Below are positions 1 to 64,000 of a stretch of 64,000 nucleotides of DNA, in pieces; position 1 is the stretch's first letter, and each line of letters starts with the position of its first letter. Under the pieces are notes generated by a model that was not told the DNA's origin, did no database searches, and worked only from the letters and a program-made list of their open reading frames with translations. Origin of the DNA: Salinibacterium sp. ZJ70 (GTDB lineage Bacteria; Actinomycetota; Actinomycetes; Actinomycetales; Microbacteriaceae); contig NZ_CP061770.1 in NCBI RefSeq assembly GCF_011751865.2, positions 1,302,001 through 1,366,000 on the forward strand. The letters run 5' to 3'. A program made the position numbers and the translations under genes.

Positions 1-348
1 ATGTCGACGTTCGCCGAAGGCGGCGCCCCCGTGGACCCATCAGAGGCGGAGCTGATCATGCACGGGCAGCTCGACACCCCCGACGGCTTCACGCTCATGG
101 TCTCCGACGTGCCGACCGGCATGCCGCACACCACCGGAACGAGCATCTCGGTGTCGCTCTCGGGTGACGACGGCGAGAAGCTCCGCCGCTTCTGGGACGG
201 CCTCCTCGAGGGGGGAACGGTCACCGTGCCGCTCGAGACAGCACCCTGGGGCGACGCGTTCGGGATGCTGACGGACCGCTTCGGCGTCGACTGGCTCGTG
301 AACATCTCCGACCCCGTCGGGGCGCCCGAGCTCGGCGGTCACGACTGA
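1..348 (+). CDS. VOC/PhnB-like glyoxalase-fold protein, 5' end cut by window edge
   Basis: The visible 115 residues match the second half of PhnB-like VOC-superfamily proteins. They include an alanine-proline acidic stretch, an SLSGDD segment, and the ending PWGDAFGMLTDRFGVDWLVN, a family signature. These proteins are usually about 135-140 residues, so roughly 25-30 N-terminal residues probably lie outside the window and the ATG at base 1 is internal. Family members are small metal- or ligand-binding dimers of mostly unknown substrate. The stop codon lies just before the next gene, which may be co-transcribed. The family is clear; the function is not. Confidence 0.72.
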   Translation: MSTFAEGGAPVDPSEAELIMHGQLDTPDGFTLMVSDVPTGMPHTTGTSISVSLSGDDGEKLRRFWDGLLEGGTVTVPLETAPWGDAFGMLTDRFGVDWLVNISDPVGAPELGGHD

Positions 349-428
349 GCGGCCACCAGCCGGGCCCGTTCCGCCGAACGATCGCGTGGCTGTCGCGCAC
401 GCGCCTGTTCCGCAGCCTCGGCCCGACG

Positions 429-833
429 ATGATGCCTGCCATCGAGCGGGTGGGGCGGCTGTTCACCGGCACCCGCGGCACGCCCATCAGCGGTGTCATC
501 GTGCCGTCGCTCACCCTGCACACGGTTGGCGCACGCAGCGGTGAACCGCGCACCACGCCCCTCATGTGCCTGCCCGAGCCCGACGGCACGATCGTCGTCG
601 TCGGCTCCAACTTCGCCCGCCCCACACACCCCGCGTGGACCTTCAACCTGCTCGCGCATCCGGATGCCGAGATCGACTTCCGCGGTGAGCGTCGCGCCGT
701 GCGGGCGCAGGTGATCGACGGCTCCGAGCGGGAGGAGGTATGGCAGAGGCTCGAGCAGCAGTGGCCCGGCTATCGCGACTACGAGCGCTCGTCGGGGCGC
801 GAGCTGCGGATGTTCCGGCTCACGCCGCGCTGA
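429..833 (+). CDS. Nitroreductase / deazaflavin (F420)-dependent reductase family protein (DUF385-like)
   Basis: The product is small (134 residues from ATG 429). It has the family core: TVGARSGEPRTTPL at about residues 31-44, a beta strand ending in VGSNFARPTHPAW (binding region for the deazaflavin or flavin cofactor), then NLLAHPDAEI. Such proteins are split-barrel oxidoreductases that use F420H2 or bind related cofactors; the substrate cannot be read from sequence. Coding-like sequence (AWLSRTRLFRSLGPT) continues in frame before ATG 429, back towards the previous stop, without an ATG, GTG or TTG. The true start is therefore uncertain and could be a CTG near 345 or 390. Confidence 0.75.
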   Translation: MMPAIERVGRLFTGTRGTPISGVIVPSLTLHTVGARSGEPRTTPLMCLPEPDGTIVVVGSNFARPTHPAWTFNLLAHPDAEIDFRGERRAVRAQVIDGSEREEVWQRLEQQWPGYRDYERSSGRELRMFRLTPR

Positions 834-850
834 ACCGCGGCGACCAGCGG

Positions 851-1132
851 TCAGCCGGCGCGCATCGCGGCGCGCTCCGGGTGGCGATCGAACCACTCCG
901 CCACGTACCAGCAGGTGGGGGTGATCGTGCGTCCGGAACGTTCGACGTCGTCGACCGCGAACTGCACGAGCTCCGCCGCATATCCGTGCCCGCGGTGCTG
1001 CGGAACGGTCACCGTGTGGTGGAACACGACGCTCGGGCCCTGGTCGCGGTACTCGAGCACGCTCACGATCGCGCCGTCCTTGCGCATCGTGTAGCGGTGC
1101 GCATCCGGTTCGTGAGTCATCTCGATGGCCAT
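851..1132 (-). CDS. GNAT-fold N-acetyltransferase, small YjdJ type
   Basis: This 93-residue protein has the compact GNAT architecture of the YjdJ / COG2388 group. A strand with VVFHHTVTVPQHRGHGYA carries the acetyl-CoA pyrophosphate-binding R-G-H-G-Y/A loop, and the C-terminal TCWYVAEWFDRHPE is the usual ending of this subfamily. It has no N-terminal GNAT strands, which is normal for the group. The acceptor substrate is unknown. It is transcribed away from the peroxidase gene at 1174 and towards the reductase at 429. ATG 1132 is used; an in-frame ATG at 1120 is possible. Confidence 0.8.
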   Translation of the reverse strand: MAIEMTHEPDAHRYTMRKDGAIVSVLEYRDQGPSVVFHHTVTVPQHRGHGYAAELVQFAVDDVERSGRTITPTCWYVAEWFDRHPERAAMRAG

Positions 1133-1161
1133 GCGCCCAGCGTACGCATGGGTCGCCTCGA

Positions 1162-1167
1162 TAGCCT
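1162..1167 (+). promoter_or_regulatory. -10-like hexamer TAGCCT, leaderless gpx start
   Basis: TAGCCT lies six bases before the GTG at 1174, and no Shine-Dalgarno sequence is present. This fits a transcript beginning at or next to the start codon. No convincing -35 is seen. Confidence 0.4.
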
Positions 1168-1173
1168 GGGGCG

Positions 1174-1671
1174 GTGGGTATTCGAGACATTCCTCTGACG
1201 ACGATCGACGGCCAGGCGACCACCCTCGCCGAGTATGCGGACAAGGCTGTGCTGGTGGTCAACGTCGCCTCGCGCTGCGGCCTCACCCCGCAGTACGAGA
1301 AGCTCGAGCAGCTGCAGCGCGAGTACGGCGACCGCGGTCTCACGGTGCTCGGATTCCCGTGCAACCAGTTCCTCGGCCAGGAGCCGGGCTCCGCTGAGGA
1401 GATCAAGGAGTTCTGCTCCACCACCTACGGCGTCAGCTTCCCGCTCATGGAGAAGGTGCGGGTGAACGGCATCCACAAGCACCCGCTGTACGCCCAGCTC
1501 ACGCAGGTTCCGGACGAGGACGGCAAGGCCGGACGCGTGAAGTGGAACTTCGAGAAGTTCGTCATCGCACCCGATGACACGGTGCACCGCTTCCGTCCGC
1601 AGACGCAGCCGGACGACCCGGCCGTGATCGCCGCGATCGAGTCGGCGTTGCCGGAGGCCGAGTCGGCTTAG
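1174..1671 (+). CDS. gpx: Glutathione peroxidase family protein (probably thioredoxin-dependent)
   Basis: The product is a 165-residue thioredoxin-fold peroxidase that reduces hydroperoxides in the cytosol. It shows the family motifs VNVASRCGLTPQY (peroxidatic Cys35), GFPCNQFLGQEPG (Cys63) and KWNFEKF (Trp124, Asn125 of the catalytic tetrad). Cys81 in the EFCSTTYGVSFP segment matches the resolving cysteine of thioredoxin-dependent members. Actinobacteria generally lack glutathione, so thioredoxin is the likelier reductant; that is inference. The GTG start at 1174 gives the normal length. It is convergent with the FAD oxidoreductase gene, with a GC-rich hairpin between them. Confidence 0.92.
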   Translation: MGIRDIPLTTIDGQATTLAEYADKAVLVVNVASRCGLTPQYEKLEQLQREYGDRGLTVLGFPCNQFLGQEPGSAEEIKEFCSTTYGVSFPLMEKVRVNGIHKHPLYAQLTQVPDEDGKAGRVKWNFEKFVIAPDDTVHRFRPQTQPDDPAVIAAIESALPEAESA

Positions 1672-1681
1672 CCAGCCACGG

Positions 1682-1701
1682 CCCCCGTCGTCAGACGGGG
1701 G
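1682..1701. terminator. Hairpin between convergent genes
   Basis: An eight-base perfect stem CCCCCGTC/GACGGGGG with loop GTCA sits between two convergent genes and overlaps the stop codon of the minus-strand gene. There is no T tract, so the terminator call is moderate. Confidence 0.5.
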
Positions 1702-3130
1702 AGATGTCGGGTGCCGGCATGCCCAGCTCGCGCAGCGCCGCCCGCGCAGCGAGCCAGCCCGACTGCCCGTGCACGCCCGGCCCGGGCGCTGTGGAGGCGG
1801 AGCACAGCCACACACCGGGAAGCGGCGTGCGCCACGGTGTCGCCGAGAGTCGCGGGCGCGCCACGAGCTGACGGAACGACGCCGCGCCTGCCGCGATATC
1901 GCCGCCGACGTCGTTGACGTCGTGCCGTTCCACGTCCTGGGCGCTGCGCGACGACACCGCGAGGATGCGGTCGCGCACCCCCGGAGCGAAGCGCTCGAGC
2001 TCGGAGATGATCGCCTCGCTCCGGTCGACGGGCGAGCCGTGCGGCACGTGCGTGTACGTCCACAGCACGTGGTGGCCGCCGGGGGCCCGTGTCGAGTCGA
2101 CGACGCTCGGCTGGGAGACGAGCACGTACGGGCGCACCGGATGCCGGCCCGCCGCGACCTCCGCCTCGGCACGCGCGATGTCCGCCCGCGTACCCCCGAG
2201 ATGCAGCGTCACCACATCGTTGAGGGCCGGGTCTGCCCACGGCACCGGCCCGTCGAGTGCGAGGTCGACCTTCGCGGCGCCGTCGCCGTAGCGGAAGCGC
2301 CGCAGCATCCGCGCGTAGCCTCCCGGCAGCCGGCCCTCGGCCATCCGCGCGAACGCCCGCGGCGTCACATCGAGCATCACCACGTCGGCGTCGAGCTCGT
2401 CGAGCGAACGCACCTCGGCACCCGTCTCGATCACCCCGCCGTGGGCGCGCAGGTCGTCGGCGAGCACCTCGGCGATGCGGCCGCTGCCGCCGCGCACCAC
2501 AGGCCAGCCGACCGTGTGGGCGAGCGTACCGAGCACGAGTCCCGGCGCCGCGGCCCCGAGGTCCGGCAGGCGGCGGATGGCGTGCGCGATCACTCCGGTG
2601 AGCAGGGCGGGCGCTTCCTCGCCCCGGAACCCCAGGTTCCACGCGGGGCCTCCCTGGTGCAGGATCCGCAGGCCGAGCGTCGTGAGCGTCGCGAGGTGGC
2701 GCGGGGGAAGCACCGATGAGCCGGCGATCGCCGTGAGCTCACGCGCCCGATCCACAAGCGGTGCGAAGATCCGCCGCCACGCCGCGCCATCCGCGCCGAG
2801 CGCATCCGCGGTGCGATCGAGGGAGCGGTACGCGAGCGCCGAACGGCCCGGTTCGATCGGCTGCGCGTACGACACCTCGGGCGTCAGCAGCTCGAGTCGC
2901 GAGGCGAGGCCGAAGCGCACGAAGAAGTCGCTCGCCGCCGCCATCGGGTGCACAGCCGAGCACACATCGTGCCGGTAGCCGGGCAGCGTCAGCTCGCGCG
3001 TGGCCGTTCCGCCTCCGATGTCCGACAGCCGTTCGCGCACGGTCACCTCGAGGCCCGCGCGGGCGAGGGCGACTGCTGCGGCGAGACCGTTCGGCCCGGA
3101 GCCGACGATGATCGCGCGTCTCGTGGCCAT
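1691..3130 (-). CDS. FAD-dependent oxidoreductase, phytoene desaturase / amine oxidase-like
   Basis: The 479-residue protein starts with a Rossmann dinucleotide-binding motif (IIVGSGPNGLAAAVALARAG, then RE), followed by GGGTATRELTLPGYRHDVCSA, the pattern of the phytoene-dehydrogenase/CrtI-like FAD superfamily. A C-terminal GVWLCSASTAPGPGVHG segment is the second FAD-binding region. Members of this NAD(P)/FAD group in actinobacteria are mostly uncharacterised; no carotenoid genes lie nearby, so a carotenoid role is not implied. ATG at 3130 is chosen over a TTG six bases upstream because it directly precedes the Rossmann strand. It is divergent from the lipase maturation factor gene, with a 47-base gap. 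Confidence 0.85.
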   Translation of the reverse strand: MATRRAIIVGSGPNGLAAAVALARAGLEVTVRERLSDIGGGTATRELTLPGYRHDVCSAVHPMAAASDFFVRFGLASRLELLTPEVSYAQPIEPGRSALAYRSLDRTADALGADGAAWRRIFAPLVDRARELTAIAGSSVLPPRHLATLTTLGLRILHQGGPAWNLGFRGEEAPALLTGVIAHAIRRLPDLGAAAPGLVLGTLAHTVGWPVVRGGSGRIAEVLADDLRAHGGVIETGAEVRSLDELDADVVMLDVTPRAFARMAEGRLPGGYARMLRRFRYGDGAAKVDLALDGPVPWADPALNDVVTLHLGGTRADIARAEAEVAAGRHPVRPYVLVSQPSVVDSTRAPGGHHVLWTYTHVPHGSPVDRSEAIISELERFAPGVRDRILAVSSRSAQDVERHDVNDVGGDIAAGAASFRQLVARPRLSATPWRTPLPGVWLCSASTAPGPGVHGQSGWLAARAALRELGMPAPDISPV

Positions 3131-3164
3131 ACGCAACCGTATCGCCGACCACAGCGGATCGGAC

Positions 3165-3170
3165 TACTCT
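3165..3170 (+). promoter_or_regulatory. -10-like hexamer TACTCT, leaderless start
   Basis: TACTCT ends seven bases before ATG 3178 with no ribosome-binding site in between, suggesting a leaderless transcript. Confidence 0.4.
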
Positions 3171-3177
3171 CCGTCGC

Positions 3178-4608
3178 ATGGAGTGGTTCGGCACCACCGA
3201 CTACGATTTCGCGCGCGAAGTGCTCCAGCGGGGCGTCGCGGCGATCTTCGTCGTGGCGTTCCTCTCGACGCTCTTCCAGTTCCCCGCGCTCCTCGGTGAG
3301 CGCGGGCTGCTTCCTGTCGACCGCTATCTCACGCGCTCGATCGCCCGCGGCCAGCCCACGATCTTCCGCTGGCGCTACTCGGATCGGATGCTGCGCGCCC
3401 TGTGCATCGTGGGGATCGTGTTCGGTCTCGCACTCGTCGCGGGCCTGCCGCAGCTGGGGCCTGCGTGGGTTCCGCTCGTGTGTTTCCTCGTGATGTGGGC
3501 GCTCTATCTGTCGATCGTGTGCGTCGGGCAGACGTTCTACGCGTTCGGATGGGAGTCGCTGCTGCTCGAGGCGGGCTTCATCGTCGCGTGGCTCGGGTCG
3601 AATGAGACCGCCACCCCCATCGCCGTCATCTTCTTCGTGCGGTGGCTCGTGTTCCGGATGGAGTTCGGCGCGGGCATGATCAAGATGCGCGGCGACCGCT
3701 CCTGGCGCGACCTCACGGCCCTCATGTACCACCACGAGACCCAGCCGATGCCCGGTCCGCTGAGCCGCTACGCGCACCTCCTGCCGGGCTGGGTGCATCG
3801 CCTCGAGGTGCTCGGCAATCATTTCGCGCAGCTCGTCGTTCCGTGGTTCCTGTTCGCGCCGCAGCCGATCGCCTCGTTCGCCGCCGCGTTCATCATCGCC
3901 ACACAGCTGTGGCTCGTGGTGACGGGCAACTTCGCATGGCTCAACTGGCTCACGATCGTGCTCGCCTTCGCCGCGATCGACGACGCCGTCGTGCACGCGC
4001 TCATCCCCGCGTGGCCGACCGAGGCCGGGCCGGATGCGATGCCGCTGTGGTGGGGGATCCCCGTGCTGCTCGTGGTGATTCTGCTCGTGGTGCTCAGCTG
4101 GCATCCAGCCCGCAACCTCGTGGCCCGGCGTCAGCTCATGAACGCGAGCTTCAACCGCTTCCACCTCGTGAACGCGTACGGCGCCTTCGGCTCCGTATCG
4201 CAGGTGCGCTACGAGGTGATCGTCGAGGGCACCCAGGCCGAGTACCCCGACGAGGCATCCGAGTGGCGCGCCTACGAGTTCCACGGCAAACCGGGTGACC
4301 CCGCCCGCGTCCCGCGTCAGTTCGCGCCGTACCATCTGCGGCTCGACTGGCTCATGTGGTTCCTCGCACTCGGGTCACCCGACGACGCCTGGTTCGACGT
4401 GCTGCTGCGCCGGCTGCTGGAAGCCGACCGACCCACTCTGCGACTGCTGCGCATCGACCCGTTCCGCGGGGAGAGGCCGCGCTGGGTGCGCGCGACGGTG
4501 TACGTGTACCGATTCTCGACGCACGAGGAGCACCGACGCACGAGACTCATCTGGATCCGGGACCCGGTCGCTGTGAGCCACCCACCGCGGCGCCTCGCCG
4601 CACGCTGA
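3178..4608 (+). CDS. Lipase maturation factor family membrane protein
   Basis: This 476-residue protein matches the bacterial lipase maturation factor family (related to human LMF1). The N-terminal two thirds hold many hydrophobic segments, with LFQFPALLGERGLLPVDRYL and the family-typical FRMEFGAGMIKMRGDRSWRDLT. The C-terminal domain contains FNRFHLVNAYGAFGSVS and EYEFHGKPGDP-like text (here YEFHGKPGDPARVPRQ), which are strongly conserved. It should sit in the cytoplasmic membrane; the bacterial role is unknown, and LMF1 helps fold secreted lipases in the animal ER. No lipase gene is nearby. The next gene on the other strand ends 18 bases downstream. Confidence 0.9.
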   Translation: MEWFGTTDYDFAREVLQRGVAAIFVVAFLSTLFQFPALLGERGLLPVDRYLTRSIARGQPTIFRWRYSDRMLRALCIVGIVFGLALVAGLPQLGPAWVPLVCFLVMWALYLSIVCVGQTFYAFGWESLLLEAGFIVAWLGSNETATPIAVIFFVRWLVFRMEFGAGMIKMRGDRSWRDLTALMYHHETQPMPGPLSRYAHLLPGWVHRLEVLGNHFAQLVVPWFLFAPQPIASFAAAFIIATQLWLVVTGNFAWLNWLTIVLAFAAIDDAVVHALIPAWPTEAGPDAMPLWWGIPVLLVVILLVVLSWHPARNLVARRQLMNASFNRFHLVNAYGAFGSVSQVRYEVIVEGTQAEYPDEASEWRAYEFHGKPGDPARVPRQFAPYHLRLDWLMWFLALGSPDDAWFDVLLRRLLEADRPTLRLLRIDPFRGERPRWVRATVYVYRFSTHEEHRRTRLIWIRDPVAVSHPPRRLAAR

Positions 4609-4626
4609 ACTCGCGGGAACGGGCGG

Positions 4627-5004
4627 CTACACCTCGTCGCGCCCGCGCAGTCGCTCGATCTCGCGCCGATCACGCTTCGTGGGGCGCCCTGCGCCGCGGT
4701 CGCGCACCGCGAACACCGTGCGCTCCTCCTTCGGCGGGGGAGCGGGAGTCAGATCCTCGAACGCGGGGGCCGCGAGTGCCGCGCTCACGCGTTTGGTGAG
4801 CAGCTGGCGCACCACGAGGATGCGCGTGCCGTGGCCCGTCACCACGCGCACCTCCATGCCCGGCCGCACTACCTGCGACGGCTTCGCCGTCTCGCCGCCG
4901 ACCTTCACATGCCCCGCCTTGCAGAGCGCCGTCGCCGCCGAGCGCGACTTCGTCACGCGCACTGCCCACAGCCAGGCGTCGACGCGCGCCCCCGCGTCAG
5001 CCAT
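4627..5004 (-). CDS. S4-domain RNA-binding protein, Hsp15-like
   Basis: The 125-residue product begins with an S4 domain: RVDAWLWAVRVTKSRSAATALC, then KVGGETAKPSQVVRPGMEV, as in Hsp15/YrfH. Hsp15 binds stalled 50S subunits carrying nascent chains. The C-terminal tail is basic and charged (GRPTKRDRREIERLRGRDEV), also typical of Hsp15. ATG 5004 is used because it gives the standard S4 start. It overlaps the 3' end of the emfourin gene by eight bases, so it is the last gene of the protease-inhibitor operon; a functional link is not obvious. Confidence 0.85.
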   Translation of the reverse strand: MADAGARVDAWLWAVRVTKSRSAATALCKAGHVKVGGETAKPSQVVRPGMEVRVVTGHGTRILVVRQLLTKRVSAALAAPAFEDLTPAPPPKEERTVFAVRDRGAGRPTKRDRREIERLRGRDEV

Positions 5005-5374
5005 GCTGGTCCGTCCGATCAGTCCGGCCCGGCCGCGGCGCGCGCAGGGGCTCGCCCTCACTGCGCACGCGGTCCACGAGCTCCCGCCACGGGCCGTACA
5101 CCTCGCGCTCGGGAAGCACCGCCCTACGCGAGGGCTCCGGTGCACGCACCTCGATGAGCCACACGAAGCGGTCAGGCTCCGCTGCGGCGTCCTCGACGCG
5201 GTCCCACGGACAGGCGCTCACGATCGGCTCCCACGCCTCGACGTCGCGGGTCTCCACACGCCAGCCGCGTCGCACCCCGGCGATGCCGCCCGTGCGGATC
5301 ACGCGGATGACGACGGCGGGCGCGGTGGAATCGGGCGCGCCGGAGTCGGGTGCGCGGTCAGCTGCCTCCGCCAT
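4997..5374 (-). CDS. Emfourin-like inhibitor of protealysin-type metalloprotease
   Basis: This 125-residue protein has the core of the emfourin family: VVIRVIRTGGIAGVRRGWRVET near residues 21-42, then a long acidic middle and DRFVWLIEVRAPEPSRRA. Emfourin from Serratia is a cytoplasmic protein inhibitor of the M4 protease protealysin, and the two genes are commonly adjacent. Here its start overlaps the 3' end of the protease gene by 17 bases, indicating translational coupling. The similarity is a recalled motif match, but the genetic context makes the assignment strong. The basic Arg/Gly C-terminus (RAPRPGRTDRTDQHG) is not part of the core fold. Confidence 0.82.
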   Translation of the reverse strand: MAEAADRAPDSGAPDSTAPAVVIRVIRTGGIAGVRRGWRVETRDVEAWEPIVSACPWDRVEDAAAEPDRFVWLIEVRAPEPSRRAVLPEREVYGPWRELVDRVRSEGEPLRAPRPGRTDRTDQHG

Positions 5375-6410
5375 CCGTCGTCACTCCCACACCGTCCCAG
5401 GCCGCTCGCACGGCGTCGACCTCCGTCGACACCTCACCGTAACGCGCGGATGCGGCGCGCACCGTCGCAGCGGCGAACGTCGCGAAGTCGGCCGTCGCGG
5501 AGAGCGGCGCCGTGATCGTGTCGTACCAGATGCGCCCCGCGCGCTCCCAGGCGCCACCGCCGAGAGCATCCGCCACGAGGAAGAACGCGTGATTCGGGAT
5601 GCCGGAGTTGATGTGCACGCCGCCGTTGTCCTCGGATGTCACGACGAAGTCGCGCATGTGCGCTGGCTGCGGATCGCGTCCGAGCACGTCGTCGTCATAC
5701 GCGGTTCCGGGTGCCCGCAGCGAGCGGAGGGCGCTGCCTTCGACTTCGTCGGTGAAGAGGCCCTCGCCGATGAGCCAGCTCGCCTCGGCCGCGCTCTCGC
5801 CGCGCGCACGCTGCTCCACGAGGGCGCCGAACACATCGGCGATCGACTCGTTGAGCGCGCCGGACTGCCCCAGATACTCGAGCCCAGCCGTGTGCTGGAT
5901 CACCCCGTGTGCGAGCTCATGGCCGATGATGCTCAGCGAGCCAGCGAATCCCGCGAACACCTCGCCGTCGCCGTCGCCGAAGACCATCCGCTCGCCGTCC
6001 CAGAACGCGTTGTCGTACAGCTCGCCATAATGCACGGTCGCACGCAGGCGCATGCCGAGACCGTCGGCCGAGTTGCGTTCGAACTGCTCGGAGAACAGGT
6101 CGAACGTCGCCCCGAGGCCGTCGTAGGCCTCATCAGCCGCATGGTCGCCCGTCGAGTCGTCGCCCTCGGTGCGCACCACGCGACCCGGCAGCTCCTCCCG
6201 GTTCTCGGCATCCGAGATCTCGCGATCCGGTGCGTCGGTCAGCTCGACGATGAGCGAATCACCGTCGACGCTCAGCTCGAGGCGTGCCGAGCGGCGCGGG
6301 GCGTCCATTCGCAGAGTGCGCCGAGCGGCGCGCGACGCGGTCGGAAAGCGATCCGCGCCGGATGAGGCCAGTCGCGCGAGCAGATACGGGGGGACGATGC
6401 TGCGAGCCAT
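5358..6410 (-). CDS. Protealysin-like M4 (thermolysin family) metalloprotease
   Basis: The protein has 350 residues and no signal peptide. It begins with the short protealysin-type propeptide containing IVPPYLLARLA (conserved PPY/L motif, residues 5-15). The zinc site HELAH is at 164-168, the third ligand Glu188 lies in ALNESIADVFG, and the catalytic histidine is H274 in NSGIPNHAFF. Length and lack of a secretory signal match protealysin and related actinobacterial enzymes, which are short-propeptide M4 proteases. It should self-process and then cleave peptide bonds; export route and targets are unknown. It leads an operon with its inhibitor and is divergent from the Nudix gene. Confidence 0.93.
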   Translation of the reverse strand: MARSIVPPYLLARLASSGADRFPTASRAARRTLRMDAPRRSARLELSVDGDSLIVELTDAPDREISDAENREELPGRVVRTEGDDSTGDHAADEAYDGLGATFDLFSEQFERNSADGLGMRLRATVHYGELYDNAFWDGERMVFGDGDGEVFAGFAGSLSIIGHELAHGVIQHTAGLEYLGQSGALNESIADVFGALVEQRARGESAAEASWLIGEGLFTDEVEGSALRSLRAPGTAYDDDVLGRDPQPAHMRDFVVTSEDNGGVHINSGIPNHAFFLVADALGGGAWERAGRIWYDTITAPLSATADFATFAAATVRAASARYGEVSTEVDAVRAAWDGVGVTTDGGGS

Positions 6411-6499
6411 GCGGGGAGACTATGCGCCGCCCATGACAGCGCGGCACCCCCTTGTGTCATATGCCGTCGCACACGCGGCGCGCATGAAGCTGCGCTCGT

Positions 6500-6505
6500 T
6501 AGGCT
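6500..6505 (+). promoter_or_regulatory. -10-like hexamer TAGGCT, leaderless Nudix start
   Basis: TAGGCT ends six bases before ATG 6512 with no ribosome-binding site between, indicating a leaderless transcript from the divergent intergenic region. Confidence 0.42.
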
Positions 6506-6511
6506 GACGCC

Positions 6512-7024
6512 ATGACCCGCGCCCCTCACGATCCGCGCGCCCGCCGACCGCACGGTCCGGGCGACGCATGGGTCGACGGACCCCGCGGTCGCTACTGGGG
6601 CAAGTTCGGCGCGGCAGGGCTGCTGCTTGCGCACCCCGACGCGGGCGTGCTGCTGCAGCTCCGGGCCGAATGGAGCCACCTGGGCGGCACGTGGGGGATT
6701 CCCGGGGGTGCCGTGCACGATGAGCACGAGACGCCCGAGCAGGCGGCGCTGCGCGAGGCGAACGAGGAAGCGGGCGTTCCCGTCGATCAGGTGCGTGTTC
6801 TCGCCACAAGCGTCTTCGACGTCGGCTACTGGTCGTACACGACGGTGCTCGCGCGCGCCGAGAGCGTCATCGAGCCCGTCATCGGCGATGCCGAATCGAT
6901 CGCTCTGCGCTGGGTGCCGTTCGACGAGGTCGAAGGGCTTCCCCTGCACCCGGGCGTCGCGGCGTCCTGGCCCGACCTGCGGGCGCAGCTCGCGGCGAGC
7001 GACCCCGCCTTCGCCGACGCCTGA
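6512..7024 (+). CDS. Nudix hydrolase
   Basis: A 170-residue Nudix protein. The Nudix box occupies residues 65-89, starting GGAVHDEHETPEQAAL and continuing REANEEAGV, with all metal-binding glutamates (REANEE) present. The N-terminus (WVDGPRGRYWGKFGAAG) is typical of an actinobacterial Nudix subgroup that hydrolyses nucleoside diphosphate-type substrates. The substrate cannot be determined. It is a single gene, divergent from the protease operon and convergent with the following gene. Confidence 0.9.
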   Translation: MTRAPHDPRARRPHGPGDAWVDGPRGRYWGKFGAAGLLLAHPDAGVLLQLRAEWSHLGGTWGIPGGAVHDEHETPEQAALREANEEAGVPVDQVRVLATSVFDVGYWSYTTVLARAESVIEPVIGDAESIALRWVPFDEVEGLPLHPGVAASWPDLRAQLAASDPAFADA

Positions 7025-7055
7025 CGGCGGCTCGCGAGCCGCGTGACAGCGCGAC

Positions 7056-7526
7056 TCAGGCGCTGACGAGCGCGTCCTGCTCGGCTTCGCGCGCGAGCGC
7101 GGCCTTCCACGCGACGAGGCCGCGCACCGTCGCGTCCTCATCCTCGGCGAGGTCGTCCATGACATCAGCGGGAACGAAGAAGTTCACCGCAACCCAGCCG
7201 CGCACCGTCGGCGACTCGTCGCGCGCGAGCTCCCGCAGCACATCGCACGGCGCCGCGTTGTTGCGAGCAACGCACGCGCGCACGCCTTCGTCCTCGTCGC
7301 GTGCGAGCGCCTCGAACACATCCACGGGAGTGTTGTACGAGCTCGCGACCGACTCGCGGATGCGGGGCTTCGGGTCTGCCGCAAGCAGACGCAGGCGGCG
7401 GATCTTGGACTCGGTCACCGGGGGAGCCGGGTGCAGCGCCGCGACCTCCTCGGGCGTCAGCATGCTCGGGGCCATGGCGCGCATCTGCGCGCGCTGGGCA
7501 GGGGTGTTGAACCGGATGCACGACAT
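7056..7526 (-). CDS. Leucine-rich-repeat-variant / HEAT-like repeat protein
   Basis: The 156-residue protein begins MSCIRFNTPAQRAQM and then shows four imperfect helical repeats of about 24 residues. Examples are RLRLLAADPKPRIRESVASS, LARDEDEGVRACVARN, LARDESPTVRGWVAVN and LAEDEDATVRGLVAWK. The pattern L-A-x-D-x-x-x-x-V-R is characteristic of leucine-rich repeat variant (LRV) proteins, which form right-handed superhelices. Such proteins usually act as binding scaffolds; no partner can be inferred. It lies between a convergent Nudix gene and a divergent phosphatidyltransferase gene. Confidence 0.75.
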   Translation of the reverse strand: MSCIRFNTPAQRAQMRAMAPSMLTPEEVAALHPAPPVTESKIRRLRLLAADPKPRIRESVASSYNTPVDVFEALARDEDEGVRACVARNNAAPCDVLRELARDESPTVRGWVAVNFFVPADVMDDLAEDEDATVRGLVAWKAALAREAEQDALVSA

Positions 7527-7645
7527 GCATCCACGGTAGTCCTGGCGCCTGAGGTGCGCAGGCGTGCCCCCGGCGTGCCCTGTGGAGATCCGAGTCCCTC
7601 TCGAACGCTGGGGCGCGAGACTAGAGTGATCACGAGGGAGGACGC

Positions 7646-8248
7646 ATGACTGCTGTGAGCTCGCGGATCGTCACGGTTCCCAACGCGCTCAGCGTCCTGC
7701 GGCTCGTCCTCATCCCCGTCTTCCTGGGGCTCCTCGGGGCGTCGCAGTTCGGCTGGGCGCTGCTGGTGATCGTCGTGTCGAGCCTCACCGACTTCGTCGA
7801 CGGGTGGATCGCGCGCCGCTTCGACCAGATCAGCCGGCTCGGTCAGCTGCTCGACCCGGCCGTCGATCGGCTCTTCATCTTCTCGACCCTCATGGGGCTC
7901 GCCTGGATCGGGCTGCTGCCGTGGTGGCTGGTCATCATCATCGTGTCGCGCGATGTCGTGCTGCTGGTGCTCGGCATCGTGCTCGCCAACATCGGGTACG
8001 GGCCCCTGCCAGTGCACCACCTCGGCAAAGCGGCCACCTTCGCGCTGCTGTTCGCACTTCCGACGATCGTGCTCGGAGCGGCAGCGCCCGCGATCGCGCC
8101 GTTCAGCGATCCGCTCGGCTGGGCGCTCGCGCTGTGGGGTGCATTCCTGTATTGGTGGGCCGGCGCGGTGTACATACGCGAGACGGCACGATTGGTGAGA
8201 ATCGCACGGGTGTCGGACGCGGCCTCATCCGATAGCCTGGACACGTGA
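7646..8248 (+). CDS. CDP-alcohol phosphatidyltransferase (PgsA/cardiolipin synthase-like)
   Basis: A 200-residue integral membrane enzyme with the CDP-alcohol phosphatidyltransferase signature D-G-x2-A-R-x8-G-x3-D-x3-D, seen as DGWIARRFDQISRLGQLLDPAVD near residues 53-75 (written here as motif text only in part: DGWIARRF, then GQLLDPAVD). Five to six hydrophobic segments follow. It transfers a phosphatidyl group from CDP-diacylglycerol to an alcohol such as glycerol-3-phosphate or phosphatidylglycerol. Its place just before garA/ftsR corresponds to the mycobacterial pgsA2 (Rv1822) neighbourhood. ATG 7646 has GGGAGGA upstream. Its stop lies 11 bases before the garA ATG. Confidence 0.88.
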   Translation: MTAVSSRIVTVPNALSVLRLVLIPVFLGLLGASQFGWALLVIVVSSLTDFVDGWIARRFDQISRLGQLLDPAVDRLFIFSTLMGLAWIGLLPWWLVIIIVSRDVVLLVLGIVLANIGYGPLPVHHLGKAATFALLFALPTIVLGAAAPAIAPFSDPLGWALALWGAFLYWWAGAVYIRETARLVRIARVSDAASSDSLDT

Positions 8249-8259
8249 AGGAGGGCGCC

Positions 8260-8745
8260 ATGAGTGACGACGCCACAAACGGCCCGGATGCGGTGAAGGC
8301 TGCCGCCACCTCGGGTGCGGTGTCCAACGACACCACCGCGCATTTCACCGACGAGTTCCGCATGCAGCTCGCTGCCCTCGAGGCGGGTGTCACCCGCGAC
8401 GAGCAAGAGGCCATCGCGGCACTGCCCGCGGGCTCGGCGCTGCTCGTCGTCCGCCGTGGACCCAATGTGGGTGCGCGCTTCCTCCTCGACGCGGACGTGA
8501 CGGTCGCCGGCCGCCACCCCGACGCCGACATCTTCCTCGACGACGTCACGGTGTCGCGCCGTCACGCTGAGTTCGTCCGCACCGGCAGCGCATTCCAGGT
8601 GCGCGATCTCGATTCGCTCAACGGCACGTACTTCGATGGCGTGCGCATCGACTCGGCTCTGCTGAGCGACGGCGCCGAGGTGCAGGTGGGCAAGTTCCGT
8701 CTCACGTTCTACGCATCCCGCGCCGATCGCGGTGCTGCGCACTGA
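8260..8745 (+). CDS. garA: FHA-domain regulator GarA (OdhI-like)
   Basis: The 161-residue protein is colinear with GarA/OdhI. After a flexible N-terminus comes NDTTAHF, where Thr25-Thr26 occupy the place of the phosphorylated TT pair in the ETTSVF motif of mycobacterial GarA. A full FHA domain follows (LLVVRRGPNVGARFLLD, AGRHPDADIFLDDVTVSRRH, LNGTYFDG). GarA controls 2-oxoglutarate dehydrogenase and glutamate metabolism; kinase phosphorylation makes the FHA domain fold onto its own tail and releases the enzymes. ATG 8260 is chosen over GTG 8245 because AAGGAGG lies at the right distance. The stop overlaps the ftsR ATG (TGATG). Confidence 0.9.
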   Translation: MSDDATNGPDAVKAAATSGAVSNDTTAHFTDEFRMQLAALEAGVTRDEQEAIAALPAGSALLVVRRGPNVGARFLLDADVTVAGRHPDADIFLDDVTVSRRHAEFVRTGSAFQVRDLDSLNGTYFDGVRIDSALLSDGAEVQVGKFRLTFYASRADRGAAH

Positions 8746-9437
8746 TGCCAGCGACCTCCGCTGCCCGCGCGACGGGTGCCCCGCAGCTCTTGAGCATCGG
8801 GCAGGTGCTGGCACGACTCAACCCTGAGTTCCCCGACCTCAGCCCGTCGAAGCTGCGCTTCCTCGAGGAGCGCCAGCTCATCACGCCGAGCCGCACCGAG
8901 TCGGGCTACCGCAAGTTCTCGCCCGCTGATGTCGAGCGCCTGCGGCTCGTGCTCTCGATGCAGCGCGACTACTACCTGCCGCTCAAGGTGATCCGCACCT
9001 ACCTCGACGAGCTCGACGCCGGTCGCGAGCCGGTTCTGCCCGGCGGCATCACGGTCACCGCGCCGTCGATGCTCCCCGCCGAGCGGCGGATGTCGCGCGA
9101 CGAACTCATCCGCGAGGCGGGCGCGAACGCGATGCTCCTGCAGGATGCCGTCTCGTCGTCGCTCATCGTGCCGGCGGAGTACTACGGCGAGGACGCCCTC
9201 GCCGTGCTCAAGTCGCTCGTGGAGCTGCAGCGCAGTGGCATCGAGCCGCGTCACCTGCGCGGTTTCCGTGCCGCAGCGGAGCGCGAGCTCGGTCTCATCG
9301 AGTCCGCACTCATCCCGATTTCGCGTCGCAAAGACGCCTCCAGCCGCGCCAAGGCGCAGGAGCTCGCGCGCGAGATCGCGGGCCAGCTCGAGGTCGTCCG
9401 ATCGAGTCTCATCCGCTCGGCACTCGGCCGCCTGTAG
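8745..9437 (+). CDS. ftsR: MerR-family transcriptional regulator FtsR
   Basis: A 230-residue MerR protein: SIGQVLARLNPEFPDLSPSKLRFLEE carries the winged helix-turn-helix (motif shown partially: LSPSKLRFLEERQLI, then ESGYRKFSPADVERL). The long effector-side region includes YYLPLKVIRTYLDEL. The insertion of an extended loop before LSPSKLR is characteristic of FtsR (Rv1828 type). In Corynebacterium glutamicum FtsR activates ftsZ. It is co-transcribed with garA through a stop/start overlap, as in other actinobacteria. Candidate FtsR operators occur at 9538, 40539 and 43036. Confidence 0.88.
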   Translation: MPATSAARATGAPQLLSIGQVLARLNPEFPDLSPSKLRFLEERQLITPSRTESGYRKFSPADVERLRLVLSMQRDYYLPLKVIRTYLDELDAGREPVLPGGITVTAPSMLPAERRMSRDELIREAGANAMLLQDAVSSSLIVPAEYYGEDALAVLKSLVELQRSGIEPRHLRGFRAAAERELGLIESALIPISRRKDASSRAKAQELAREIAGQLEVVRSSLIRSALGRL

Positions 9438-9530
9438 ATCTTCCGACTATTTCACCGCGACACGCCGCGCACTCGAGCGGATGTGATTGATGGTGCCCCT
9501 CCGGGTGAGTACGGTGGAGAACGACAGCAA

Positions 9531-9580
9531 GTCTGAACTTCAACTTCAACCTGAAGGTCAGCTTCGCGAGAAGTTCAGAC
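9531..9580 (+). promoter_or_regulatory. Long dyad in the leader of the second merR gene
   Basis: GTCTGAACTT (9531-9540) and AAGTTCAGAC (9571-9580) are perfect 10-bp inverted copies. Between them lie a second hairpin, CTTC-GCGA-GAAG (9562-9573), and a CTTCAA-N7-CTGAAG dyad. Either an RNA hairpin just before the AGGAGG at 9584 or a protein operator is possible. Confidence 0.55.
9538..9556 (+). promoter_or_regulatory. Candidate FtsR operator, site 1
   Basis: CTTCAA (9538-9543), a seven-base spacer and CTGAAG (9551-9556) match the 19-bp dyads found before ftsZ and divIVA. It lies directly downstream of ftsR and 41 bases before the second merR gene. Confidence 0.6.
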
Positions 9581-9597
9581 GAAGGAGGACGGTCGGG

Positions 9598-10167
9598 ATG
9601 AGCGACATGAACGAACACGGCAGCGCGGCGAACGCGCTGGGTTCAGGACCGCGCTACGACCTCGGCCTGCTCTTCACCGACGGGCTCCCCGACCTCGACG
9701 CCGACGCGGGCTACCGCGGCACCGTCGCGGCCCGCGCCGCCGGCATCAGCTACCGCCAGCTCGACTACTGGGCCCGCACCGGACTCGTCGAGCCCACCGT
9801 CCGCGGTGCGGCTGGCTCCGGTTCGCAGCGCCTCTACGGCTTCCGCGACATTCTCGTGCTCAAGCTCGTCAAGCGCCTCCTCGACACCGGCATCTCGCTG
9901 CAGCAGATCCGCACCGCCATCAACCAGCTGCGCGAGGCGGGCGTCAGAGACCTCGCCCAGACGACGCTCATGTCCGACGGCGCGAGCGTCTACCTGTGCA
10001 CCTCGGACGACGAGGTCATCGACCTCGTGAGCCGCGGTCAGGGCGTCTTCGGCATCGCCGTCGGCAAGGTGCTGCGCGAGGTCGAGACGAGCCTCGTCGA
10101 GCTCGAGACCGCGACGGTCGACCCGTCCGACGAACTGGCGGCTCGCCGCGCCAAGCGCGCGAGCTGA
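9598..10167 (+). CDS. Second MerR-family transcriptional regulator (Rv1830-like)
   Basis: 189 residues from ATG 9598, which follows AGGAGG at 9584. The MerR winged helix is GYRGTVAARAAGISYRQLDY then WARTGLVEPTVRGAAGSGSQRLYGFRDIL, with a C-terminal helix pair (LVKRLLDTGISLQQIRTAI) and a small effector-like domain ending in charged residues. In mycobacteria a bifunctional nuclease gene (Rv1829) lies between the two merR genes; here it is absent and the gap is a structured leader instead. Role inferred: control of growth or division genes alongside FtsR. An upstream in-frame extension exists but has no start with a ribosome-binding site and overlaps the regulatory dyads. Confidence 0.85.
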   Translation: MSDMNEHGSAANALGSGPRYDLGLLFTDGLPDLDADAGYRGTVAARAAGISYRQLDYWARTGLVEPTVRGAAGSGSQRLYGFRDILVLKLVKRLLDTGISLQQIRTAINQLREAGVRDLAQTTLMSDGASVYLCTSDDEVIDLVSRGQGVFGIAVGKVLREVETSLVELETATVDPSDELAARRAKRAS

Positions 10168-10246
10168 CGAACTCCGCGCGCGGCCCGTCTCAGGACGGGC
10201 CATTCGCATATCCGGGCGCCTGCTCGGCAACCGGCCGCCCGACCCC

Positions 10247-10490
10247 GTTGTGCAGGAACCCCGATCGGTTGTGCAGGAACCCCGACCCCGTTGCGCAGGA
10301 ACCCCGATCGGTTGTGCAGGAACCCCGATCGGTTATGCAGGAACATCCGGATGCGGTCAAGTCGGCAGGGTTGATTCGCGTAGGCGAACCCCGGATGAAC
10401 AGCGCGTCTCCTGCATAACCGCAAACCGTTCCTGCATAACCGCAAACCGTTCCTGCATAACCGCAAGCCGGTCCTGCGTAACGGGGACGG
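10247..10490. repeat. Array of 21-bp repeats in two opposite orientations
   Basis: Five forward units begin at 10247, 10268, 10290, 10311 and 10332 (core GTTRYGCAGGAAC, period 21-22). After a 57-base centre, four reverse units begin at 10410, 10431, 10452 and 10473 (core CCTGCRTAAC, period exactly 21). CATCCGG at 10344 and CCGGATG at 10391 extend the dyad inwards. The gene-free stretch 10168-10530 holds nothing else recognisable. One unit is 22 bases, which breaks any reading frame, so it is not coding. The spacing equals two helical turns, placing all cores on one DNA face. Confidence 0.85.
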
Positions 10491-10530
10491 GCCGGGGGAG
10501 ACGGGAACCGCCGGGAGCGGGGCGCGGGCC

Positions 10531-11337
10531 TCAGTTGGAGGGCTGGATCTCGCTGATGCGCGACGTGCGCAGCACGCGCTCAAGCAGCAGATCGAAGTTG
10601 TGCGCCATCTCCTGCGCGCCCTCGCCGGGCCAGACATGCAGGGGCTTCGCAGCACCCTGCGCCTGCTGCAGCGAGGTGCGCTCCGGCAGCTGAGGGGCCA
10701 GGACGAGCGGCCCGAACATGTCGCGCAGCTCCTTGATGCGGAACTGGTGCTCGAGCGACTGCACGCGGGCGCGGTTCACCACGATGCCGAGCGGCTGCAG
10801 ACGCGGCGAGATGCCGCGGCGGATCTCCTCGATGGCACGCAGCGCGCGGTCGGCGGCAGCCACCGAGAACAGGCCGGGCTCCGTCACGACGGCGACACGA
10901 TCAGATGCAGCCCACGCGGTGCGGGTGAGGGCGTTGAGACTCGGCGCGCAGTCGATGAGCACGAGCTCGTACTCGTTCTCGAGGTGGGCGAGCGCCTCCT
11001 CGAGCTTCCAGATGTCGCGGATCGACGGGTGCGGTCCGTCGAAGTTGATCGCCGACGGCGACCCGATGAGAACGTCGATCTTGCCGGCGCGGCCGCGCGT
11101 CCAACCCGACGGGGCGATCGCCGAGCGCACGATCTTCTCCTTCGGAGACGCGAGCACATCGGCGATGTTGAGGTGTCCGGCGACGTCGATATCCATGCCG
11201 GTCGACACATCGGACTGCGGATCGAGGTCGACCACGAGTGTCGAGACACCTCGAGCGAACGCCGCGGACGCCAATCCGAGCGTCACGGTGGTCTTTCCCA
11301 CGCCCCCCTTGAGGGAGCTGACGCTGAGCACATGCAC
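10531..11337 (-). CDS. Orphan ParA/MinD-family ATPase
   Basis: 268 residues from GTG 11337. The deviant Walker A motif KGGVGKTT is at residues 10-17, followed by LVVDLDPQSDVS (Walker A') and ELVLIDCAPSLNALTR (Walker B), the hallmarks of ParA-type partition ATPases. The C-terminal part has QFRIKELRDMFG and PLVLAPQLPERTSLQQA. No parB is adjacent, so it may position some other cargo. It is divergent from pyruvate carboxylase; an upstream in-frame extension would read antisense into that gene and is rejected. Its 3' end faces the 21-bp array. Confidence 0.87.
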   Translation of the reverse strand: MHVLSVSSLKGGVGKTTVTLGLASAAFARGVSTLVVDLDPQSDVSTGMDIDVAGHLNIADVLASPKEKIVRSAIAPSGWTRGRAGKIDVLIGSPSAINFDGPHPSIRDIWKLEEALAHLENEYELVLIDCAPSLNALTRTAWAASDRVAVVTEPGLFSVAAADRALRAIEEIRRGISPRLQPLGIVVNRARVQSLEHQFRIKELRDMFGPLVLAPQLPERTSLQQAQGAAKPLHVWPGEGAQEMAHNFDLLLERVLRTSRISEIQPSN

Positions 11338-11419
11338 GAGAGAGGAGCCTACCTTTACTAGTCTGGGAGAAGCCAAACCCCCTTTTCTCACGCTGGTGAT
11401 CCCGGCGGGAAGGACACCT

Positions 11420-14400
11420 ATGTTCTCGAAGATCCTGGTCGCCAACCGTGGAGAGATCGCAATTCGTGCCTTCCGAGCGGCCTATGAGCTGGGCGCGAAG
11501 ACGGTCGCTGTGTACCCCTGGGAGGACCGCAACTCGCTCCACCGCCAGAAGGCGGACGAGGCGTACCTCATCGGCGAGAAGGGTCACCCGGTGCGGGCGT
11601 ACCTCGACGTCTCGGAGATCATCCGCGTCGCCAAGGAAGCTGGCGCAGACGCGATCTACCCCGGCTACGGATTCCTGTCCGAGAACCCCGAACTCGCCCA
11701 GGCTGCCGCTGAGAACGGCATCACGTTCATCGGCCCCGGCAGCGATGTGCTCGAGATGGCGGGCAACAAGGTCACGGCGAAGGAGCGCGCGATCGCCGCG
11801 GGCGTCCCCGTGCTCAAGTCCACCCCGGCGACGACCGACATCGACGAGCTGGTCCGCGGTGCGGATGAGATCGGCTTCCCGGTCTTCGCGAAGGCCGTCG
11901 CCGGCGGCGGCGGCCGCGGCATGCGCCGCGTCGACACGCGCGAGGAGCTGCGTCCCGCACTCGAGGCGGCGATGCGCGAAGCCGACAGCGCCTTCGGCGA
12001 CCCGACGATGTTCGTCGAGCAGGCGGTCGTGCGTCCGCGTCACATCGAGGTGCAGATCCTCGCCGACGGCACGGGCGAGACGGTGCACCTGTTCGAGCGC
12101 GACTGCTCGGTGCAGCGCCGCCACCAGAAGGTCATCGAGATCGCCCCCGCGCCGAACCTCGACGAGGCGACCCGCCAGGCCCTCTACCGCGATGCCATCG
12201 CGTTCGCGAAGTCGATCGGCTACGTCAACGCCGGCACGGTCGAGTTCCTCCTCGACACGGCGGGTGAGCGCGCTGGCCAGCACGTGTTCATCGAGATGAA
12301 CCCGCGCATCCAGGTCGAGCACACGGTGACCGAGGAGGTCACGGATGTCGACCTGGTGCAGTCGCAGATGCTCATCGCGTCGGGCTCGACGCTCGCCGAA
12401 CTGGGGCTCGCGCAGGAGCAGATCCACCTGCGCGGTGCCGCTCTGCAGTGCCGCATCACCACGGAGGACCCGTCGCAGGGCTTCCGCCCCGACACCGGCA
12501 AGATCACGACCTACCGCTCGCCGGGTGGAGGCGGCGTGCGACTGGACGGCGGAACGATCGCCGCGGGTGCGCAGATCAGCCCTCACTTCGACTCGATGCT
12601 CGCCAAGATGACGTGCCGTGGCCGCGACTTCCCGGCCGCCGTCGCGCGCGCCCGTCGCGGACTCGCCGAGTTCCGCATCCGCGGCGTCGCCACGAACATC
12701 CCGTTCCTGCAGGCCGTTCTCGATGACCCCGCGTTCGTCGCGGGAGACGTGGCCACCTCGTTCATCGAGGAGCGCCCCGAGCTGCTCACCGGCCGCGTGT
12801 CCCGCGACCGTGGCACGAAGATCCTCAACTGGCTCGCGGATGTCACCGTCAACCAGCCGAACGGCGACGGGGGAGCGGCGATCGATCCCGCGACCAAGCT
12901 GCCCGTGGTCGACCTCACCCTGCCTGCCCCGAACGGCTCGCGTCAGCGTCTGCTCGAGCTCGGCCCCGTCGGCTTCGCGGCCGCCCTGCGCGAGCAGAAG
13001 GCCCTCGCCGTCACCGACACGACCTTCCGTGACGCCCACCAGTCGCTTCTGGCGACGCGTGTGCGCACCAAGGACCTCGTGGCCGTCATGCCGCACGTCG
13101 CGCGTCTCACGCCCGAGCTGCTCTCTGTCGAGGCCTGGGGCGGCGCGACGTACGACGTCGCACTGCGGTTCCTCGGCGAAGACCCGTGGGAGCGTCTCGC
13201 GAAGATGCGCGAGGCTCTGCCGAACGTGGCCATCCAGATGCTCCTGCGCGGGCGCAACACGGTCGGCTACACGCCGTACCCGACCGAGGTGACCGAGGCC
13301 TTCGTGCGGGAGGCCGCGGCGACCGGCGTCGACATCTTCCGCATCTTCGACGCGCTCAACGATGTCGACCAGATGCGTCCCGCGATCGACGCCGTGCTCG
13401 CCACCGGGTCGACCGTCGCCGAGGTGGCGCTCTGCTACACGGGCGACCTGCTCGACCCCGCCGAGGACCTCTACACGCTCGACTACTACCTCCGCCTCGC
13501 GGAGCAGATCGTCGACGCGGGTGCGCACATCCTCGCGATCAAGGACATGGCGGGCCTGCTGCGCGCAGGCGCGGCTGAGAAGCTCGTCGCGGCCCTCCGT
13601 GAGCGCTTCGACCTCCCCGTCCACGTGCACACGCACGACACCGCGGGCGGCCAGCTCGCGACCCTCCTCGCGGCGGCCCGTGCGGGCGCCGACGCGGTCG
13701 ATGCCGCCAGCGCCCCGATGGCCGGAACCACGAGCCAGCCGTCGCTCTCGGCGCTCATCGCCGCCACCGCGCACACCGATCTCGACACCGGCATCTCGCT
13801 CGACGCAGCGAGCGACCTCGAGCCGTACTGGGAGGCTGTGCGCCGCGCCTACAAGCCGTTCGAGTCGGGCCTGCCCGGCCCCACCGGTCGCGTGTACCGC
13901 CACGAGATTCCGGGCGGTCAGCTGTCGAATCTGCGTCAGCAGGCGATCGCGCTCGGGCTCGGCGACCAGTTCGAGAAGGTGGAGGACTGGTACGCCGCGG
14001 CGAACCGCATCCTCGGCCGCCCCACGAAGGTCACGCCCTCGTCGAAGGTCGTCGGCGACCTCGCTCTGCAGCTCGCGGCGACGAACGCTGACCCGCTCGA
14101 CTTCGAGCAGAACCCTGACAAGTACGACATCCCGGACTCGGTGATCGGCTTCATGGCGGGCGAGCTCGGCGACCTGCCGGGTGGCTGGCCGGAGCCTTTC
14201 CGCACGAAGGTGCTCGCGGGACGCACGGTGAAGATCGGTGTGGAGGACATCTCCGCCGAAGATCGTGCCGCGCTCGAAGGCGACGACTCCGATGCCCGTC
14301 GCGCCACGCTCAACCGCCTCCTGTTCGCGGCGCCGACGCGTCAGTACCTCGAGGTGCGCGAGCAGTACGGCGACCTGTCCAACCTCGACACCATCGACTA

Positions 14401-14821
14401 CCTGTACGGCCTGAAGCAGGGCATCGAGCACACCGTTCACATCGGCCCCGGTGTCAGCCTCTTCGTGGGTCTCGAGGCGATCGGCGAGGCCGACGACAAG
14501 GGCATGCGCACTGTCATGGCGACCCTCAACGGCCAGCTTCGCCCCGTGTTCGTGCGCGACCGCAGCATCTCGGTGCAGGTGGCAGCCGCCGAGAAGGCGG
14601 ACACCTCCAAGCCCGGCCATGTCGCGGCGCCGTTCTCGGGTGTCGTGACGCTCAAGGTCGGCGAAGGCGACGCCATCGAGGTCGGCCAGCCGGTCGCGAC
14701 GATCGAGGCGATGAAGATGGAGGCAGCGATCACGTCGCCTGTCGCCGGTCGCATCGTGCGCCTCGCAATCCCTTCCACGCAGCAGGTGGACGCCGGGGAT
14801 CTGCTCGTCGTCGTCGAGTAG
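11420..14821 (+). CDS. pyc: Pyruvate carboxylase
   Basis: A full-length 1133-residue single-chain enzyme that makes oxaloacetate from pyruvate, bicarbonate and ATP for the TCA cycle. Domains in order: biotin carboxylase (MFSKILVANRGEIAIRAF at the start, ATP-grasp FAKAVAGGGGRGMR, HIEVQILAD), carboxyltransferase (DTTFRDAHQSLLATR near residue 535, metal-binding HVHTHDTAG), and biotinyl carrier domain with the biotinylated lysine in AMKMEA near the C-terminus. ATG 11420 is preceded by GGGAAGGA. In-frame sequence upstream reads antisense through the ParA gene and is not part of it. The next gene begins ten bases after the stop. Confidence 0.97.
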   Translation: MFSKILVANRGEIAIRAFRAAYELGAKTVAVYPWEDRNSLHRQKADEAYLIGEKGHPVRAYLDVSEIIRVAKEAGADAIYPGYGFLSENPELAQAAAENGITFIGPGSDVLEMAGNKVTAKERAIAAGVPVLKSTPATTDIDELVRGADEIGFPVFAKAVAGGGGRGMRRVDTREELRPALEAAMREADSAFGDPTMFVEQAVVRPRHIEVQILADGTGETVHLFERDCSVQRRHQKVIEIAPAPNLDEATRQALYRDAIAFAKSIGYVNAGTVEFLLDTAGERAGQHVFIEMNPRIQVEHTVTEEVTDVDLVQSQMLIASGSTLAELGLAQEQIHLRGAALQCRITTEDPSQGFRPDTGKITTYRSPGGGGVRLDGGTIAAGAQISPHFDSMLAKMTCRGRDFPAAVARARRGLAEFRIRGVATNIPFLQAVLDDPAFVAGDVATSFIEERPELLTGRVSRDRGTKILNWLADVTVNQPNGDGGAAIDPATKLPVVDLTLPAPNGSRQRLLELGPVGFAAALREQKALAVTDTTFRDAHQSLLATRVRTKDLVAVMPHVARLTPELLSVEAWGGATYDVALRFLGEDPWERLAKMREALPNVAIQMLLRGRNTVGYTPYPTEVTEAFVREAAATGVDIFRIFDALNDVDQMRPAIDAVLATGSTVAEVALCYTGDLLDPAEDLYTLDYYLRLAEQIVDAGAHILAIKDMAGLLRAGAAEKLVAALRERFDLPVHVHTHDTAGGQLATLLAAARAGADAVDAASAPMAGTTSQPSLSALIAATAHTDLDTGISLDAASDLEPYWEAVRRAYKPFESGLPGPTGRVYRHEIPGGQLSNLRQQAIALGLGDQFEKVEDWYAAANRILGRPTKVTPSSKVVGDLALQLAATNADPLDFEQNPDKYDIPDSVIGFMAGELGDLPGGWPEPFRTKVLAGRTVKIGVEDISAEDRAALEGDDSDARRATLNRLLFAAPTRQYLEVREQYGDLSNLDTIDYLYGLKQGIEHTVHIGPGVSLFVGLEAIGEADDKGMRTVMATLNGQLRPVFVRDRSISVQVAAAEKADTSKPGHVAAPFSGVVTLKVGEGDAIEVGQPVATIEAMKMEAAITSPVAGRIVRLAIPSTQQVDAGDLLVVVE

Positions 14822-14830
14822 GGTTCGCTC

Positions 14831-16111
14831 ATGGTTCGCATGACGTCCGGGCACGATCCCGCCGCTGACGACGCACCTGATGCCTCGTCGACGCCGCTTC
14901 CCGAGAACGTCTCCTTCACGATCGAGTTGCCGGCGACACCGCACGAGACGCCCGAGGAGGAGGTGCAGGTGACGCTCCACGAGAACGTCGTCGCGCCCGC
15001 CGAGATCGGGGCGATGGGGGAGGGCACGACGACGATCCATGTCGTGCCCGAGCTCGTGCAGACACCCGTTCCCCTCGAAGCCGAATCGGCGGCTGAGGAG
15101 CTCGTGCCGCTTCCCGCCGACGACGACATGTACTCCCGGCGGGAGCGCAAGCGCGGCCCGGTGCAGACACCGGAGCCTGCGACGATGCTCACGGCGGATC
15201 GCCTGCTCGAGCCCAAGCGCACCAAGGTGGCGCCCGAGGGTGCCTGGCCGGCATTCGTCTATGCCGCGACGCTGCACCTTGTGAACCTCGGCGACTCGCC
15301 GAAGGTGCGCGAGCGCAAGGCGCTCGAGGCGCGCATCGCGAAGCGCTTCGAAGGCGGCACGCGCTTCGTGCCGATCCTCACGCGCAAGGGCGGCGTCGGC
15401 AAGACGACCATCACGGCGCTGCTCGGCATGGCGCTGTCGGATGTGCGTGAGGACCGCGTGATCGCGGTCGACGCGAACCCCGACCGCGGCACGCTCTCGG
15501 AGCGCGTGGCACGGCAGACCCGCTCGACCGTGCGGGACATCGTCACCCACGCGCCCGCGATCAAGGACTTCAGCGAGCTGTCGCAGCACGTCTCCCGCGA
15601 CGAGACCCGCCTCGACGTCCTCGCGTCCGACACGGATCCGCTGCTCTCGGAGGCCTTCGACGAGAACGATTACAACGTGGTCGCCGACCTCGTGTCGCGC
15701 TACTACTCGATCGTCCTCACCGACTGCGGCACGGGCATCGTGCACTCCGTGATGCGAGCGACCCTGCAGCGTGCCGACGGCATCGTGGTCGTCTCGGGCG
15801 GCAGCGTCGATGAGGCGCGTCTGGCATCCGAGACCCTCACCTGGCTCGAAGCCAACGACTACGGCGACCTCGTGAAGAACGCCGTCGTCGCCATCAACAC
15901 GGCGACGCACGGAACCAACCTCGTCAACCTCGATGAGATCGAGGCGCACTTCGCCTCGCGCGTGCGCGCTGTCCTGCGGATGCCCTACGACCCCGAGCTC
16001 GCCGCGGGATCCGTGGTGCGCTGGAATCGCCTCAAGCCCTTCACCCGGACCTCCGCGCGTGAGCTCGCCGCTCTCGTGATGGACGGCCTGCCGACAGTAC
16101 GGAACGCATGA
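14831..16111 (+). CDS. MinD/ParA-like ATPase with long acidic N-terminus
   Basis: A 426-residue protein in two parts. Residues 1-150 are acidic, proline-rich and probably disordered (for example ETPEEEVQVTLHENVVAP). The C-terminal ATPase domain has KGGVGKTT at 186-193, VIAVDANPDRGTLSERV and IVLTDCGTGIVHSVMRAT. The layout resembles actinobacterial MinD-like proteins related to secretion-associated EspI, but no secretion genes are near. It follows pyc by ten bases and its stop overlaps the def ATG, so pyc, this gene and def look like one operon. Function unknown beyond being an ATP-driven switch. Confidence 0.82.
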   Translation: MVRMTSGHDPAADDAPDASSTPLPENVSFTIELPATPHETPEEEVQVTLHENVVAPAEIGAMGEGTTTIHVVPELVQTPVPLEAESAAEELVPLPADDDMYSRRERKRGPVQTPEPATMLTADRLLEPKRTKVAPEGAWPAFVYAATLHLVNLGDSPKVRERKALEARIAKRFEGGTRFVPILTRKGGVGKTTITALLGMALSDVREDRVIAVDANPDRGTLSERVARQTRSTVRDIVTHAPAIKDFSELSQHVSRDETRLDVLASDTDPLLSEAFDENDYNVVADLVSRYYSIVLTDCGTGIVHSVMRATLQRADGIVVVSGGSVDEARLASETLTWLEANDYGDLVKNAVVAINTATHGTNLVNLDEIEAHFASRVRAVLRMPYDPELAAGSVVRWNRLKPFTRTSARELAALVMDGLPTVRNA

Positions 16112-16605
16112 CCGAGCGCCAGATCCGTCTCTTCGGAGACCCCGTCCTCCGTTCGAAGACCGACCCGATCACCGACCCCGGCGACGCGCGTGTGCGCGCT
16201 CTCGCCGAGGACCTCGTCGACACCGTCCGTCTTCCCGGCCGAGCCGGCGTCGCGGCGACCCAGATCGGCGTGGGGCTCCGGGCCTTCAGCGTCAACATCG
16301 AAGGCGACATCGCCTACGTGCTGAACCCGGTGCTGGAGGTAGCGGGGGAGCCGTCGCTCGTCGATGAGGGATGCCTCTCGGTGCCGGGCTTCTATTTCCC
16401 GCGCATGCGCCACCCGTGGGCGCGTGTGACGGGCGTCGACGTCGACGGCAACGAGGTGGTGCTCGAGGGCGAGGGTCTCATGGCTCAGGCGCTTCAGCAT
16501 GAGTGCGACCATCTCGACGGCAAGCTGTACATCGAAGGCCTCGAGCCGGAGACCAAGCGCGAGGCGATGCGCGCCGTGCGCCAGGCGGACTGGTTCAAGG
16601 TCTGA
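16108..16605 (+). CDS. def: Peptide deformylase
   Basis: 165 residues with all three metal/active-site motifs: GVAATQIG (residues 47-54), EGCLSVPG (87-94) and HECDHLDG (131-138). It removes the formyl group from the N-terminal methionine of new proteins. The segment GFYFPRMRHPWARV between motifs 2 and 3 is typical of the actinobacterial type. The ATGA overlap with the MinD-like gene suggests coupled translation. It ends at a strong bidirectional terminator. Confidence 0.96.
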   Translation: MTERQIRLFGDPVLRSKTDPITDPGDARVRALAEDLVDTVRLPGRAGVAATQIGVGLRAFSVNIEGDIAYVLNPVLEVAGEPSLVDEGCLSVPGFYFPRMRHPWARVTGVDVDGNEVVLEGEGLMAQALQHECDHLDGKLYIEGLEPETKREAMRAVRQADWFKV

Positions 16606-16643
16606 GCTGAGCCGGGATCCCTGAGCCGCGATCCACGTATGCG

Positions 16644-16678
16644 AAAGGCCCCACCTGCGCGAAGCAGGTGGGGCCTTT
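16644..16678. terminator. Bidirectional intrinsic terminator (def / fadD)
   Basis: A perfect 15-bp stem (AAAGGCCCCACCTGC with its complement) and a five-base loop lie between convergent def and fadD. The A- and T-ended arms suit termination in both directions. Confidence 0.85.
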
Positions 16679-16692
16679 CGCTGGGTTCGGCG

Positions 16693-18519
16693 TCAGCCCT
16701 GCACCGAGATGCCCTCGGTTGCGGGGGAGCCCGAGTAGAGCGCCTCGATCTCGGCGGCGAAGTCCGTCACGATGACGCTGCGCTTGATCGACATCTTGGG
16801 CGTGAGGTGGCCGCTGGCCTCGGTGAACTCGATGGGCAGGATCTTGAACTTGCGGATCGACTCGGCGCGCGAGACGCGAGCGTTCGCGGCGTCGATGGCG
16901 CGCTGCACCTCGGCGACGATCTTCGGGTGCACGGCGGCCTCCTCGAGGCTCATGCTGCCGTCTTCGTCGTTGTTGTTCAGCCACACGGGGAGCATCTCGG
17001 AGTCGAGCGTGATGAGCGCCGAGATGAACGGCCGCTGGTCGCCCACGACGACGATCTGACCGACGACGGGGTTCGCGCGAACCGGGTCCTCGAGCGCCGC
17101 GGGTGCCACGTTCTTGCCGCCCGCGGTGACGAGGATCTCCTTCTTGCGGCCGGTGATCGTGAGGTAGCCCTCGTCGTCGAGCGATCCGATGTCGCCCGTG
17201 TGGAACCAGTCGCCCGAGAAGACCTCAGCGGTGGCCTCAGGGTTGTTCCAGTAGCCCGCGAAGACATCGATGCCCTTGACGAGCACTTCGCCGTCGTCGG
17301 CGATCTTCACGCCCACACCCGGAAGCGGCGCGCCGACCGTGCCGATCTTGAACTTCTGCACGAGGTTGACCGTCGCGGGCGCCGTGGTCTCGGTGAGGCC
17401 GTAGCCTTCGAGGACCTTGAGGTCGAGGCTGCGGAAGAAGTGTCCGAGGCGCAGACCCAGCGGAGCGGAGCCCGACACCGCATAGCGCACGTTGCCGCCC
17501 ATCGCCGCCTTCAGCTTGCTCAGCACGAGCTTGTCGAAGAGCGCGAACTGCAGCTTGAGCCCGAGCGGAACCTTGCCCGTGTCGAGAGCCTTCGAGTACG
17601 CGATCGCCACGTCGGCGGCCTTGTTGAAGATCTTCTCCTTGCCGCCGGCAGCGGCCTTCTGCTGGGCGGAGTTGTAGACCTTCTCGAACACACGCGGCAC
17701 CGCGAGGAGGAAGGTCGGCTTGAAGCTGCCGAGCGAGGGGAGGAGCTGCTTGGTGTCGGCCTGGTGGCCGACCTTCACACCCGCGTGCACGGACAGGATC
17801 GAGATGAAGCGCGCGAACACGTGCGCGGTCGTCACGAACAGGAGCGTCGATGAGCCGGGTGCTACTACGTCCTTCATCGCGACTGCCGCGTTGCGCGACA
17901 GCTCCACGAAGTTGGAGTGCGTGAGGATGCAGCCCTTGGGCTTGCCGGTCGAGCCCGACGTGTAGATGAGAGTGGCGAGGTCGGAGCCCTTGGGGGCGCT
18001 GCGACGCGTCTCGACCTCATCGTCGGAGACGCCGGCACCGCTCGCGGACAGGTTCGCGATGTCGTCCTCGTGGAGCTTCCACACCTTCGTGACCGCGGGA
18101 ACCTCAGCGGCGATCTCCTCGAAGCGGGAGAGCTGGTCGGCGTTCTCGATGATGATCGCCGTGGCACCCGCGTCATTGAGGATGTGGGCGATCTGAGAGG
18201 GTGCAGAGGTCTCGTAGACGGGCACGAGCACCGCACCGGCGAACCAGGTGGCGAAGTCGACGAGGGTCCACTCGTAGCGCGTGCGGCAGATGAAGCCGAT
18301 CTTCTCGCCGGGCTGGATGCCTGCGGCGATGAGGCCCTTGGCGAGTGCGATGACCTGGCTGTGGAATTCGCGCGTCGTCACGTCCTGCCAGCCGCCGTCG
18401 GCGGTGGGCGTGGCGAAGAGGGGCGCATCCGGCGTCTCGGCGAGACGATTGAGCAGCAGATCGGTGGTGTTCGCGTCGGGCTCGGCTGGGACGACGGGCG
18501 GGACATATATCTCGTTCAC
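16693..18519 (-). CDS. Long-chain fatty acid-CoA ligase (FadD15-like)
   Basis: 608 residues from GTG 18519, which has GAAGGAG upstream; an earlier GTG at 18564 lacks this. AMP-binding family motifs: TLIYTSGSTGKPKGCILTH (P-loop), GYGLTETTAP, FHTGDIGSLDDEGYLTITGR and KEILVTAGGKN. It activates long-chain fatty acids to acyl-AMP and then acyl-CoA at the membrane. The gene order fadD, ROK kinase, plsC, aroG matches the conserved neighbourhood of mycobacterial FadD15. It is divergent from the ROK kinase gene and convergent with def. Confidence 0.93.
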   Translation of the reverse strand: MNEIYVPPVVPAEPDANTTDLLLNRLAETPDAPLFATPTADGGWQDVTTREFHSQVIALAKGLIAAGIQPGEKIGFICRTRYEWTLVDFATWFAGAVLVPVYETSAPSQIAHILNDAGATAIIIENADQLSRFEEIAAEVPAVTKVWKLHEDDIANLSASGAGVSDDEVETRRSAPKGSDLATLIYTSGSTGKPKGCILTHSNFVELSRNAAVAMKDVVAPGSSTLLFVTTAHVFARFISILSVHAGVKVGHQADTKQLLPSLGSFKPTFLLAVPRVFEKVYNSAQQKAAAGGKEKIFNKAADVAIAYSKALDTGKVPLGLKLQFALFDKLVLSKLKAAMGGNVRYAVSGSAPLGLRLGHFFRSLDLKVLEGYGLTETTAPATVNLVQKFKIGTVGAPLPGVGVKIADDGEVLVKGIDVFAGYWNNPEATAEVFSGDWFHTGDIGSLDDEGYLTITGRKKEILVTAGGKNVAPAALEDPVRANPVVGQIVVVGDQRPFISALITLDSEMLPVWLNNNDEDGSMSLEEAAVHPKIVAEVQRAIDAANARVSRAESIRKFKILPIEFTEASGHLTPKMSIKRSVIVTDFAAEIEALYSGSPATEGISVQG

Positions 18520-18609
18520 GGCAGCTCCTTCGGTACCTGTGATGGTTTCGGGCGTTTCTTCCACTGTAGTGGGAGCACAAGAATTCGATCGAGGAACGGT
18601 ACGGCTGAC

Positions 18610-18615
18610 TAGACT
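18610..18615 (+). promoter_or_regulatory. -10-like hexamer TAGACT, leaderless ROK kinase start
   Basis: TAGACT ends eight bases before GTG 18624 with no ribosome-binding site, suggesting a leaderless transcript. Confidence 0.42.
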
Positions 18616-18623
18616 CGTCGCTC

Positions 18624-19574
18624 GTGCATGCCATCGGAATCGACATCGGCGGGACCAAGATCGCGGGCGGCCTCGTGGCCGAGGACGGCTCGATCGTGCG
18701 TCAGGAGCGGCGCCCCACCCCGGCAGGGGATGGAGCGGTCATCGTCGACGCGGTCGTGGAGGTCGTCGAGAGCCTGATCGCGGGCCAGGAGATCGCCGCG
18801 GTCGGCGTCGCGGCACCCGGTTTCATCGATGCGGCGCAGTCCACCGTCTACTACACGCCCAACATCCCGTGGCGGAGCGAGCCGCTGCGCGATGTGCTCT
18901 CGGCGCGTCTGCCGGGTCTCGACATCACGATCGACAACGACGCGAACGCCGCCGGATGGGCCGAGTTCCGCTTCGGCGCAGGACGCGACTACAGCGACAT
19001 GACGCTGCTGACGGTCGGCACGGGCGTCGGCGGAGCGATCGTCACGGGCGGTCAGCTTCTGCGTGGTGGCTTCGGCGCTGCGGCCGAGATCGGTCACATG
19101 CGCGTCGTCCCGGGCGGTCTTCCGTGCGGCTGCGGGCAGCGCGGCTGCATCGAGCAGTACGGATCGGGACGCGCGCTCATGCGGTTCGCGAACGAGATCG
19201 CCGACCAGCGCGGCATCGGAAGCGCCCTCGCACGCGCCCGCGACGAGCATGGCGAGCTGAACGGCCACATCGTGTCGGAGCTCATCATGGCCGATGACCC
19301 GGGTGCGCTCTTCGCCCTGCGCGAGCTCGGCGGGTGGCTCGGTCAGGCGGCCGCGTCGCTCTCGGCAGTGCTCGACCCGCAGATCTTCGTCTTCGGCGGG
19401 GGAGTCGCCGCAGCGGGAGATCTGCTGCTCGCCCCCATCCGCGAGTCGTTCCTTGCCCACATGCCCGCGCGCGGCTTCCGCCCGGAGCCCGTGTTCGCGA
19501 CAGCCGAGCTCGTCAACGACGCGGGTGTCGTGGGTGCAGCCGACATCGCACGCCGCCACGCCGCGACACGCTGA
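18624..19574 (+). CDS. ROK-family sugar kinase, probable glucokinase
   Basis: 316 residues. The ATP-binding signature AIGIDIGGTKIAGGLV opens the protein. The ROK zinc motif CGCGQRGCIEQYGSG and the sugar-contact sequence AAEIGHM follow, with catalytic Asp in DNDANAAGWAE. It probably phosphorylates glucose with ATP, the usual role of single-domain actinobacterial ROK glucokinases; another hexose is possible. No helix-turn-helix is present, so it is an enzyme, not a ROK repressor. The gene is followed within 45 bases by plsC on the same strand. Confidence 0.9.
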   Translation: MHAIGIDIGGTKIAGGLVAEDGSIVRQERRPTPAGDGAVIVDAVVEVVESLIAGQEIAAVGVAAPGFIDAAQSTVYYTPNIPWRSEPLRDVLSARLPGLDITIDNDANAAGWAEFRFGAGRDYSDMTLLTVGTGVGGAIVTGGQLLRGGFGAAAEIGHMRVVPGGLPCGCGQRGCIEQYGSGRALMRFANEIADQRGIGSALARARDEHGELNGHIVSELIMADDPGALFALRELGGWLGQAAASLSAVLDPQIFVFGGGVAAAGDLLLAPIRESFLAHMPARGFRPEPVFATAELVNDAGVVGAADIARRHAATR

Positions 19575-19616
19575 CGTCACGCACGGCGAGCGTAGGATCG
19601 ACACCCGGAGGCCCTG

Positions 19617-20315
19617 GTGCTGTATCAGTTTCTGAAGAACTTCATCGTCGGGCCGTTCATGCTGAGCGTGTTCCGGCCCTGGGTGCGCGGCGCCGAGAAC
19701 GTGCCCGAGAGCGGTCCGGTGATCTTCGCGAGCAACCACCTCTCGGTCATCGATTCCATCTTCCTGCCGATCGTGGTCGACAAGCAGATCCGCTTCCTCG
19801 CGAAGAGCGAGTACTTCACGGGCACCGGTTTCAAGGGCTGGATCACGCGCGCGTTCTTCCTCGGTGTCGGGCAGCTGCCGATCGACCGCTCAGGCGGCAA
19901 GGCATCCGAGGCCTCGCTCGGCACGGGGCTCGACCACCTTGCGCAAGGTGGGCAGCTGGGCATCTACCCGGAGGGCACCCGCAGCCACGACGGTCGTCTC
20001 TACCGCGGCCGCACCGGCATCGCACGGATGGTGCTCGAGTCGGGTGCCACCGTGGTCCCGGTCGCGATGATCGACACCGACAAGGTCATGCCGATCGGAT
20101 CCCGGATGCCCAAGGTGCGCCGCGTGGGAGTGATCTTCGGGGAGCCGCTCGATTTCTCTCGCTTCGCCGGAATGGAGGGCGACCGATTCGTGCTGCGCTC
20201 CATCACCGACGAGATCATGTACGAGCTCTCGCACCTCACGGGCCAGGAGTACGTGGACGTGTACGCCTCGACCGCGAAGACGCGCCCGGCGGCCTCCGCG
20301 ACCGCCGCCTCCTGA
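19617..20315 (+). CDS. plsC: 1-acyl-sn-glycerol-3-phosphate acyltransferase
   Basis: 232 residues with acyltransferase motif I NHLSVID (H-x4-D) and motif III EGTRSHDGRLY. It adds the second acyl chain to lysophosphatidate in phospholipid synthesis at the inner membrane. The N-terminal hydrophobic helix (FIVGPFMLSVFRPW) can anchor it. GTG 19617 follows CGGAGG. It lies between a ROK kinase and DAHP synthase, like mycobacterial Rv2182c. The C-terminal tail is alanine/threonine-rich and probably disordered. Confidence 0.93.
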   Translation: MLYQFLKNFIVGPFMLSVFRPWVRGAENVPESGPVIFASNHLSVIDSIFLPIVVDKQIRFLAKSEYFTGTGFKGWITRAFFLGVGQLPIDRSGGKASEASLGTGLDHLAQGGQLGIYPEGTRSHDGRLYRGRTGIARMVLESGATVVPVAMIDTDKVMPIGSRMPKVRRVGVIFGEPLDFSRFAGMEGDRFVLRSITDEIMYELSHLTGQEYVDVYASTAKTRPAASATAAS

Positions 20316-20419
20316 GGGTCTCGCGCGTCTGCGGCGTGATACTCGCTCGGCTAGGCTGAGTCTTTGGGGTGACGAGCTGTCACCCCGATCGAGACACACC
20401 CCAGAGCAGAGGAATTTCC

Positions 20420-21790
20420 GTGGCAGACCCGACCGAGACCATCGTGCAGGCAGATCCCGCAGTGATCGCCGGTCTCGACTATTGGCGGGAGCTGCCGATC
20501 AAGCAGCAGCCAGAATGGCCTGACGCCGAAGCAGTGAAGGCCGCGTCGGCGGAGATCGCCGCGCTGCCCCCGCTCGTCTTCGCCGGTGAGGTCGACCTCC
20601 TCCGCGATCGTCTCGCTCGCGCCGCGCGCGGTGAGGCCTTCCTGCTGCAGGGCGGCGACTGCGCCGAGACGTTCGCGGGCGCGACCGCCGACCAGATCCG
20701 CAACCGCGTCAAGACGATCCTGCAGATGGCCGTCGTGCTCACCTACGGTGCGTCGATGCCGGTCGTCAAGATGGGTCGCATGGCGGGTCAGTTCGCCAAG
20801 CCCCGCTCGAGCGATTTCGAGACCCGCGGCGACGTCACGCTGCCGGCCTACCGCGGCGACATCGTCAACGGCTACGACTTCTCCGAGGAGTCCCGCACGG
20901 CCGACCCGCGTCGACTCGTGCAGGGCTACCACACGGCCGCGTCCACGCTGAACCTCATCCGCGCGTTCACGCAGGGTGGCTTCGCTGACCTGCGCGAAGT
21001 GCACTCGTGGAACCAGGGCTTCGCGAAGAACCCCGCGAACCAGCGCTACGAGGGTCTCGCGAAGGAGATCGATCGCGCGATCCGGTTCATGGAGGCCGCG
21101 GGCGCCGATTTCGACGAGCTCAAGCGCGTGGAGTTCTACACGGGTCACGAGGGTCTGCTCATGGACTACGAGCGCCCGATGACGCGCATCGACTCGCGCA
21201 ACGGCACGCCCGTGAACACCTCGGCACACTTCCTGTGGATCGGGGAGCGCACGCGCGAGCTCGACGGCGCGCACGTCGACTACTTCTCGCGCATCCGCAA
21301 CCCCATCGGCATCAAGCTGGGGCCCTCGACGACGCCCGACGTGCTCGAGCAGCTCGTCGACAAGCTCGACCCGAACCGCGAGCCCGGCCGCCTCACGTTC
21401 ATCACCCGGATGGGTGCGGGCAAGATCCGCGACGCCCTCCCCGCGCTGCTGGAGGCGAGCAAGTCGCTCGAGTCGACGCCGCTGTGGGTCACCGACCCCA
21501 TGCACGGCAACGGCATCACGACACCCACGGGTTACAAGACGCGACGCTTCGACGACGTCGTCGACGAGGTCCGCGGCTTCTTCGAGGCGCACCGTGAGGC
21601 GGGCACGCACCCGGGCGGAGTGCACGTGGAGCTCACGGGTGACGACGTCACGGAGTGCCTGGGTGGTTCGGAGCAGATCGACGAGGCGAGCCTCGCGACC
21701 CGTTACGAGTCGCTGTGCGACCCTCGACTGAACCACATGCAGTCGCTCGAGCTCGCGTTCCTCGTGGCCGAGGAGCTCGCGCCCCGCTGA
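20420..21790 (+). CDS. aroG: Class II 3-deoxy-7-phosphoheptulonate (DAHP) synthase
   Basis: 456 residues, the standard size for the plant/actinobacterial class II enzyme. Diagnostic text: WRELPIKQQPEWPD near the start, AFLLQGGDCAETFA, KMGRMAGQFAKPRS, WNQGF and TDPMHGNGI. It condenses phosphoenolpyruvate and erythrose-4-phosphate in the first step of aromatic synthesis. GTG 20420 has AGAGGA upstream and gives the expected N-terminus. A strong hairpin terminator follows at 21802. In mycobacteria this gene (Rv2178c) also lies beside the pknL locus. Confidence 0.96.
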   Translation: MADPTETIVQADPAVIAGLDYWRELPIKQQPEWPDAEAVKAASAEIAALPPLVFAGEVDLLRDRLARAARGEAFLLQGGDCAETFAGATADQIRNRVKTILQMAVVLTYGASMPVVKMGRMAGQFAKPRSSDFETRGDVTLPAYRGDIVNGYDFSEESRTADPRRLVQGYHTAASTLNLIRAFTQGGFADLREVHSWNQGFAKNPANQRYEGLAKEIDRAIRFMEAAGADFDELKRVEFYTGHEGLLMDYERPMTRIDSRNGTPVNTSAHFLWIGERTRELDGAHVDYFSRIRNPIGIKLGPSTTPDVLEQLVDKLDPNREPGRLTFITRMGAGKIRDALPALLEASKSLESTPLWVTDPMHGNGITTPTGYKTRRFDDVVDEVRGFFEAHREAGTHPGGVHVELTGDDVTECLGGSEQIDEASLATRYESLCDPRLNHMQSLELAFLVAEELAPR

Positions 21791-21801
21791 GCCGATGTGA
21801 C

Positions 21802-21838
21802 GAAGGGCCGGTCACCCCGCGTGGGGGACCGGCCCTTC
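21802..21838. terminator. Intrinsic terminator between convergent aroG and kinase
   Basis: A stem of GAAGGGCCGGTC with its complement encloses an inner CCCC/GGGG pairing. It separates the convergent aroG and kinase genes and ends in TTC. Confidence 0.8.
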
Positions 21839-21848
21839 ATCATCAGGC

Positions 21849-23801
21849 TCAGCCGATCCGCAGACCGACCGTGACGGTGTCGCCGCGGAAAGCGGTGGCG
21901 CTTGCGCCGGGGTCGGCGGACTTCACGGTGATGAGTGATTCGGGGAAGCTCTGTGCAAGCGTCCTGCTGACGCCGTCATCCTCAAAGTCGTAGGCGAGAC
22001 CAGCCCCGGACAGGAGCGACTTCGCTTCCTTCCATGATGTGCCGATGATGTTCGGCACGGAGATCGGCTCGCGGCCTTCGGACACATTGAGGATCACGCG
22101 GTCGCCGGGGCGCACCACATCGCTCAGCGCGACGACGCTGATCACCGCGCCCTTCGCGATCTCCTCGCTGTAGTTCGACTGCGGTGCAGGGTCGACCTCC
22201 AGGCCCGCCTCGGTGAGCGCGGCCGTGGCCTCGTCGACCGACATGCCGGCGACGGAAGGCAGGGCGCCCGCGGAGACCACGAGGCGCACGGTCTGACCTT
22301 CGAAGAGCGCGTCGGAGCCGGCGCTCACATCGACGTCGGCGACGGATGCCCCGAGCACGATGTCCTTCTCCTGATCGGAGAACCGATACTCGACCGGCTC
22401 CTCGAGCGCGAGTTTGGCATCGGCGATCGCCTGAACGGCGGCCGGGAGGGAGAGCCCTGCGAGAGCGCCGATCACGGTGGGGGCCGGTCCGAGTGACACC
22501 TTGAGGGTCACGACGGTGTCGCGACGGATCGATGATCCGGGGGCGGGGTCGCTTCCGGCGACGAGGCCTTCCGCGATCGAGACGCTGTTGACCTCCTGGA
22601 ATCCGTCGGCGACGGTGATGCCGAGCTCGGTGAGCTGCGCGCGCGCGGTGTCCGGCTGCATCGCGACGATGTCCTCAGGGATGGTCACGTGCGCGCCGGG
22701 GCCAGCTCCGAACCACCACCCCGTACCGCCTGCCGCGATCGCGAGTACGAGCACGAGGATGAACGCCACCCAGCCTCGCTTGCGCCGTGAGTCGGCGTTC
22801 GCACTGAGCTTGGCGGCGTTCGGGCTGACCGGTGCGGTGTCGGCCTGGGCGGCCACGAGCGACCGCGCGCCGAGCACCTGCGTCTCGGCAGTGTTCTGGA
22901 GCGCTGAGGGCAGCACCATGGTCTTCTGGATCGCCGTGGCGCCCGTCGGGAGGGCCGTCGACAGGAGCGCCTCCGTGTCGCGCAACTGGTCGAGCATGAC
23001 GCGCGCGTCGCGCGGCCGCTCCTCGGGGTCGCGCGCGGTCGCCCAGAGCACGAGCTCGTCGAGTTCAGCGGGCACCTGCGGATTCGCGTTCGACGGCGGC
23101 GGCACGGAGTCGTTGGCGTGCTGATAGGCGATCTGCATCGGCTGCTCGCCCTTGAAGGGCTGCTCGCCGGTGAGCATCTCGTACATCATGATGCCGACCG
23201 CATAGATGTCGCTGCGGGCATCGGCGATGCCGCGCGTCACGAGCTCGGGCGACAGGTAGGCGATCGTGCCGAGCAGCGCGGCACCCGTCGCCGTATTCGC
23301 CGAGGCTGCGCGCGCGAGCCCGAAGTCGCCGATCTTGATGCGGCCGTCATCGGCGAGGAGGACGTTCTCGGGCTTGAGGTCCCTGTGCACGATGCCGGCA
23401 TGGTGAGCGGCGGCGAGACCTGCGAGCACGGCTTCGGTGATGTCGAGGGTCTGCTCCGTGGTGAGAGACCCGTGCTGCTGCAGCAGGTCACGCAGCGTGA
23501 TGCCGGACAGGTACTCCATCACGAGGTAGGCGGATTCGCCGTCCTGGCCCTGATCGAAGACGTTGACCACGTTCGGGTGCGCGAGCCGTGCCGCAGAGCG
23601 CGCCTCCTGGATGAAGCGCTGCTTGAACTGGCTGTCGTCGGCGAGGTGCCCGTGCATGACCTTCACGGCCACCCGGCGCTCGAGGCGCAGGTCGGTCGCA
23701 AGATAGACGGTGGCCATGCCTCCGCGCGCAATGCGCGACCGCACCTGGTAGCGGCCGTCGATGAGACGCCCGATCAGGGGATCCGTGGTGCTCGTGGTCA
23801 C
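21849..23801 (-). CDS. Serine/threonine protein kinase with four PASTA domains (PknL/PknB type)
   Basis: 650 residues from GTG 23801. Kinase domain: ARGGMATVYLA glycine loop, Lys47, HRDLKPEN (139-146), DFG (159-161), with possible activation-loop threonines 170/172. One membrane helix lies near 344-364 (WVAFILVLVLAIAAGGTG). Outside are four PASTA repeats (about 371-438, 439-511, 512-577, 578-650), which bind muropeptides or lipid II. Position next to aroG and an Rv2175c-like gene corresponds to mycobacterial pknL, which lacks PASTA; the corynebacterial one has them. It likely senses cell wall state and phosphorylates division or metabolic proteins. Confidence 0.93.
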   Translation of the reverse strand: MTTSTTDPLIGRLIDGRYQVRSRIARGGMATVYLATDLRLERRVAVKVMHGHLADDSQFKQRFIQEARSAARLAHPNVVNVFDQGQDGESAYLVMEYLSGITLRDLLQQHGSLTTEQTLDITEAVLAGLAAAHHAGIVHRDLKPENVLLADDGRIKIGDFGLARAASANTATGAALLGTIAYLSPELVTRGIADARSDIYAVGIMMYEMLTGEQPFKGEQPMQIAYQHANDSVPPPSNANPQVPAELDELVLWATARDPEERPRDARVMLDQLRDTEALLSTALPTGATAIQKTMVLPSALQNTAETQVLGARSLVAAQADTAPVSPNAAKLSANADSRRKRGWVAFILVLVLAIAAGGTGWWFGAGPGAHVTIPEDIVAMQPDTARAQLTELGITVADGFQEVNSVSIAEGLVAGSDPAPGSSIRRDTVVTLKVSLGPAPTVIGALAGLSLPAAVQAIADAKLALEEPVEYRFSDQEKDIVLGASVADVDVSAGSDALFEGQTVRLVVSAGALPSVAGMSVDEATAALTEAGLEVDPAPQSNYSEEIAKGAVISVVALSDVVRPGDRVILNVSEGREPISVPNIIGTSWKEAKSLLSGAGLAYDFEDDGVSRTLAQSFPESLITVKSADPGASATAFRGDTVTVGLRIG

Positions 23802-23881
23802 CCTTCGAGTGTAGGAGGGTGGGTACGCCGAGGCGGGATGGGACACGGCTCCGGTGTCGTCCGGTCCCGGCGCCTCCGGGG

Positions 23882-25390
23882 TCAGCTCAGTTGCGCGAGC
23901 CATGCCGTCGCGCTGGCCTCCCACTTGGCGTATGCGTTCGGGAATGCGGAGATCTGCACCGCCTGCGCCGCCTGCGTGAGGCTCATCGACTGCCATCCCG
24001 GGATGTCGAGCAGGCCGCGCGTCTTGCCCTTGTTGGGGTTGAGCGGGCCGCCGTAGAAGAGGCGTGCGGCGTGCGCGGCGTCGAGGATCTGCTCGGGCGT
24101 TCCCCATCCGCTGCTCGGACGCTGCTGGAAGAGGCCCAGCGAGTCGCGGTCGCCGTAGTTGATGTTGCGCAGGCTCGACTCCTGCATGGCGGTCGCGAGC
24201 GCGATGATGATGCCGCGGTCGGAGACGCCGAGGTCGCGACCGATCTGCACGATGATCAGCGCGTTGGCGCGCATCTCGTTGGTGAGCGGGGTGAGGCCGT
24301 CGGCGCGAGGAGCGGCCGCGACACCAGGGATCGTGAGGGTGCGCCCCGCGTAGATGATGCTCGTGCGCTGCAGGCCGTTGGCGTCGAGGATCGTCTGAAC
24401 GCTCACGCCGAACTTCGCGGCGATCGACGAGACAGTGTCGCCCGAGGCGATCACGTAGCTGGCGCCCGTGGGCGGGCCGACGACCGGAGTCGAGGGCGGG
24501 TCGTTCGCTTCGATCGGGCTCACCGACGAGACGGGGGTGATCGCGAGCGACGCGCCGGGGATCGTGAGGGTGCGTCCTGCATAGATGATGCTGGAACGCT
24601 GGAGGCCGTTGGCGTCGAGGATCGCCTGCACGCTCACGCCGAACTTCGCGGCGATCGACGAGACGGTGTCGCCCGAGGCGATGACGTAGGTCGAGCCGTT
24701 CGACGGAGCCGGTGCAGGCGCCGGTGCCGGCGTGACCGACGAGACCGGCGTGGACGACAGAGTGCCGCCGGGGATCGCGATCGTCTGACCGGGGTAGATG
24801 ATGCTTGAGGCGGAGAGGCCGTTCGCCGTCAGCACCGAGGCTGTGCTCACGCCGAAGCGCGCGGCGATGCCGCTGATGGTGTCGCCCTTGACGATCGTGT
24901 AGCGGCCGCCGCTGCTGGCGACGGGGGCCGGCGCAGGGGCGGGGGTGGGAGCGACGGCGGCGTTGGTGAGCTTGAGCACCTGGCCGGGGAAGATGAGGGA
25001 TTTCCATCCGAGGCCGTTCGCGGCGAGGACGCTCGCGGTCGCGAGGCCGTAGCGTGCGGCGATCGAGGAGACCGTGTCGCCTGCCGTGACCGTGTGGGTC
25101 GCCGGGGGAGTGACGGTGGTCTTCGCGACGGTCGCGGCCGCGGCGGCGCGCAGGGCGCTGCCGAGGGCGGCCTTGGGCTTGCTGGTCTTGCGATCAGCGG
25201 CCGACGCGGATTGCACGGGTGCGATGGCCCCGGTGACGGTGAGGGCTCCGGCGAGCACGATCGGAACGGTCGCCATCATGCCCTTGGCCGCCAGGCTGGT
25301 GCCCTGCGTCCGAGGCTCTGCGACGACGGTGGGAGTGAGCCCTGCGAACACGGTGCGAGCGCGATCACTCGAATTCTCAGCGTCGAACAT
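23882..25390 (-). CDS. Secreted four-LysM protein with lytic-transglycosylase-like C-terminus
   Basis: 502 residues. A hydrophobic export segment at about 38-64 is followed by four LysM domains (98-142, 163-207, 234-278, 311-355) separated by Pro/Ala linkers. LysM binds peptidoglycan GlcNAc. The C-terminal domain (about 366-502) has AMQESSLRNINYGDRDSLGL, an arrangement like lysozyme-fold transglycosylases with a catalytic Glu, though I cannot assign the fold with certainty. LysM 3 and 4 are almost identical, including DNA, pointing to recent duplication. It sits 80 bases before the kinase gene on the same strand; a role in wall remodelling is inferred. Confidence 0.85.
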   Translation of the reverse strand: MFDAENSSDRARTVFAGLTPTVVAEPRTQGTSLAAKGMMATVPIVLAGALTVTGAIAPVQSASAADRKTSKPKAALGSALRAAAAATVAKTTVTPPATHTVTAGDTVSSIAARYGLATASVLAANGLGWKSLIFPGQVLKLTNAAVAPTPAPAPAPVASSGGRYTIVKGDTISGIAARFGVSTASVLTANGLSASSIIYPGQTIAIPGGTLSSTPVSSVTPAPAPAPAPSNGSTYVIASGDTVSSIAAKFGVSVQAILDANGLQRSSIIYAGRTLTIPGASLAITPVSSVSPIEANDPPSTPVVGPPTGASYVIASGDTVSSIAAKFGVSVQTILDANGLQRTSIIYAGRTLTIPGVAAAPRADGLTPLTNEMRANALIIVQIGRDLGVSDRGIIIALATAMQESSLRNINYGDRDSLGLFQQRPSSGWGTPEQILDAAHAARLFYGGPLNPNKGKTRGLLDIPGWQSMSLTQAAQAVQISAFPNAYAKWEASATAWLAQLS

Positions 25391-25557
25391 CGCTGTCCTG
25401 CCTTCCCCTCCGGCCTGGAGCGTGTCTATGAAACCGTCATAAACGTGTCACAGATGTTTAACAGTGTCAATCAGTGTGGCTGATGTGATTTGAGTTCACA
25501 TGTTCGTAACATACCGATTCGCACGGAGCAGTCCCCTCGTCGTGGCAATCTGGAAGG
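25391..25557. promoter_or_regulatory. Divergent promoter region (LysM gene / Rv2175c-like gene)
   Basis: An AT-richer 167-base gap. On the minus strand GTTAC (25510-25506) and GTGAA (25499-25495) form an 11-bp-spaced direct repeat, and TGTGAC lies near 25452. These loosely resemble MtrA-type direct repeats. GGAGGGGAAGG lies before the LysM ATG. No riboswitch signature is seen. Confidence 0.35.
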
Positions 25558-25896
25558 GTGACCGAACTCTCCGCCGAATGGCTCACCCTTCCCGACGTCG
25601 CCGCTCAGCTCGGCGAGAGCACGAGTCGTGTGCGCCGGCTCATCGAAGACCGCCACCTGCTGGCGCTCCGCGTCGACGGCGTCCTCAAGGTGCCGGCGAG
25701 CTTCCTCCAGGACGGAGAGCCGCTCGTCGGGCTGCAGGGCACGCTCGTGCTGCTCGCCGACAATCGCTTCAGCGACGAGGAGGCGATGCGCTGGCTCCTC
25801 GAGACCGAGGACACGCTGGGCACCGCGCCCGTCGAGGCGCTCCGCAGCGGACGCAAAGCAGAAGTGCGCCGCGTCGCACAGGCCCTCGCGTTCTGA
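25558..25896 (+). CDS. Rv2175c-family DNA-binding protein
   Basis: 112 residues from GTG 25558. The helix-turn-helix WLTLPDVAAQLGESTSRVRR lies near residues 8-27, followed by ALRVDGVLKVPASFLQDGEP and a C-terminal helical part. This is the Rv2175c family, known in mycobacteria as a DNA-binding substrate of the kinase PknL encoded next door. Phosphorylation there abolishes DNA binding. Here the kinase is present but separated by the LysM gene. A Thr near the N-terminus (T2, T10) could be the target; this is inference. Confidence 0.85.
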   Translation: MTELSAEWLTLPDVAAQLGESTSRVRRLIEDRHLLALRVDGVLKVPASFLQDGEPLVGLQGTLVLLADNRFSDEEAMRWLLETEDTLGTAPVEALRSGRKAEVRRVAQALAF

Positions 25897-25932
25897 GGCG
25901 CGCCCCTCGGGCTGCGGCGTCGGCGCTGCGTC

Positions 25933-27063
25933 TCAGGCGTCGCGGCGCGTGACGCGATCGGCGAGCTCCGCCAGAGCGGTCTTCGCCGACGCCGCCACGG
26001 GAGCCGCATCGAGAGCTTCTCGGGCGACACGCGCATTGTGGGAGATGATCCGCTCCACCTGATCCGCGGCGCCGCTCTCGCGGATCGTGTTCTGCAGCAT
26101 CCGTACCTGCGCGTCGTCGAGCGAGGCATCGCCGAGCAGCTCGTCGAGCAGGCGCACCGCGGTCGGGGGCATCTTCTGACGCGCGAGTCCGATGAGCACG
26201 GTGCGCTTGCCTTCTCGCAGGTCGTCACCCGAGGGCTTGCCGGTGACAGCAGGGTCGCCGAAGACGCCGAGCATGTCATCGCGGAGCTGGAAGGCCACGC
26301 CGAGCGGCAGGCCGAAGTCGCGCATCGCGGCCAGTTGCGCCAGCGAACCGCCCGCCATCGCCGCGCCGATCAGCAGGGGCGCCTCGATGCTGTACTTCGC
26401 CGACTTGTAGACGATGACCGTATGGGCGCGGGGGAGCGCCTCGCTGTCGGGGCGCGAGCGCCACGAGTCCTCCTCGAGCACGTCGAGGTACTGCCCCACC
26501 GTCACCTCGGTGCGCATGCGTGCGAACTCGGCGCGAGCCGCTGCCGCCGCCTCGCGGTCGGCGAGAGTCGCCACACCGTCCTGGAAGAGCTCGTCGCTCC
26601 AGCTCAGCAGCAGGTCGCCGAGGAGGATGGCGGCAGAGGCGCCGAAGCGCGTCGACGCGCCGTCCCAGCCCTGGTCGCGGTGCAGAGCGGCGAATGCGCG
26701 GTGCGCCGCAGGCCGACCCCGCCGGGTGTCCGAGTTGTCGATGATGTCGTCGTGCACGAGCGCCGCGGCGTGGAAGAGCTCGAGTGCGGAGGCCACCGAG
26801 ACGATCCCGGGCAGGTCGGCATCGAGATCGGGGGAGTCGAGATCCGGGAGCGGGCCTTCATTCGCGGAGATCGCCGCGACGGACCGCCAGCCCCAGTAGC
26901 AGAAGAGCGCGCGGAACCTCTTTCCACCCGCCAGCAGGCCGCGAGCCTCGTCGACGAGCGGTGCCAGATCGGGCGAGATCTCGGCGAGCGCAGTCGCGTG
27001 GGCATCGAGCGCATCGTCGATCCGACGAGCGACCTGATCGACTAACCGCGTACTCCCAGCCAC
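25933..27063 (-). CDS. Polyprenyl (geranylgeranyl-type) diphosphate synthase
   Basis: 376 residues with both aspartate-rich motifs: first DDIIDNSDTRRG, second FQLRDDMLGVFGD. KRFRALFCYWGW near residues 53-64 is the usual GKR-type region. It elongates allylic diphosphates with IPP to make geranylgeranyl or longer chains for menaquinone, carotenoid or lipid carriers; chain length is not determined. The C-terminus is Ala/Val-rich. GTG 27063 is the start. It matches the prenyl synthase (IdsA2 area) near pknL in mycobacteria. It is convergent with the Rv2175c-like gene. Confidence 0.92.
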   Translation of the reverse strand: MAGSTRLVDQVARRIDDALDAHATALAEISPDLAPLVDEARGLLAGGKRFRALFCYWGWRSVAAISANEGPLPDLDSPDLDADLPGIVSVASALELFHAAALVHDDIIDNSDTRRGRPAAHRAFAALHRDQGWDGASTRFGASAAILLGDLLLSWSDELFQDGVATLADREAAAAARAEFARMRTEVTVGQYLDVLEEDSWRSRPDSEALPRAHTVIVYKSAKYSIEAPLLIGAAMAGGSLAQLAAMRDFGLPLGVAFQLRDDMLGVFGDPAVTGKPSGDDLREGKRTVLIGLARQKMPPTAVRLLDELLGDASLDDAQVRMLQNTIRESGAADQVERIISHNARVAREALDAAPVAASAKTALAELADRVTRRDA

Positions 27064-27091
27064 TTCTCTAGCCTACTCAGCCGCGCATGCC

Positions 27092-27097
27092 TAGAAT
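27092..27097 (+). promoter_or_regulatory. -10-like hexamer TAGAAT before DUF3040 gene
   Basis: TAGAAT lies about 48 bases before ATG 27145. The leader contains AAGGAG at the proper distance, so this gene is SD-led, unlike several neighbours. Confidence 0.4.
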
Positions 27098-27144
27098 CGA
27101 CACATCGAGGGGGCCCACCTCGGTGATGGTTTAAGGAGCACGAC

Positions 27145-27441
27145 ATGCCACTTTCGGAACAGGAGCAGCGCCTCCTCGATGAGATGGAGCGCAGTCTCTA
27201 CCACAACGACGCCGACGACGTCACGACGGTGGGGGTGACTCCCGGTCGCGCCAATGCGACGGCGCTCATCATCGCCGCGCTGGGCCTGCTCATCGGCATC
27301 GCCCTCCTCGTTCTCGGCGTGGTCGTTCGCCAGCCCCTCGTCGGGGTGCTCGGCTTCGGCCTGATGTTCGGGGGAGCCGTGTTCGCACTCGCTCCTCCTC
27401 TGCGCTTCCAGGTGCCTGCGCGTCCGCGCGTGCACCGCTGA
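27145..27441 (+). CDS. DUF3040 membrane protein
   Basis: 98 residues. MPLSEQEQRLLDEMERSLYHND is the defining start of DUF3040 (motif text: PLSEQEQRLLDEMER). Two membrane helices follow (ATALIIAALGLLIGIALLVL and VGVLGFGLMFGGAVFALAPP). The family lies next to mraZ/dcw in many actinobacteria and is uncharacterised. Two tandem hairpins lie downstream, so it is likely monocistronic. Confidence 0.92.
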   Translation: MPLSEQEQRLLDEMERSLYHNDADDVTTVGVTPGRANATALIIAALGLLIGIALLVLGVVVRQPLVGVLGFGLMFGGAVFALAPPLRFQVPARPRVHR

Positions 27442-27505
27442 TCTCGCGGGCGGATTCGCTCCGCCTGCGAGATGACGAAAGCCGGCCTTCGGGCCGGCTT
27501 TCGTC
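27441..27505 (+). terminator. Tandem hairpin terminator after DUF3040 gene
   Basis: The first hairpin (27441-27472) has a 14-bp stem with one mismatch around TTCGC. The second (27474-27505) is a perfect 14-bp stem GACGAAAGCCGGCC with a TTCG loop. The double structure isolates the gene from the dcw cluster. Confidence 0.85.
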
Positions 27506-27586
27506 GTCTCTGGAGGGTTCTGCTGCCCTGATGCGGTGCTTTCCCTCCCTGCGGGGGTGAATTCGGGCTCAATTCGCGTAAATCTC

Positions 27587-27602
27587 CTCCACTTCCCTCC
27601 AC
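27587..27602 (-). promoter_or_regulatory. MraZ-type box pair on the minus strand
   Basis: CTCCAC at 27587-27592 and 27597-27602 read as GTGGAG on the minus strand, spaced 10 bp. The same pair occurs on the plus strand at 27684 and 27694. Confidence 0.55.
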
Positions 27603-27607
27603 CCCCT

Positions 27608-27634
27608 AGAGGCCTGATATTTCAGGCCTCTTTT
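27608..27634 (+). terminator. Intrinsic terminator inside the dcw leader region
   Basis: A perfect 10-bp stem AGAGGCCTGA/TCAGGCCTCT, a TATT loop and TTTT. It lies upstream of the mraZ promoter between two sets of MraZ-like boxes. Confidence 0.8.
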
Positions 27635-27666
27635 GTCGTCTACGGACGGAAATATGGGGGATTCGC

Positions 27667-27699
27667 TTGTTTGGTGGTGCGAAGTGGAGTAAAGTGGAG
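27667..27699 (+). promoter_or_regulatory. mraZ promoter with overlapping MraZ boxes
   Basis: TTGTTT (27667-27672), 17 bases, then TAAAGT (27690-27695) form a plausible promoter. Two AAGTGGAG copies at 27682 and 27692, 10 bp apart, overlap its -10. MraZ is known in other bacteria to bind repeated boxes at its own promoter and repress. Confidence 0.65.
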
Positions 27700-27735
27700 G
27701 ACACCTGGGCCTGGCCGGAGCGAAGGGGGTCGAAC

Positions 27736-28167
27736 ATGCTTCTCGGTACGTTCGCGCCCAAGCTCGACGACAAAGGTCGGATCATCCTTCCCGCGAAGTT
27801 CATGGACGACTTCGAAGAAGGCGTGGTCATGACCCGCGGTCAGGAGCGCTGCATCTACGTGTTCAGCGACAGGGAGTTCGCGGAACTGCACGAGCGCGCC
27901 CGGCAAGCGCCCGTCACCGGCAAGAAGGGTCGCGACTTCCTTCGACTGCTCCTGAGCGGCGCGGCCCAGGAAGTCCCTGACAAGCAGCACCGGGTCACCA
28001 TCCCGCCGCTGCTGCGCGAGTACGCCGGCCTCGGCCGCGAACTCACGGTCATCGGAACGGGCAACCGCGCCGAGATCTGGGACACCGCCGCCTGGAACGC
28101 CTACTACGAAGCCACCGAAGCCGACTTCGCCGACACCGATGAGGAGGTGATCGCGGGCCTCTTCTGA
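27736..28167 (+). CDS. mraZ: Transcriptional regulator MraZ
   Basis: 143 residues made of two AbrB-like SpoVT halves: [20 protein letters not shown] and [20 protein letters not shown], each with the D-x-K/Q-x-R-x-x-x-P DNA-binding signature. MraZ forms ring oligomers that bind repeated boxes upstream of itself and represses the dcw operon in E. coli. Boxes of this kind are seen upstream. ATG 27736 gives the exact family start MLLGTF. It is the first gene of the division and wall cluster. Confidence 0.96.
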
Positions 28168-28196
28168 TCTCGCGGATGCGACCCTCAGCCGCACTC

Positions 28197-28222
28197 CCGG
28201 ACATCACTTCCCCGATGTCCGG
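28197..28222 (+). other. Hairpin in mraZ-rsmH gap
   Basis: CCGGACATC and GATGTCCGG form a 9-bp stem with an eight-base loop, without a T tract, in the 102-base gap. It may be an RNA processing or pause element; it does not look like a full terminator. Confidence 0.45.
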
Positions 28223-28269
28223 AAGCGGCGGATGGGGATCGGATCCGCGGGGATCACGCCCACGAAGCC

Positions 28270-29220
28270 ATGAACGATCGACTCCACATCCCCGTCATGC
28301 TCGAGCGCTGCATCGAGCTGCTCGCCCCCGCCATCCAGGAGCCGGGTGCCGTCGTCGTCGACGCGACCCTCGGTCTCGGCGGACACTCCGAGGCGCTCCT
28401 CGAGCGCTTCGAGAACATCCAGCTCGTGGGCCTCGACCGCGACCGTCACGCGCTCGCACTCGCGTCTGAGCGTCTCGCCCGCTTCGGTGACCGCTTCCAC
28501 CCGGTGCACACCGTGTACGACGAGCTGCCTGCCGCGCTCGACTCCCTCGGATTCGACGGCGCCGACGGCATCCTCTTCGACCTCGGCGTCTCCTCGATGC
28601 AGCTCGACCAGGCCGAGCGCGGGTTCTCGTACTCGCAGGACGCTCCGCTCGACATGCGCATGGATGACACGGCGCCGCTCACGGCCGCGCAGATCATCGC
28701 CGAGTACGACGAGGGGGCGCTGCGCCGGATCTTCTGGGAGTACGGCGACGAGAAGCTCGCGCCGCGCTACGCGAAGCGCATCGTCGAGGCCCGCCAGCAG
28801 GCGCCCATCGAGACCTCCGCGCAGCTCGTCGCGATCATCGACGCCGCCACTCCGGCAGCGGCTCGCCGAGCTGGGCACCAGTCGAAGCGCGTCTTCCAGG
28901 CTCTCCGCATCGAGGTGAACCAGGAGCTCTCGGTGCTCGAGCGGGCCATTCCCGCCGCCGTCGACGCCCTGCACCTCGGCGGGCGCATCGTCGTCATGTC
29001 CTACCAGTCGCTCGAGGACCGCATCGTCAAGCGGGCCCTTCAGGCGCGCTCCACGTCGACCGCTCCGCGCGGCCTGCCCGTGGAACTGCCCGAGCACGCT
29101 CCCGAACTCAAGCTCCTCGTGCGCGGCGCCGAACTCGCCGACGACGACGAGCGGGCACGGAACCCCCGATCCACCCCCGTGCGCCTGCGCGCTGCCCAGA
29201 GAGTCAAGGAGAGCGCATGA
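28270..29220 (+). CDS. rsmH: 16S rRNA (cytosine-1402-N4)-methyltransferase
   Basis: 316 residues, SAM-dependent MraW/RsmH. Motifs: [15 protein letters not shown] start, [18 protein letters not shown] (SAM binding), [32 protein letters not shown], and a late [13 protein letters not shown], all diagnostic. It methylates C1402 in the decoding centre. It overlaps the ftsL-like gene by four bases (ATGA), so translation is coupled. Confidence 0.97.
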
Positions 29221-29831
29221 CCGCCGCAGCCGAGGCTCTGCTCCTCCCGGCTCCCGCGCCAGAGGAGACGCCCCGTCGTCACCTCGACATCGCCCCGACG
29301 CGCGCCCAGAAGCGCGCGCGTCCGCGCATCTACGGGGCGATCGTGGCGATCGCCGGTATCGGCGTCATCCTGATCGGGCAGCTGCTCATGAGCATCGTGC
29401 TCGCCGATGGCGCCTACCAGATCGCCGCCCTCCAGACCGAGAAGCGCGACCTGGTGCGCGAACAGCACGCCGCGACCGAGACGCTGCAGCAGCTCAGCTC
29501 GACGCAGAGCCTCATGCAGAACGCGACGGGCCTCGGAATGATCGTGAGCGGAACGCCCCTGTTTCTCGACATCGAATCCGGTCAGGCTCTCGGCCACGCG
29601 GGCCCCGCGAAGGGCCAGATCGTCGGTGCAGGAGGCAACCTCATCGGCAACGCGCTCATCGCCGACGGATCCACGATGCTCGACCACCAGGCCGCAGCAG
29701 ACGCCGTGGCAGACGCGCCGACCATCAGCACGAGCCCTGTCTCCGGCGTCGAGGGCGTGAACGCTCCCGGCTCGGGTGTCGCTCCCGGACAGACCGTTCC
29801 GGGCACGATACCGTCGCCGGTGACCCGCTGA
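29217..29831 (+). CDS. ftsL: FtsL-like division protein
   Basis: 204 residues at the usual ftsL place between rsmH and ftsI. After a basic N-terminus ([13 protein letters not shown]), one transmembrane helix ([19 protein letters not shown]) is followed by a coiled-coil stretch ([20 protein letters not shown]) and a Pro/Gly/Ser-rich tail. This is the bitopic architecture of FtsL/DivIC that helps recruit FtsW-FtsI. Sequence identity in FtsL is low, so the assignment relies on topology and position; the 80-residue low-complexity tail is longer than in E. coli FtsL. Confidence 0.78.
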
Positions 29832-29845
29832 CGGCAGGAGAGTTC

Positions 29846-31612
29846 GTGAACGACCCGCGAGGATCCCGTCGGCGGCTGTCGCTTGCGGTCATCGCGGTGT
29901 TCGCGGTGCTCATCGCCTTCTCGGTGCGGCTCGTCGACATCCAGGTCGTGCGCGCCGAGAAGCTCGGCACCATCGCCGTCGACAATTACCGCACGGTGAC
30001 GACGTGGGGAACCCGCGGCAGCATCGTCGACGCGAACGGCACCGTGCTGGCGACGAGCGTCGATCGCTTCAACATCACGGCAGCTCCCAACCTCGTCGAC
30101 CTCAAGGGATTCGACCGGCGGATCGAGGTCGACGGCAAGCGCGAACGCGTCCAGGTCACGTTCGAGCAGGCGGTCGCCGAGGTCTCCGAGCTCACGGGTG
30201 TGGATCCGAACCAGCTCCGCACTGCGCTCACGAAGGACCCGGAGTCGAAGTTCACCTATCTGGCGAAGGGCGTCAAGCTCGACGTCTTCCAGGCAGTGAA
30301 GGCGCTCAAGATCCCCTGGATCTACAGCGAGCCGCAGCCGGCGCGCAGCTATCCCAACGGTGCGATCGCCGGAAACCTCGTCGGGCTCATGGGCACGGAT
30401 GGTCCGCTGTCGGGCACCGAGCGCAAGTGGAACGAATGTCTCGCCGAGACCAACGGCACTACGGAATACGCCATCAGCCAGGACGGTGTGCGGATGCCGG
30501 GGTCGGAGGTCGTGGAGACGCCCGCCGTCGACGGAGGCACGATCCACCTCACGATCGATGCCGATCTGCAGTGGTTCGCCCAGCAGGCGATCGCCGAGCA
30601 GGGAAGCGCGATCGGGGCGCGGTGGGCGACTGCCGTCGTCGTGGAGGTCAAGACGGGGCGCATCGTCGCGGCCGCCGACTGGCCGACGGTCGACCCCAAC
30701 GACGTCAACTCCGCAAAGGCCGAGGACGCGGGGTCCCGCATCTTCACCGCCCCGTACGAGCCGGGGTCGGTCATCAAGACCGCGACAGTCGCCGGCATGC
30801 TCGACGCGGGCGTCTTCGCGCCGACGACGCCGTTCACCGTGCCGTCGTCCTACACGGTGAACGGGGAGCGCATCTACGACTCCTGGGGTCACGGCACGGT
30901 CCAGTACACGGCAGCGGGGATCCTGGTGAACTCCTCGAACATCGGCATCGGACTGATGTCCGAGATGCAGCCGCTCGCCGACCGCATCGACTACCTCCGC
31001 GGCTTCGGCTTCGGGTCGTACACCGGTGCTGACTTCCTCGGCGAAGAGGATGGCACCGTGCGCAGCGCCGATCGCACAGACCCGGTGACGGCTGTCACGC
31101 AGCAGTTCGGGCAGGGAATGACCGCCACGAGCGCCCAGGTGGCGAGCATGTATCAGACCGTGGCGAACGGGGGAGTCCGGATCCCGCTGACCCTCGTCGC
31201 GGGTTGCGAGCTCCCCGATGGCACGTTCGTGAAGGCCCCCCAGGAGGAGCCCGTCCGGGTGATCTCCGAGCGAGCGGCGACCGAGACCGTCAACATCCTC
31301 GAGAACGTGGTCACGAACTACCACCTGGGGCCGACTCTCGCGATCCCCGGGTACCGGATCGCGGCGAAGTCCGGCACGGCCGAGGTCGCCGCGGGAGGCC
31401 GCTACACCTCGGACCGCATCGTGTCGGTCTCCGGGATGTTCCCTGCCGATGATCCTGAGTATGCGCTCACCGTGACCTACGCGTACCCCACTACGATAAA
31501 GACGTCGAGGGCCGCAGCGCCCACCTTCAAGGCGATCGCCGAGCACGTCATCAAGACGTTCCGCATCCCACCCTCGACCGAACCGGCTCCCACGATCCCA
31601 CTGACCTGGTGA
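29846..31612 (+). CDS. ftsI: Peptidoglycan D,D-transpeptidase FtsI (PBP3)
   Basis: 588 residues. One N-terminal membrane anchor (LSLAVIAVFAVLIAFSVRLV), a pedestal domain (NYRTVTTWGTRGSIVDANG) and a transpeptidase domain with SxxK (S308-V-I-K311 in PGSVIKTATV), SSN (NSSNIGIG) and KSGT (AAKSGTAEV). It cross-links septal peptidoglycan together with FtsW and is a beta-lactam target. The gene starts 14 bases after the ftsL-like stop. The GTG/ATG choice is clear: GTG 29846 gives VNDPRGSRRRLSLAV. Confidence 0.96.
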   Translation: MNDPRGSRRRLSLAVIAVFAVLIAFSVRLVDIQVVRAEKLGTIAVDNYRTVTTWGTRGSIVDANGTVLATSVDRFNITAAPNLVDLKGFDRRIEVDGKRERVQVTFEQAVAEVSELTGVDPNQLRTALTKDPESKFTYLAKGVKLDVFQAVKALKIPWIYSEPQPARSYPNGAIAGNLVGLMGTDGPLSGTERKWNECLAETNGTTEYAISQDGVRMPGSEVVETPAVDGGTIHLTIDADLQWFAQQAIAEQGSAIGARWATAVVVEVKTGRIVAAADWPTVDPNDVNSAKAEDAGSRIFTAPYEPGSVIKTATVAGMLDAGVFAPTTPFTVPSSYTVNGERIYDSWGHGTVQYTAAGILVNSSNIGIGLMSEMQPLADRIDYLRGFGFGSYTGADFLGEEDGTVRSADRTDPVTAVTQQFGQGMTATSAQVASMYQTVANGGVRIPLTLVAGCELPDGTFVKAPQEEPVRVISERAATETVNILENVVTNYHLGPTLAIPGYRIAAKSGTAEVAAGGRYTSDRIVSVSGMFPADDPEYALTVTYAYPTTIKTSRAAAPTFKAIAEHVIKTFRIPPSTEPAPTIPLTW

Positions 31613-31649
31613 CGCCTGCCCCTGATCCGAATCACGAGGTGAGACACGC

Positions 31650-33065
31650 ATGATCCCGTTGGGACTGGACGAGCTCGCCGGACTCCTTGATGGGCGGCTC
31701 GTTCTGCCCGAAGGTGTGCCGGGAAGCGCGATCGTCGAGGGGAGCGTCGAGACGGATTCCCGCCTCGTGTCTCCGGGATCGATCTTCTTCGCGCTGCCGG
31801 GCGAGGTGACCGACGGGCACCTCTTCGCCCCCGCGGCGGTCGAGGCGGGCGCAGCGCTCGTCGTGTGCCGGGAGGACCTCGGTCTTCCCGTGCCGCAGCT
31901 CATCGTCGACGACGCGCTCGAGGCGCTCGGCGATCTCGCGCGCGAGGTCGTGGCGCGGGTGCGCGCGGCTGGCGACCTGCGCGTGGTCGGCATCACCGGG
32001 TCGAACGGCAAGACGACCACCAAGAACATGCTCGGAGCGATCCTCGCCGCCGAAGGCCCCACGATCGCGCCGCGTGACTCGTTCAACAACCAGGTCGGCG
32101 CCCCGATCTCGATGCTGCGCATCGACGAGGGCACCCGCTACCTCATCGTCGAGATGGGCGCGAGCGGTGCGGGCAAGATCGCGCGACTCGTGTCGATCGC
32201 CCAGCCCGACATCGGCGTCGTGCTCAAGGTGGGACTCGCTCACGCGGGCGGATTCGGCGGCATCGACGCGACCGAGCAGGCGAAGGCGGAGATGGTCGTC
32301 GACCTGCCGACATCCGCCGTCGCCGTGCTGAACCGCGACGACGACCGCGTCTGGCGGATGCGCGAGCGCACCGCAGCGCGCGTCACCTCGTTCGGTCTCG
32401 ACAGCGACGCGGATCTGCGCGCGGAGGACGTCGAGCTGACGATCTCCGGCACGCGCTTCACGCTCGTGGCGGGCGATGTGCGCCGCCCCGTGCTGCTGCG
32501 CATCCTCGGCGAGCACCACGTCATGAACGCCCTCGCCGCGCTCTCCGTCGCGCGCGAGCTCGGCGTCGACCTCGACCGCGCGATCACGGCCCTCGAGGCG
32601 CTTCCGCGTGCCGAGCGCTGGCGCATGGAGATTCTGGAGCGCCCCGACGGCGTCACCATCATCAACGACGCGTACAACGCGAGTCCCGACTCTGTGGCGG
32701 CCGCGCTCAAGACGCTCGTGCATCTTGCGCGTCAGGAAGGGCGGCGCAGCGTCGCCGTCCTCGGCGAGATGGCGGAGCTCGGCGAGTACGCGCTCGAAGA
32801 GCACGACCGCATCGGCCGACTCGCCGTGCGACTCGACATCCGCCAGCTCATCGTCGTGGGGGAGGGCGCGCGTCACATCCATGCGGCCGCCGGTCTCGAG
32901 GGGTCGTGGGATGGCGAATCGGTCCTCGTTCCCGATGCGGATACGGCCTACGATGTGCTCCGTGACGTTCTTCGAAGCGGCGACATCGTGATGGTGAAGT
33001 CGTCCAACTCGGCAGGCCTTCGCCATCTCGGTGATCGCCTCGCAGAGAGCGAGGACGCCTCGTGA
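31650..33065 (+). CDS. murF: UDP-N-acetylmuramoyl-tripeptide--D-alanyl-D-alanine ligase
   Basis: 471 residues with the Mur ligase ATP motif [26 protein letters not shown] after it, and [19 protein letters not shown] in the C-terminal domain. It adds D-Ala-D-Ala to the UDP-MurNAc tripeptide. ATG 31650 follows GAGGTGAGA. It overlaps mraY by four bases. Confidence 0.96.
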
Positions 33066-34177
33066 TCACACTGCTCATCGCGGGAGCCTTCGCCCTCGTC
33101 TTCACCCTCCTCACGACGCCGCTCTGGATCCGTCTGTTCCGCCGGCTCGAGTGGGGACAGTTCATCCGCGACGACGGTCCGCAGTCGCATCACATCAAGC
33201 GCGGCACGCCCACGATGGGCGGCATCGTCTTCATCACGGGAGCGGTGCTCGGCTACTTCGTCGGGCACCTCGTCACGGAGACCCCGCTCACGGCCGTCGG
33301 CCTGCTCGTCATCGGCATGATGGTGGGCCTCGGCGTCGTCGGCTTCGTGGACGACTACATGAAGGTGCGCAACCAGCGCAGCCTCGGCCTCGGCGGATGG
33401 GCCAAGATCCTCGGTCAGGCGATCGTGGCGACGGTGTTCGCGCTTCTCGCGATCCTCTCCCCGGCCGACGAGAACGGACTCCGTCCGGCGTCGCTGAAGA
33501 TCTCCGCGATCCGCGACATCGACTGGCTGAACCTCGCGACCTTCGGTCCCGTGATCGGCATCGTGCTGTTCGTGCTCTGGGTCAACGTCATCACGGTGTC
33601 GGCATCCAACGCCGTCAATGTCACGGACGGTCTCGACGGACTGGCGTCCGGAGCGGCGATCTTCGCGACCTCGGCCTACATCTTCATCGCGTTCTGGCAG
33701 TTCAACCAGTCCTGCTTCAACCCGATGCTCGACCTCGACGTCGCATACAAGTGCTACACGGTCCGCGACCCCATGGAGCTCGCGATCATCGCCGCGTCGA
33801 TCGCGGGCAGCCTCGTCGGGTTCCTCTGGTGGAACACCTCGCCCGCGCAGCTCTTCATGGGCGACACGGGTTCGCTCGCCCTCGGTGGGGCCCTCGCCGC
33901 GCTCGCGATCCTCACCCGCACCGAGCTTCTGCTCGTGCTCATCGCCGGTCTCTTCATCATCACGACCGGTTCGGTGATCGTGCAGCGCACGTGGTTCAAG
34001 GTCACGAAGTGGAGATACGGGCAGGGCAGACGTGTCTTCCTCATGAGCCCGCTCCATCACCACTTCGAGCTCAAGGGCTGGGCGGAGATCACGGTCGTCG
34101 TGCGCTTCTGGATCATCGGCGCGCTGTTCGTGGCTGCCGGCGTCGGCGCCTTCTACCTGGAGTGGATCAGCCGGTGA
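33062..34177 (+). CDS. mraY: Phospho-N-acetylmuramoyl-pentapeptide-transferase
   Basis: 371 residues, about ten membrane helices. Signatures: [50 protein letters not shown] (catalytic Asp residues) and [13 protein letters not shown]. It moves phospho-MurNAc-pentapeptide to undecaprenyl phosphate to make lipid I. GTG 33062 overlaps murF and the stop overlaps murD. Confidence 0.97.
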
Positions 34178-35730
34178 GCGAGTCGCTCGACACCCTCACC
34201 AGCTGGCACTCCGACTGGAAGGGTCTGCGCGTCGCTGTGCTCGGACTCGGCGTCACGGGCTTCGCCGTCGCCGACACGCTCACCGAACTCGGTGCTGACG
34301 TGCTCGTCGTCGCATCCGGCGGCTCGCAGGAGCACCTCGATCTGATGCCCGTCATCGGCGCGCGCTTCCTGCAGCACCCGGATGGCGCCACGGTGCCCGA
34401 GGAACTCGTCGTGTTCGGTCCCGACGTGGTCGTGGTGTCGCCGGGTTTCCATCCCGACCACCCCCTGCTCGAGTGGGCCGCTGCTGCGGGGATCCCCGTG
34501 TGGGGTGACATCGAGCTCGCCTGGCGACTGCGCGACAAGGTCGTGCGCGCCGACGGCACGCCCGCCGACTGGATCCTCATCACGGGCACCAACGGCAAGA
34601 CGACGACCACCCAGCTCACCGCTCACATGCTCGTCGCTGGTGGTCTGCGGGCGGCGCCCGCCGGCAACATCGGCATCCCCGTGCTCGACGCGATCCGCGA
34701 CCCCGGCGGCTTCGACGTGCTCGTCGTGGAGCTGTCGAGCTACCAGCTGCACTGGTCGCACCGGAATCCGGGCGGCGACATGCGACCGCTCGCCTCGGCG
34801 TGCCTCAACATCGCCGACGACCACATCGACTGGCACGGATCGCTCGAGGCGTACATCGCCGCGAAGGGTCGGGTCTTCGAGGACACCCGGGTCGCCGCGG
34901 TCTACAACATCGACGACCCGCGCACCATGAAGCTCGTCGAGGACGCCGATGTCGAGGAAGGCTGCCGGGCGATCGGCTTCGGCCTCGGCATCCCGGGTCG
35001 CAGCGACTTCGGGCTCGTGGAGGATGTGCTCGTCGATCGCGCCTTCCTCGACGAGCGCCACACGCACGCTCTCGAGATCGCGACCCTCGACGACCTCCGC
35101 GAGGCGGGCCTCGGTGCCCCGCACTCGGTGCAGAACGTGCTCGCCGCATCGGCCCTCGCACGAGCCGCGGGGGTCGGCACCGCGAACATCCGCGAAGCGA
35201 TCCGCAGCTTCCGGATGGATGCGCACCGCACCGAGATCGTGGCGATCGCCGACGGCATCACGTGGATCGACGACTCCAAAGCCACCAATGCGCACGCCGC
35301 CGATGCGTCGCTGCGCGCGTCGCAGAGCGTCGTGTGGATCGCGGGCGGACTCCTCAAGGGCGTCGACCCCGCGCCGCTCGTCGAGCGCCACGCCCCGCGT
35401 CTGCGCGCGGCGGTCGTGATCGGCGAGGACCGCACCGAGCTCCTCGACGCGTTCCGACGACACGCGCCCGGCGTCCCGGTGCTCGAGGTGGACGGATCCG
35501 AGACTGGAGATGTGATGACCGCCGCCGTGCGCGCGGCCGCATCCGTCGCGCAGATGGGCGACGCGGTGCTGCTGGCTCCGGCTGCGGCGTCGATGGATCA
35601 GTTCACGGACTACGCGGATCGCGGTCGCCGATTCGCCGAGGCGGTGCGCGCGCACCTGGGAGGGGAAGCCGGTGACGACGACCCGACCTCCGCATCCCCC
35701 GAGCAGCCCGGGACCGGCCCAGCCCTCTGA
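34174..35730 (+). CDS. murD: UDP-N-acetylmuramoyl-L-alanine--D-glutamate ligase
   Basis: 518 residues from GTG 34174 (four-base overlap with mraY). Motifs: [17 protein letters not shown] nucleotide-sugar fold, [20 protein letters not shown] loop, LSSYQLHW and [17 protein letters not shown]. It adds D-Glu to UDP-MurNAc-L-Ala. Slightly longer than the usual 450-480, with extra residues mostly at the two ends. Its last 59 bases overlap the ftsW start in another frame. Confidence 0.95.
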
Positions 35731-36895
35731 CGCGCGCGGCGGCACGACCGCTGTCGTGAGACTGCGGCGGATCTTCGCCGCCGACTCGCCCGACTATGTG
35801 CTGCTGCTCGGCACGACCGTCTTCCTCGTGATCTTCGGTCTCGTGATGGTGCTGTCGTCGTCGTCGATCGAGTCGCGTGTGTCGGATGGCGACTTCTTCG
35901 CACGTGCCACCCGGCAGGCGGTGCTCGCCGCGATCGGCCTGCCGCTCATGCTCATCGTGTCGCGGGCACCGCTGATCTTCTGGAAGCGCTGGGCGGGCCC
36001 TGCGATGATCACCGCGGCGATCCTGCAGTTCCTCGTCGTCGCGACTCCGCTGGGCTCCGGTGACTACAACCGCAACTGGCTCCGGTTCGGCGGTGTGAGC
36101 TTCCAGCCGTCGGAGGCCGTGAAGCTCGCGCTCATCATCTGGCTCGCACTCGTGCTGACGACGGTCATCCGAACGGCGCCGCAGGGGCGGCGCCTTGCCC
36201 TGCAGATCATCGTGTTCGCCGGCGGGCCGCTCTTCCTCGTGCTCATCGGCAACGACCTCGGAACCGCCATCATCCTCTTCTCGATGATCATCGGCGCGCT
36301 CTTCTTCGCGGGTGTGAAGCTGCGCTACATCGGCAGCGTTCTCGCGATCGTCGCGATCGCGGCCCTCATCCTCGTGCAGGTGAGCGAGTCGCGCAGCGGC
36401 CGCTTCGCTGCCTGGCTCAGTGGCTGCGCCGACCCGGTCGGCTACGCCGACCAGTGCTACCAGACCCTCCACGGCTGGCAGGCGCTCGCGAACGGCGGCA
36501 TCTTCGGGGTGGGCCTCGGCAACTCGGCGTCGAAGTGGAACTGGCTGCCCGAGGCTGAGACGGACTTCATCTACGCCATCATCGGCGAGGAGCTCGGGCT
36601 TGTCGGTGCTGTGCTCGTGATCATCCTGTTCGCCGTGCTCGCCGTGTGCTTCGTGCGCATCATCCGCCGCCAGACCGACCCGTTCGTCAAGATCGCCACG
36701 TCGGTTGCGATGGTCTGGATCATCGGCCAGGCGTTCGTGAACATCGCCGTCGTGCTGGGGCTCCTTCCCGTGCTCGGCGTCCCCCTTCCGTTCATCTCCG
36801 CGGGCGGTTCCTCGCTCGTGACGACCCTGGTGGCGATCGGCATCGTGCTGTCCTTCGCCCGACATGACCCTCGAGCTGTGGAGTCCGTGCAGTGA
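35672..36895 (+). CDS. ftsW: Lipid II polymerase / division protein FtsW
   Basis: 407 residues of the SEDS family with about ten transmembrane segments. Key motifs: NRNWLRFGGVSFQPSEAVKL, NGGIFGVGLGNSASKWNWLPEAETDFIYA (split: GGIFGVGLGNS, then LPEAETDFIYA) and PLPFISAGGSSLV. It polymerises glycan strands with FtsI. The proline-rich N-terminus is translated within the murD 3' end; GTG 35672 gives a 59-base overlap. A later GTG near 35756 (residue 29) would shorten the overlap but both are possible. Confidence 0.94.
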   Translation: MTTTRPPHPPSSPGPAQPSDARGGTTAVVRLRRIFAADSPDYVLLLGTTVFLVIFGLVMVLSSSSIESRVSDGDFFARATRQAVLAAIGLPLMLIVSRAPLIFWKRWAGPAMITAAILQFLVVATPLGSGDYNRNWLRFGGVSFQPSEAVKLALIIWLALVLTTVIRTAPQGRRLALQIIVFAGGPLFLVLIGNDLGTAIILFSMIIGALFFAGVKLRYIGSVLAIVAIAALILVQVSESRSGRFAAWLSGCADPVGYADQCYQTLHGWQALANGGIFGVGLGNSASKWNWLPEAETDFIYAIIGEELGLVGAVLVIILFAVLAVCFVRIIRRQTDPFVKIATSVAMVWIIGQAFVNIAVVLGLLPVLGVPLPFISAGGSSLVTTLVAIGIVLSFARHDPRAVESVQ

Positions 36896-37986
36896 CTGTG
36901 TATCTGATGGCAGGTGGCGGGACCGCCGGTCACGTCAACCCTCTGCTCGCGACAGCCGATCGCCTGCGCGAGCTGGAGCCGGATGCGGAGGTGCTCGTGC
37001 TCGGCACAGCCGAGGGCCTCGAAGCGCGTCTCGTCCCGCTGCGCGGCTACGAGCTGGTCACGGTGCCGAAGCTCCCGTTCCCGCGTCGCGTCAACCTCGA
37101 CGCGACGCGCTTCCCGCTGCGCTGGCGACGCAGCGTCGAGCTCACTCGATCGATCATCCGCGAGCGCGGCGTCGACGTCGTGGTGGGCTTCGGCGGCTAC
37201 GCCTCGGCCCCCGCGTACGCCGCGGCGCACAAGGAAGGCATCCCGCTCGTCATCCATGAGGCGAATGCGCGGCCCGGAATCGCCAACCGCTACGGCGCTC
37301 GCCTCACCCCGTTCGTCGCGACGGTCTTCGCCTCGACTCGCATCCGCCACGGCCGTCTCGTGGGCCTTCCGCTGCGGCGAGAGATCGAGCACCTCGATCG
37401 TTTCGCCGCGCGTCCCGAAGGGCTCGAGCTCTTCGGCCTGCGTGCGGGGATGCCCACGCTGCTCGTGACGGGCGGCTCCACGGGTGCGCGCCGCATCAAC
37501 GAGTCGATCTCGCAGGCGATCGACGCGATCCTCGCATCCGGCTGGCAGGTGCTGCACATCACCGGCAGCCGTTCGCCGGTGCAGGATCCGGGTCTCGATG
37601 GCTACCGGATCATCGAATACTGCGACCGCATGGATCTCGCTCTCGCCGTCGCCGATCTCGCCGTCTCCCGCTCGGGAGCGGCGACGGTGAGCGAGCTCGC
37701 CGCTCTCGGCATCCCCGCGGTGTTCGTGCCGTACGCGGTGGGCAACGGAGAGCAGGCTCTCAACGCGCGTGATGCGGTCGACGCCGGGGGAGCGATGATC
37801 GTCTCTGACGCCGATTTCACCCCCGACTGGGTGCGCACGAAGTTCGTCACCCTCCTCGAGGATCCGGCCCTCATCGCCGACATGGCCGCGCGGATCGCGA
37901 CCACCGGACGCCCCAGTGCGTCGGATGCGATGGTCGAGCTCATCCAGGACGCCCGGCGTTCAGCCGACCGTCCGGCGGAGGGGTAG
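36892..37986 (+). CDS. murG: Lipid II synthase MurG
   Basis: 364 residues, GT-B glycosyltransferase. N-terminal glycine loop [48 protein letters not shown] and [20 protein letters not shown] are diagnostic. It adds GlcNAc to lipid I on the inner membrane face. GTG 36892 overlaps the ftsW stop. Confidence 0.97.
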
Positions 37987-37996
37987 CGTTGTTCGG

Positions 37997-39394
37997 ATGA
38001 TCAAGCCCGACCTCGACCAAGAGCTTCCCGACGAACTCGGCGACGTCCACTTCGTGGGCATCGGCGGATCGGGGATGAGCGGCATCGCGCAGCTCCTGCT
38101 CGATGCCGGTCACCGCGTGACCGGCTCCGACGCGCGCGATTCGGATGCCATCGCCCAGCTGCGCGCCGCGGGTGCGACCATCGCGATCGGCCACGACGCG
38201 GCGAACGTCGGAGACGCCGACACGATGGTGGTCACCGGGGCTCTCTGGCAGGACAACCCCGAGTACCAGCTCGCGCTCTCGGCGGGGATCCCGGTGCTGC
38301 ACCGTTCGCAGGCGCTGCACTGGCTCATCCGCGCCCACCGCACCATCTCGGTCGCCGGCGCCCACGGCAAGACGACGTCGACCGGCATGATCGTCACGGC
38401 CCTGCGCGAGCTCGGCACCGACCCGGGCTTCGTCAACGGCGGCGTCATCGCGGGCTACGGCCGCAGCGCCTCGTACGGCACCGATGACCTCTTCGTCGTC
38501 GAGGCGGACGAGTCGGACGGCTCGTTCCTGCTCTACGACACGGCCGTCGCGCTGATCACGAACGTCGACGCGGACCACCTCGACCACTACGGCTCGCAGC
38601 AGGCCTTCGAGGACGCCTTCGTGACGTTCGCGCAGCAGGCGAGCGAGTTCGTCGTCGCCTCGAGCGACGACCCCGGCACGATCGCCGTCACCGACAGGCT
38701 CGTCGACAAGCGTCTCGTGACCTTCGGCTTCGCCGACGACGCGGACGTGCAGCTGCGCGATGTCGTCGCGGAGGGGCCTGTGTCGTTCACGATCCGGCAT
38801 GCGGGCGTCGACCACGCGGTGCAGCTCGCGATCCCCGGCGCGCACAACGCCATCAACGCGACGGGTGCGTTCGCCGTGCTCGTGAGTCTCGGCTTCGACG
38901 CAGCGGGCATCGTGCGCGGGCTCGAGTCGTTCACGGGAACCGGGCGCCGCTTCGAGCTGCATGGCGAGGTGCGCGGGGTGCGCGTCTACGACGACTACGC
39001 GCACCACCCGACCGAGGTCGAGGCCGCTCTTTCGACCGCTCGCTCGGTCGTGGGTGCCGGCCGCGTCATCGCGATCCACCAGCCGCACCTGTACAGCCGC
39101 ACTCGGATGATGGCGGGAGAGTTCGCCGAGGTCTACGAGCGACTCGCGGACCACACCGTCGTGCTCGATGTGTACGGCGCTCGTGAGGACCCGGAGCCGG
39201 GCGTGACGGGAGCGCTCGTCGCAAACCGTTTCGCCGACGACACCAAGGTCGATTTCGTGCCCGACTGGCAGCAGGCGGCCGAGCGTGTGGCCGAGATCGC
39301 GCGCGAGGGTGACCTCGTCATGACGCTCAGCTGCGGTGACGTCTACCGCATCATCCCGCAGGTGCTCGACGCGCTCGGAGCGGAGCAGGCGTGA
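37997..39394 (+). CDS. murC: UDP-N-acetylmuramate--L-alanine ligase
   Basis: 465 residues from ATG 37997. Start [23 protein letters not shown] loop [29 protein letters not shown] and [11 protein letters not shown] are all family signatures. It adds the first L-Ala to UDP-MurNAc. An in-frame extension to 37916 reads through murG and is rejected. In this cluster murB does not follow. Confidence 0.96.
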
Positions 39395-39407
39395 CGGGAC
39401 AGCGCGC

Positions 39408-40439
39408 GTGAAGCGGCCCGAGGGCTTCGACGCGTCGCCCCCCGCGCCTGAGTCGCCCCCCGACCGCGCGCGGGGGGAGAAGCGCGCTGCCGTCACACGC
39501 CTGCGCGCCACCCGCGAACGTGCTGCCGCGGCGCCCGTCGAGAAGGGGCGAACGGTTCCGGCAGCGGCACCGCGTGCGTCATCCGCGGCGACCGACGATG
39601 TCACGACTGCGCCTGTCGCCGTCGTCCGCCGGCCCGCGGAGCGTCGGCCCCGGGTGTCACCCGAGAAGCAGGCCGTCGCCGAGCTGCGCAGGGCCGAGCG
39701 TGCGCGTCGCCGCGCGGAGAAGCAGGAGCTCCGGCGATTCACCCGCCGTCAGCGACACCGTCGCGCGATGTGGTGGAGCCTCACGGGTGTCGTCGCCGTT
39801 CTCACAGCGCTCATCCTGATCGCCGTGTTCTCACCCCTGCTCGCGCTGCGTGAGGTGCGCGTCGAGGGCACCCAGCGGATCGATCCCGCGCTCGTCGTCG
39901 ATGCGCTCGACGGCCAGCTCGGCACGCCGCTCGCGCTGCTCGACGAGGGGCTCGTCCGCGACGAGCTCGATGCGTTCACGCTCATCCGCAGCTACACGAC
40001 GGAGCTCGCCCCACCCGGCACGCTCATCGTGCGCATCACGGAGCGCACTCCCGTGGGCACGATCATCCGGGGAGCGACCTTCGACCTCGTCGACGCCGCG
40101 GGAGTCGTCATCGAGTCCTCGCCGGAGCGGGTGGCTGGGATGCCCGTCATCCAGGTTCCCGGCGATGATGTGGAGTCGAGGGCGTACGCCTCGATCACCG
40201 AGGTTCTCTTCGCGCTTCCCGCCGACATCCGCGCGCAGGTCGACACGATCGCCGCGTCGACGCGCGACAACGTGACGCTGCAGCTCGCGGGCTCGAATCA
40301 GCGGGTGGAGTGGGGCAGCGCACAGCGGTCCGACCACAAGGCGCGCGTTCTCGCGGCGCTCGTGGCGATCCATGGCGGCGACGGCTCGGGCCTGTACGAC
40401 GTGTCCGCTCCGGGCAGCGCCGTCTTCCGTCGGGACTGA
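39408..40439 (+). CDS. ftsQ: Division protein FtsQ (DivIB family)
   Basis: 343 residues from GTG 39408. A long basic, Ala/Arg-rich cytoplasmic part (1-115), one membrane helix (WWSLTGVVAVLTALILIAVF), a POTRA domain starting LREVRVEGTQRIDPALVV, and the FtsQ beta domain (TERTPVGTIIRGATFDLVD, PVIQVPGD). FtsQ links the early and late divisome. The cytoplasmic part is longer than in E. coli, which is common in actinobacteria. It ends 140 bases before ftsZ, in a gap with a hairpin and promoter elements. Confidence 0.93.
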   Translation: MKRPEGFDASPPAPESPPDRARGEKRAAVTRLRATRERAAAAPVEKGRTVPAAAPRASSAATDDVTTAPVAVVRRPAERRPRVSPEKQAVAELRRAERARRRAEKQELRRFTRRQRHRRAMWWSLTGVVAVLTALILIAVFSPLLALREVRVEGTQRIDPALVVDALDGQLGTPLALLDEGLVRDELDAFTLIRSYTTELAPPGTLIVRITERTPVGTIIRGATFDLVDAAGVVIESSPERVAGMPVIQVPGDDVESRAYASITEVLFALPADIRAQVDTIAASTRDNVTLQLAGSNQRVEWGSAQRSDHKARVLAALVAIHGGDGSGLYDVSAPGSAVFRRD

Positions 40440-40453
40440 GTGCTTCTTCGTTT

Positions 40454-40474
40454 CGCGACACGCGGGGTGTCGCG
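40454..40474 (+). other. Hairpin in ftsQ-ftsZ gap
   Basis: CGCGACAC-GCGGG-GTGTCGCG is a perfect 8-bp stem. There is no T tract, so it could be partial terminator, processing site or operator. A related stem, GCGACACG/CGTGTCGC, lies after dnaE at 49231-49253. Confidence 0.5.
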
Positions 40475-40538
40475 GTCGGAAGCGACGCAATCGCGCCTAG
40501 CGTGAAAGGCATTCAAGAGTACTGAGGAAGACTCCAAA

Positions 40539-40557
40539 CTTCAAGTAGAGGTTGAAG
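40539..40557 (+). promoter_or_regulatory. Candidate FtsR operator, site 2 (ftsZ)
   Basis: CTTCAA (40539-40544), GTAGAGG spacer and TTGAAG (40552-40557): a perfect 6-bp dyad of 19 bp located 22 bases before the ftsZ GTG. It matches the sites near merR (9538) and divIVA (43036). FtsR is known to regulate ftsZ in corynebacteria. Confidence 0.7.
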
Positions 40558-40579
40558 GTTTTCCTCCAGGAGGCCGGAC

Positions 40580-41731
40580 GTGACATCAAACCAGAACTAC
40601 CTCGCCGTCATCAAGGTCGTCGGTATCGGCGGCGGTGGCGTGAACGCGGTGAATCGGATGATCGAACTCGGCCTTCGCGGCGTCGAGTTCATCGCCATCA
40701 ACACCGACGCGCAAGCGCTGCTGATGAGCGACGCCGACGTCAAGCTCGACGTCGGACGTGAACTCACCCGCGGTCTCGGCGCAGGCGCCGACCCCGAGGT
40801 GGGCCGTCGCGCAGCCGAGGACCACGCAGAGGAGATCGAAGAGGCCCTCGCGGGTGCCGACATGGTCTTCGTGACCGCGGGCGAAGGCGGCGGCACGGGC
40901 ACCGGCGGTGCGCCCGTCGTGGCCCGCATCGCCAAGTCGATCGGAGCCCTCACCATCGGCGTCGTCACGAAGCCCTTCGGCTTCGAGGGCAAGCGCCGCC
41001 AGGCGCAGGCCGAGATCGGCGTCGCGACCCTCAAGAACGAGGTCGACACCCTCATCGTCGTCCCCAACGACCGTCTGCTCGAGATCAGCGACCGCGGCAT
41101 CTCCATGCTCGAGGCGTTCGCGACGGCCGACCAGGTGCTCCTCGCCGGCGTACAGGGCATCACCGACCTCATCACGACGCCGGGCCTCATCAACCTCGAC
41201 TTCGCCGACGTGAAGTCGGTCATGCAGGGTGCGGGATCCGCGCTCATGGGCATCGGCTCGAGCCGGGGAGCGGATCGCGCCATCAAGGCCGCCGAACTCG
41301 CCGTCGCGAGCCCGCTGCTCGAGGCCTCGATCGACGGCGCCCACGGCGTGCTTCTCTCGATCCAGGGCGGATCGAATCTCGGCATCTTCGAGATCAACGA
41401 CGCCGCCCGCCTGGTGCAGGAGGCCGTTCACCCCGAAGCGAACATCATCTTCGGTGCGGTCATCGACGACACCCTCGGCGACGAGGTGCGCGTCACCGTC
41501 ATCGCGGCCGGCTTCGACGGGGGAGAGCCCGCCCCCAAGCCCGCCCAGGATCGTCGCAGCAACTTCGTCGACGCCGCGGTCCCCGCGACCGTCGGCGCGT
41601 CGGTCGCGAGCGAGGGCGAGAGTGCCCCTGCTCCGGACGGCTGGGCTCGCGAGCCCGAGCTTCCGGTGGTCGGCGGCCTCGACGAGCTCGAGGACGATGC
41701 CGACCTGGACATCCCCGACTTCCTCAAGTAG
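40580..41731 (+). CDS. ftsZ: Cell division tubulin homologue FtsZ
   Basis: 383 residues. GTP-binding signature [18 protein letters not shown], preceded by [14 protein letters not shown], and the T7 synergy-loop [15 protein letters not shown]. The linker ([16 protein letters not shown]) is short, and the tail [10 protein letters not shown] is the binding peptide for SepF. It polymerises into the division ring. GTG 40580 follows AGGAGG at 40569. The stop overlaps the start of the YggS-like gene. No ftsA is present, as expected in actinobacteria where SepF anchors FtsZ. Confidence 0.98.
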
Positions 41732-42414
41732 TGGCTGTCGAGATCTCACTCGCTGAGCGACTCGCGGCGGTCGACGCCGGGATCGCGGACGCCGCACGTG
41801 CGGCGGATCGCGACCCCGGCGAGATCACGCGCATCGTGGTGACGAAGTTCCATCCGGCGTCTCTCGTGCGCGAGCTCGCGGCCCTCGGTGTGCAGGATGT
41901 CGGCGAGAATCGCCACCAGGAGGCTCAGGCGAAAGCCGCGGAGCTCGCGGACCTCGATCTGCGCTGGCACTTCGTGGGCCAGTTGCAGAGCAACAAGGCG
42001 AAAGCTGTGCGGCGCTACGCCCACGCCATCCATTCGATCGACCGCGCCTCCCTCGTCGACGCACTGCGCGACGAGACGGCTCCCGCGATCGGAGGCCTCA
42101 TCGAGGTCGACCTGTCGGGGCAGCCCGGCCGCGGAGGCGTCGCTCCGGCCGACGTCGATCGACTCGCCGAACACGTGCTCGCGACGCCCGGGATCGAGCT
42201 TCTCGGCGTCATGGCCGTGGCGCCCCTCGGGGAGGAGCCGCGCCCGGCATTCGCCCGCCTGCGAGCCATCTCGGAGCGCGTCCGCGGCCTCGAACCGCGC
42301 GCGACGCTGATCTCCGCCGGCATGTCCGGCGACTACGCCGACGCGATCCTCGAAGGCGCGACACACCTGCGGATCGGCACCGCAATCACAGGAAACCGAC
42401 CCCCGCGCGATTAA
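41731..42414 (+). CDS. YggS/YlmE-family PLP-binding protein
   Basis: 227 residues, a single-domain alanine-racemase-like fold. The PLP lysine sits in RIVVTKFHPASLV, then GVQDVGENRHQEAQAKA, WHFVGQLQSNKAKA and SAGMSGDYADAILEGATHLRIGTAI (split: LISAGMSGDYADAI, THLRIGTAIT). It has no racemase activity in studied members and maintains PLP and amino-acid balance. Its place between ftsZ and sepF is conserved in Gram-positives. GTG 41731 overlaps the ftsZ stop by one base. Confidence 0.93.
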   Translation: MAVEISLAERLAAVDAGIADAARAADRDPGEITRIVVTKFHPASLVRELAALGVQDVGENRHQEAQAKAAELADLDLRWHFVGQLQSNKAKAVRRYAHAIHSIDRASLVDALRDETAPAIGGLIEVDLSGQPGRGGVAPADVDRLAEHVLATPGIELLGVMAVAPLGEEPRPAFARLRAISERVRGLEPRATLISAGMSGDYADAILEGATHLRIGTAITGNRPPRD

Positions 42415-42447
42415 TGTCGGGGTGATCCCAGAACTTCGGAGGACGAC

Positions 42448-42927
42448 ATGGCGAACCCGCTGCGCAAGACGATGGTCTACCTCGGCCTGGCCGACGAGGA
42501 GTACGACGACGCGGTGGCTCCCGAGACGGAGCGCGCGCACACGCCCGCCCCGGCTGCGGCGGAGACGCCCGCTGCCTCGACCCCGCGTCCTGCTCCCGTG
42601 ACGCCGCTGCGCCGTGCGTCGGCACCGCGCACCGCACCCGCGGGGATGAACGAGATCCTCACGGTTCACCCGCGCCACTACAAGGACGCGCAGGCGATCG
42701 CCGAGAGCTTCCGTGAGGGCATCCCGGTCATCATCAACCTGTCCCAGATGAGCGACGCCGACGCGCGCCGTCTGATCGACTTCGCGAGCGGCCTCTCGAT
42801 GGGCCTCTACGGCAAGATCGAGCGCGTCACGAGCAAGGTGTTCCTGCTCTCTCCTGAGCACGTCGCCGTGAGCGGCGAGCAGGCGGAGGCCGAGACCGAG
42901 GTCGAGGCTGGGTTCTTCGACCGCTGA
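42448..42927 (+). CDS. sepF: Cell division protein SepF
   Basis: 159 residues. A short amphipathic N-terminus ([18 protein letters not shown]) for membrane binding, a Pro/Ala linker, then the SepF core: [40 protein letters not shown] and [18 protein letters not shown]. It ties FtsZ to the membrane. ATG 42448 follows CGGAGGA. A perfect palindromic terminator follows; yggT, common after sepF, is not here. Confidence 0.95.
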
Positions 42928-42940
42928 TCCGAGCGAATCG

Positions 42941-42974
42941 AGGCCGGGCGACGCATGCGTCGCCCGGCCTTTTC
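42941..42974 (+). terminator. Perfect palindromic terminator after sepF
   Basis: A 30-bp perfect palindrome with 15-bp arms (AGGCCGGGCGACGCA) followed by TTTT. It ends the ftsZ-yggS-sepF transcript and separates it from divIVA. Confidence 0.9.
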
Positions 42975-43035
42975 GCAACCTCATCTGGGGGCAGTGATCT
43001 TCCAGGCTCTCGGCTGTACTCTGGACAGACGCGAC

Positions 43036-43054
43036 CCTCAAGCTACGACTGAAG
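43036..43054 (+). promoter_or_regulatory. Candidate FtsR operator, site 3 (divIVA)
   Basis: CCTCAA (43036-43041), GCTACGA and CTGAAG (43049-43054) share the spacing of sites 1 and 2 and lie 58 bases before divIVA. Confidence 0.6.
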
Positions 43055-43112
43055 CTTGCTAGGTGTGAAGCGAATCGTGTGAACCGAAGAGGAAAGCAAT
43101 CGAGGTGCGGTC

Positions 43113-44201
43113 ATGGCTCTGACGCCTGAAGACGTCGTCAACAAGCGTTTCAACCCCACGAAGTTCCGTGAGGGTTACGACCAGGATGAGGTCGATGACT
43201 TCCTCGACGAGGTCGTCGTCGAGCTCCGGCGCCTCAACCAGGAGAACGAGGAGCTGCGTCAGCGCCTCGTCGCTGCGGACGCTCGCATCAACGAGCTCCA
43301 GCGTGCTGCTGCGCAGGCCCCCGCCGCGCCCGTGGCCGCTGCTGCCGCTGCCGCTCCTGTGGCCGCGCCCGTGGCCGCCCCTGCTCCCGCTCCGGTGCCC
43401 GCCCCCGCCGCACCCGAGTACGGCGCGCAGGACTCGTCCTCCATGGATCAGTCGAACACCAACAACCTGCTCCAGCTCGCCCGCCGCCTCCACGAGGAGC
43501 ACGTGCGCGAGGGCATGGAGAAGCGCGATCAGCTGATCGCCGAAGGCCACGCGACCGCCGCACGTCTCGTGTCCGACGCCGAGCAGCAGCAGCGCACCGC
43601 CATCGAGGCTCTCGAGCAGGAGAAGGCGCGTCTCGAGCAGACCGTCGAAGAGCTCCGTGTCTTCGAGTCGGCCTACCGCGACCAGCTCCGCAACTACATC
43701 GAGTCGCAGCTGCGCGAACTCGAGGCCACCGCGCCCGTCGCCGGTGCTGAGGCGCCCGCCGTGCTCGGCGACACCAGCTACGACAGCGGAGCGTCGTCGT
43801 ACGACGCGTCGTCGTACGAGGCGCCGTCCTACGACGCGCCGTCGGCCCCCGCATACGAGCAGGCTCCCGCGCCGAGCTTCGACCAGTCGCAGGGTCAGAG
43901 CTTCGAGCAGCCGCCGACCCCCAGCTACGAGCAGGCTCCCGCGCCGTCGTACGAGCAGAGCTCGGTCGCTCCCGACTACTCGAACACCAACTCGTTCGCT
44001 GATCTGTCGCAGGCCGCTGCACCCGTCCCGGCGAGCGGCTCGACCCCGCCCGCCTACTCCGGCTACCCCGCCCCGCAGTACGGCGGAGTCGAGTTCCCGC
44101 AGCAGTCGCAGGCTCCCGTGACCGACGCGTCGCAGCAGCCGGAGTACCCCGCGTTCACGCAGCGCCCGAACAACGAGTACCCGGGCGTTGGCGGTAACTG
44201 A
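43113..44201 (+). CDS. divIVA: DivIVA/Wag31 polar growth scaffold
   Basis: 362 residues. The N-terminal DivIVA domain, LTPEDVVNKRFNPTKFREGY then DQDEVDDFLDEVVVELRRLN, binds curved membrane. Two coiled-coil regions (about 30-70 and 110-215) are split by an Ala/Pro linker (residues 70-105). The C-terminal 115 residues are low-complexity and tyrosine-rich with repeats such as SYEQAPAPSYEQ and SYDAPS. It recruits the wall-synthesis machinery to poles and septum. The disordered tail is larger than in many DivIVA proteins. A candidate FtsR site lies upstream. Confidence 0.95.
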   Translation: MALTPEDVVNKRFNPTKFREGYDQDEVDDFLDEVVVELRRLNQENEELRQRLVAADARINELQRAAAQAPAAPVAAAAAAAPVAAPVAAPAPAPVPAPAAPEYGAQDSSSMDQSNTNNLLQLARRLHEEHVREGMEKRDQLIAEGHATAARLVSDAEQQQRTAIEALEQEKARLEQTVEELRVFESAYRDQLRNYIESQLRELEATAPVAGAEAPAVLGDTSYDSGASSYDASSYEAPSYDAPSAPAYEQAPAPSFDQSQGQSFEQPPTPSYEQAPAPSYEQSSVAPDYSNTNSFADLSQAAAPVPASGSTPPAYSGYPAPQYGGVEFPQQSQAPVTDASQQPEYPAFTQRPNNEYPGVGGN

Positions 44202-44760
44202 GCCGACGAGCACACCGACGGGGCGCGCGCGCGTAAGCGTGCGCGCCCTCGTCGTGCTCACGGCGTGCGCAGTACTCGCTCTGGGACTCGACCAGCTGTC
44301 GAAGGCCCTCATCCTCTCCTCGATGGAGGTGCGGGAGAGCATCCCCGTGCTCGGCGAGGCTCTCCGTTTCACCCTCGTGAAGAATCCGGGCGCTGCGTTC
44401 TCGCTCGCGAGCGGATTCACCTGGATCCTGTCCGCGATCGCGGTGGGTGTGATCGTGTTCATCGTGATCTTCGCGCGCCGGATCCGGTCCGTCGCGTGGG
44501 CGGTCGTCTTCGGGCTGCTGCTGGGCGGCGCACTCGGAAACCTGACCGACCGTCTGCTCCGTGAGCCCGGCTTCGGAGAGGGACACGTGGTCGACTTCCT
44601 CCACGTGTGGGGCTTCCCGGCGATCTTCAACGTCGCCGACGTCGCCATCTGCACCGCCATGGGCCTCTTCATGCTGCTGACCATCCGCGGCGTCCGGCTC
44701 GACGGAACACGGCATACGGATGAGCGCGACACCGCTCCCGCAGCCGAGAAGGAGGCCTGA
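44188..44760 (+). CDS. lspA: Lipoprotein signal peptidase II
   Basis: 190 residues, four membrane helices. Active-site regions: [21 protein letters not shown] (Asp) and FNVADVAI (Asp), the aspartic dyad of type II signal peptidase. It cleaves lipoprotein signal peptides after diacylglyceryl transfer; the CtaC lipobox in this window is a substrate candidate. TTG 44188 overlaps divIVA by 14 bases; a later GTG near 44239 is an alternative. It leads into the pseudouridine synthase gene by one base gap. Confidence 0.92.
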
Positions 44761-44761
44761 G

Positions 44762-45679
44762 ATGGAGAGTCGGGGGATGCCTGTTCCCGATGGGCTCATC
44801 GGCGAACGAGCCGACGCGGCCGTCGCACGCCTGCTCGGGTTCTCGCGCACGTTCGCGGCGGAGGTCATCGACGCAGGCGGCGCGCGTCTCGACGGCGTCG
44901 TGCTCGGCAAGTCCGATCGCATGCGCGCGGGGTGGATCGACGTCGAGTGGGCGCCCAAGTTGGAGCCCGCGATCGTTCCCCAGCTCGTTCCCGGTTTCGT
45001 CGTCGTCCACGACGACGACGACATCATCGTGATCGACAAGCCCGTCGGCGTCGCCGCGCATCCCGCCACCGGTTGGGACGGACCGACGGTCCTCGGCGCC
45101 CTCGCGGGGGCCGGATACCGCGTCGCCACCTCGGGTTCCGCCGAGCGCCAGGGCATCGTGCACCGCCTCGACGTGGGGACGAGCGGCCTCATGGTCGTCG
45201 CGAAGAGCGAGCGCGCCTACAGCGAGCTCAAGCGCCAGTTCCACGACCGCGAGGTCGACAAGATCTACCACGCCCTCGTCCAGGGGCACCCGGATCCCTT
45301 CTCGGGCACCATCGACGCGCCGATCGGACGCCACCCCGGATCGAGCTGGAAGTTCGCTGTCACCGCCGACGGCAAGCACTCGGTCACGCACTACGACACG
45401 ATCGAGGCGATGCCCTCCGCCACTCTGCTGGAGATCCACCTCGAGACGGGGCGCACGCACCAGATCCGCGTGCACATGGCGGCGCAGCGCCATCCGTGCG
45501 TCGGCGACCGGCTGTACGGCGCAGATCCGTCGCTCTCGGCACGGCTCGGCCTCGAGCGGCAGTGGCTTCACGCAGTGAAGCTCGGCTTCCGCCACCCGGG
45601 CACGGGGGAGTACGTGCAGTTCGAGACCCGGTACCCCGAAGACCTCCAGCACGCCCTCGATGTCCTGCGCGGCGATTAG
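44762..45679 (+). CDS. RluA-family pseudouridine synthase
   Basis: 305 residues from ATG 44762, with AGGAGG at about 44749. An N-terminal S4-like part ([20 protein letters not shown]) precedes the catalytic domain with [20 protein letters not shown] (catalytic Asp) and [15 protein letters not shown]. It isomerises uridines in rRNA (RluD-like). Gene order lspA-rluD-like-dnaE is common in actinobacteria. Confidence 0.94.
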
Positions 45680-45709
45680 TCTGGAGATCGACGACCCGAC
45701 GGAGAAGGT

Positions 45710-48700
45710 GTGACGAGCAGCGATTCCTTCGTGCATCTGCACGTACACAGCGAATACAGCATGCTCGACGGCGCCGCCCGTGTCTCCGACCTCATGAAGG
45801 CGGTCGGCGAGCAGGGCATGCCGGCGATCGCTGTCACCGACCACGGCAACAACTTCGGCGCCTTCGACTTCTGGTCGCAGGCGAAGAACGCCGGCATCAA
45901 GCCGATCATCGGCACCGAGGCGTACCTGACCCCCGGCACCCACCGCACCGACAAGACCCGTGTGCGCTGGGGCAACGGCGGCGAGGACGACGTCTCCGGA
46001 TCCGGCGCGTACACCCACATGACCATGTGGGCCGAGAACACCGCCGGCATGCACAACCTGTTCCGGCTCTCCAGCCTCGCCTCCATCGAGGGCTACTACT
46101 TCAAGCCCCGTATGGACCGCGAGCTGCTGCAGACCTACGGCAAGGGCATCATCGCGACGACCGGCTGCCCCTCCGGCGAGGTGCAGACGCGTCTGCGCCT
46201 CGGGCAGTACGAGCAGGCCCGCGAAGCCGCGGCTGAATTCCGCGACCTCTTCGGCAAGGACAACTTCTTCGCCGAGATCATGGACCACGGGCTCGGCATC
46301 GAGCGTCGCGTGATGACGGATCTGATCCGCCTCGCGAAGGATCTCGACCTTCCGCTCGTCGCCACCAACGACCTCCACTACACGCACGCCCATGACTCGT
46401 CGGCGCACGAGATCCTGCTGTGCGTGCAGTCGGGTTCGACACTCGCCGACCCGAACCGCTTCAAGTTCGACGCGCAGGAGTTCTACCTCAAGACGCCCGC
46501 GCAGATGCGCGAGCTCTTCCGCGATCACCCCGAGGCCTGCGACAACACGCTGCTCATCGCCGAGCGCTGCGACGTCGAGTTCAACACGAGCGCCAACTAC
46601 ATGCCGCGCTACCCGGTTCCGGAGGGAGAGACCGAGGAGACCTGGTTCATCAAGGAGGTCGAGAAGGGTCTTCACCGGCGATACCCGAACGGCATCCCGG
46701 ATGACGTGCGCAAGCAGGCGGAATACGAGACGGGCGTCATCACCCAGATGGGGTTCCCCGGCTACTTCCTCGTCGTCGCCGACTTCATCAACTGGGCGAA
46801 GTCGAACGGCATCCGGGTGGGTCCCGGCCGCGGATCGGGTGCCGGATCGATGGCCGCGTACGCGATGGGCATCACCGACCTCGACCCGCTGCAGCACGGC
46901 CTCATCTTCGAGCGGTTCCTCAACCCCGACCGCGTCTCGATGCCCGACTTCGATGTCGACTTCGACGAACGTCGTCGTGGCGAGGTCATCCGATACGTGA
47001 CCGAGAAGTACGGCGAGGAGCGCGTCGCGCAGATCGTCACGTACGGCACCATCAAGGCCAAGCAGGCGCTCAAGGACTCCGGGCGCGTGCTCGGCTTCCC
47101 CTTCTCGATGGGTGAGAAGCTCACGAAGGCGATGCCGCCCGCGATCATGGGCAAGGACATCCCGCTCGGCGGGATCGTCGACCCCGCGCACCCGCGCTAC
47201 AAGGAGGCGGGTGACTTCCGTGCCCTCCTCGACACCGACGCGGAGGCGCGCACCGTCTTCGAGACGGCGCGCGGACTCGAAGGGCTCAAGCGACAGTGGG
47301 GCGTCCACGCCGCCGGCGTCATCATGTCGAGCGAGCCGCTGCTCGACATCATCCCGATCATGAAGCGGGAGCAGGACGGCCAGATCGTCACCCAGTTCGA
47401 CTATCCCGCGGCCGAATCCCTCGGTCTCATCAAGATGGACTTCCTGGGACTGCGCAACCTCACGATCATCGACGACGCGCTCGACAACATCGAGTCCAAC
47501 CGCGGCTTCCGCCCCGTTCTCGAAGACCTCGCGCTCGACGACCCGGCGGCCTACGAGCTCCTCGGTCGGGGCGACACACTCGGCGTCTTCCAGCTCGACG
47601 GCGGACCCATGCGCGGACTCCTGCGCCTCATGAAGCCCGACAACTTCGAGGACATCTCGGCCGTCATCGCGCTGTACCGCCCGGGCCCCATGGGTGCGAA
47701 CTCGCACACCAACTACGCGCTCCGCAAGAACGGGCTTCAGGAGATCGTTCCGATCCATCCGGAGCTCGAGGAGCCGCTCAAGGACATCCTCAACACGAGC
47801 TACGGTCTCATCATCTACCAGGAGCAGGTGATGGCGATCGCGCAGCGCGTCGCCGGGTTCTCCCTCGGTCAAGCCGACATCCTGCGTCGCGCGATGGGCA
47901 AGAAGAAGAAGTCCGAGCTCGACAAGCAGTACGAGGGCTTCAGCGCGGGAATGAAGTCCAACGGCTTCTCCGAGACCGCGATCAAGACGCTCTGGGAGAT
48001 CCTGCTCCCGTTCTCCGACTACGCCTTCAACAAGGCGCACTCCGCCGCCTACGGCGTCCTCAGCTACTGGACGGCCTACCTCAAGGCCCACTACCCGGCC
48101 GAGTACATGGCGGCGCTGCTCACGAGCGTCGGCGATGCGCGCGACAAGCTCGCGCTCTACCTCAACGAGTGCCGTCGCATGGGCATCAAGGTGCTGCCCC
48201 CGGATGTGAACGAGTCGATCGGATTCTTCGCCGCGGTCGGCGAGGACATCCGCTTCGGACTCGGCGCGGTGCGCAACGTGGGCTTCGGCGTCGTCGACCA
48301 GATCCGCAAGGCACGCGAGGAGAAGGGCAGCTTCACGTCCTTCCACGACTTCCTGCGCAAGGTGCCGCTCGGCGCGCTCAACAAGCGCACCATCGAATCG
48401 CTCATCAAGGCGGGCGCCTTCGATTCGCTCGGCAACACGCGTCGCTCGCTCGTGGAGATCCACGAGGAAGCCGTCGAATCAGCGGTGAGCGTCAAACGCA
48501 ACGAGGCCAACGGTCAGGTGGGCTTCGACTTCGACTCCCTGTGGGACGAACCGGAAGCCGCTGACCACGTGCCCGAGCGTCCCGAATGGGGCAAGAAGGA
48601 GAAGCTCGCGTTCGAGCGCGACATGCTCGGTCTCTACGTCTCCGACCATCCGCTCGCCGGGATGGAGGTTCTGCTTGCGAAGCACGCGAGCATCGGCATC

Positions 48701-49222
48701 GCCGACCTGCTCTCCTCCGAGACCATCCAGGACGGCGAGACGGTGACCGTCGCCGGCCTGCTCACGAGCGTGCAGCACCGCACCGCACGCGCCTCCGGCA
48801 ACCCCTACGGGCTCGTCACCCTCGAAGACTTCGGGGGAGAGGTGAGCATCATGTTCCTGGGCAAGACGTACCAGGAGTTCGCCCCCGGGCTCCAGCCCGA
48901 CTCGATCGCCGTCGTCAAGGCGCGCGTCAGCCAGCGGGACGACGGCATCAGCCTGCACGCGGCGAGCATGTTCATCCCCGACACCGGCGCGAGCCTGGGC
49001 GCGGGACCCCTCATCATCCAGATCCCCGAGCAGCGCGCGACCACCGAGGTGGTCACTGCGCTCAGCGACATCCTCATCCGACACCGCGGCGACAACGAGG
49101 TGCGCCTCCGACTCGTGCGCGGCCAGACAGCGCGCCTGTTCGAGATCCCCTACCCCGTCTCGGTGACGGCTGACCTCTACGGCGAACTCAAGGGCATCCT
49201 CGGCCCGAACTGCGTGGTCTGA
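45710..49222 (+). CDS. dnaE: DNA polymerase III alpha subunit DnaE
   Basis: 1170 residues, the main replicative polymerase. Domains: PHP (FVHLHVHSEYSMLDGAARV at 7-25; full exonuclease-type metal sites likely), polymerase core with MPDFDVDFDERRR near 411-423 (catalytic aspartates), PGRGSGAGSMAAYAMGI, and AFNKAHSAAYGVLSYWTAYL, a C-terminal helix-hairpin-helix region and an OB-fold (TVAGLLTSVQHRTA). GTG 45710 has GAGAAGG upstream. A putative -10 TAGTCT lies at 45678. Confidence 0.98.
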   Translation: MTSSDSFVHLHVHSEYSMLDGAARVSDLMKAVGEQGMPAIAVTDHGNNFGAFDFWSQAKNAGIKPIIGTEAYLTPGTHRTDKTRVRWGNGGEDDVSGSGAYTHMTMWAENTAGMHNLFRLSSLASIEGYYFKPRMDRELLQTYGKGIIATTGCPSGEVQTRLRLGQYEQAREAAAEFRDLFGKDNFFAEIMDHGLGIERRVMTDLIRLAKDLDLPLVATNDLHYTHAHDSSAHEILLCVQSGSTLADPNRFKFDAQEFYLKTPAQMRELFRDHPEACDNTLLIAERCDVEFNTSANYMPRYPVPEGETEETWFIKEVEKGLHRRYPNGIPDDVRKQAEYETGVITQMGFPGYFLVVADFINWAKSNGIRVGPGRGSGAGSMAAYAMGITDLDPLQHGLIFERFLNPDRVSMPDFDVDFDERRRGEVIRYVTEKYGEERVAQIVTYGTIKAKQALKDSGRVLGFPFSMGEKLTKAMPPAIMGKDIPLGGIVDPAHPRYKEAGDFRALLDTDAEARTVFETARGLEGLKRQWGVHAAGVIMSSEPLLDIIPIMKREQDGQIVTQFDYPAAESLGLIKMDFLGLRNLTIIDDALDNIESNRGFRPVLEDLALDDPAAYELLGRGDTLGVFQLDGGPMRGLLRLMKPDNFEDISAVIALYRPGPMGANSHTNYALRKNGLQEIVPIHPELEEPLKDILNTSYGLIIYQEQVMAIAQRVAGFSLGQADILRRAMGKKKKSELDKQYEGFSAGMKSNGFSETAIKTLWEILLPFSDYAFNKAHSAAYGVLSYWTAYLKAHYPAEYMAALLTSVGDARDKLALYLNECRRMGIKVLPPDVNESIGFFAAVGEDIRFGLGAVRNVGFGVVDQIRKAREEKGSFTSFHDFLRKVPLGALNKRTIESLIKAGAFDSLGNTRRSLVEIHEEAVESAVSVKRNEANGQVGFDFDSLWDEPEAADHVPERPEWGKKEKLAFERDMLGLYVSDHPLAGMEVLLAKHASIGIADLLSSETIQDGETVTVAGLLTSVQHRTARASGNPYGLVTLEDFGGEVSIMFLGKTYQEFAPGLQPDSIAVVKARVSQRDDGISLHAASMFIPDTGASLGAGPLIIQIPEQRATTEVVTALSDILIRHRGDNEVRLRLVRGQTARLFEIPYPVSVTADLYGELKGILGPNCVV

Positions 49223-49230
49223 GTTCGTTC

Positions 49231-49253
49231 GCGACACGTCCCTGCCGTGTCGC
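49231..49253 (+). other. Hairpin after dnaE
   Basis: GCGACACG and CGTGTCGC form a perfect 8-bp stem with a seven-base loop, without a T tract. A similar stem lies before ftsZ. Confidence 0.4.
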
Positions 49254-49330
49254 TGCGCCGGATTCCGGGCTGCGCGCGAGCGCCCCGGCCCGACGGCGCA
49301 GCGGCGCGGCAGGGACGCGCCGCAAGAGAC

Positions 49331-49849
49331 TCAGGCCGGGTCGCCGAGCTTGAGGAACTGGCGCTCGTGGTAGAGCAGCGCGTCGTCGTGGGCGCCGAGG
49401 GCGCCGTCTTCGATCTCGACGACGATGACGGCGTTGCCGTGCACCGGGTAGCGCTCCACGATGCGACCGAGCATCCACGCTGGAACATCGTTCAGGAGAG
49501 GCAGATCGAGCGGACCGGGGGACCAGTGGTCTCCCACGAAGCGCTCGTCGTGGTCCGCCGCCATCTTCGCCGCGACATCGCGGTTCGAGGCTCCCATGAT
49601 GTGCACGATCACGTGGCTCGTCTGCTCGATGGCGGGCCACGCGGAGGCGGTGCGCGCCATGTTGAACGTCGCGAGCGGCGGCACTGCGGCCAGCGACGCG
49701 AGCGAGGTCGCCGTGAACCCGACCGGTGTGCCGTCGACGTCACGCGCGGTCACCACCGAGACACCAGCGGCAAGGCGGCGGAAGGCGAGCTTGAAGGCCG
49801 AGAGGCCGTCGGCGATCTGTGGAGCGGTGTCACTGCTGGCGGTGTTCAT
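49331..49849 (-). CDS. Flavin reductase-like domain protein
   Basis: 172 residues with the FMN-binding split-barrel of flavin reductases: FRRLAAGVSVVTARDVDGTP, VGFTATSLASLAAVPPLATF and a late HGNAVIVVEIEDG. These proteins supply reduced flavin to monooxygenases or reduce FMN/FAD with NAD(P)H. No partner oxygenase is near. It is divergent from hisD, 60 bases away. Confidence 0.9.
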   Translation of the reverse strand: MNTASSDTAPQIADGLSAFKLAFRRLAAGVSVVTARDVDGTPVGFTATSLASLAAVPPLATFNMARTASAWPAIEQTSHVIVHIMGASNRDVAAKMAADHDERFVGDHWSPGPLDLPLLNDVPAWMLGRIVERYPVHGNAVIVVEIEDGALGAHDDALLYHERQFLKLGDPA

Positions 49850-49894
49850 CGTGACTATTCAACCCCGTCGAAGATGGGTTCATTCCCAGCCACG

Positions 49895-49900
49895 TAGCAT
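49895..49900 (+). promoter_or_regulatory. -10-like hexamer TAGCAT, leaderless hisD start
   Basis: TAGCAT ends nine bases before ATG 49910 with no ribosome-binding site between, suggesting a leaderless or near-leaderless hisD mRNA. Confidence 0.4.
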
Positions 49901-49909
49901 GGGGACGCG

Positions 49910-51220
49910 ATGATTCAGACACTCGACCTCCGTGGAACCCGCCCCAGCGCATCCGAGCTGCTCGACCTCGTGCCGCGCGCCCTCGTCGATGTGAGCGTGG
50001 CGGCGGAGACAGCCGCCCAGCTCATCTCCGAGGTGCGCGAAGGCGGATCGGAGGCGCTGCTCGCGCAGGCCGAGCGTCTCGACCGGGTGCGTCCCGCGTC
50101 GCTGCGGGTGAGCGCCGACGAGCTCGCGGCCGCTGCCGAGTCGCTCGACCCCACGGTTCGCGCGGCGGTCGAGGAGTCGATCGCGCGCGTGCGCGCCGCG
50201 AGCGCGGCGCAGGTGCCTCCCGCCGTGACGACGACCCTCGCCGAGGGCGCCACCATCCAGCAGCGCTGGCAGCCGGTCCGCCGCGCAGGCTTCTACGTTC
50301 CGGGCGGCAAGGCCGTGTACCCGTCGAGCGTCATCATGAACGTCGTCCCTGCGCAGGCGGCGGGAGTCGGCTCGCTCGCGCTCGTCTCGCCGCCGCAGGC
50401 CGCGTTCGGCGGCTCTGTGCACCCCACGATCCTCGCGGTCGCTCACCTGCTGGGCGTCGACGAGGTGTACGCGATGGGCGGCGCGGGCGCGATCGGCGCG
50501 CTCGCCTACGGCGTCGACGATCTCGGCCTCGAGCCGGTCGACGTGATCACCGGTCCCGGCAACGTCTATGTCGCCGCTGCCAAGCGGCTCGTCCGCGGAG
50601 TCGTCGGCATCGACGCTGAGGCAGGCCCCACCGACATCCTGGTGCTCGCGGATGCGGATGCGGATGCGCGTCTCATCGCCGCGGACCTCGTGAGCCAGGC
50701 GGAGCACGACGAGCTCTCCGCTGCCGTGCTCGTGACCGACGCCCCTCAGCTCGCTGTCCGCGTCGCCGAGGAGCTCGAGCGCCTCATCCCCGTCACCCGG
50801 CACAGCGAGCGGGTGACGGCGGCGATCTCCGGTCGTCAGTCGGCCGTCGTGCTCGTCGACGACGAGGATGCCGCAGCCGACTTCGTCGATGCGTTCGCTC
50901 CCGAGCACCTCGAGATCCACACGATCGACCCCGACGCGACCCTCTCGCGCATCCACAACGCCGGCGCGATCTTCCTCGGCTCGCACTCGCCCGTGAGCCT
51001 CGGCGACTACCTCGCCGGCTCCAACCACGTGCTGCCCACGGCGGGGCAGGCTCGCTTCTCGTCGGCGCTCAGCGCGATGACGTTCCTGCGTCCGCAGCAG
51101 GTGGTGCGCTACGACCGCGCGGCGCTGTCGCAGGTCGCCGACCGCATCCGCGCGTTCAGCGACGCAGAGGATCTCCCGGCCCACGGCGACGCCGTGATGG
51201 CTCGGTTCTCCGAGGACTGA
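49910..51220 (+). CDS. hisD: Histidinol dehydrogenase
   Basis: 436 residues. Signatures: [59 protein letters not shown] and [15 protein letters not shown]. It carries out the last two steps of histidine synthesis with NAD and zinc. The other his genes are not in the window, at least not nearby downstream (nrdR follows). Confidence 0.96.
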
Positions 51221-51267
51221 CGCGCCGGCACCCCTCGGACGCCCCGCGCGGGTACCCTGGGAGCACG

Positions 51268-51762
51268 ATGTTCTGCCCATTCTGCCGCCACCCCGACAGC
51301 CGTGTGATCGATTCCCGGACGAGCGACGACGGGCTGTCGATCCGCCGTCGGCGTCAGTGCCCCGAATGCGGTCGCCGCTTCTCGACCACCGAGACCGCGA
51401 GCCTCAACGTCATCAAGCGCTCCGGGATCGCCGAGCCGTTCAGCCGCGAGAAGATCGTCTCCGGTGTGCGCAAGGCGTGCCAGGGCCGTCCCGTGAGCGA
51501 TGCGGATCTCGCGCTGCTCGCGCAGCGCGTCGAGGAGGCGATTCGCTCGACCGGTGTGGCGCAGATCGACGCGAACGACATCGGCCTCGCGATCCTCCCG
51601 CCGCTGCGAGAGCTCGACGAGGTCGCCTACCTCCGCTTCGCGAGCGTCTACCAGGCGTTCGATTCGCTCGACGACTTCGAGACGGCGATCACCACGCTGC
51701 GTGACGAGCACGCCGCGGCCTCCGCCGCGGACGCGCCCGCTACGTCGGACGACGCCCTGTGA
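51268..51762 (+). CDS. nrdR: Ribonucleotide reductase regulator NrdR
   Basis: 164 residues. N-terminal zinc ribbon ([15 protein letters not shown], then CPECGRRF: four cysteines) and ATP-cone domain ([20 protein letters not shown]) with dATP/ATP sensing. It represses nrd operons by binding NrdR boxes. ATG 51268 is used. No nrd genes are seen nearby; the stop overlaps pyrD by four bases. Confidence 0.97.
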
Positions 51763-52820
51763 CCGACGTACCGGGATTCCGGGTGTACCCGCTCTTCTTC
51801 CGCACCGTCCTGTCTCGACTCGACCCGGAGTTCGCCCACCACCTCGCGTTCGTCGTGATCCGCGCACTCGGCGCGCCCGGGCTTCGCAGCATCGCGCGCG
51901 GCGTCACCCGCCCCGATCCGTCGCTCGCCGTGCACGCTCTCGGCCTCGAGTTCCCGTCGCCGTTCGGGCTCGCCGCGGGCTTCGACAAGGAGGCCAAGGG
52001 GATCGCGGGTCTCGGAGCGATCGGCTTCGGCCACGTCGAGGTCGGCACCATCACGGGGCAGGCGCAGCCGGGAAACCCGGCTCCTCGTCTGTTCCGCCTC
52101 ATCCCGGATCGCGCCGTCATCAACCGCATGGGCTTCAACAACGCGGGTGCGGTGGCCGTCGAGCCGCGCATCGCTCGCGCTCGCGCGCAGGCGAAGCGCC
52201 CGATCATCGGCGTCAACATCGGCAAGACGAAGGTCGTGCCCGTCGAGGATGCGGTGAGCGACTACCTCGTGAGCACCCGCCTGCTCGCCCCGCACGCCGA
52301 CTACCTCGTCGTCAACGTGAGTTCTCCCAACACGCCGGGTCTGCGCGGGCTCCAGGAGCTCGACAAGCTCGAGCCGCTGCTCGTCGCCGTGCGGGATGCT
52401 GCGGGCGGAGTGCCCGTGCTCGTGAAGATCGCACCGGATGTCACCGACGAGCAGGCTCTGCGCATCGCGGAGCTCGTGCAGCGCATCGAGCTCGCCGGCA
52501 TCGTCGCGACCAACACGACCCTGTCGCGTGCCGGGCTCGTCACCGACCCCGCGATCGTCGAGGCGGCGGGGGAGGGCGGCCTCTCGGGCGCTCCGCTCGC
52601 CGCTCGCTCGCTCGAGGTGCTGCGCCTGCTGCGCGCTGCGGTGGGTCCGGAGATGTGCCTCATCTCCGTCGGAGGCGTCACGACAGCCGCCGACGTGCAG
52701 GAGCGACTCGACGCGGGCGCGACGCTCGTGCAGGGCTACACGGCGTTCCTCTACGAAGGACCGCTCTGGGCGCGCGCCATCAACCGCGGACTCCGCCGAC
52801 TGCGCGCCGCACGCTCCTGA
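51759..52820 (+). CDS. pyrD: Quinone-dependent dihydroorotate dehydrogenase
   Basis: 353 residues, class 2. Membrane-side N-terminal helices ([19 protein letters not shown]) and the FMN barrel with [45 protein letters not shown] and [19 protein letters not shown]. It oxidises dihydroorotate with menaquinone in pyrimidine synthesis. GTG 51759 overlaps nrdR. A long hairpin terminator follows. Confidence 0.96.
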
Positions 52821-52830
52821 GCTCGCATAC

Positions 52831-52867
52831 GACGAGGCCCCGAGACGCAGTGTCTCGGGGCCTCGTC
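52831..52867. terminator. Bidirectional terminator (pyrD / DUF3043)
   Basis: A perfect 16-bp stem GACGAGGCCCCGAGAC with its complement and a five-base loop separates convergent pyrD and the DUF3043 gene. Confidence 0.87.
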
Positions 52868-52881
52868 ATATGTGCGCTCGA

Positions 52882-53457
52882 TCAGGCGGGGTACTCGCCG
52901 CGCTTGACCTGTGGCTTCGGAAGGCGCAGGGGCCGCATCTGCACGGCGCGCATCGCGGCGTACCAGCGGAACTTCTCCAGACGGTCCGCGCCGAACTTGG
53001 CCGACATCCGCTTCTTGAGCTGGTAGCCGAGCACGACGCAGTCGATGACGACGATGACGATGACAGCCCAGACGGCGATGAGCGCGTAGAACGCGACCTC
53101 CACGACCGGGACGAAGTACGTGAGGATCACGAGGAACATCACGGGCAGCAGGATCTCGCCCACGTTCCAGCGGGCGTCGACGAAGTCGCGCACGTAGCGC
53201 TTCTGCGGACCCCGGTCGCGGATCGGCAGGTAGCGCTCGTCGCCGTTCGCCATGCCGATGCGCGCCGCTTCGCGCTGCTCGTTGAGCTTCGCGCGCGATT
53301 CGCGGCGCGCGGCCTTGCGGTCCTCCGGCACGAGCGGGCGCCGACGCGCTGCTTCACGCTCCTGGCGGGTGGGCGTCGCGCGGCCCTTGCCGACGACCTT
53401 CTCGGTCTCCGGATTCTCGGCGGCAGCTGAAGAGTCGGTGGGAGTGTTGTTCGGCAC
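52882..53457 (-). CDS. DUF3043 membrane protein
   Basis: 191 residues from GTG 53457, with GAGGAA upstream. A basic N-terminus (KGRATPTRQEREAARRRPLV, the DUF3043 signature) precedes two membrane helices (LLPVMFLVILTYFVPVVEVA and ALIAVWAVIVIVVIDCVVLG) and a basic tail (KKRMSAKFGADRLEKFRWYA). The family is actinobacterial and uncharacterised. It is divergent from the dipeptidase gene. Confidence 0.88.
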   Translation of the reverse strand: MPNNTPTDSSAAAENPETEKVVGKGRATPTRQEREAARRRPLVPEDRKAARRESRAKLNEQREAARIGMANGDERYLPIRDRGPQKRYVRDFVDARWNVGEILLPVMFLVILTYFVPVVEVAFYALIAVWAVIVIVVIDCVVLGYQLKKRMSAKFGADRLEKFRWYAAMRAVQMRPLRLPKPQVKRGEYPA

Positions 53458-53483
53458 GGGTTCCTCGCAAAAATCGGTGAGCC

Positions 53484-53489
53484 TAAGAT
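53484..53489 (+). promoter_or_regulatory. -10-like hexamer TAAGAT, leaderless dipeptidase start
   Basis: TAAGAT ends seven bases before ATG 53497 and no ribosome-binding site is visible, so the message is probably leaderless. Confidence 0.42.
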
Positions 53490-53496
53490 ATCCCAC

Positions 53497-54909
53497 ATGT
53501 CTGAGTCCGGGCCGTCGGCCGCATCCTCCACTCCCCACGCCGACGAACTCCGCGCCGCTGTCGCAGCCGGATTCCCGACCGCGGTCGCCGAGCTCTCATC
53601 GCTCGTGCGCATCCCCTCCGTCTCGTGGGACGGCTTCGATCACCGTCATGTGCGGGCGAGCGCCGAGCGTGTCGCCGAGCTCGCTCGAGGACTGGACGTG
53701 TTCGAGAGCGTCGACGTCGTGCAGCTGCCGGTGTCCGAGCCCGGTTCCGATCAGCTCGGTCAGCCTGCTGTCGTCGCGGTGCGTCCGGCGCGCGGCGGCA
53801 AGCCCACGGTGCTGCTGTACGCGCACCACGATGTGCAGCCCCCCGGAGCGGATGACGACTGGGAATCGAAGCCCTTCGAGCCGACCCTCCGCGGCGACCG
53901 TCTCTACGGCCGCGGCACGGCCGACGACAAGGCGGGCGTCCTCGTGCACCTCGCCGCGATCCGCGCCTTCGTCGAGGTTCTGGGCGACCCCGAGATCGGG
54001 ATCGTTCTGTACGCCGAAGGGGAGGAGGAGTTCGGGTCGCGCTCGATCGCGACCTTCCTCGAGCACTACAAGGACGTCTTCGACGCCGATGTGATCATCG
54101 TCGCCGACTCGGGCAACTGGTCGATCGACGTGCCCGCGATCACCGTCGGACTCCGTGGCGCTGTCGCCTTCAATGTGCGGTTCACGACGCTCGGGCACGC
54201 CTCGCACTCGGGCATGTTCGGGGGAGCGGTGCCGGATGCGATGCTCGCAGCGATCCGCACCCTGGACACCCTGTGGAACCCCGACGGCTCCGTCGCCGTG
54301 GAGGGTCTCACCTCTCGCGAGGCGGAGACGCCCGCCTACGACGAAGCGCAGCTGCGCCGCGAGACGGGACTCCTCGACGGCGTCACGCCGATCGGTCGCG
54401 GCGAGATCATCTCGCGCCTCTGGAACCAGCCCTCGATCACCATCACGGGCATCGACGCTCCGAGCGTGCGCGACGCGTCGAACACTCTCGTTCCGAGCGT
54501 CCGCGTGCGGCTGAGCGCCCGCGTCGCACCCGGACAGCGCGCTGAGGAGGCGAAGGAGGCCCTCCTGAACCACCTGCGCGCGCACGCCGCCTTCGGGGCC
54601 CACATCGAGATCGACGGCCTCGACATGGGCCAGCCGTTCCTCGTCGACACGTCCGGCTGGGCGGTGGCGGATGCGAAGGAGGTCCTCGAGGAGGCCTTCG
54701 GCAACCCGGCCATCGAGATGGGCGTCGGGGGATCGATCCCGTTCATCGCCGAGCTCGCCGAGCGCTTCCCGGCGTCCCAGATCCTGGTGACGGGCGTCGA
54801 AGACCCCGACACGCGCGCGCACAGCCCCAACGAGTCGCTGCACCTGCCGAGCTTCGAGAAGTCGATCCTCGCGGAAACCCTCCTCTTCGCACGTCTCGCA
54901 TCGCGATGA
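53497..54909 (+). CDS. M20 family dipeptidase
   Basis: 470 residues, zinc exopeptidase. Metal and catalytic motifs: LLYAHHDVQPPGADDDWES, RGTADDKAGVLVHLAA, AEGEEEFGSRSI and a late DPDTRAHSPNESLHLPSF. A dimerisation domain occupies the middle. The acidic and Ser/Ala-rich start is typical. It hydrolyses dipeptides; substrate range is unknown. Confidence 0.93.
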   Translation: MSESGPSAASSTPHADELRAAVAAGFPTAVAELSSLVRIPSVSWDGFDHRHVRASAERVAELARGLDVFESVDVVQLPVSEPGSDQLGQPAVVAVRPARGGKPTVLLYAHHDVQPPGADDDWESKPFEPTLRGDRLYGRGTADDKAGVLVHLAAIRAFVEVLGDPEIGIVLYAEGEEEFGSRSIATFLEHYKDVFDADVIIVADSGNWSIDVPAITVGLRGAVAFNVRFTTLGHASHSGMFGGAVPDAMLAAIRTLDTLWNPDGSVAVEGLTSREAETPAYDEAQLRRETGLLDGVTPIGRGEIISRLWNQPSITITGIDAPSVRDASNTLVPSVRVRLSARVAPGQRAEEAKEALLNHLRAHAAFGAHIEIDGLDMGQPFLVDTSGWAVADAKEVLEEAFGNPAIEMGVGGSIPFIAELAERFPASQILVTGVEDPDTRAHSPNESLHLPSFEKSILAETLLFARLASR

Positions 54910-54934
54910 CCAGCAACCTCCAGACCTCGAAAGG

Positions 54935-54940
54935 TAGAAT
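54935..54940 (+). promoter_or_regulatory. -10-like hexamer TAGAAT, leaderless erpA start
   Basis: TAGAAT ends six bases before ATG 54947 with no ribosome-binding site, a clear leaderless configuration. Confidence 0.45.
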
Positions 54941-54946
54941 CGGCTC

Positions 54947-55294
54947 ATGACCGACACGCTCGAGACGACGCACGGCGTCAACCTCACCGACACCGCCGCC
55001 CAGAAGGTGCGCAGCCTCCTGGAGCAGGAGGGCCGCGACGACCTGCGCCTCCGCGTGGCCGTTCAGCCGGGCGGATGCTCGGGACTCATCTACCAGCTCT
55101 ACTTCGACGAGCGCCTGCTCGACGGCGACGCGACGCGCGACTTCGACGGCGTCGAGGTCGTCGTCGACAAGATGAGCGTTCCCTACCTCGACGGCGCGTC
55201 CATCGACTTCGAGGACACCATCCACAAGCAGGGCTTCACGATCGACAACCCCAACGCCGAGGGAAGCTGTGCCTGTGGAGACAGCTTCCACTGA
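54947..55294 (+). CDS. erpA: Iron-sulfur cluster insertion protein ErpA
   Basis: 115 residues, A-type Fe-S carrier. The three conserved cysteines lie in QPGGCSGLIYQLYF and GSCACGDSFH (C-x-C). It passes clusters to apo-proteins, such as the Rieske protein of the nearby bc1 complex or quinol-linked enzymes. The position just before ctaC matches other actinobacteria (Rv2204c). Confidence 0.95.
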   Translation: MTDTLETTHGVNLTDTAAQKVRSLLEQEGRDDLRLRVAVQPGGCSGLIYQLYFDERLLDGDATRDFDGVEVVVDKMSVPYLDGASIDFEDTIHKQGFTIDNPNAEGSCACGDSFH

Positions 55295-55307
55295 TTTCCG
55301 ATGACGA

Positions 55308-55370
55308 AATCCCCGTAAACACGGGGATTCGGCAAGACACGAGGCGTTCTCCGCAAGGAGGGCGCCTCGT
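55308..55370 (+). terminator. Two hairpins between erpA and ctaC
   Basis: Hairpin one: AATCCCCGT/ACGGGGATT with an AAAC loop (55308-55329). Hairpin two: ACGAGGCG and CGCCTCGT with inner CTCC/GGAG (55339-55370). They end the erpA transcript just before the ctaC -10. Confidence 0.65.
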
Positions 55371-55375
55371 TCGGC

Positions 55376-55383
55376 TATAGACT
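55376..55383 (+). promoter_or_regulatory. -10 element TATAGACT of ctaC
   Basis: TATAGACT lies 14 bases before ATG 55398 and directly after the second hairpin, giving a very short leader. Confidence 0.5.
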
Positions 55384-55397
55384 CTGAACAGATTCAC

Positions 55398-56315
55398 ATG
55401 TCGTCATCCGAGAGGTCACAGGTGCGCTCCACTAGCAGCCCCCAGGGTCCTGCCCGCCGTTCGCGTCTCGCCCGTTGGGCAGTCGCCCCGATCGGGCTCG
55501 CGGTTTCGCTCATCCTCGCCGGATGCACGCAAGAGCAGACGCTCGGCTGGCTTCCGACCGAGCCGGGCACCACCAATCACGTCGATCGTGTCATCGGTTT
55601 GTGGACCACGTCCTGGATCGTGCTCCTCATCGTCGGTGGCATCACCTGGGGCCTCATCCTCTGGGCGGCGATCGTCTACCGTCGCCGCAAGGGCCAGACG
55701 GGCCTCCCGGTGCAGATGCGCTACAACATGCCGATCGAGGTCTTCTACACGATCGTCCCGTTCGTGCTCGTGCTGGGCTTCTTCGCCTTCACCGCGCGCG
55801 ACCAGGCGGCCATCGAGGCCGACTTCGGCGACGAGCAGCCCGACGTGCGCGTCGAGGCGTTCGGCAAGCGCTGGGGCTGGGACTTCAACTACCTCAACGA
55901 GGACGTCTACTTCTCGGGCGAGCAGCTGCAGCCCAACGCGAGCGGCGAGTACGACCCCGAGACGATGCCGGTGCTCTACCTGCCCGTCGACCAGAAGGTC
56001 GAGATCAAGCTCGAGTCTCGCGACGTCGTCCACTCCTTCTGGGTCATCGACTTCCTTTACAAGAAGGACATGATCCCGGCCAAGACGAACTACATGTACT
56101 TCGTCCCCCTCAAGGAGGGCACCTACCGCGGTAAGTGCGCCGAGCTCTGCGGCGAGTACCACGCGGACATGCTCTTCGAGGTGCGCGTCGTCTCGCAGGC
56201 CGAGTACGACTCCCAGATGGAAGCCCTGCGCGCGGCCGGCAACACCGGTGTGCTCGGCGCCGAATACAACGTGAACCAGAACCTGCCGGGCAACGGCAGC
56301 ACCGATAAGGACTGA
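55398..56315 (+). CDS. ctaC: Cytochrome c oxidase subunit II
   Basis: 305 residues. A lipoprotein signal ends SLILAGC (lipobox). Two membrane helices follow ([20 protein letters not shown] and [20 protein letters not shown]). The periplasmic CuA domain has WGWDFNY and [14 protein letters not shown], with Cys-Cys-His-Met ligands intact. CtaC takes electrons from the membrane-bound di-heme cytochrome QcrC. It begins an operon with ctaD, ctaF and a GNAT gene. -10 TATAGACT precedes it. Confidence 0.96.
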
Positions 56316-56320
56316 GGCCG

Positions 56321-58036
56321 ATGACCACCGCCGCTCCTGCTCGGGCATATGTACCGACCGAGCCGTCCCGCAAGGGGAACATCTTCGTCAAGTGGATCAC
56401 GACCACTGACCACAAGACCATCGGGTACCTGTACCTGATCACGTCGTTCATCTACTTCTGCATCGGCGGCGTGCTCGCGCTCGTCATCCGTGTGGAGCTC
56501 TTCACGCCGGGTCTCGACGTCATCCCGACCAACGAGGCGTACAACCAGCTGTTTACGATGCACGGCACGATCATGCTGCTGATGTTCGCGACACCGCTCT
56601 TCGCCGGATTCGCGAACGCGCTGATGCCGCTTCAGATCGGCGCCCCGGACGTCGCCTTCCCGCGACTGAACGCCCTCGCGTACTGGATGTTCAGCTTCGG
56701 ATCGCTCATCGCGGTCGCCGGCTTCCTCACCCCGCAGGGTGCGGCTGGCTTCGGATGGACCGCCTACGCGCCGCTCACGAGCACGACCTTCTCGCCGGGA
56801 CTCGGCGGCAACCTCTGGGTCGTCGGCCTGGCTCTCTCGGGCTTCGGCACGATCCTCGGTGCGGTGAACTTCATCACGACGATCATCACGATGCGTGCCC
56901 CGGGCATGACGATGTGGCGCATGCCCGTCTTCACCTGGAACATCCTCGTGACCTCGATCCTCGTGCTGCTCGCCTTCCCGGTTCTCGCCGGCGGCCTCTT
57001 CGCTCTCGCGGCGGACCGCATCTTCGGTGCGCACCTGCTCGACCCGGCCAACGGCGGAACGCTGCTCTGGCAGCACCTGTTCTGGTTCTTCGGTCACCCT
57101 GAGGTGTACATCATCGCGCTGCCGTTCTTCGGCATCGTCTCCGAGATCCTCCCGGTGTTCAGCCGCAAGCCGATCTTCGGATACAAGACCCTCATCTACG
57201 CGACGATCGCGATCGCCGCCCTGTCGGTCACCGTGTGGGCTCACCACATGTACGTCACCGGATCGGTGCTGCTGCCCTGGTTCGCCCTGATGACGATGCT
57301 CATCGCGGTTCCGACCGGCGTGAAGATCTTCAACTGGGTCGGCACCATGTGGCGCGGATCGGTCACCTTCGAGACGCCGATGATCTGGACGATCGGCTTC
57401 CTCGTGACCTTCACCTTCGGTGGACTCACGGGTGTCATCCTCGCGTCGCCGCCGCTCGACTTCCACGTCTCGGACTCGTACTTCGTCGTGGCCCACTTCC
57501 ACTACGTGGTCTTCGGAACCGTCGTCTTCGCGATGTTCGCCGGCTTCTACTTCTGGTGGCCGAAGTGGACGGGCAAGATGCTCGACGAGCGTCTCGGCAA
57601 GATCCACTTCTGGCTCCTGTTCATCGGCTTCCACATGACGTTCCTCATCCAGCACTGGCTGGGTGTCGAAGGAATGCCGCGTCGATACGCGAGCTACCTC
57701 GCGGGCGACGGCTTCACGTGGATGAACGAGCTCTCGACCGTCGGATCGGCGATCCTCGCGGTGTCGCTGCTGCCCTTCTTCCTCAACGTCTGGATCACGG
57801 CCCGCAAGGCGCCGAAGGTCACCGTCGACGACCCGTGGGGCAACGGACGCTCGCTCGAGTGGGCCACCTCGTGCCCGCCGCCGCGTCACAACTTCACCTC
57901 GATCCCGCGCATCCGCTCGGAGTCGCCGGCCTTCGACCTGCACCACCCGGAGGCGACCGTCCAGGTCGGCGTCGGGCCCGTGAAGGACGCGCCGGACCGC
58001 CCTGTTCTCGACATCGCCGACGGAGAGGTGAAGTAA
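56321..58036 (+). CDS. ctaD: Cytochrome c oxidase subunit I
   Basis: 571 residues, 12 membrane helices. Heme-copper motifs are clear: [20 protein letters not shown] (heme a His), [19 protein letters not shown] (CuB His and Tyr), VWAHHMY (CuB His pair) and [19 protein letters not shown] (heme ligands). It reduces oxygen to water and pumps protons. ATG 56321 is five bases after the ctaC stop. C-terminal tail is acidic and short. Confidence 0.98.
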
Positions 58037-58040
58037 GACC

Positions 58041-58469
58041 ATGCGTACCAATGCGATCCTGATGTGGATCCTCGGTGTGTTCTTCATCCTCTCGGCTGCG
58101 GCATACACCCTCTGGGTGGTCGCCGATGCCGGCTGGAACTGGGAGCGCATCGAGTGGGTCGGAACCGTGACCCTCGTGCTCTCGGCAGCCCTCGCGTTCT
58201 TCCTCGCCTTCTACATCGACCGCGTCTACAAGGCGCAGGGCGGCGAGATGGCGCAGGACCGCGACGACGCCGACATCGACGATGACGACCCCGAGGTCGG
58301 GCACTTCAGCCCTTGGAGCTGGTGGCCGCTCGTGCTCGGTTCCGCTCTCGGAGTCGTGTTCCTCGGACTCGCCGTGGGAACCTGGGTTGTCGGAATCGGC
58401 ATCCCGCTCGCGATCGTCGCGATCGTGGGCTGGACGTACGAGTACTACCGGAACAACTTCGCACGCTGA
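58041..58469 (+). CDS. ctaF: Cytochrome c oxidase subunit IV (CtaF)
   Basis: 142 residues, four membrane helices (MWILGVFFILSAAAYTLWVV, VLSAALAFFLAFYIDRVY, GSALGVVFLGLAVGTWVVG, PLAIVAIVGWTYEYY). Matches the actinobacterial aa3 fourth subunit. The middle acidic stretch (DRDDADIDDDDPEVGHFSPW) is conserved. The stop overlaps the GNAT ATG. Confidence 0.93.
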   Translation: MRTNAILMWILGVFFILSAAAYTLWVVADAGWNWERIEWVGTVTLVLSAALAFFLAFYIDRVYKAQGGEMAQDRDDADIDDDDPEVGHFSPWSWWPLVLGSALGVVFLGLAVGTWVVGIGIPLAIVAIVGWTYEYYRNNFAR

Positions 58470-58891
58470 TGACGGTCCGTCTCGCCCGCGCGGGAGATGA
58501 GGATGCGATCCTCGGACTCGTGACGCAGCTCGGTCATGCGATCCCGCTCGACCCGGAAGCGTTCCGTATCACGATCGCCTCCTACCTGGCGGGCGAGCAG
58601 CCGTCTGTGCTGCTCCACGTCGCAGAGGATGACGGTGTCGTTCTCGGCTACGCACTGACGAGCGTCGTGCCGCTCCTGTCGACCAACGGCCCCTCAGCTC
58701 AACTGCAGGAGATCGTCGTCGATCCGGCCGCCCGCGGCCGCGACCTCGGTACGCAGCTCGTGAAGGCCGTCGAGGCCGAGTGCGAAGCACGCGGCGTGAA
58801 GCAGCTCACGGTGGCCAGCCGCCGCGCGGGAGGCTTCTATGACCGTCTGGGGTTCCACGAGTCGGCGGAGTACATGCGCCGCTTCTTCTGA
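58469..58891 (+). CDS. GNAT-family N-acetyltransferase
   Basis: 140 residues from ATG 58469, overlapping ctaF by one base. GNAT features: LARAGDEDAILGLVTQLGHA, QEIVVDPAARGRDLGTQLVK (acetyl-CoA loop) and GGFYDRLGF C-terminus. Substrate unknown; similar to small GNATs for drugs or amines. It is the last gene of the cta operon and ends at a terminator. Confidence 0.9.
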   Translation: MTVRLARAGDEDAILGLVTQLGHAIPLDPEAFRITIASYLAGEQPSVLLHVAEDDGVVLGYALTSVVPLLSTNGPSAQLQEIVVDPAARGRDLGTQLVKAVEAECEARGVKQLTVASRRAGGFYDRLGFHESAEYMRRFF

Positions 58892-58910
58892 GCTCACAGG
58901 CCCTGTCTGA

Positions 58911-58950
58911 ACGGATCAGCCCCGGTTTCACGCCGGGGCTGATCCGTTTT
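58911..58950 (+). terminator. Terminator after the cta operon
   Basis: A perfect 15-bp stem ACGGATCAGCCCCGG with a seven-base loop (58911-58947) runs into TTTT. Confidence 0.87.
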
Positions 58951-59412
58951 CGCATGCGTGGGCTTCGCATGTCCGCCGTGGATGTCCGTCGCGCGAGTTC
59001 TTCCGTTCGTTGTCCGTGCGTTGTCCGTGGTCGCCGCAGCGTGAGAACCACCACGTGATGTGCCTGGCACTGACTGTCCGGGATAGCCCGGCGGCGCTGT
59101 CCCTGTTGAGTCGCGGACGTCAGTCGACGATGCGCGCCGAGCGAAAGAGTGCCACGCTCCTCACCTGACCCGCTCGCGACAGAGCCTCGAGCTGTGCGAT
59201 GGTGTCTCGCTTGCATTTGCGTGCACCCGAGAAGGAACGAGCGGGGGAGCGCGGCACGTGCGGCCGGGAGAACGGTTCACGCACGGGGGAGGAGCGGCGG
59301 GTGGATACGCCGGCGACGGGACGGTCTCTCACTGCGGTTCCGCGCGGGGGTGTTGCGCTGAAGCAGGGCAGGCACCGAGTGGCGCGGCCACGCGATCCGT
59401 CCGCTCCAGTCG

Positions 59413-59473
59413 GGTGAGGGGTCGCAGATGACGTTTGACGCGCCGAGCAAACCGTCATGTGCGACCCCTCACC
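59413..59473. repeat. Long imperfect palindrome
   Basis: The arms GGTGAGGGGTCGCAGATGACG (first 20 bases at 59413-59432) and its complement at 59453-59473 match at 20 of 21 positions. GTTTG/CAAAC continues the pairing past one bulged base, leaving a 10-base loop. No T tract; it lies in a gene-free gap. Confidence 0.75.
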
Positions 59474-59531
59474 AAAGGTGCGCGCGCTTGAGACCTTCTG
59501 TGGGCTGTTGGGGGAGGGCCCCGGCAACGGG

Positions 59532-59565
59532 AAAGGCCCCGGATCCGCGAGGATCCGGGGCCTTT
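59532..59565. terminator. Terminator after qcrB
   Basis: A perfect 15-bp stem AAAGGCCCCGGATCC with GCGA loop lies just past the qcrB stop, ending the minus-strand operon. Confidence 0.85.
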
Positions 59566-59578
59566 CGAGAGCCGATGC

Positions 59579-61225
59579 TCAGTGACCGTGGCCGTGCTGC
59601 GAGGCCTCGATCTCCGACTTCGTCACAGGGGAGATGCGGTCCTCGAAGAACCAGCGCGACAGGCCGGCGCGCAGGCGCGTGCCGAACGTGATCTTGCCGT
59701 TCTTGTTCGGGCGCACCATGAGCGGCGCGTAGTCGTCGTAGCTCACGAGGCGCCAGCGGTCGTAGTCCGACAGCTGCTCGTGGACCTCGATGTACTCGCC
59801 ACCGGGGAGGCGCACGATGCGACCCGACTCGAAGCCGTGGAGCGCGATCTCGCGGTCCTTCTTCTGGAGCCCGATGCAGATGCGCTTCGTGACGATGTAC
59901 GCGATGATCGGCCCTGCGAAGAACAGGATCTGCAGTCCGAGCGTGACGCCCTCGATCGACAGCTTGAAGTGCGTGGCGATGAGGTCGGAGCTGGCTGCCG
60001 CCCACATGACCGCGTAGAACGTGACACCGGCGGCACCGATGGCCGTACGGGTCGGAGCGTTGCGGGGACGGTCGGCGATGTGGTGCTCGCGCTTGTCGCC
60101 CGTGATCCACGCCTCGATGAACGGGTAGAACATCACGGCCACGATGAAGAGACCGAGGATGACGACCGGGATCAGGATGTACCACGTGAACGTGTATCCG
60201 AAGATCACGGACTCGAGGTGGGGCGGGATGAGACGCAGCGCGCCGTCGGCGAAGCCGATGTACCAGTCGGGCTGGGTTCCGGCGGAGACGGGCGACGGGT
60301 CGTACGGGCCGTACGCCCAGATCGGGTTGATCTGAACGGTGGCGCCGATGGCCATGAGCACACCGAAGACGATGAAGAAGAATCCACCGGCCTTCGCCGC
60401 GAACACGGGCATGATGGGGGATCCGACGACGTTCTGCTCAGTGCGGCCGGGGCCCGCGAACTGCGTGTGCTTGTTCACGATGAGCAGGATCATGTGCACG
60501 CCGATCGCCGCGATGACGAGCGCCGGAAGCAGCATGATGTGCGCCATGTAGAGGCGTCCGACGATCGCCTCGCCGGGGAACTCTCCGCCGAACAGCAGGT
60601 AGGAGATCCAGGTTCCGACGATCGGGAAGCCCTTGATCATGCCGTCGATGATGCGAAGACCGTTGCCCGAGAGCAGGTCATCGGGGAGCGAGTAGCCCGT
60701 GAAGCCCTCGGCCATCGCGAGGATGAACAGGACGAATCCGACGACCCAGTTGATCTCGCGCGGCTTGCGGAACGCACCGGTGAAGAACACGCGGAGCATG
60801 TGCAGACCGATCGAGGCGACGAACAGCAGCGCCGCCCAGTGGTGCACCTGACGCATCAGGAGTCCACCGCGGATGTCGAAGCTGATGTCGAGCGTCGACG
60901 CCATGGCGGCGGACATGCCGATGCCCTGCAGCGGCGCGTACGAGCCTTCGTAGGTGACGTGGGTCATCGACGCCTGGAAGAAGAACGTCAGGAACGTTCC
61001 CGAGAGCAGGATGACGATGAAGCTGTAGAGCGCGATCTCACCCAGCATGAACGACCAGTGGTCGGGGAAGATCTTGCGTCCGAGTTCCTTGACGGCACCC
61101 GAGATGCTGGTGCGGTCCTCGATGTAGTTCGCTGCGCCGTTGACGAAGCGCATTCCCGGCCCGGGCGCGGGCTTCTGCTGCGAGGCAGAGGCTGGCGCCG
61201 TGGTGGTATCAGTGGCGGCGGTCAC
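59579..61225 (-). CDS. qcrB: Cytochrome bc1 complex cytochrome b subunit
   Basis: 548 residues with eight or more membrane helices and four heme-ligand histidines in the two-helix bundles (VHHWAALLFVASIGLHMLRV, YMAHIMLLPALVIAAIGVHM). The quinol-site motif appears as PVVIL-like at the usual place (FTWYILIPVVILGLFIVAVM). The C-terminal 120-residue extension is typical for actinobacteria. It oxidises menaquinol and passes electrons to QcrA. Start ATG overlaps qcrA by four bases. Confidence 0.96.
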   Translation of the reverse strand: MTAATDTTTAPASASQQKPAPGPGMRFVNGAANYIEDRTSISGAVKELGRKIFPDHWSFMLGEIALYSFIVILLSGTFLTFFFQASMTHVTYEGSYAPLQGIGMSAAMASTLDISFDIRGGLLMRQVHHWAALLFVASIGLHMLRVFFTGAFRKPREINWVVGFVLFILAMAEGFTGYSLPDDLLSGNGLRIIDGMIKGFPIVGTWISYLLFGGEFPGEAIVGRLYMAHIMLLPALVIAAIGVHMILLIVNKHTQFAGPGRTEQNVVGSPIMPVFAAKAGGFFFIVFGVLMAIGATVQINPIWAYGPYDPSPVSAGTQPDWYIGFADGALRLIPPHLESVIFGYTFTWYILIPVVILGLFIVAVMFYPFIEAWITGDKREHHIADRPRNAPTRTAIGAAGVTFYAVMWAAASSDLIATHFKLSIEGVTLGLQILFFAGPIIAYIVTKRICIGLQKKDREIALHGFESGRIVRLPGGEYIEVHEQLSDYDRWRLVSYDDYAPLMVRPNKNGKITFGTRLRAGLSRWFFEDRISPVTKSEIEASQHGHGH

Positions 61226-62283
61226 AGTTCACGCTCCCAGAAGCTCGGTCCGACGGGTTCGGTGAAGTCGCTCCGCGCGACGAGGTAGCCCTCGTCGTCC
61301 ACCGTGATGGGCAGCTGCGGCAGCGCGCGCTTGGCGGGGCCGAAGATGACGGCAGCTTCACGGGTGATGTCGAACTGCGACTGGTGGCAGGGGCACAGCA
61401 GGTGGTGCGTGTGCTGCTCGTAGAGCGCCACCGGGCAGCCGACGTGGGTGCAGATCTTCGAGTAGGCGACGATGCCGTCGAAAGCCCAGTCCTCGCGGCC
61501 CTCCGACGGGTGGAGGTCGGCGGGGTTGAGACGCATCAGAAGGACGGCGGCCTTGGCCTTCTCCTCGAGCGGGTGCTCCGACTCGCGGAGACCGTCGGGG
61601 ATCACGTGGAAGGCCGAGCCGACGGTGACGTCCGCGGCGCGGATCGGGGTGCCGTCGGGGTCGCGGGTGAGGCGAACTCCGGTGTCCCACATCGTGTGCT
61701 TGAGCAGCGGGATCGGGTCCGCGGCAGGAGCGAAGTCGCGGAAGATCACGATGGCCGACAGCGGAGCGAGGGCGAGGGCGCCGAACAGTCCGTTGCGGAT
61801 GAGCTTGCGGCGGGTGAAGCCGGACTCCTTGTTGCCGATCGTGAAGATCTCGGCGGCGCGAGCGATCGTCTCGTCGGAACCGCGCGTGGTGTGGCGCTGC
61901 TCGACGAGGTCGTGCCCGTCCATGAGCGACTTCGCCCAGTGGACGGCGCCGAAGCCGATTCCCAGGAGTCCGAGCGCGAAGCCCAGGCCCAGGAGAAGGT
62001 TGTTCAGGCGGACCGTCTCGACGTTTCCGGGCTCGATGGGGAACGCGATGTACGCGACGACGGCGAACACGCTGCCCGCCATGGAGGCGAGGAACCACCA
62101 GAACACGCGGCGCTCAGCCTGACGCTCCTTGGCGGGGTCGAGTTCGGTGACGCGCGGGCGGTGGGGCGGGAAGCCCGGGTTCTCGACGGCATCGTTCGAG
62201 ATCACGGCGACGCCGACGGGCACTTGTGCACCCCCGTGCGTCTCGACTGCGGTGCCGGATGCGGCACCGTCGGTCTCAGCCAT
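61222..62283 (-). CDS. qcrA: Rieske iron-sulfur subunit of the bc1 complex
   Basis: 353 residues from ATG 62283, with AGGAAGGG upstream. Three membrane helices in the actinobacterial style, the third preceded by a twin-Arg pair (FTRRKLIRNG), which in Streptomyces mediates Tat insertion. The 2Fe-2S binding boxes are CTHVGC and CPCHQS. A long acidic N-terminus precedes helix 1. It shuttles electrons from QcrB to QcrC. Confidence 0.96.
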   Translation of the reverse strand: MAETDGAASGTAVETHGGAQVPVGVAVISNDAVENPGFPPHRPRVTELDPAKERQAERRVFWWFLASMAGSVFAVVAYIAFPIEPGNVETVRLNNLLLGLGFALGLLGIGFGAVHWAKSLMDGHDLVEQRHTTRGSDETIARAAEIFTIGNKESGFTRRKLIRNGLFGALALAPLSAIVIFRDFAPAADPIPLLKHTMWDTGVRLTRDPDGTPIRAADVTVGSAFHVIPDGLRESEHPLEEKAKAAVLLMRLNPADLHPSEGREDWAFDGIVAYSKICTHVGCPVALYEQHTHHLLCPCHQSQFDITREAAVIFGPAKRALPQLPITVDDEGYLVARSDFTEPVGPSFWEREL

Positions 62284-62318
62284 GGATGTCCCTTCCTGTG
62301 TTTCAGTACTCACGCGTA

Positions 62319-63125
62319 TCAGTTCGACTTCGCAGTGAGCCAGACGGTGATTCCGACGAGCCCGCCGACGACGAAGATCCACACGAACAGACCTTCGGAG
62401 ACGGGTCCGAGGTTGCCGAGAGAGAATCCGCCGGGGGCGCCTTCAGCTTCGATGTGCTTGAGGTACGAGACGATGTTCGCCTTGTCGGCGGAGGAGATGT
62501 TCGCGTTGTTGAAGACGGGCATGTTCTGCGGGCCGATGAGCATGGCCTCGTAGATGTGCTTCGACTCGACGCCCATGAGCGACGGGGCGAACTTGCCCTC
62601 CGTGAGTGCTCCACCGGCGCCGGCCACGTTGTGGCACATGGCGCAGTTGATGCGGTAGAGTTCTCCGCCGCGTGCGATGTCGTCGCCGACGAGCTCGTCG
62701 GGGCTGGGGACAGCAGGCCCGGGGGCGAGCGTGGCGACCCAGGTCGAGAGGGCGTGGATCTGCTCGTCCGTGAACTGGACGGGCTTGCCCTCGGCCTGCG
62801 GGCCCTGAGCGGCCATGGGCATGCGGCCCGTGCCGACCTGGAAGTCCACCGACGCAGCGCCGACGCCGACGAGGCTCGGGCCGTCCTCGGTGCCCTCCGC
62901 GAGGGGACCGTGGCAGGTCGCGCAGTTCGCCACGAAGAGCTTCTCGCCCTGTTCGGTGATGGATTCGAGCTGCGACTGCGATGCGGCGTCAGCGGACGTC
63001 GCCGACGTGGCGGCGGCGTAGATGCCGCCGGTTGCGAGCAGGCCGATCATGAGCAGCGCAGCCGAGGCGATCGGCGAGCGCCGACCAGTACGACGGTTAC
63101 GGGGTGTGGAAGCGGAAGTCGCCAT
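62319..63125 (-). CDS. qcrC: Di-heme cytochrome c subunit of the bc1 complex
   Basis: 268 residues from ATG 63125. Membrane anchors at both ends (SAALLMIGLLATGGIYAA and FVWIFVVGGLVGITVWLTA). Two heme-binding sites CATCH and CAMCH, each with a later Met ligand (MPMAAQG; NMPVFNN). The covalently tethered di-heme cytochrome replaces soluble cytochrome c and hands electrons to CtaC. It lies 25 bases after the ctaE stop. Confidence 0.97.
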   Translation of the reverse strand: MATSASTPRNRRTGRRSPIASAALLMIGLLATGGIYAAATSATSADAASQSQLESITEQGEKLFVANCATCHGPLAEGTEDGPSLVGVGAASVDFQVGTGRMPMAAQGPQAEGKPVQFTDEQIHALSTWVATLAPGPAVPSPDELVGDDIARGGELYRINCAMCHNVAGAGGALTEGKFAPSLMGVESKHIYEAMLIGPQNMPVFNNANISSADKANIVSYLKHIEAEGAPGGFSLGNLGPVSEGLFVWIFVVGGLVGITVWLTAKSN

Positions 63126-63150
63126 GATTCTGCAGGAGTCCGATCTCGGG

Positions 63151-63786
63151 CTATTTGAGGACGTAGATGACGAAGAACAGGGCGATCCAGACGACATCGA
63201 CGAAGTGCCAGTAGTAGGACACGACGATCGCGCTGGTCGCTTCCTTGTGCGTGAACTTCTTGACCGCGAAGATGCGGCCGATCACGAGCAGGAAGGCGAT
63301 CAGGCCGCCGGTCACGTGCAGGCCATGGAAGCCGGTCGCGAAGTAGAACACGGAGCCGAATGCGTCAGACGAGAAGCCCACGCCGTGGCTGACGAGGAGG
63401 GCGTACTCGAACACCTGGCCGATCACGAAGATCGCGCCGAGCACGAAGCTCAGCATGAACCACTCGACGGTGCCCCACTTGCGCAGATCCCACGGTCCAC
63501 CCGTGCGTCGCGGCTGCATGCGCTCTGCGGCGAACACGCCGAACTGAGCGGTGAAGCTGGACGCCACGAGGATGATCGTGATCCCGAGGGAGAACCAGAC
63601 GTTGAGGTTCGCGCCCTGCTCCTCCCAGAGTCCTTGAGAGGTCGATCGAAGGGTGAAGTACACCGCGAAGAGGCCCGCGAAGAACATGACCTCGGATCCC
63701 AACCAGACGATCGTGCCCACAGACACGGAATTCGGCCGGTTGATGACCGCGGTGCTCGGCGCGTTGGCAACAGAGGTAGTGGTCAC
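63151..63786 (-). CDS. ctaE: Cytochrome c oxidase subunit III
   Basis: 211 residues from GTG 63786, five helices. Motifs: [35 protein letters not shown] and [20 protein letters not shown]. It stabilises the oxidase and maintains proton pumping. It is the first gene of the ctaE-qcrC-qcrA-qcrB operon and is divergent from trpD. Confidence 0.96.
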
Positions 63787-63879
63787 CTGACCATTATGTC
63801 CCGATTTCGCCCCGGGCGAATCCACCCACCTGGCGTGGCGTACCCGTGCGACCCTCGACTTCGATTTCCGTGTGGTCTG

Positions 63880-63885
63880 TAGCAT
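63880..63885 (+). promoter_or_regulatory. -10-like hexamer TAGCAT, leaderless trpD start
   Basis: TAGCAT ends seven bases before ATG 63893 with no ribosome-binding site, suggesting a leaderless trpD transcript. Confidence 0.42.
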
Positions 63886-63892
63886 CGTCGGC

Positions 63893-64000
63893 ATGCCCAC
63901 TGATCTCGCCTGGCCCTCGATCCTGACCGAACTCCTCGCCGGAGGAGACCTCTCGATCTCCGAGGCGGAATGGGCGATGCGCCAGGTCATGGAAGGCCAG
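63893..64000 (+). CDS. trpD: Anthranilate phosphoribosyltransferase, 5' part (cut by window edge)
   Basis: Only 36 residues are in the window: [20 protein letters not shown] is followed by [12 protein letters not shown]. This is the opening helical hairpin of TrpD, which joins anthranilate to PRPP in tryptophan synthesis. The position divergent to ctaE is conserved in actinobacteria (Rv2192c next to ctaE). The rest lies outside. Confidence 0.88.

Follow-up and report, generated by a model that had tools for sequence, protein, structure and literature searches.

A 25-bp dyad in the leaders of ftsZ, divIVA and mcdR, a second MerR gene next to ftsR, probably marks the operators of the MerR-type regulator FtsR, which would make these genes a small division regulon. 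All three copies lie in the window, i.e., the whole 64,000-nucleotide stretch of DNA analysed (Table 1). A regulon of this composition had been proposed in the first-pass annotation, and it is supported by the FtsR family match, the register of the dyad and its conservation; binding itself is a prediction. The gene previously called ftsR indeed encodes a protein that exceeds the cut-off of the NCBIfam model "transcriptional regulator FtsR", and residues 113-227 of the product align with 5ydc, a solved chain of Rv1828 (E 2.9e-14). It follows garA/odhI and has the second MerR gene downstream, which we take to be McdR/ResR (Rv1830) from gene position, not from a family model. The Corynebacterium glutamicum locus is similar, garA and ftsR being neighbours there too and followed by a MerR gene (PMC6683498). 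In C. glutamicum a nuclease gene separates ftsR from the second MerR gene, whereas there is no room for one here.

Table 1. Genes, dyads and candidate promoter elements of the proposed FtsR regulon in the window.
Feature	Position	Strand	Basis or remark
garA/odhI (FHA-domain protein), neighbour of ftsR	8260..8745	+	Pfam FHA 65.6 bits; NF041660 OdhI 168.9 bits, below cut-off 200
ftsR, MerR-type regulator, proposed dyad binder	8745..9437	+	NF050798 252.8 bits, cut-off 150
GCGACACGC, WhiA/WhiB2-type box upstream of mcdR	9457..9465	+	CGACACG conserved in mcdR leaders
Candidate -35 of mcdR, TTGATG	9487..9492	+	17 bases before -10; by eye, alignment
Candidate -10 of mcdR, TACGGT	9510..9515	+	TACCGT in eight genus relatives; by eye, alignment
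FtsR-type dyad, mcdR leader (25-bp form)	9535..9559	+	matrix score 25.7, window rank 2
mcdR-like second MerR gene (merR2)	9598..10167	+	Pfam MerR_1 56.8 bits
GCGACACGC, WhiA/WhiB2-type box upstream of ftsZ	40455..40463	+	CGACACGC recurs in genus
Candidate -10 of ftsZ, TAGCGT	40498..40503	+	TACCGT in eight genus relatives; by eye, alignment
FtsR-type dyad, ftsZ leader (25-bp form, perfect arms)	40536..40560	+	matrix score 33.2, window rank 1
ftsZ	40580..41731	+	TIGR00065 406.1 bits, cut-off 295.2
Candidate upstream -10 of divIVA, TACTCT	43017..43022	+	TAATCT in five/eight genus relatives; by eye
FtsR-type dyad, divIVA leader (25-bp form)	43033..43057	+	matrix score 24.8, window rank 3; matrix without divIVA sites
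Candidate downstream -10 of divIVA, TAGGTG	43060..43065	+	TACGGT in eight genus relatives; by eye; 2 bases 3' of dyad
divIVA (wag31-like)	43113..44201	+	Pfam DivIVA 58.9 bits; NF050102 Wag31 102 bits, below cut-off 260

The dyad was originally described as the 19-mer CYTCAA-N7-YTGAAG. Without mismatches this pattern occurs in the window at 9538-9556, 40539-40557 and 43036-43054 and nowhere else, as had been read by eye. The distances to the start codons are likewise as claimed (41 bases to the ATG at 9598 for mcdR, 22 to the GTG at 40580 for ftsZ and 58 to the ATG at 43113 for divIVA), and the ftsZ copy is a perfect palindrome except for its spacer. We rejected the 19-mer alone as a search pattern because it is not selective: its exact places in the genome number six, which does not exceed the control, and the three besides the dyads lie in what look like pgk and rimM (both by eye) and in a long open frame (crude test). 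With up to two mismatches, 17 matches are found on both strands of the window versus 5.1 expected. Genome-wide, one mismatch gives 20 forward and 24 reverse matches compared to 38 and 47 in the control, so that there is no enrichment, and an exact looser form gives 3 and 4 versus 6 and 5, again without excess. The longer form RAVCYTCAAN7TTGARGBTY (25 bp) behaves differently. Allowing two mismatches, it matches only the three dyads in the window and nothing in 100 shuffles; in the 2.84-Mb genome, the dyads are the only places with at most one mismatch (0, 1 and 1), where about 0.04 places are expected under an independent-base model. At up to three mismatches, 40 places are obtained against 40 for the backwards control, without excess. 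Measured against random frequency genome-wide, the proposed motif therefore fails as a 19-mer and passes as a 25-bp form, at the high-scoring end only.

A scoring matrix was built from eight genus relatives (30 sites), with no sites of this genome and no divIVA sites, and applied to the window, to the 40 genome places with up to three mismatches and to the fetched loci. The three dyads come first in the window, followed by a place scoring 16.5, and are again the top three among the genome places (next 19.7). Outside the ftsZ leader, scores of at least 15 occur at 22 places in 693 kb of named loci, with 22.0 as the best. Since scores of 15 to 20 are not rare, the divIVA sites of relatives (16 to 21) carry weight by their position and not by score alone. 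Nulls for leader-site counts across relatives were simple base shuffles.

At ftsZ, the dyad keeps 10 or more of 12 positions in 57 of the 71 named loci, which by title are mostly Microbacteriaceae. With the genus-only matrix, the C. glutamicum ftsZ site published as bound by FtsR and the ftsZ site of Rv1828 each score 20.5, while the published cop1 site reaches only 9.8. According to PMC6683498, the FtsR box in the ftsZ leader of these organisms is an inverted repeat of 25 bp whose register agrees with that of the dyad here; its position relative to the inferred start differs. Dimerisation and ftsZ binding are published for C. glutamicum FtsR, and the Fig 6 legend of PMC6683498 already proposes FtsR boxes at ftsZ of several actinobacteria. 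Judged by its letters, the dyad before ftsZ is the FtsR box already in print, and this part of the regulon is published in kind. Further upstream, approximately 122 bases 5' of ftsZ, CGACACGC is present in 9/9 genus members, and 20 of the 28 other members of the family have CGACACG on the same strand upstream of ftsZ. This agrees with the Streptomyces WhiA regulon as described in PMC3781837, where a GACAC box is found at most WhiA targets and ftsZ is a target; unlike the dyad, that box is short, asymmetric and read by a monomeric protein.

Across 60 genomes, occurrence of the operator, taken at the ftsZ box only, follows the presence of ftsR. The box is found in 50 of 55 FtsR-bearing genomes (41/46 outside the genus), the other five being below threshold at ftsZ. 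Of the five genomes lacking a full FtsR match, one has the box (Fisher p 0.0012); with two incomplete genomes left out, none of the three without FtsR has it (p 0.0018). Genomes without FtsR are few, two of them from one family, so that these values reflect few independent losses. The same genomes bear on a rival reading, in which the dyad serves McdR as its operator and the copy at mcdR is autoregulatory. McdR is likewise a MerR-type protein with a match in all 60 relatives (E <= 0.001; weak only in G020 and G046), and mycobacterial McdR is division-linked and, in PMC9040748, predicted to act on wag31, a divIVA relative. However, G039, G042 and G056 keep McdR while lacking both FtsR and the ftsZ box (in G039 and G056, garA and mcdR are adjacent with no ftsR between), suggesting that the mcdR product is not likely to be the binder. 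Moreover, the register of the dyad is that of the experimentally bound FtsR site, and the best window match to the mycobacterial McdR motif AATnACAnnnnTGTnATT, as given in PMC9040748, is a single place at 11410 with 3 mismatches, versus 1.6 expected. We therefore consider McdR a very unlikely owner of the dyad.

The FtsR-type site in the mcdR leader is widespread, occurring in 28 of 48 genomes examined (above the 99% null): 9/9 in the genus, 12/26 in the rest of the family and 7/13 in other families. A crude frame test places the site inside an open frame that extends mcdR upstream and flags it as coding, but the site-to-gene distances across the nine genus members vary modulo 3 (2,2,2,2,1,1,1,2,2), which argues against coding sequence. 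CGACACG is present in 27/30 mcdR leaders versus 2/30 divIVA leaders; a cGACACGc upstream of mcdR is also part of the mycobacterial McdR-WhiB2 loop (PMC9040748). In that paper FtsR/Rv1828 has 0 occurrences, whereas mcdR here also carries an FtsR-type dyad. At the threshold of at least 10/12 positions, the dyad is found in 0 of 56 garA and 0 of 65 ftsR leaders (many genomes are present twice in the garA, ftsR and mcdR locus sets of this count), giving no sign of ftsR autoregulation via this motif.

Conservation in relatives, on which the original proposal depended, thus holds for ftsZ and mcdR, and for divIVA within the genus but not outside it. The divIVA site is at the same place in 8/9 genus members, this genome included, and is lost in one; outside the genus it is found in 0 of 22 genomes examined (best 9.6, above the 95% and below the 99% null), and only 4 of 79 divIVA loci reach 10/12 positions. 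It could be that the dyads are genuine operators of FtsR at ftsZ and mcdR, and that the match at divIVA arose by chance or belongs to the promoter. Besides the restriction of the divIVA site to the genus, this would fit with off-target matrix scores of 15 to 22 and with the leader being best conserved in the adjoining downstream -10 block CTTGCTACGG, whose majority fraction averages 0.97 over the nine genus members. Furthermore, divIVA is not among the nine C. glutamicum FtsR peaks found by ChAP-seq. Neither cg1633 (mcdR) nor an M23 gene such as that discussed below is named among those peaks (PMC6683498), in contrast to the predicted sites here. However, the divIVA dyad ranks third both in the window and among the 40 genome places with a matrix devoid of divIVA sites, and in the nine genus members its arms are better conserved (0.86) than the spacer (0.67) or the flanks (0.72 and 0.76). 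Coincidence at divIVA is therefore unlikely, though less so than McdR binding.

Another site is found outside the window, ahead of a gene for an M23 hydrolase (G000:C1:199139) that has an NlpC/P60 neighbour; the site is kept in 9/9 genus members and lies roughly 100-125 bases 5' of the start, upstream of a candidate -10 (by eye). This gene is likely a fourth FtsR target in the genome. HU (hup) was rejected as a target here, the site being absent although present in 8/9 genus members (two degenerate). A crude coding test classed 8 of the 40 genome places as noncoding: the ftsZ, divIVA and M23 leaders, 334986, 682403, 1260434, 1728531 and 2813167; the letters at 334986 recur in G005, suggesting that this one is coding. 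That the dyads are RNA hairpins in leaders is hardly credible: they are inverted repeats and two lie downstream of inferred transcription starts, but the divIVA and hydrolase sites are upstream of candidate -10s, and the arm sequence itself is common to the loci, beyond pairing.

We infer from these data that FtsR itself is the binder, and likewise the sign of regulation. An FtsR dimer would contact the arms ACCYTCAA and TTGARGGT and leave the 7-bp spacer free, with ftsZ, the neighbouring mcdR, divIVA and the M23 hydrolase gene as predicted targets in the genus. A dyad next to the -10 is in the usual position for a MerR activator. Since the divIVA dyad lies between two candidate -10s and abuts the lower one, FtsR is predicted to move divIVA transcription to the lower of the two promoters. 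The dyads of mcdR and of the upstream ftsZ promoter are located downstream of the inferred start, and damping is predicted there; ftsZ may have a second, gene-proximal start on which FtsR acts as an activator, the sign published for C. glutamicum. WhiA/WhiB could provide a second input where CGACACGC stands upstream (ftsZ and mcdR). The regulon thus appears layered, with an old ftsZ part, a widespread mcdR part and a genus-specific divIVA part. More tentatively, FtsR of the genus may coordinate the whole division-growth cycle by binding directly at ftsZ (Z ring), divIVA (polar growth), the M23/NlpC/P60 locus (cell separation), the second division regulator mcdR and, in most relatives, the gene for the nucleoid protein HU; ftsZ and mcdR would then be the points where its input converges with that of WhiA/WhiB.

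Our literature search, with most subscription papers outside its scope, found no paper joining FtsR and DivIVA; the FtsR paper (PMC6683498) contains no wag31/divIVA, and the one paper found on Rv1828 together with Rv1830 seems unrelated from its title. Loss of FtsR in C. glutamicum causes branching and growth defects beyond the ftsZ effect, and further targets were called for (PMC6683498). The sites at divIVA and the cell-wall hydrolase and the widespread one at mcdR provide named candidates for such targets. If true, two division circuits for which we found no joint treatment, FtsR and McdR-WhiB2, would be linked, and the known set of FtsR-controlled genes would widen to include divIVA and mcdR.

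All three copies of the dyad CYTCAA-N7-YTGAAG that the first-pass annotation had proposed as FtsR sites, before mcdR (the second MerR gene), ftsZ and divIVA, were found in their places. Information is also present in the flanks of the dyads, beyond this 19-mer, and with the 25-bp pattern RAVCYTCAAN7TTGARGBTY at up to 2 mismatches the matches in the window are these three dyads, with 0 matches in 100 shuffles. Across the genome, one contig of 2.84 Mb of which the window is positions 1302001-1366000, the 25-bp pattern occurs at up to 3 mismatches in 40 places, the control's number and hence no excess. The fewest mismatches genome-wide are those at ftsZ (0), mcdR (1) and divIVA (1), followed by four places with 2 (the leader of an M23 hydrolase gene, position 334986 and two in coding-looking frames); under an independent-base model, 0.04 places would be expected with 0-1 mismatch and 0.9 with 2. 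The place at 334986 narrowly fails a crude coding test, and its 25 bases are found again in the relative G005. The whole-genome check suggested for the 19-mer came out negative, as it is not in excess: one mismatch gives 20 + 24 matches versus 38 + 47 in the control.

Genes, sites and repeats (window coordinates unless a contig is named)
Feature	Position	Remark
FtsR gene	8745-9437	
GCGACACGC box, WhiA/WhiB2-type	9457-9465	upstream of mcdR
mcdR promoter candidate	9487-9515	TTGATG-N17-TACGGT
outer inverted repeat, left arm	9531-9541	GTCTGAACTTC
mcdR dyad	9538-9556	
outer inverted repeat, right arm	9570-9580	GAAGTTCAGAC
mcdR (second MerR gene)	9598-10167	
array of ~21-base units	10237-10492	GTTGTGCAGGAACCCCGATCG type
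GCGACACGC box, WhiA/WhiB2-type	40455-40463	upstream of ftsZ
ftsZ candidate -10	40498	TAGCGT
ftsZ dyad	40539-40557	
ftsZ	40580-41731	
sepF	42448-42927	
divIVA candidate -10 boxes	43017-43022, 43060-43065	
divIVA dyad	43036-43054	
divIVA	43113-44201	
M23-gene dyad	G000:C1:199139-199163 (L289, L249)	outside window; precedes M23 peptidase gene, then NlpC/P60 frame
3-mismatch dyad	G000:C1:1260434-1260458 (L335)	outside window

A symmetric matrix with a flat spacer was built from 30 sites of the eight genus relatives (ftsZ 6, mcdR 8, M23 gene 8, hup 8); neither this genome nor any divIVA site contributed to it. Within the window it ranks the three dyads highest (33.2, 25.7 and 24.8), and the next place reaches 16.5. 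A score of 20.5 is obtained both for the C. glutamicum ftsZ site bound by FtsR and for the ftsZ site of Rv1828 (PMC6683498, in part), where the 99.99% single-site null is at most 10.7, so the genus motif agrees with the published ftsZ motif; the published cop1 site scores 9.8. Matrix specificity is limited: 693 kb of named loci hold 105 places scoring at least 15, overlapping hits counted, with 83 within 200 bases upstream of ftsZ and 22 elsewhere (maximum 22.0). The 3-mismatch dyad at 1260434, outside the window, scores 17.8 and is non-coding by the crude test.

To ask which regulator binds, ftsZ leaders were scored in 60 genomes including this one (threshold 10.5, the 99% shuffle level), with FtsR counted as present at E below 1e-20. 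The box exceeds threshold in 50 of 55 FtsR-bearing genomes, or 41/46 outside the genus, whose sites trained the matrix; it falls short in G023, G028, G053, G054 and G057. Among the five genomes lacking such an FtsR match (G020, G039, G042, G046 and G056), only G020 has the box. This assembly is 82% complete and its M23 gene also has a site, so that ftsR may be missing from the assembly, not from the organism. The association gives a Fisher p of 0.0012 (0.0018 leaving out two incomplete genomes), from counts that are not independent, two FtsR losses falling in one family. In G039 and G056, garA adjoins mcdR and ftsR is absent from between them; in G042, the 3 kb before mcdR revealed neither garA nor ftsR. 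These three FtsR-less genomes keep mcdR (identity 41, 43 and 70% for G039, G056 and G042) and the published McdR motif (PMC9040748, in part) differs from the dyad, which favours FtsR over McdR as the binder. The proposed FtsR regulon is supported, with binding predicted: the dyads form a genuine set of operator-like sites that are conserved, and the most likely regulator acting on them is FtsR. In one genus member the FtsR match lies in two overlapping pieces (G005:C1:2910422-2911104), probably a frameshift or assembly error.

The second MerR gene, whose mycobacterial counterpart we take to be Rv1830/McdR, is called mcdR because its position after ftsR resembles that of cg1633 in C. glutamicum. 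There, cg1633 comes after ftsR with a nuclease gene between (PMC6683498, in part). An outer inverted repeat flanks the mcdR dyad; its right arm was not seen among aligned relatives. Between mcdR and a ParA-like gene (read by eye), the ~21-base units stand opposite inverted copies, in 64-base arms that are 77% complementary.

The reach of the targets differs. Genus counts (this genome and eight relatives) at ftsZ, mcdR (9/9), the M23 gene (9/9) and hup, encoding HU (8/9), are partly circular since those sites trained the matrix; the non-circular counts are those for divIVA, this genome's own sites and everything outside the genus. Conservation, expected in related species, is borne out at ftsZ and at mcdR; for mcdR, a site above the 99% null (10.8) lies within 300 bases in 28 of the 48 genomes examined (of 60), including 12/26 in the rest of the family (Microbacteriaceae) and 7/13 in other families of the order, at a variable 25 to 271 bases from the gene outside the genus. 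For divIVA it holds within the genus (8/9 above the 99% null of 12.7; relatives 7/8, lost in G003) but not outside (0/22 genomes, best score 9.6). In genus divIVA leaders the mean majority fraction is 0.86 in the arms, 0.67 in the spacer, 0.72 and 0.76 in the flanks and 0.97 in the -10 block. The M23-gene site recurs in 4 of 12 further genomes with loci scored, and in this genome Peptidase_M23 and NLPC_P60 domains were confirmed in the gene and the next open frame. The hup dyad lies 144-165 bases before the gene in eight relatives (L261-L268), degenerate in two, and is absent in this genome.

Promoter boxes were assigned by visual inspection, helped by aligned sequences from relatives. The dyad begins 19 bases past the candidate -10 at mcdR and 32 bases past that at ftsZ (TACCGT in relatives); at divIVA it lies between two candidate -10 boxes, 2 bases off the lower one. 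Provided that the inferred starts are true, FtsR would lie within the leaders of ftsZ and mcdR; at divIVA it would occupy the MerR-type spacer position. The position of FtsR sites is known to vary: in C. glutamicum the site through which FtsR activates ftsZ has its centre at -73, and the box of Rv1828 is placed between -35 and -10 (PMC6683498, in part). The sign of regulation at these genes is a prediction.

A second box, CGACACGC, is shared upstream of ftsZ and mcdR. CGACACG occurs in 27/30 mcdR leaders versus 2/30 divIVA leaders, and CGACACGC/CGACACG at ftsZ in 9/9 genus members and 20/28 other family members; the window holds 5 copies of GCGACACGC against 4.9 expected, so no enrichment. The GCGACACGC box matches the WhiB2 box at mycobacterial mcdR (PMC9040748, in part) and includes the GACAC box of WhiA, whose Streptomyces targets include ftsZ (PMC3781837, in part).

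A site of this kind has already been published for ftsZ, and new members are predicted at mcdR, divIVA and the M23 locus. Rather than pointing to a new kind of system, these predicted members extend the known FtsR regulon.
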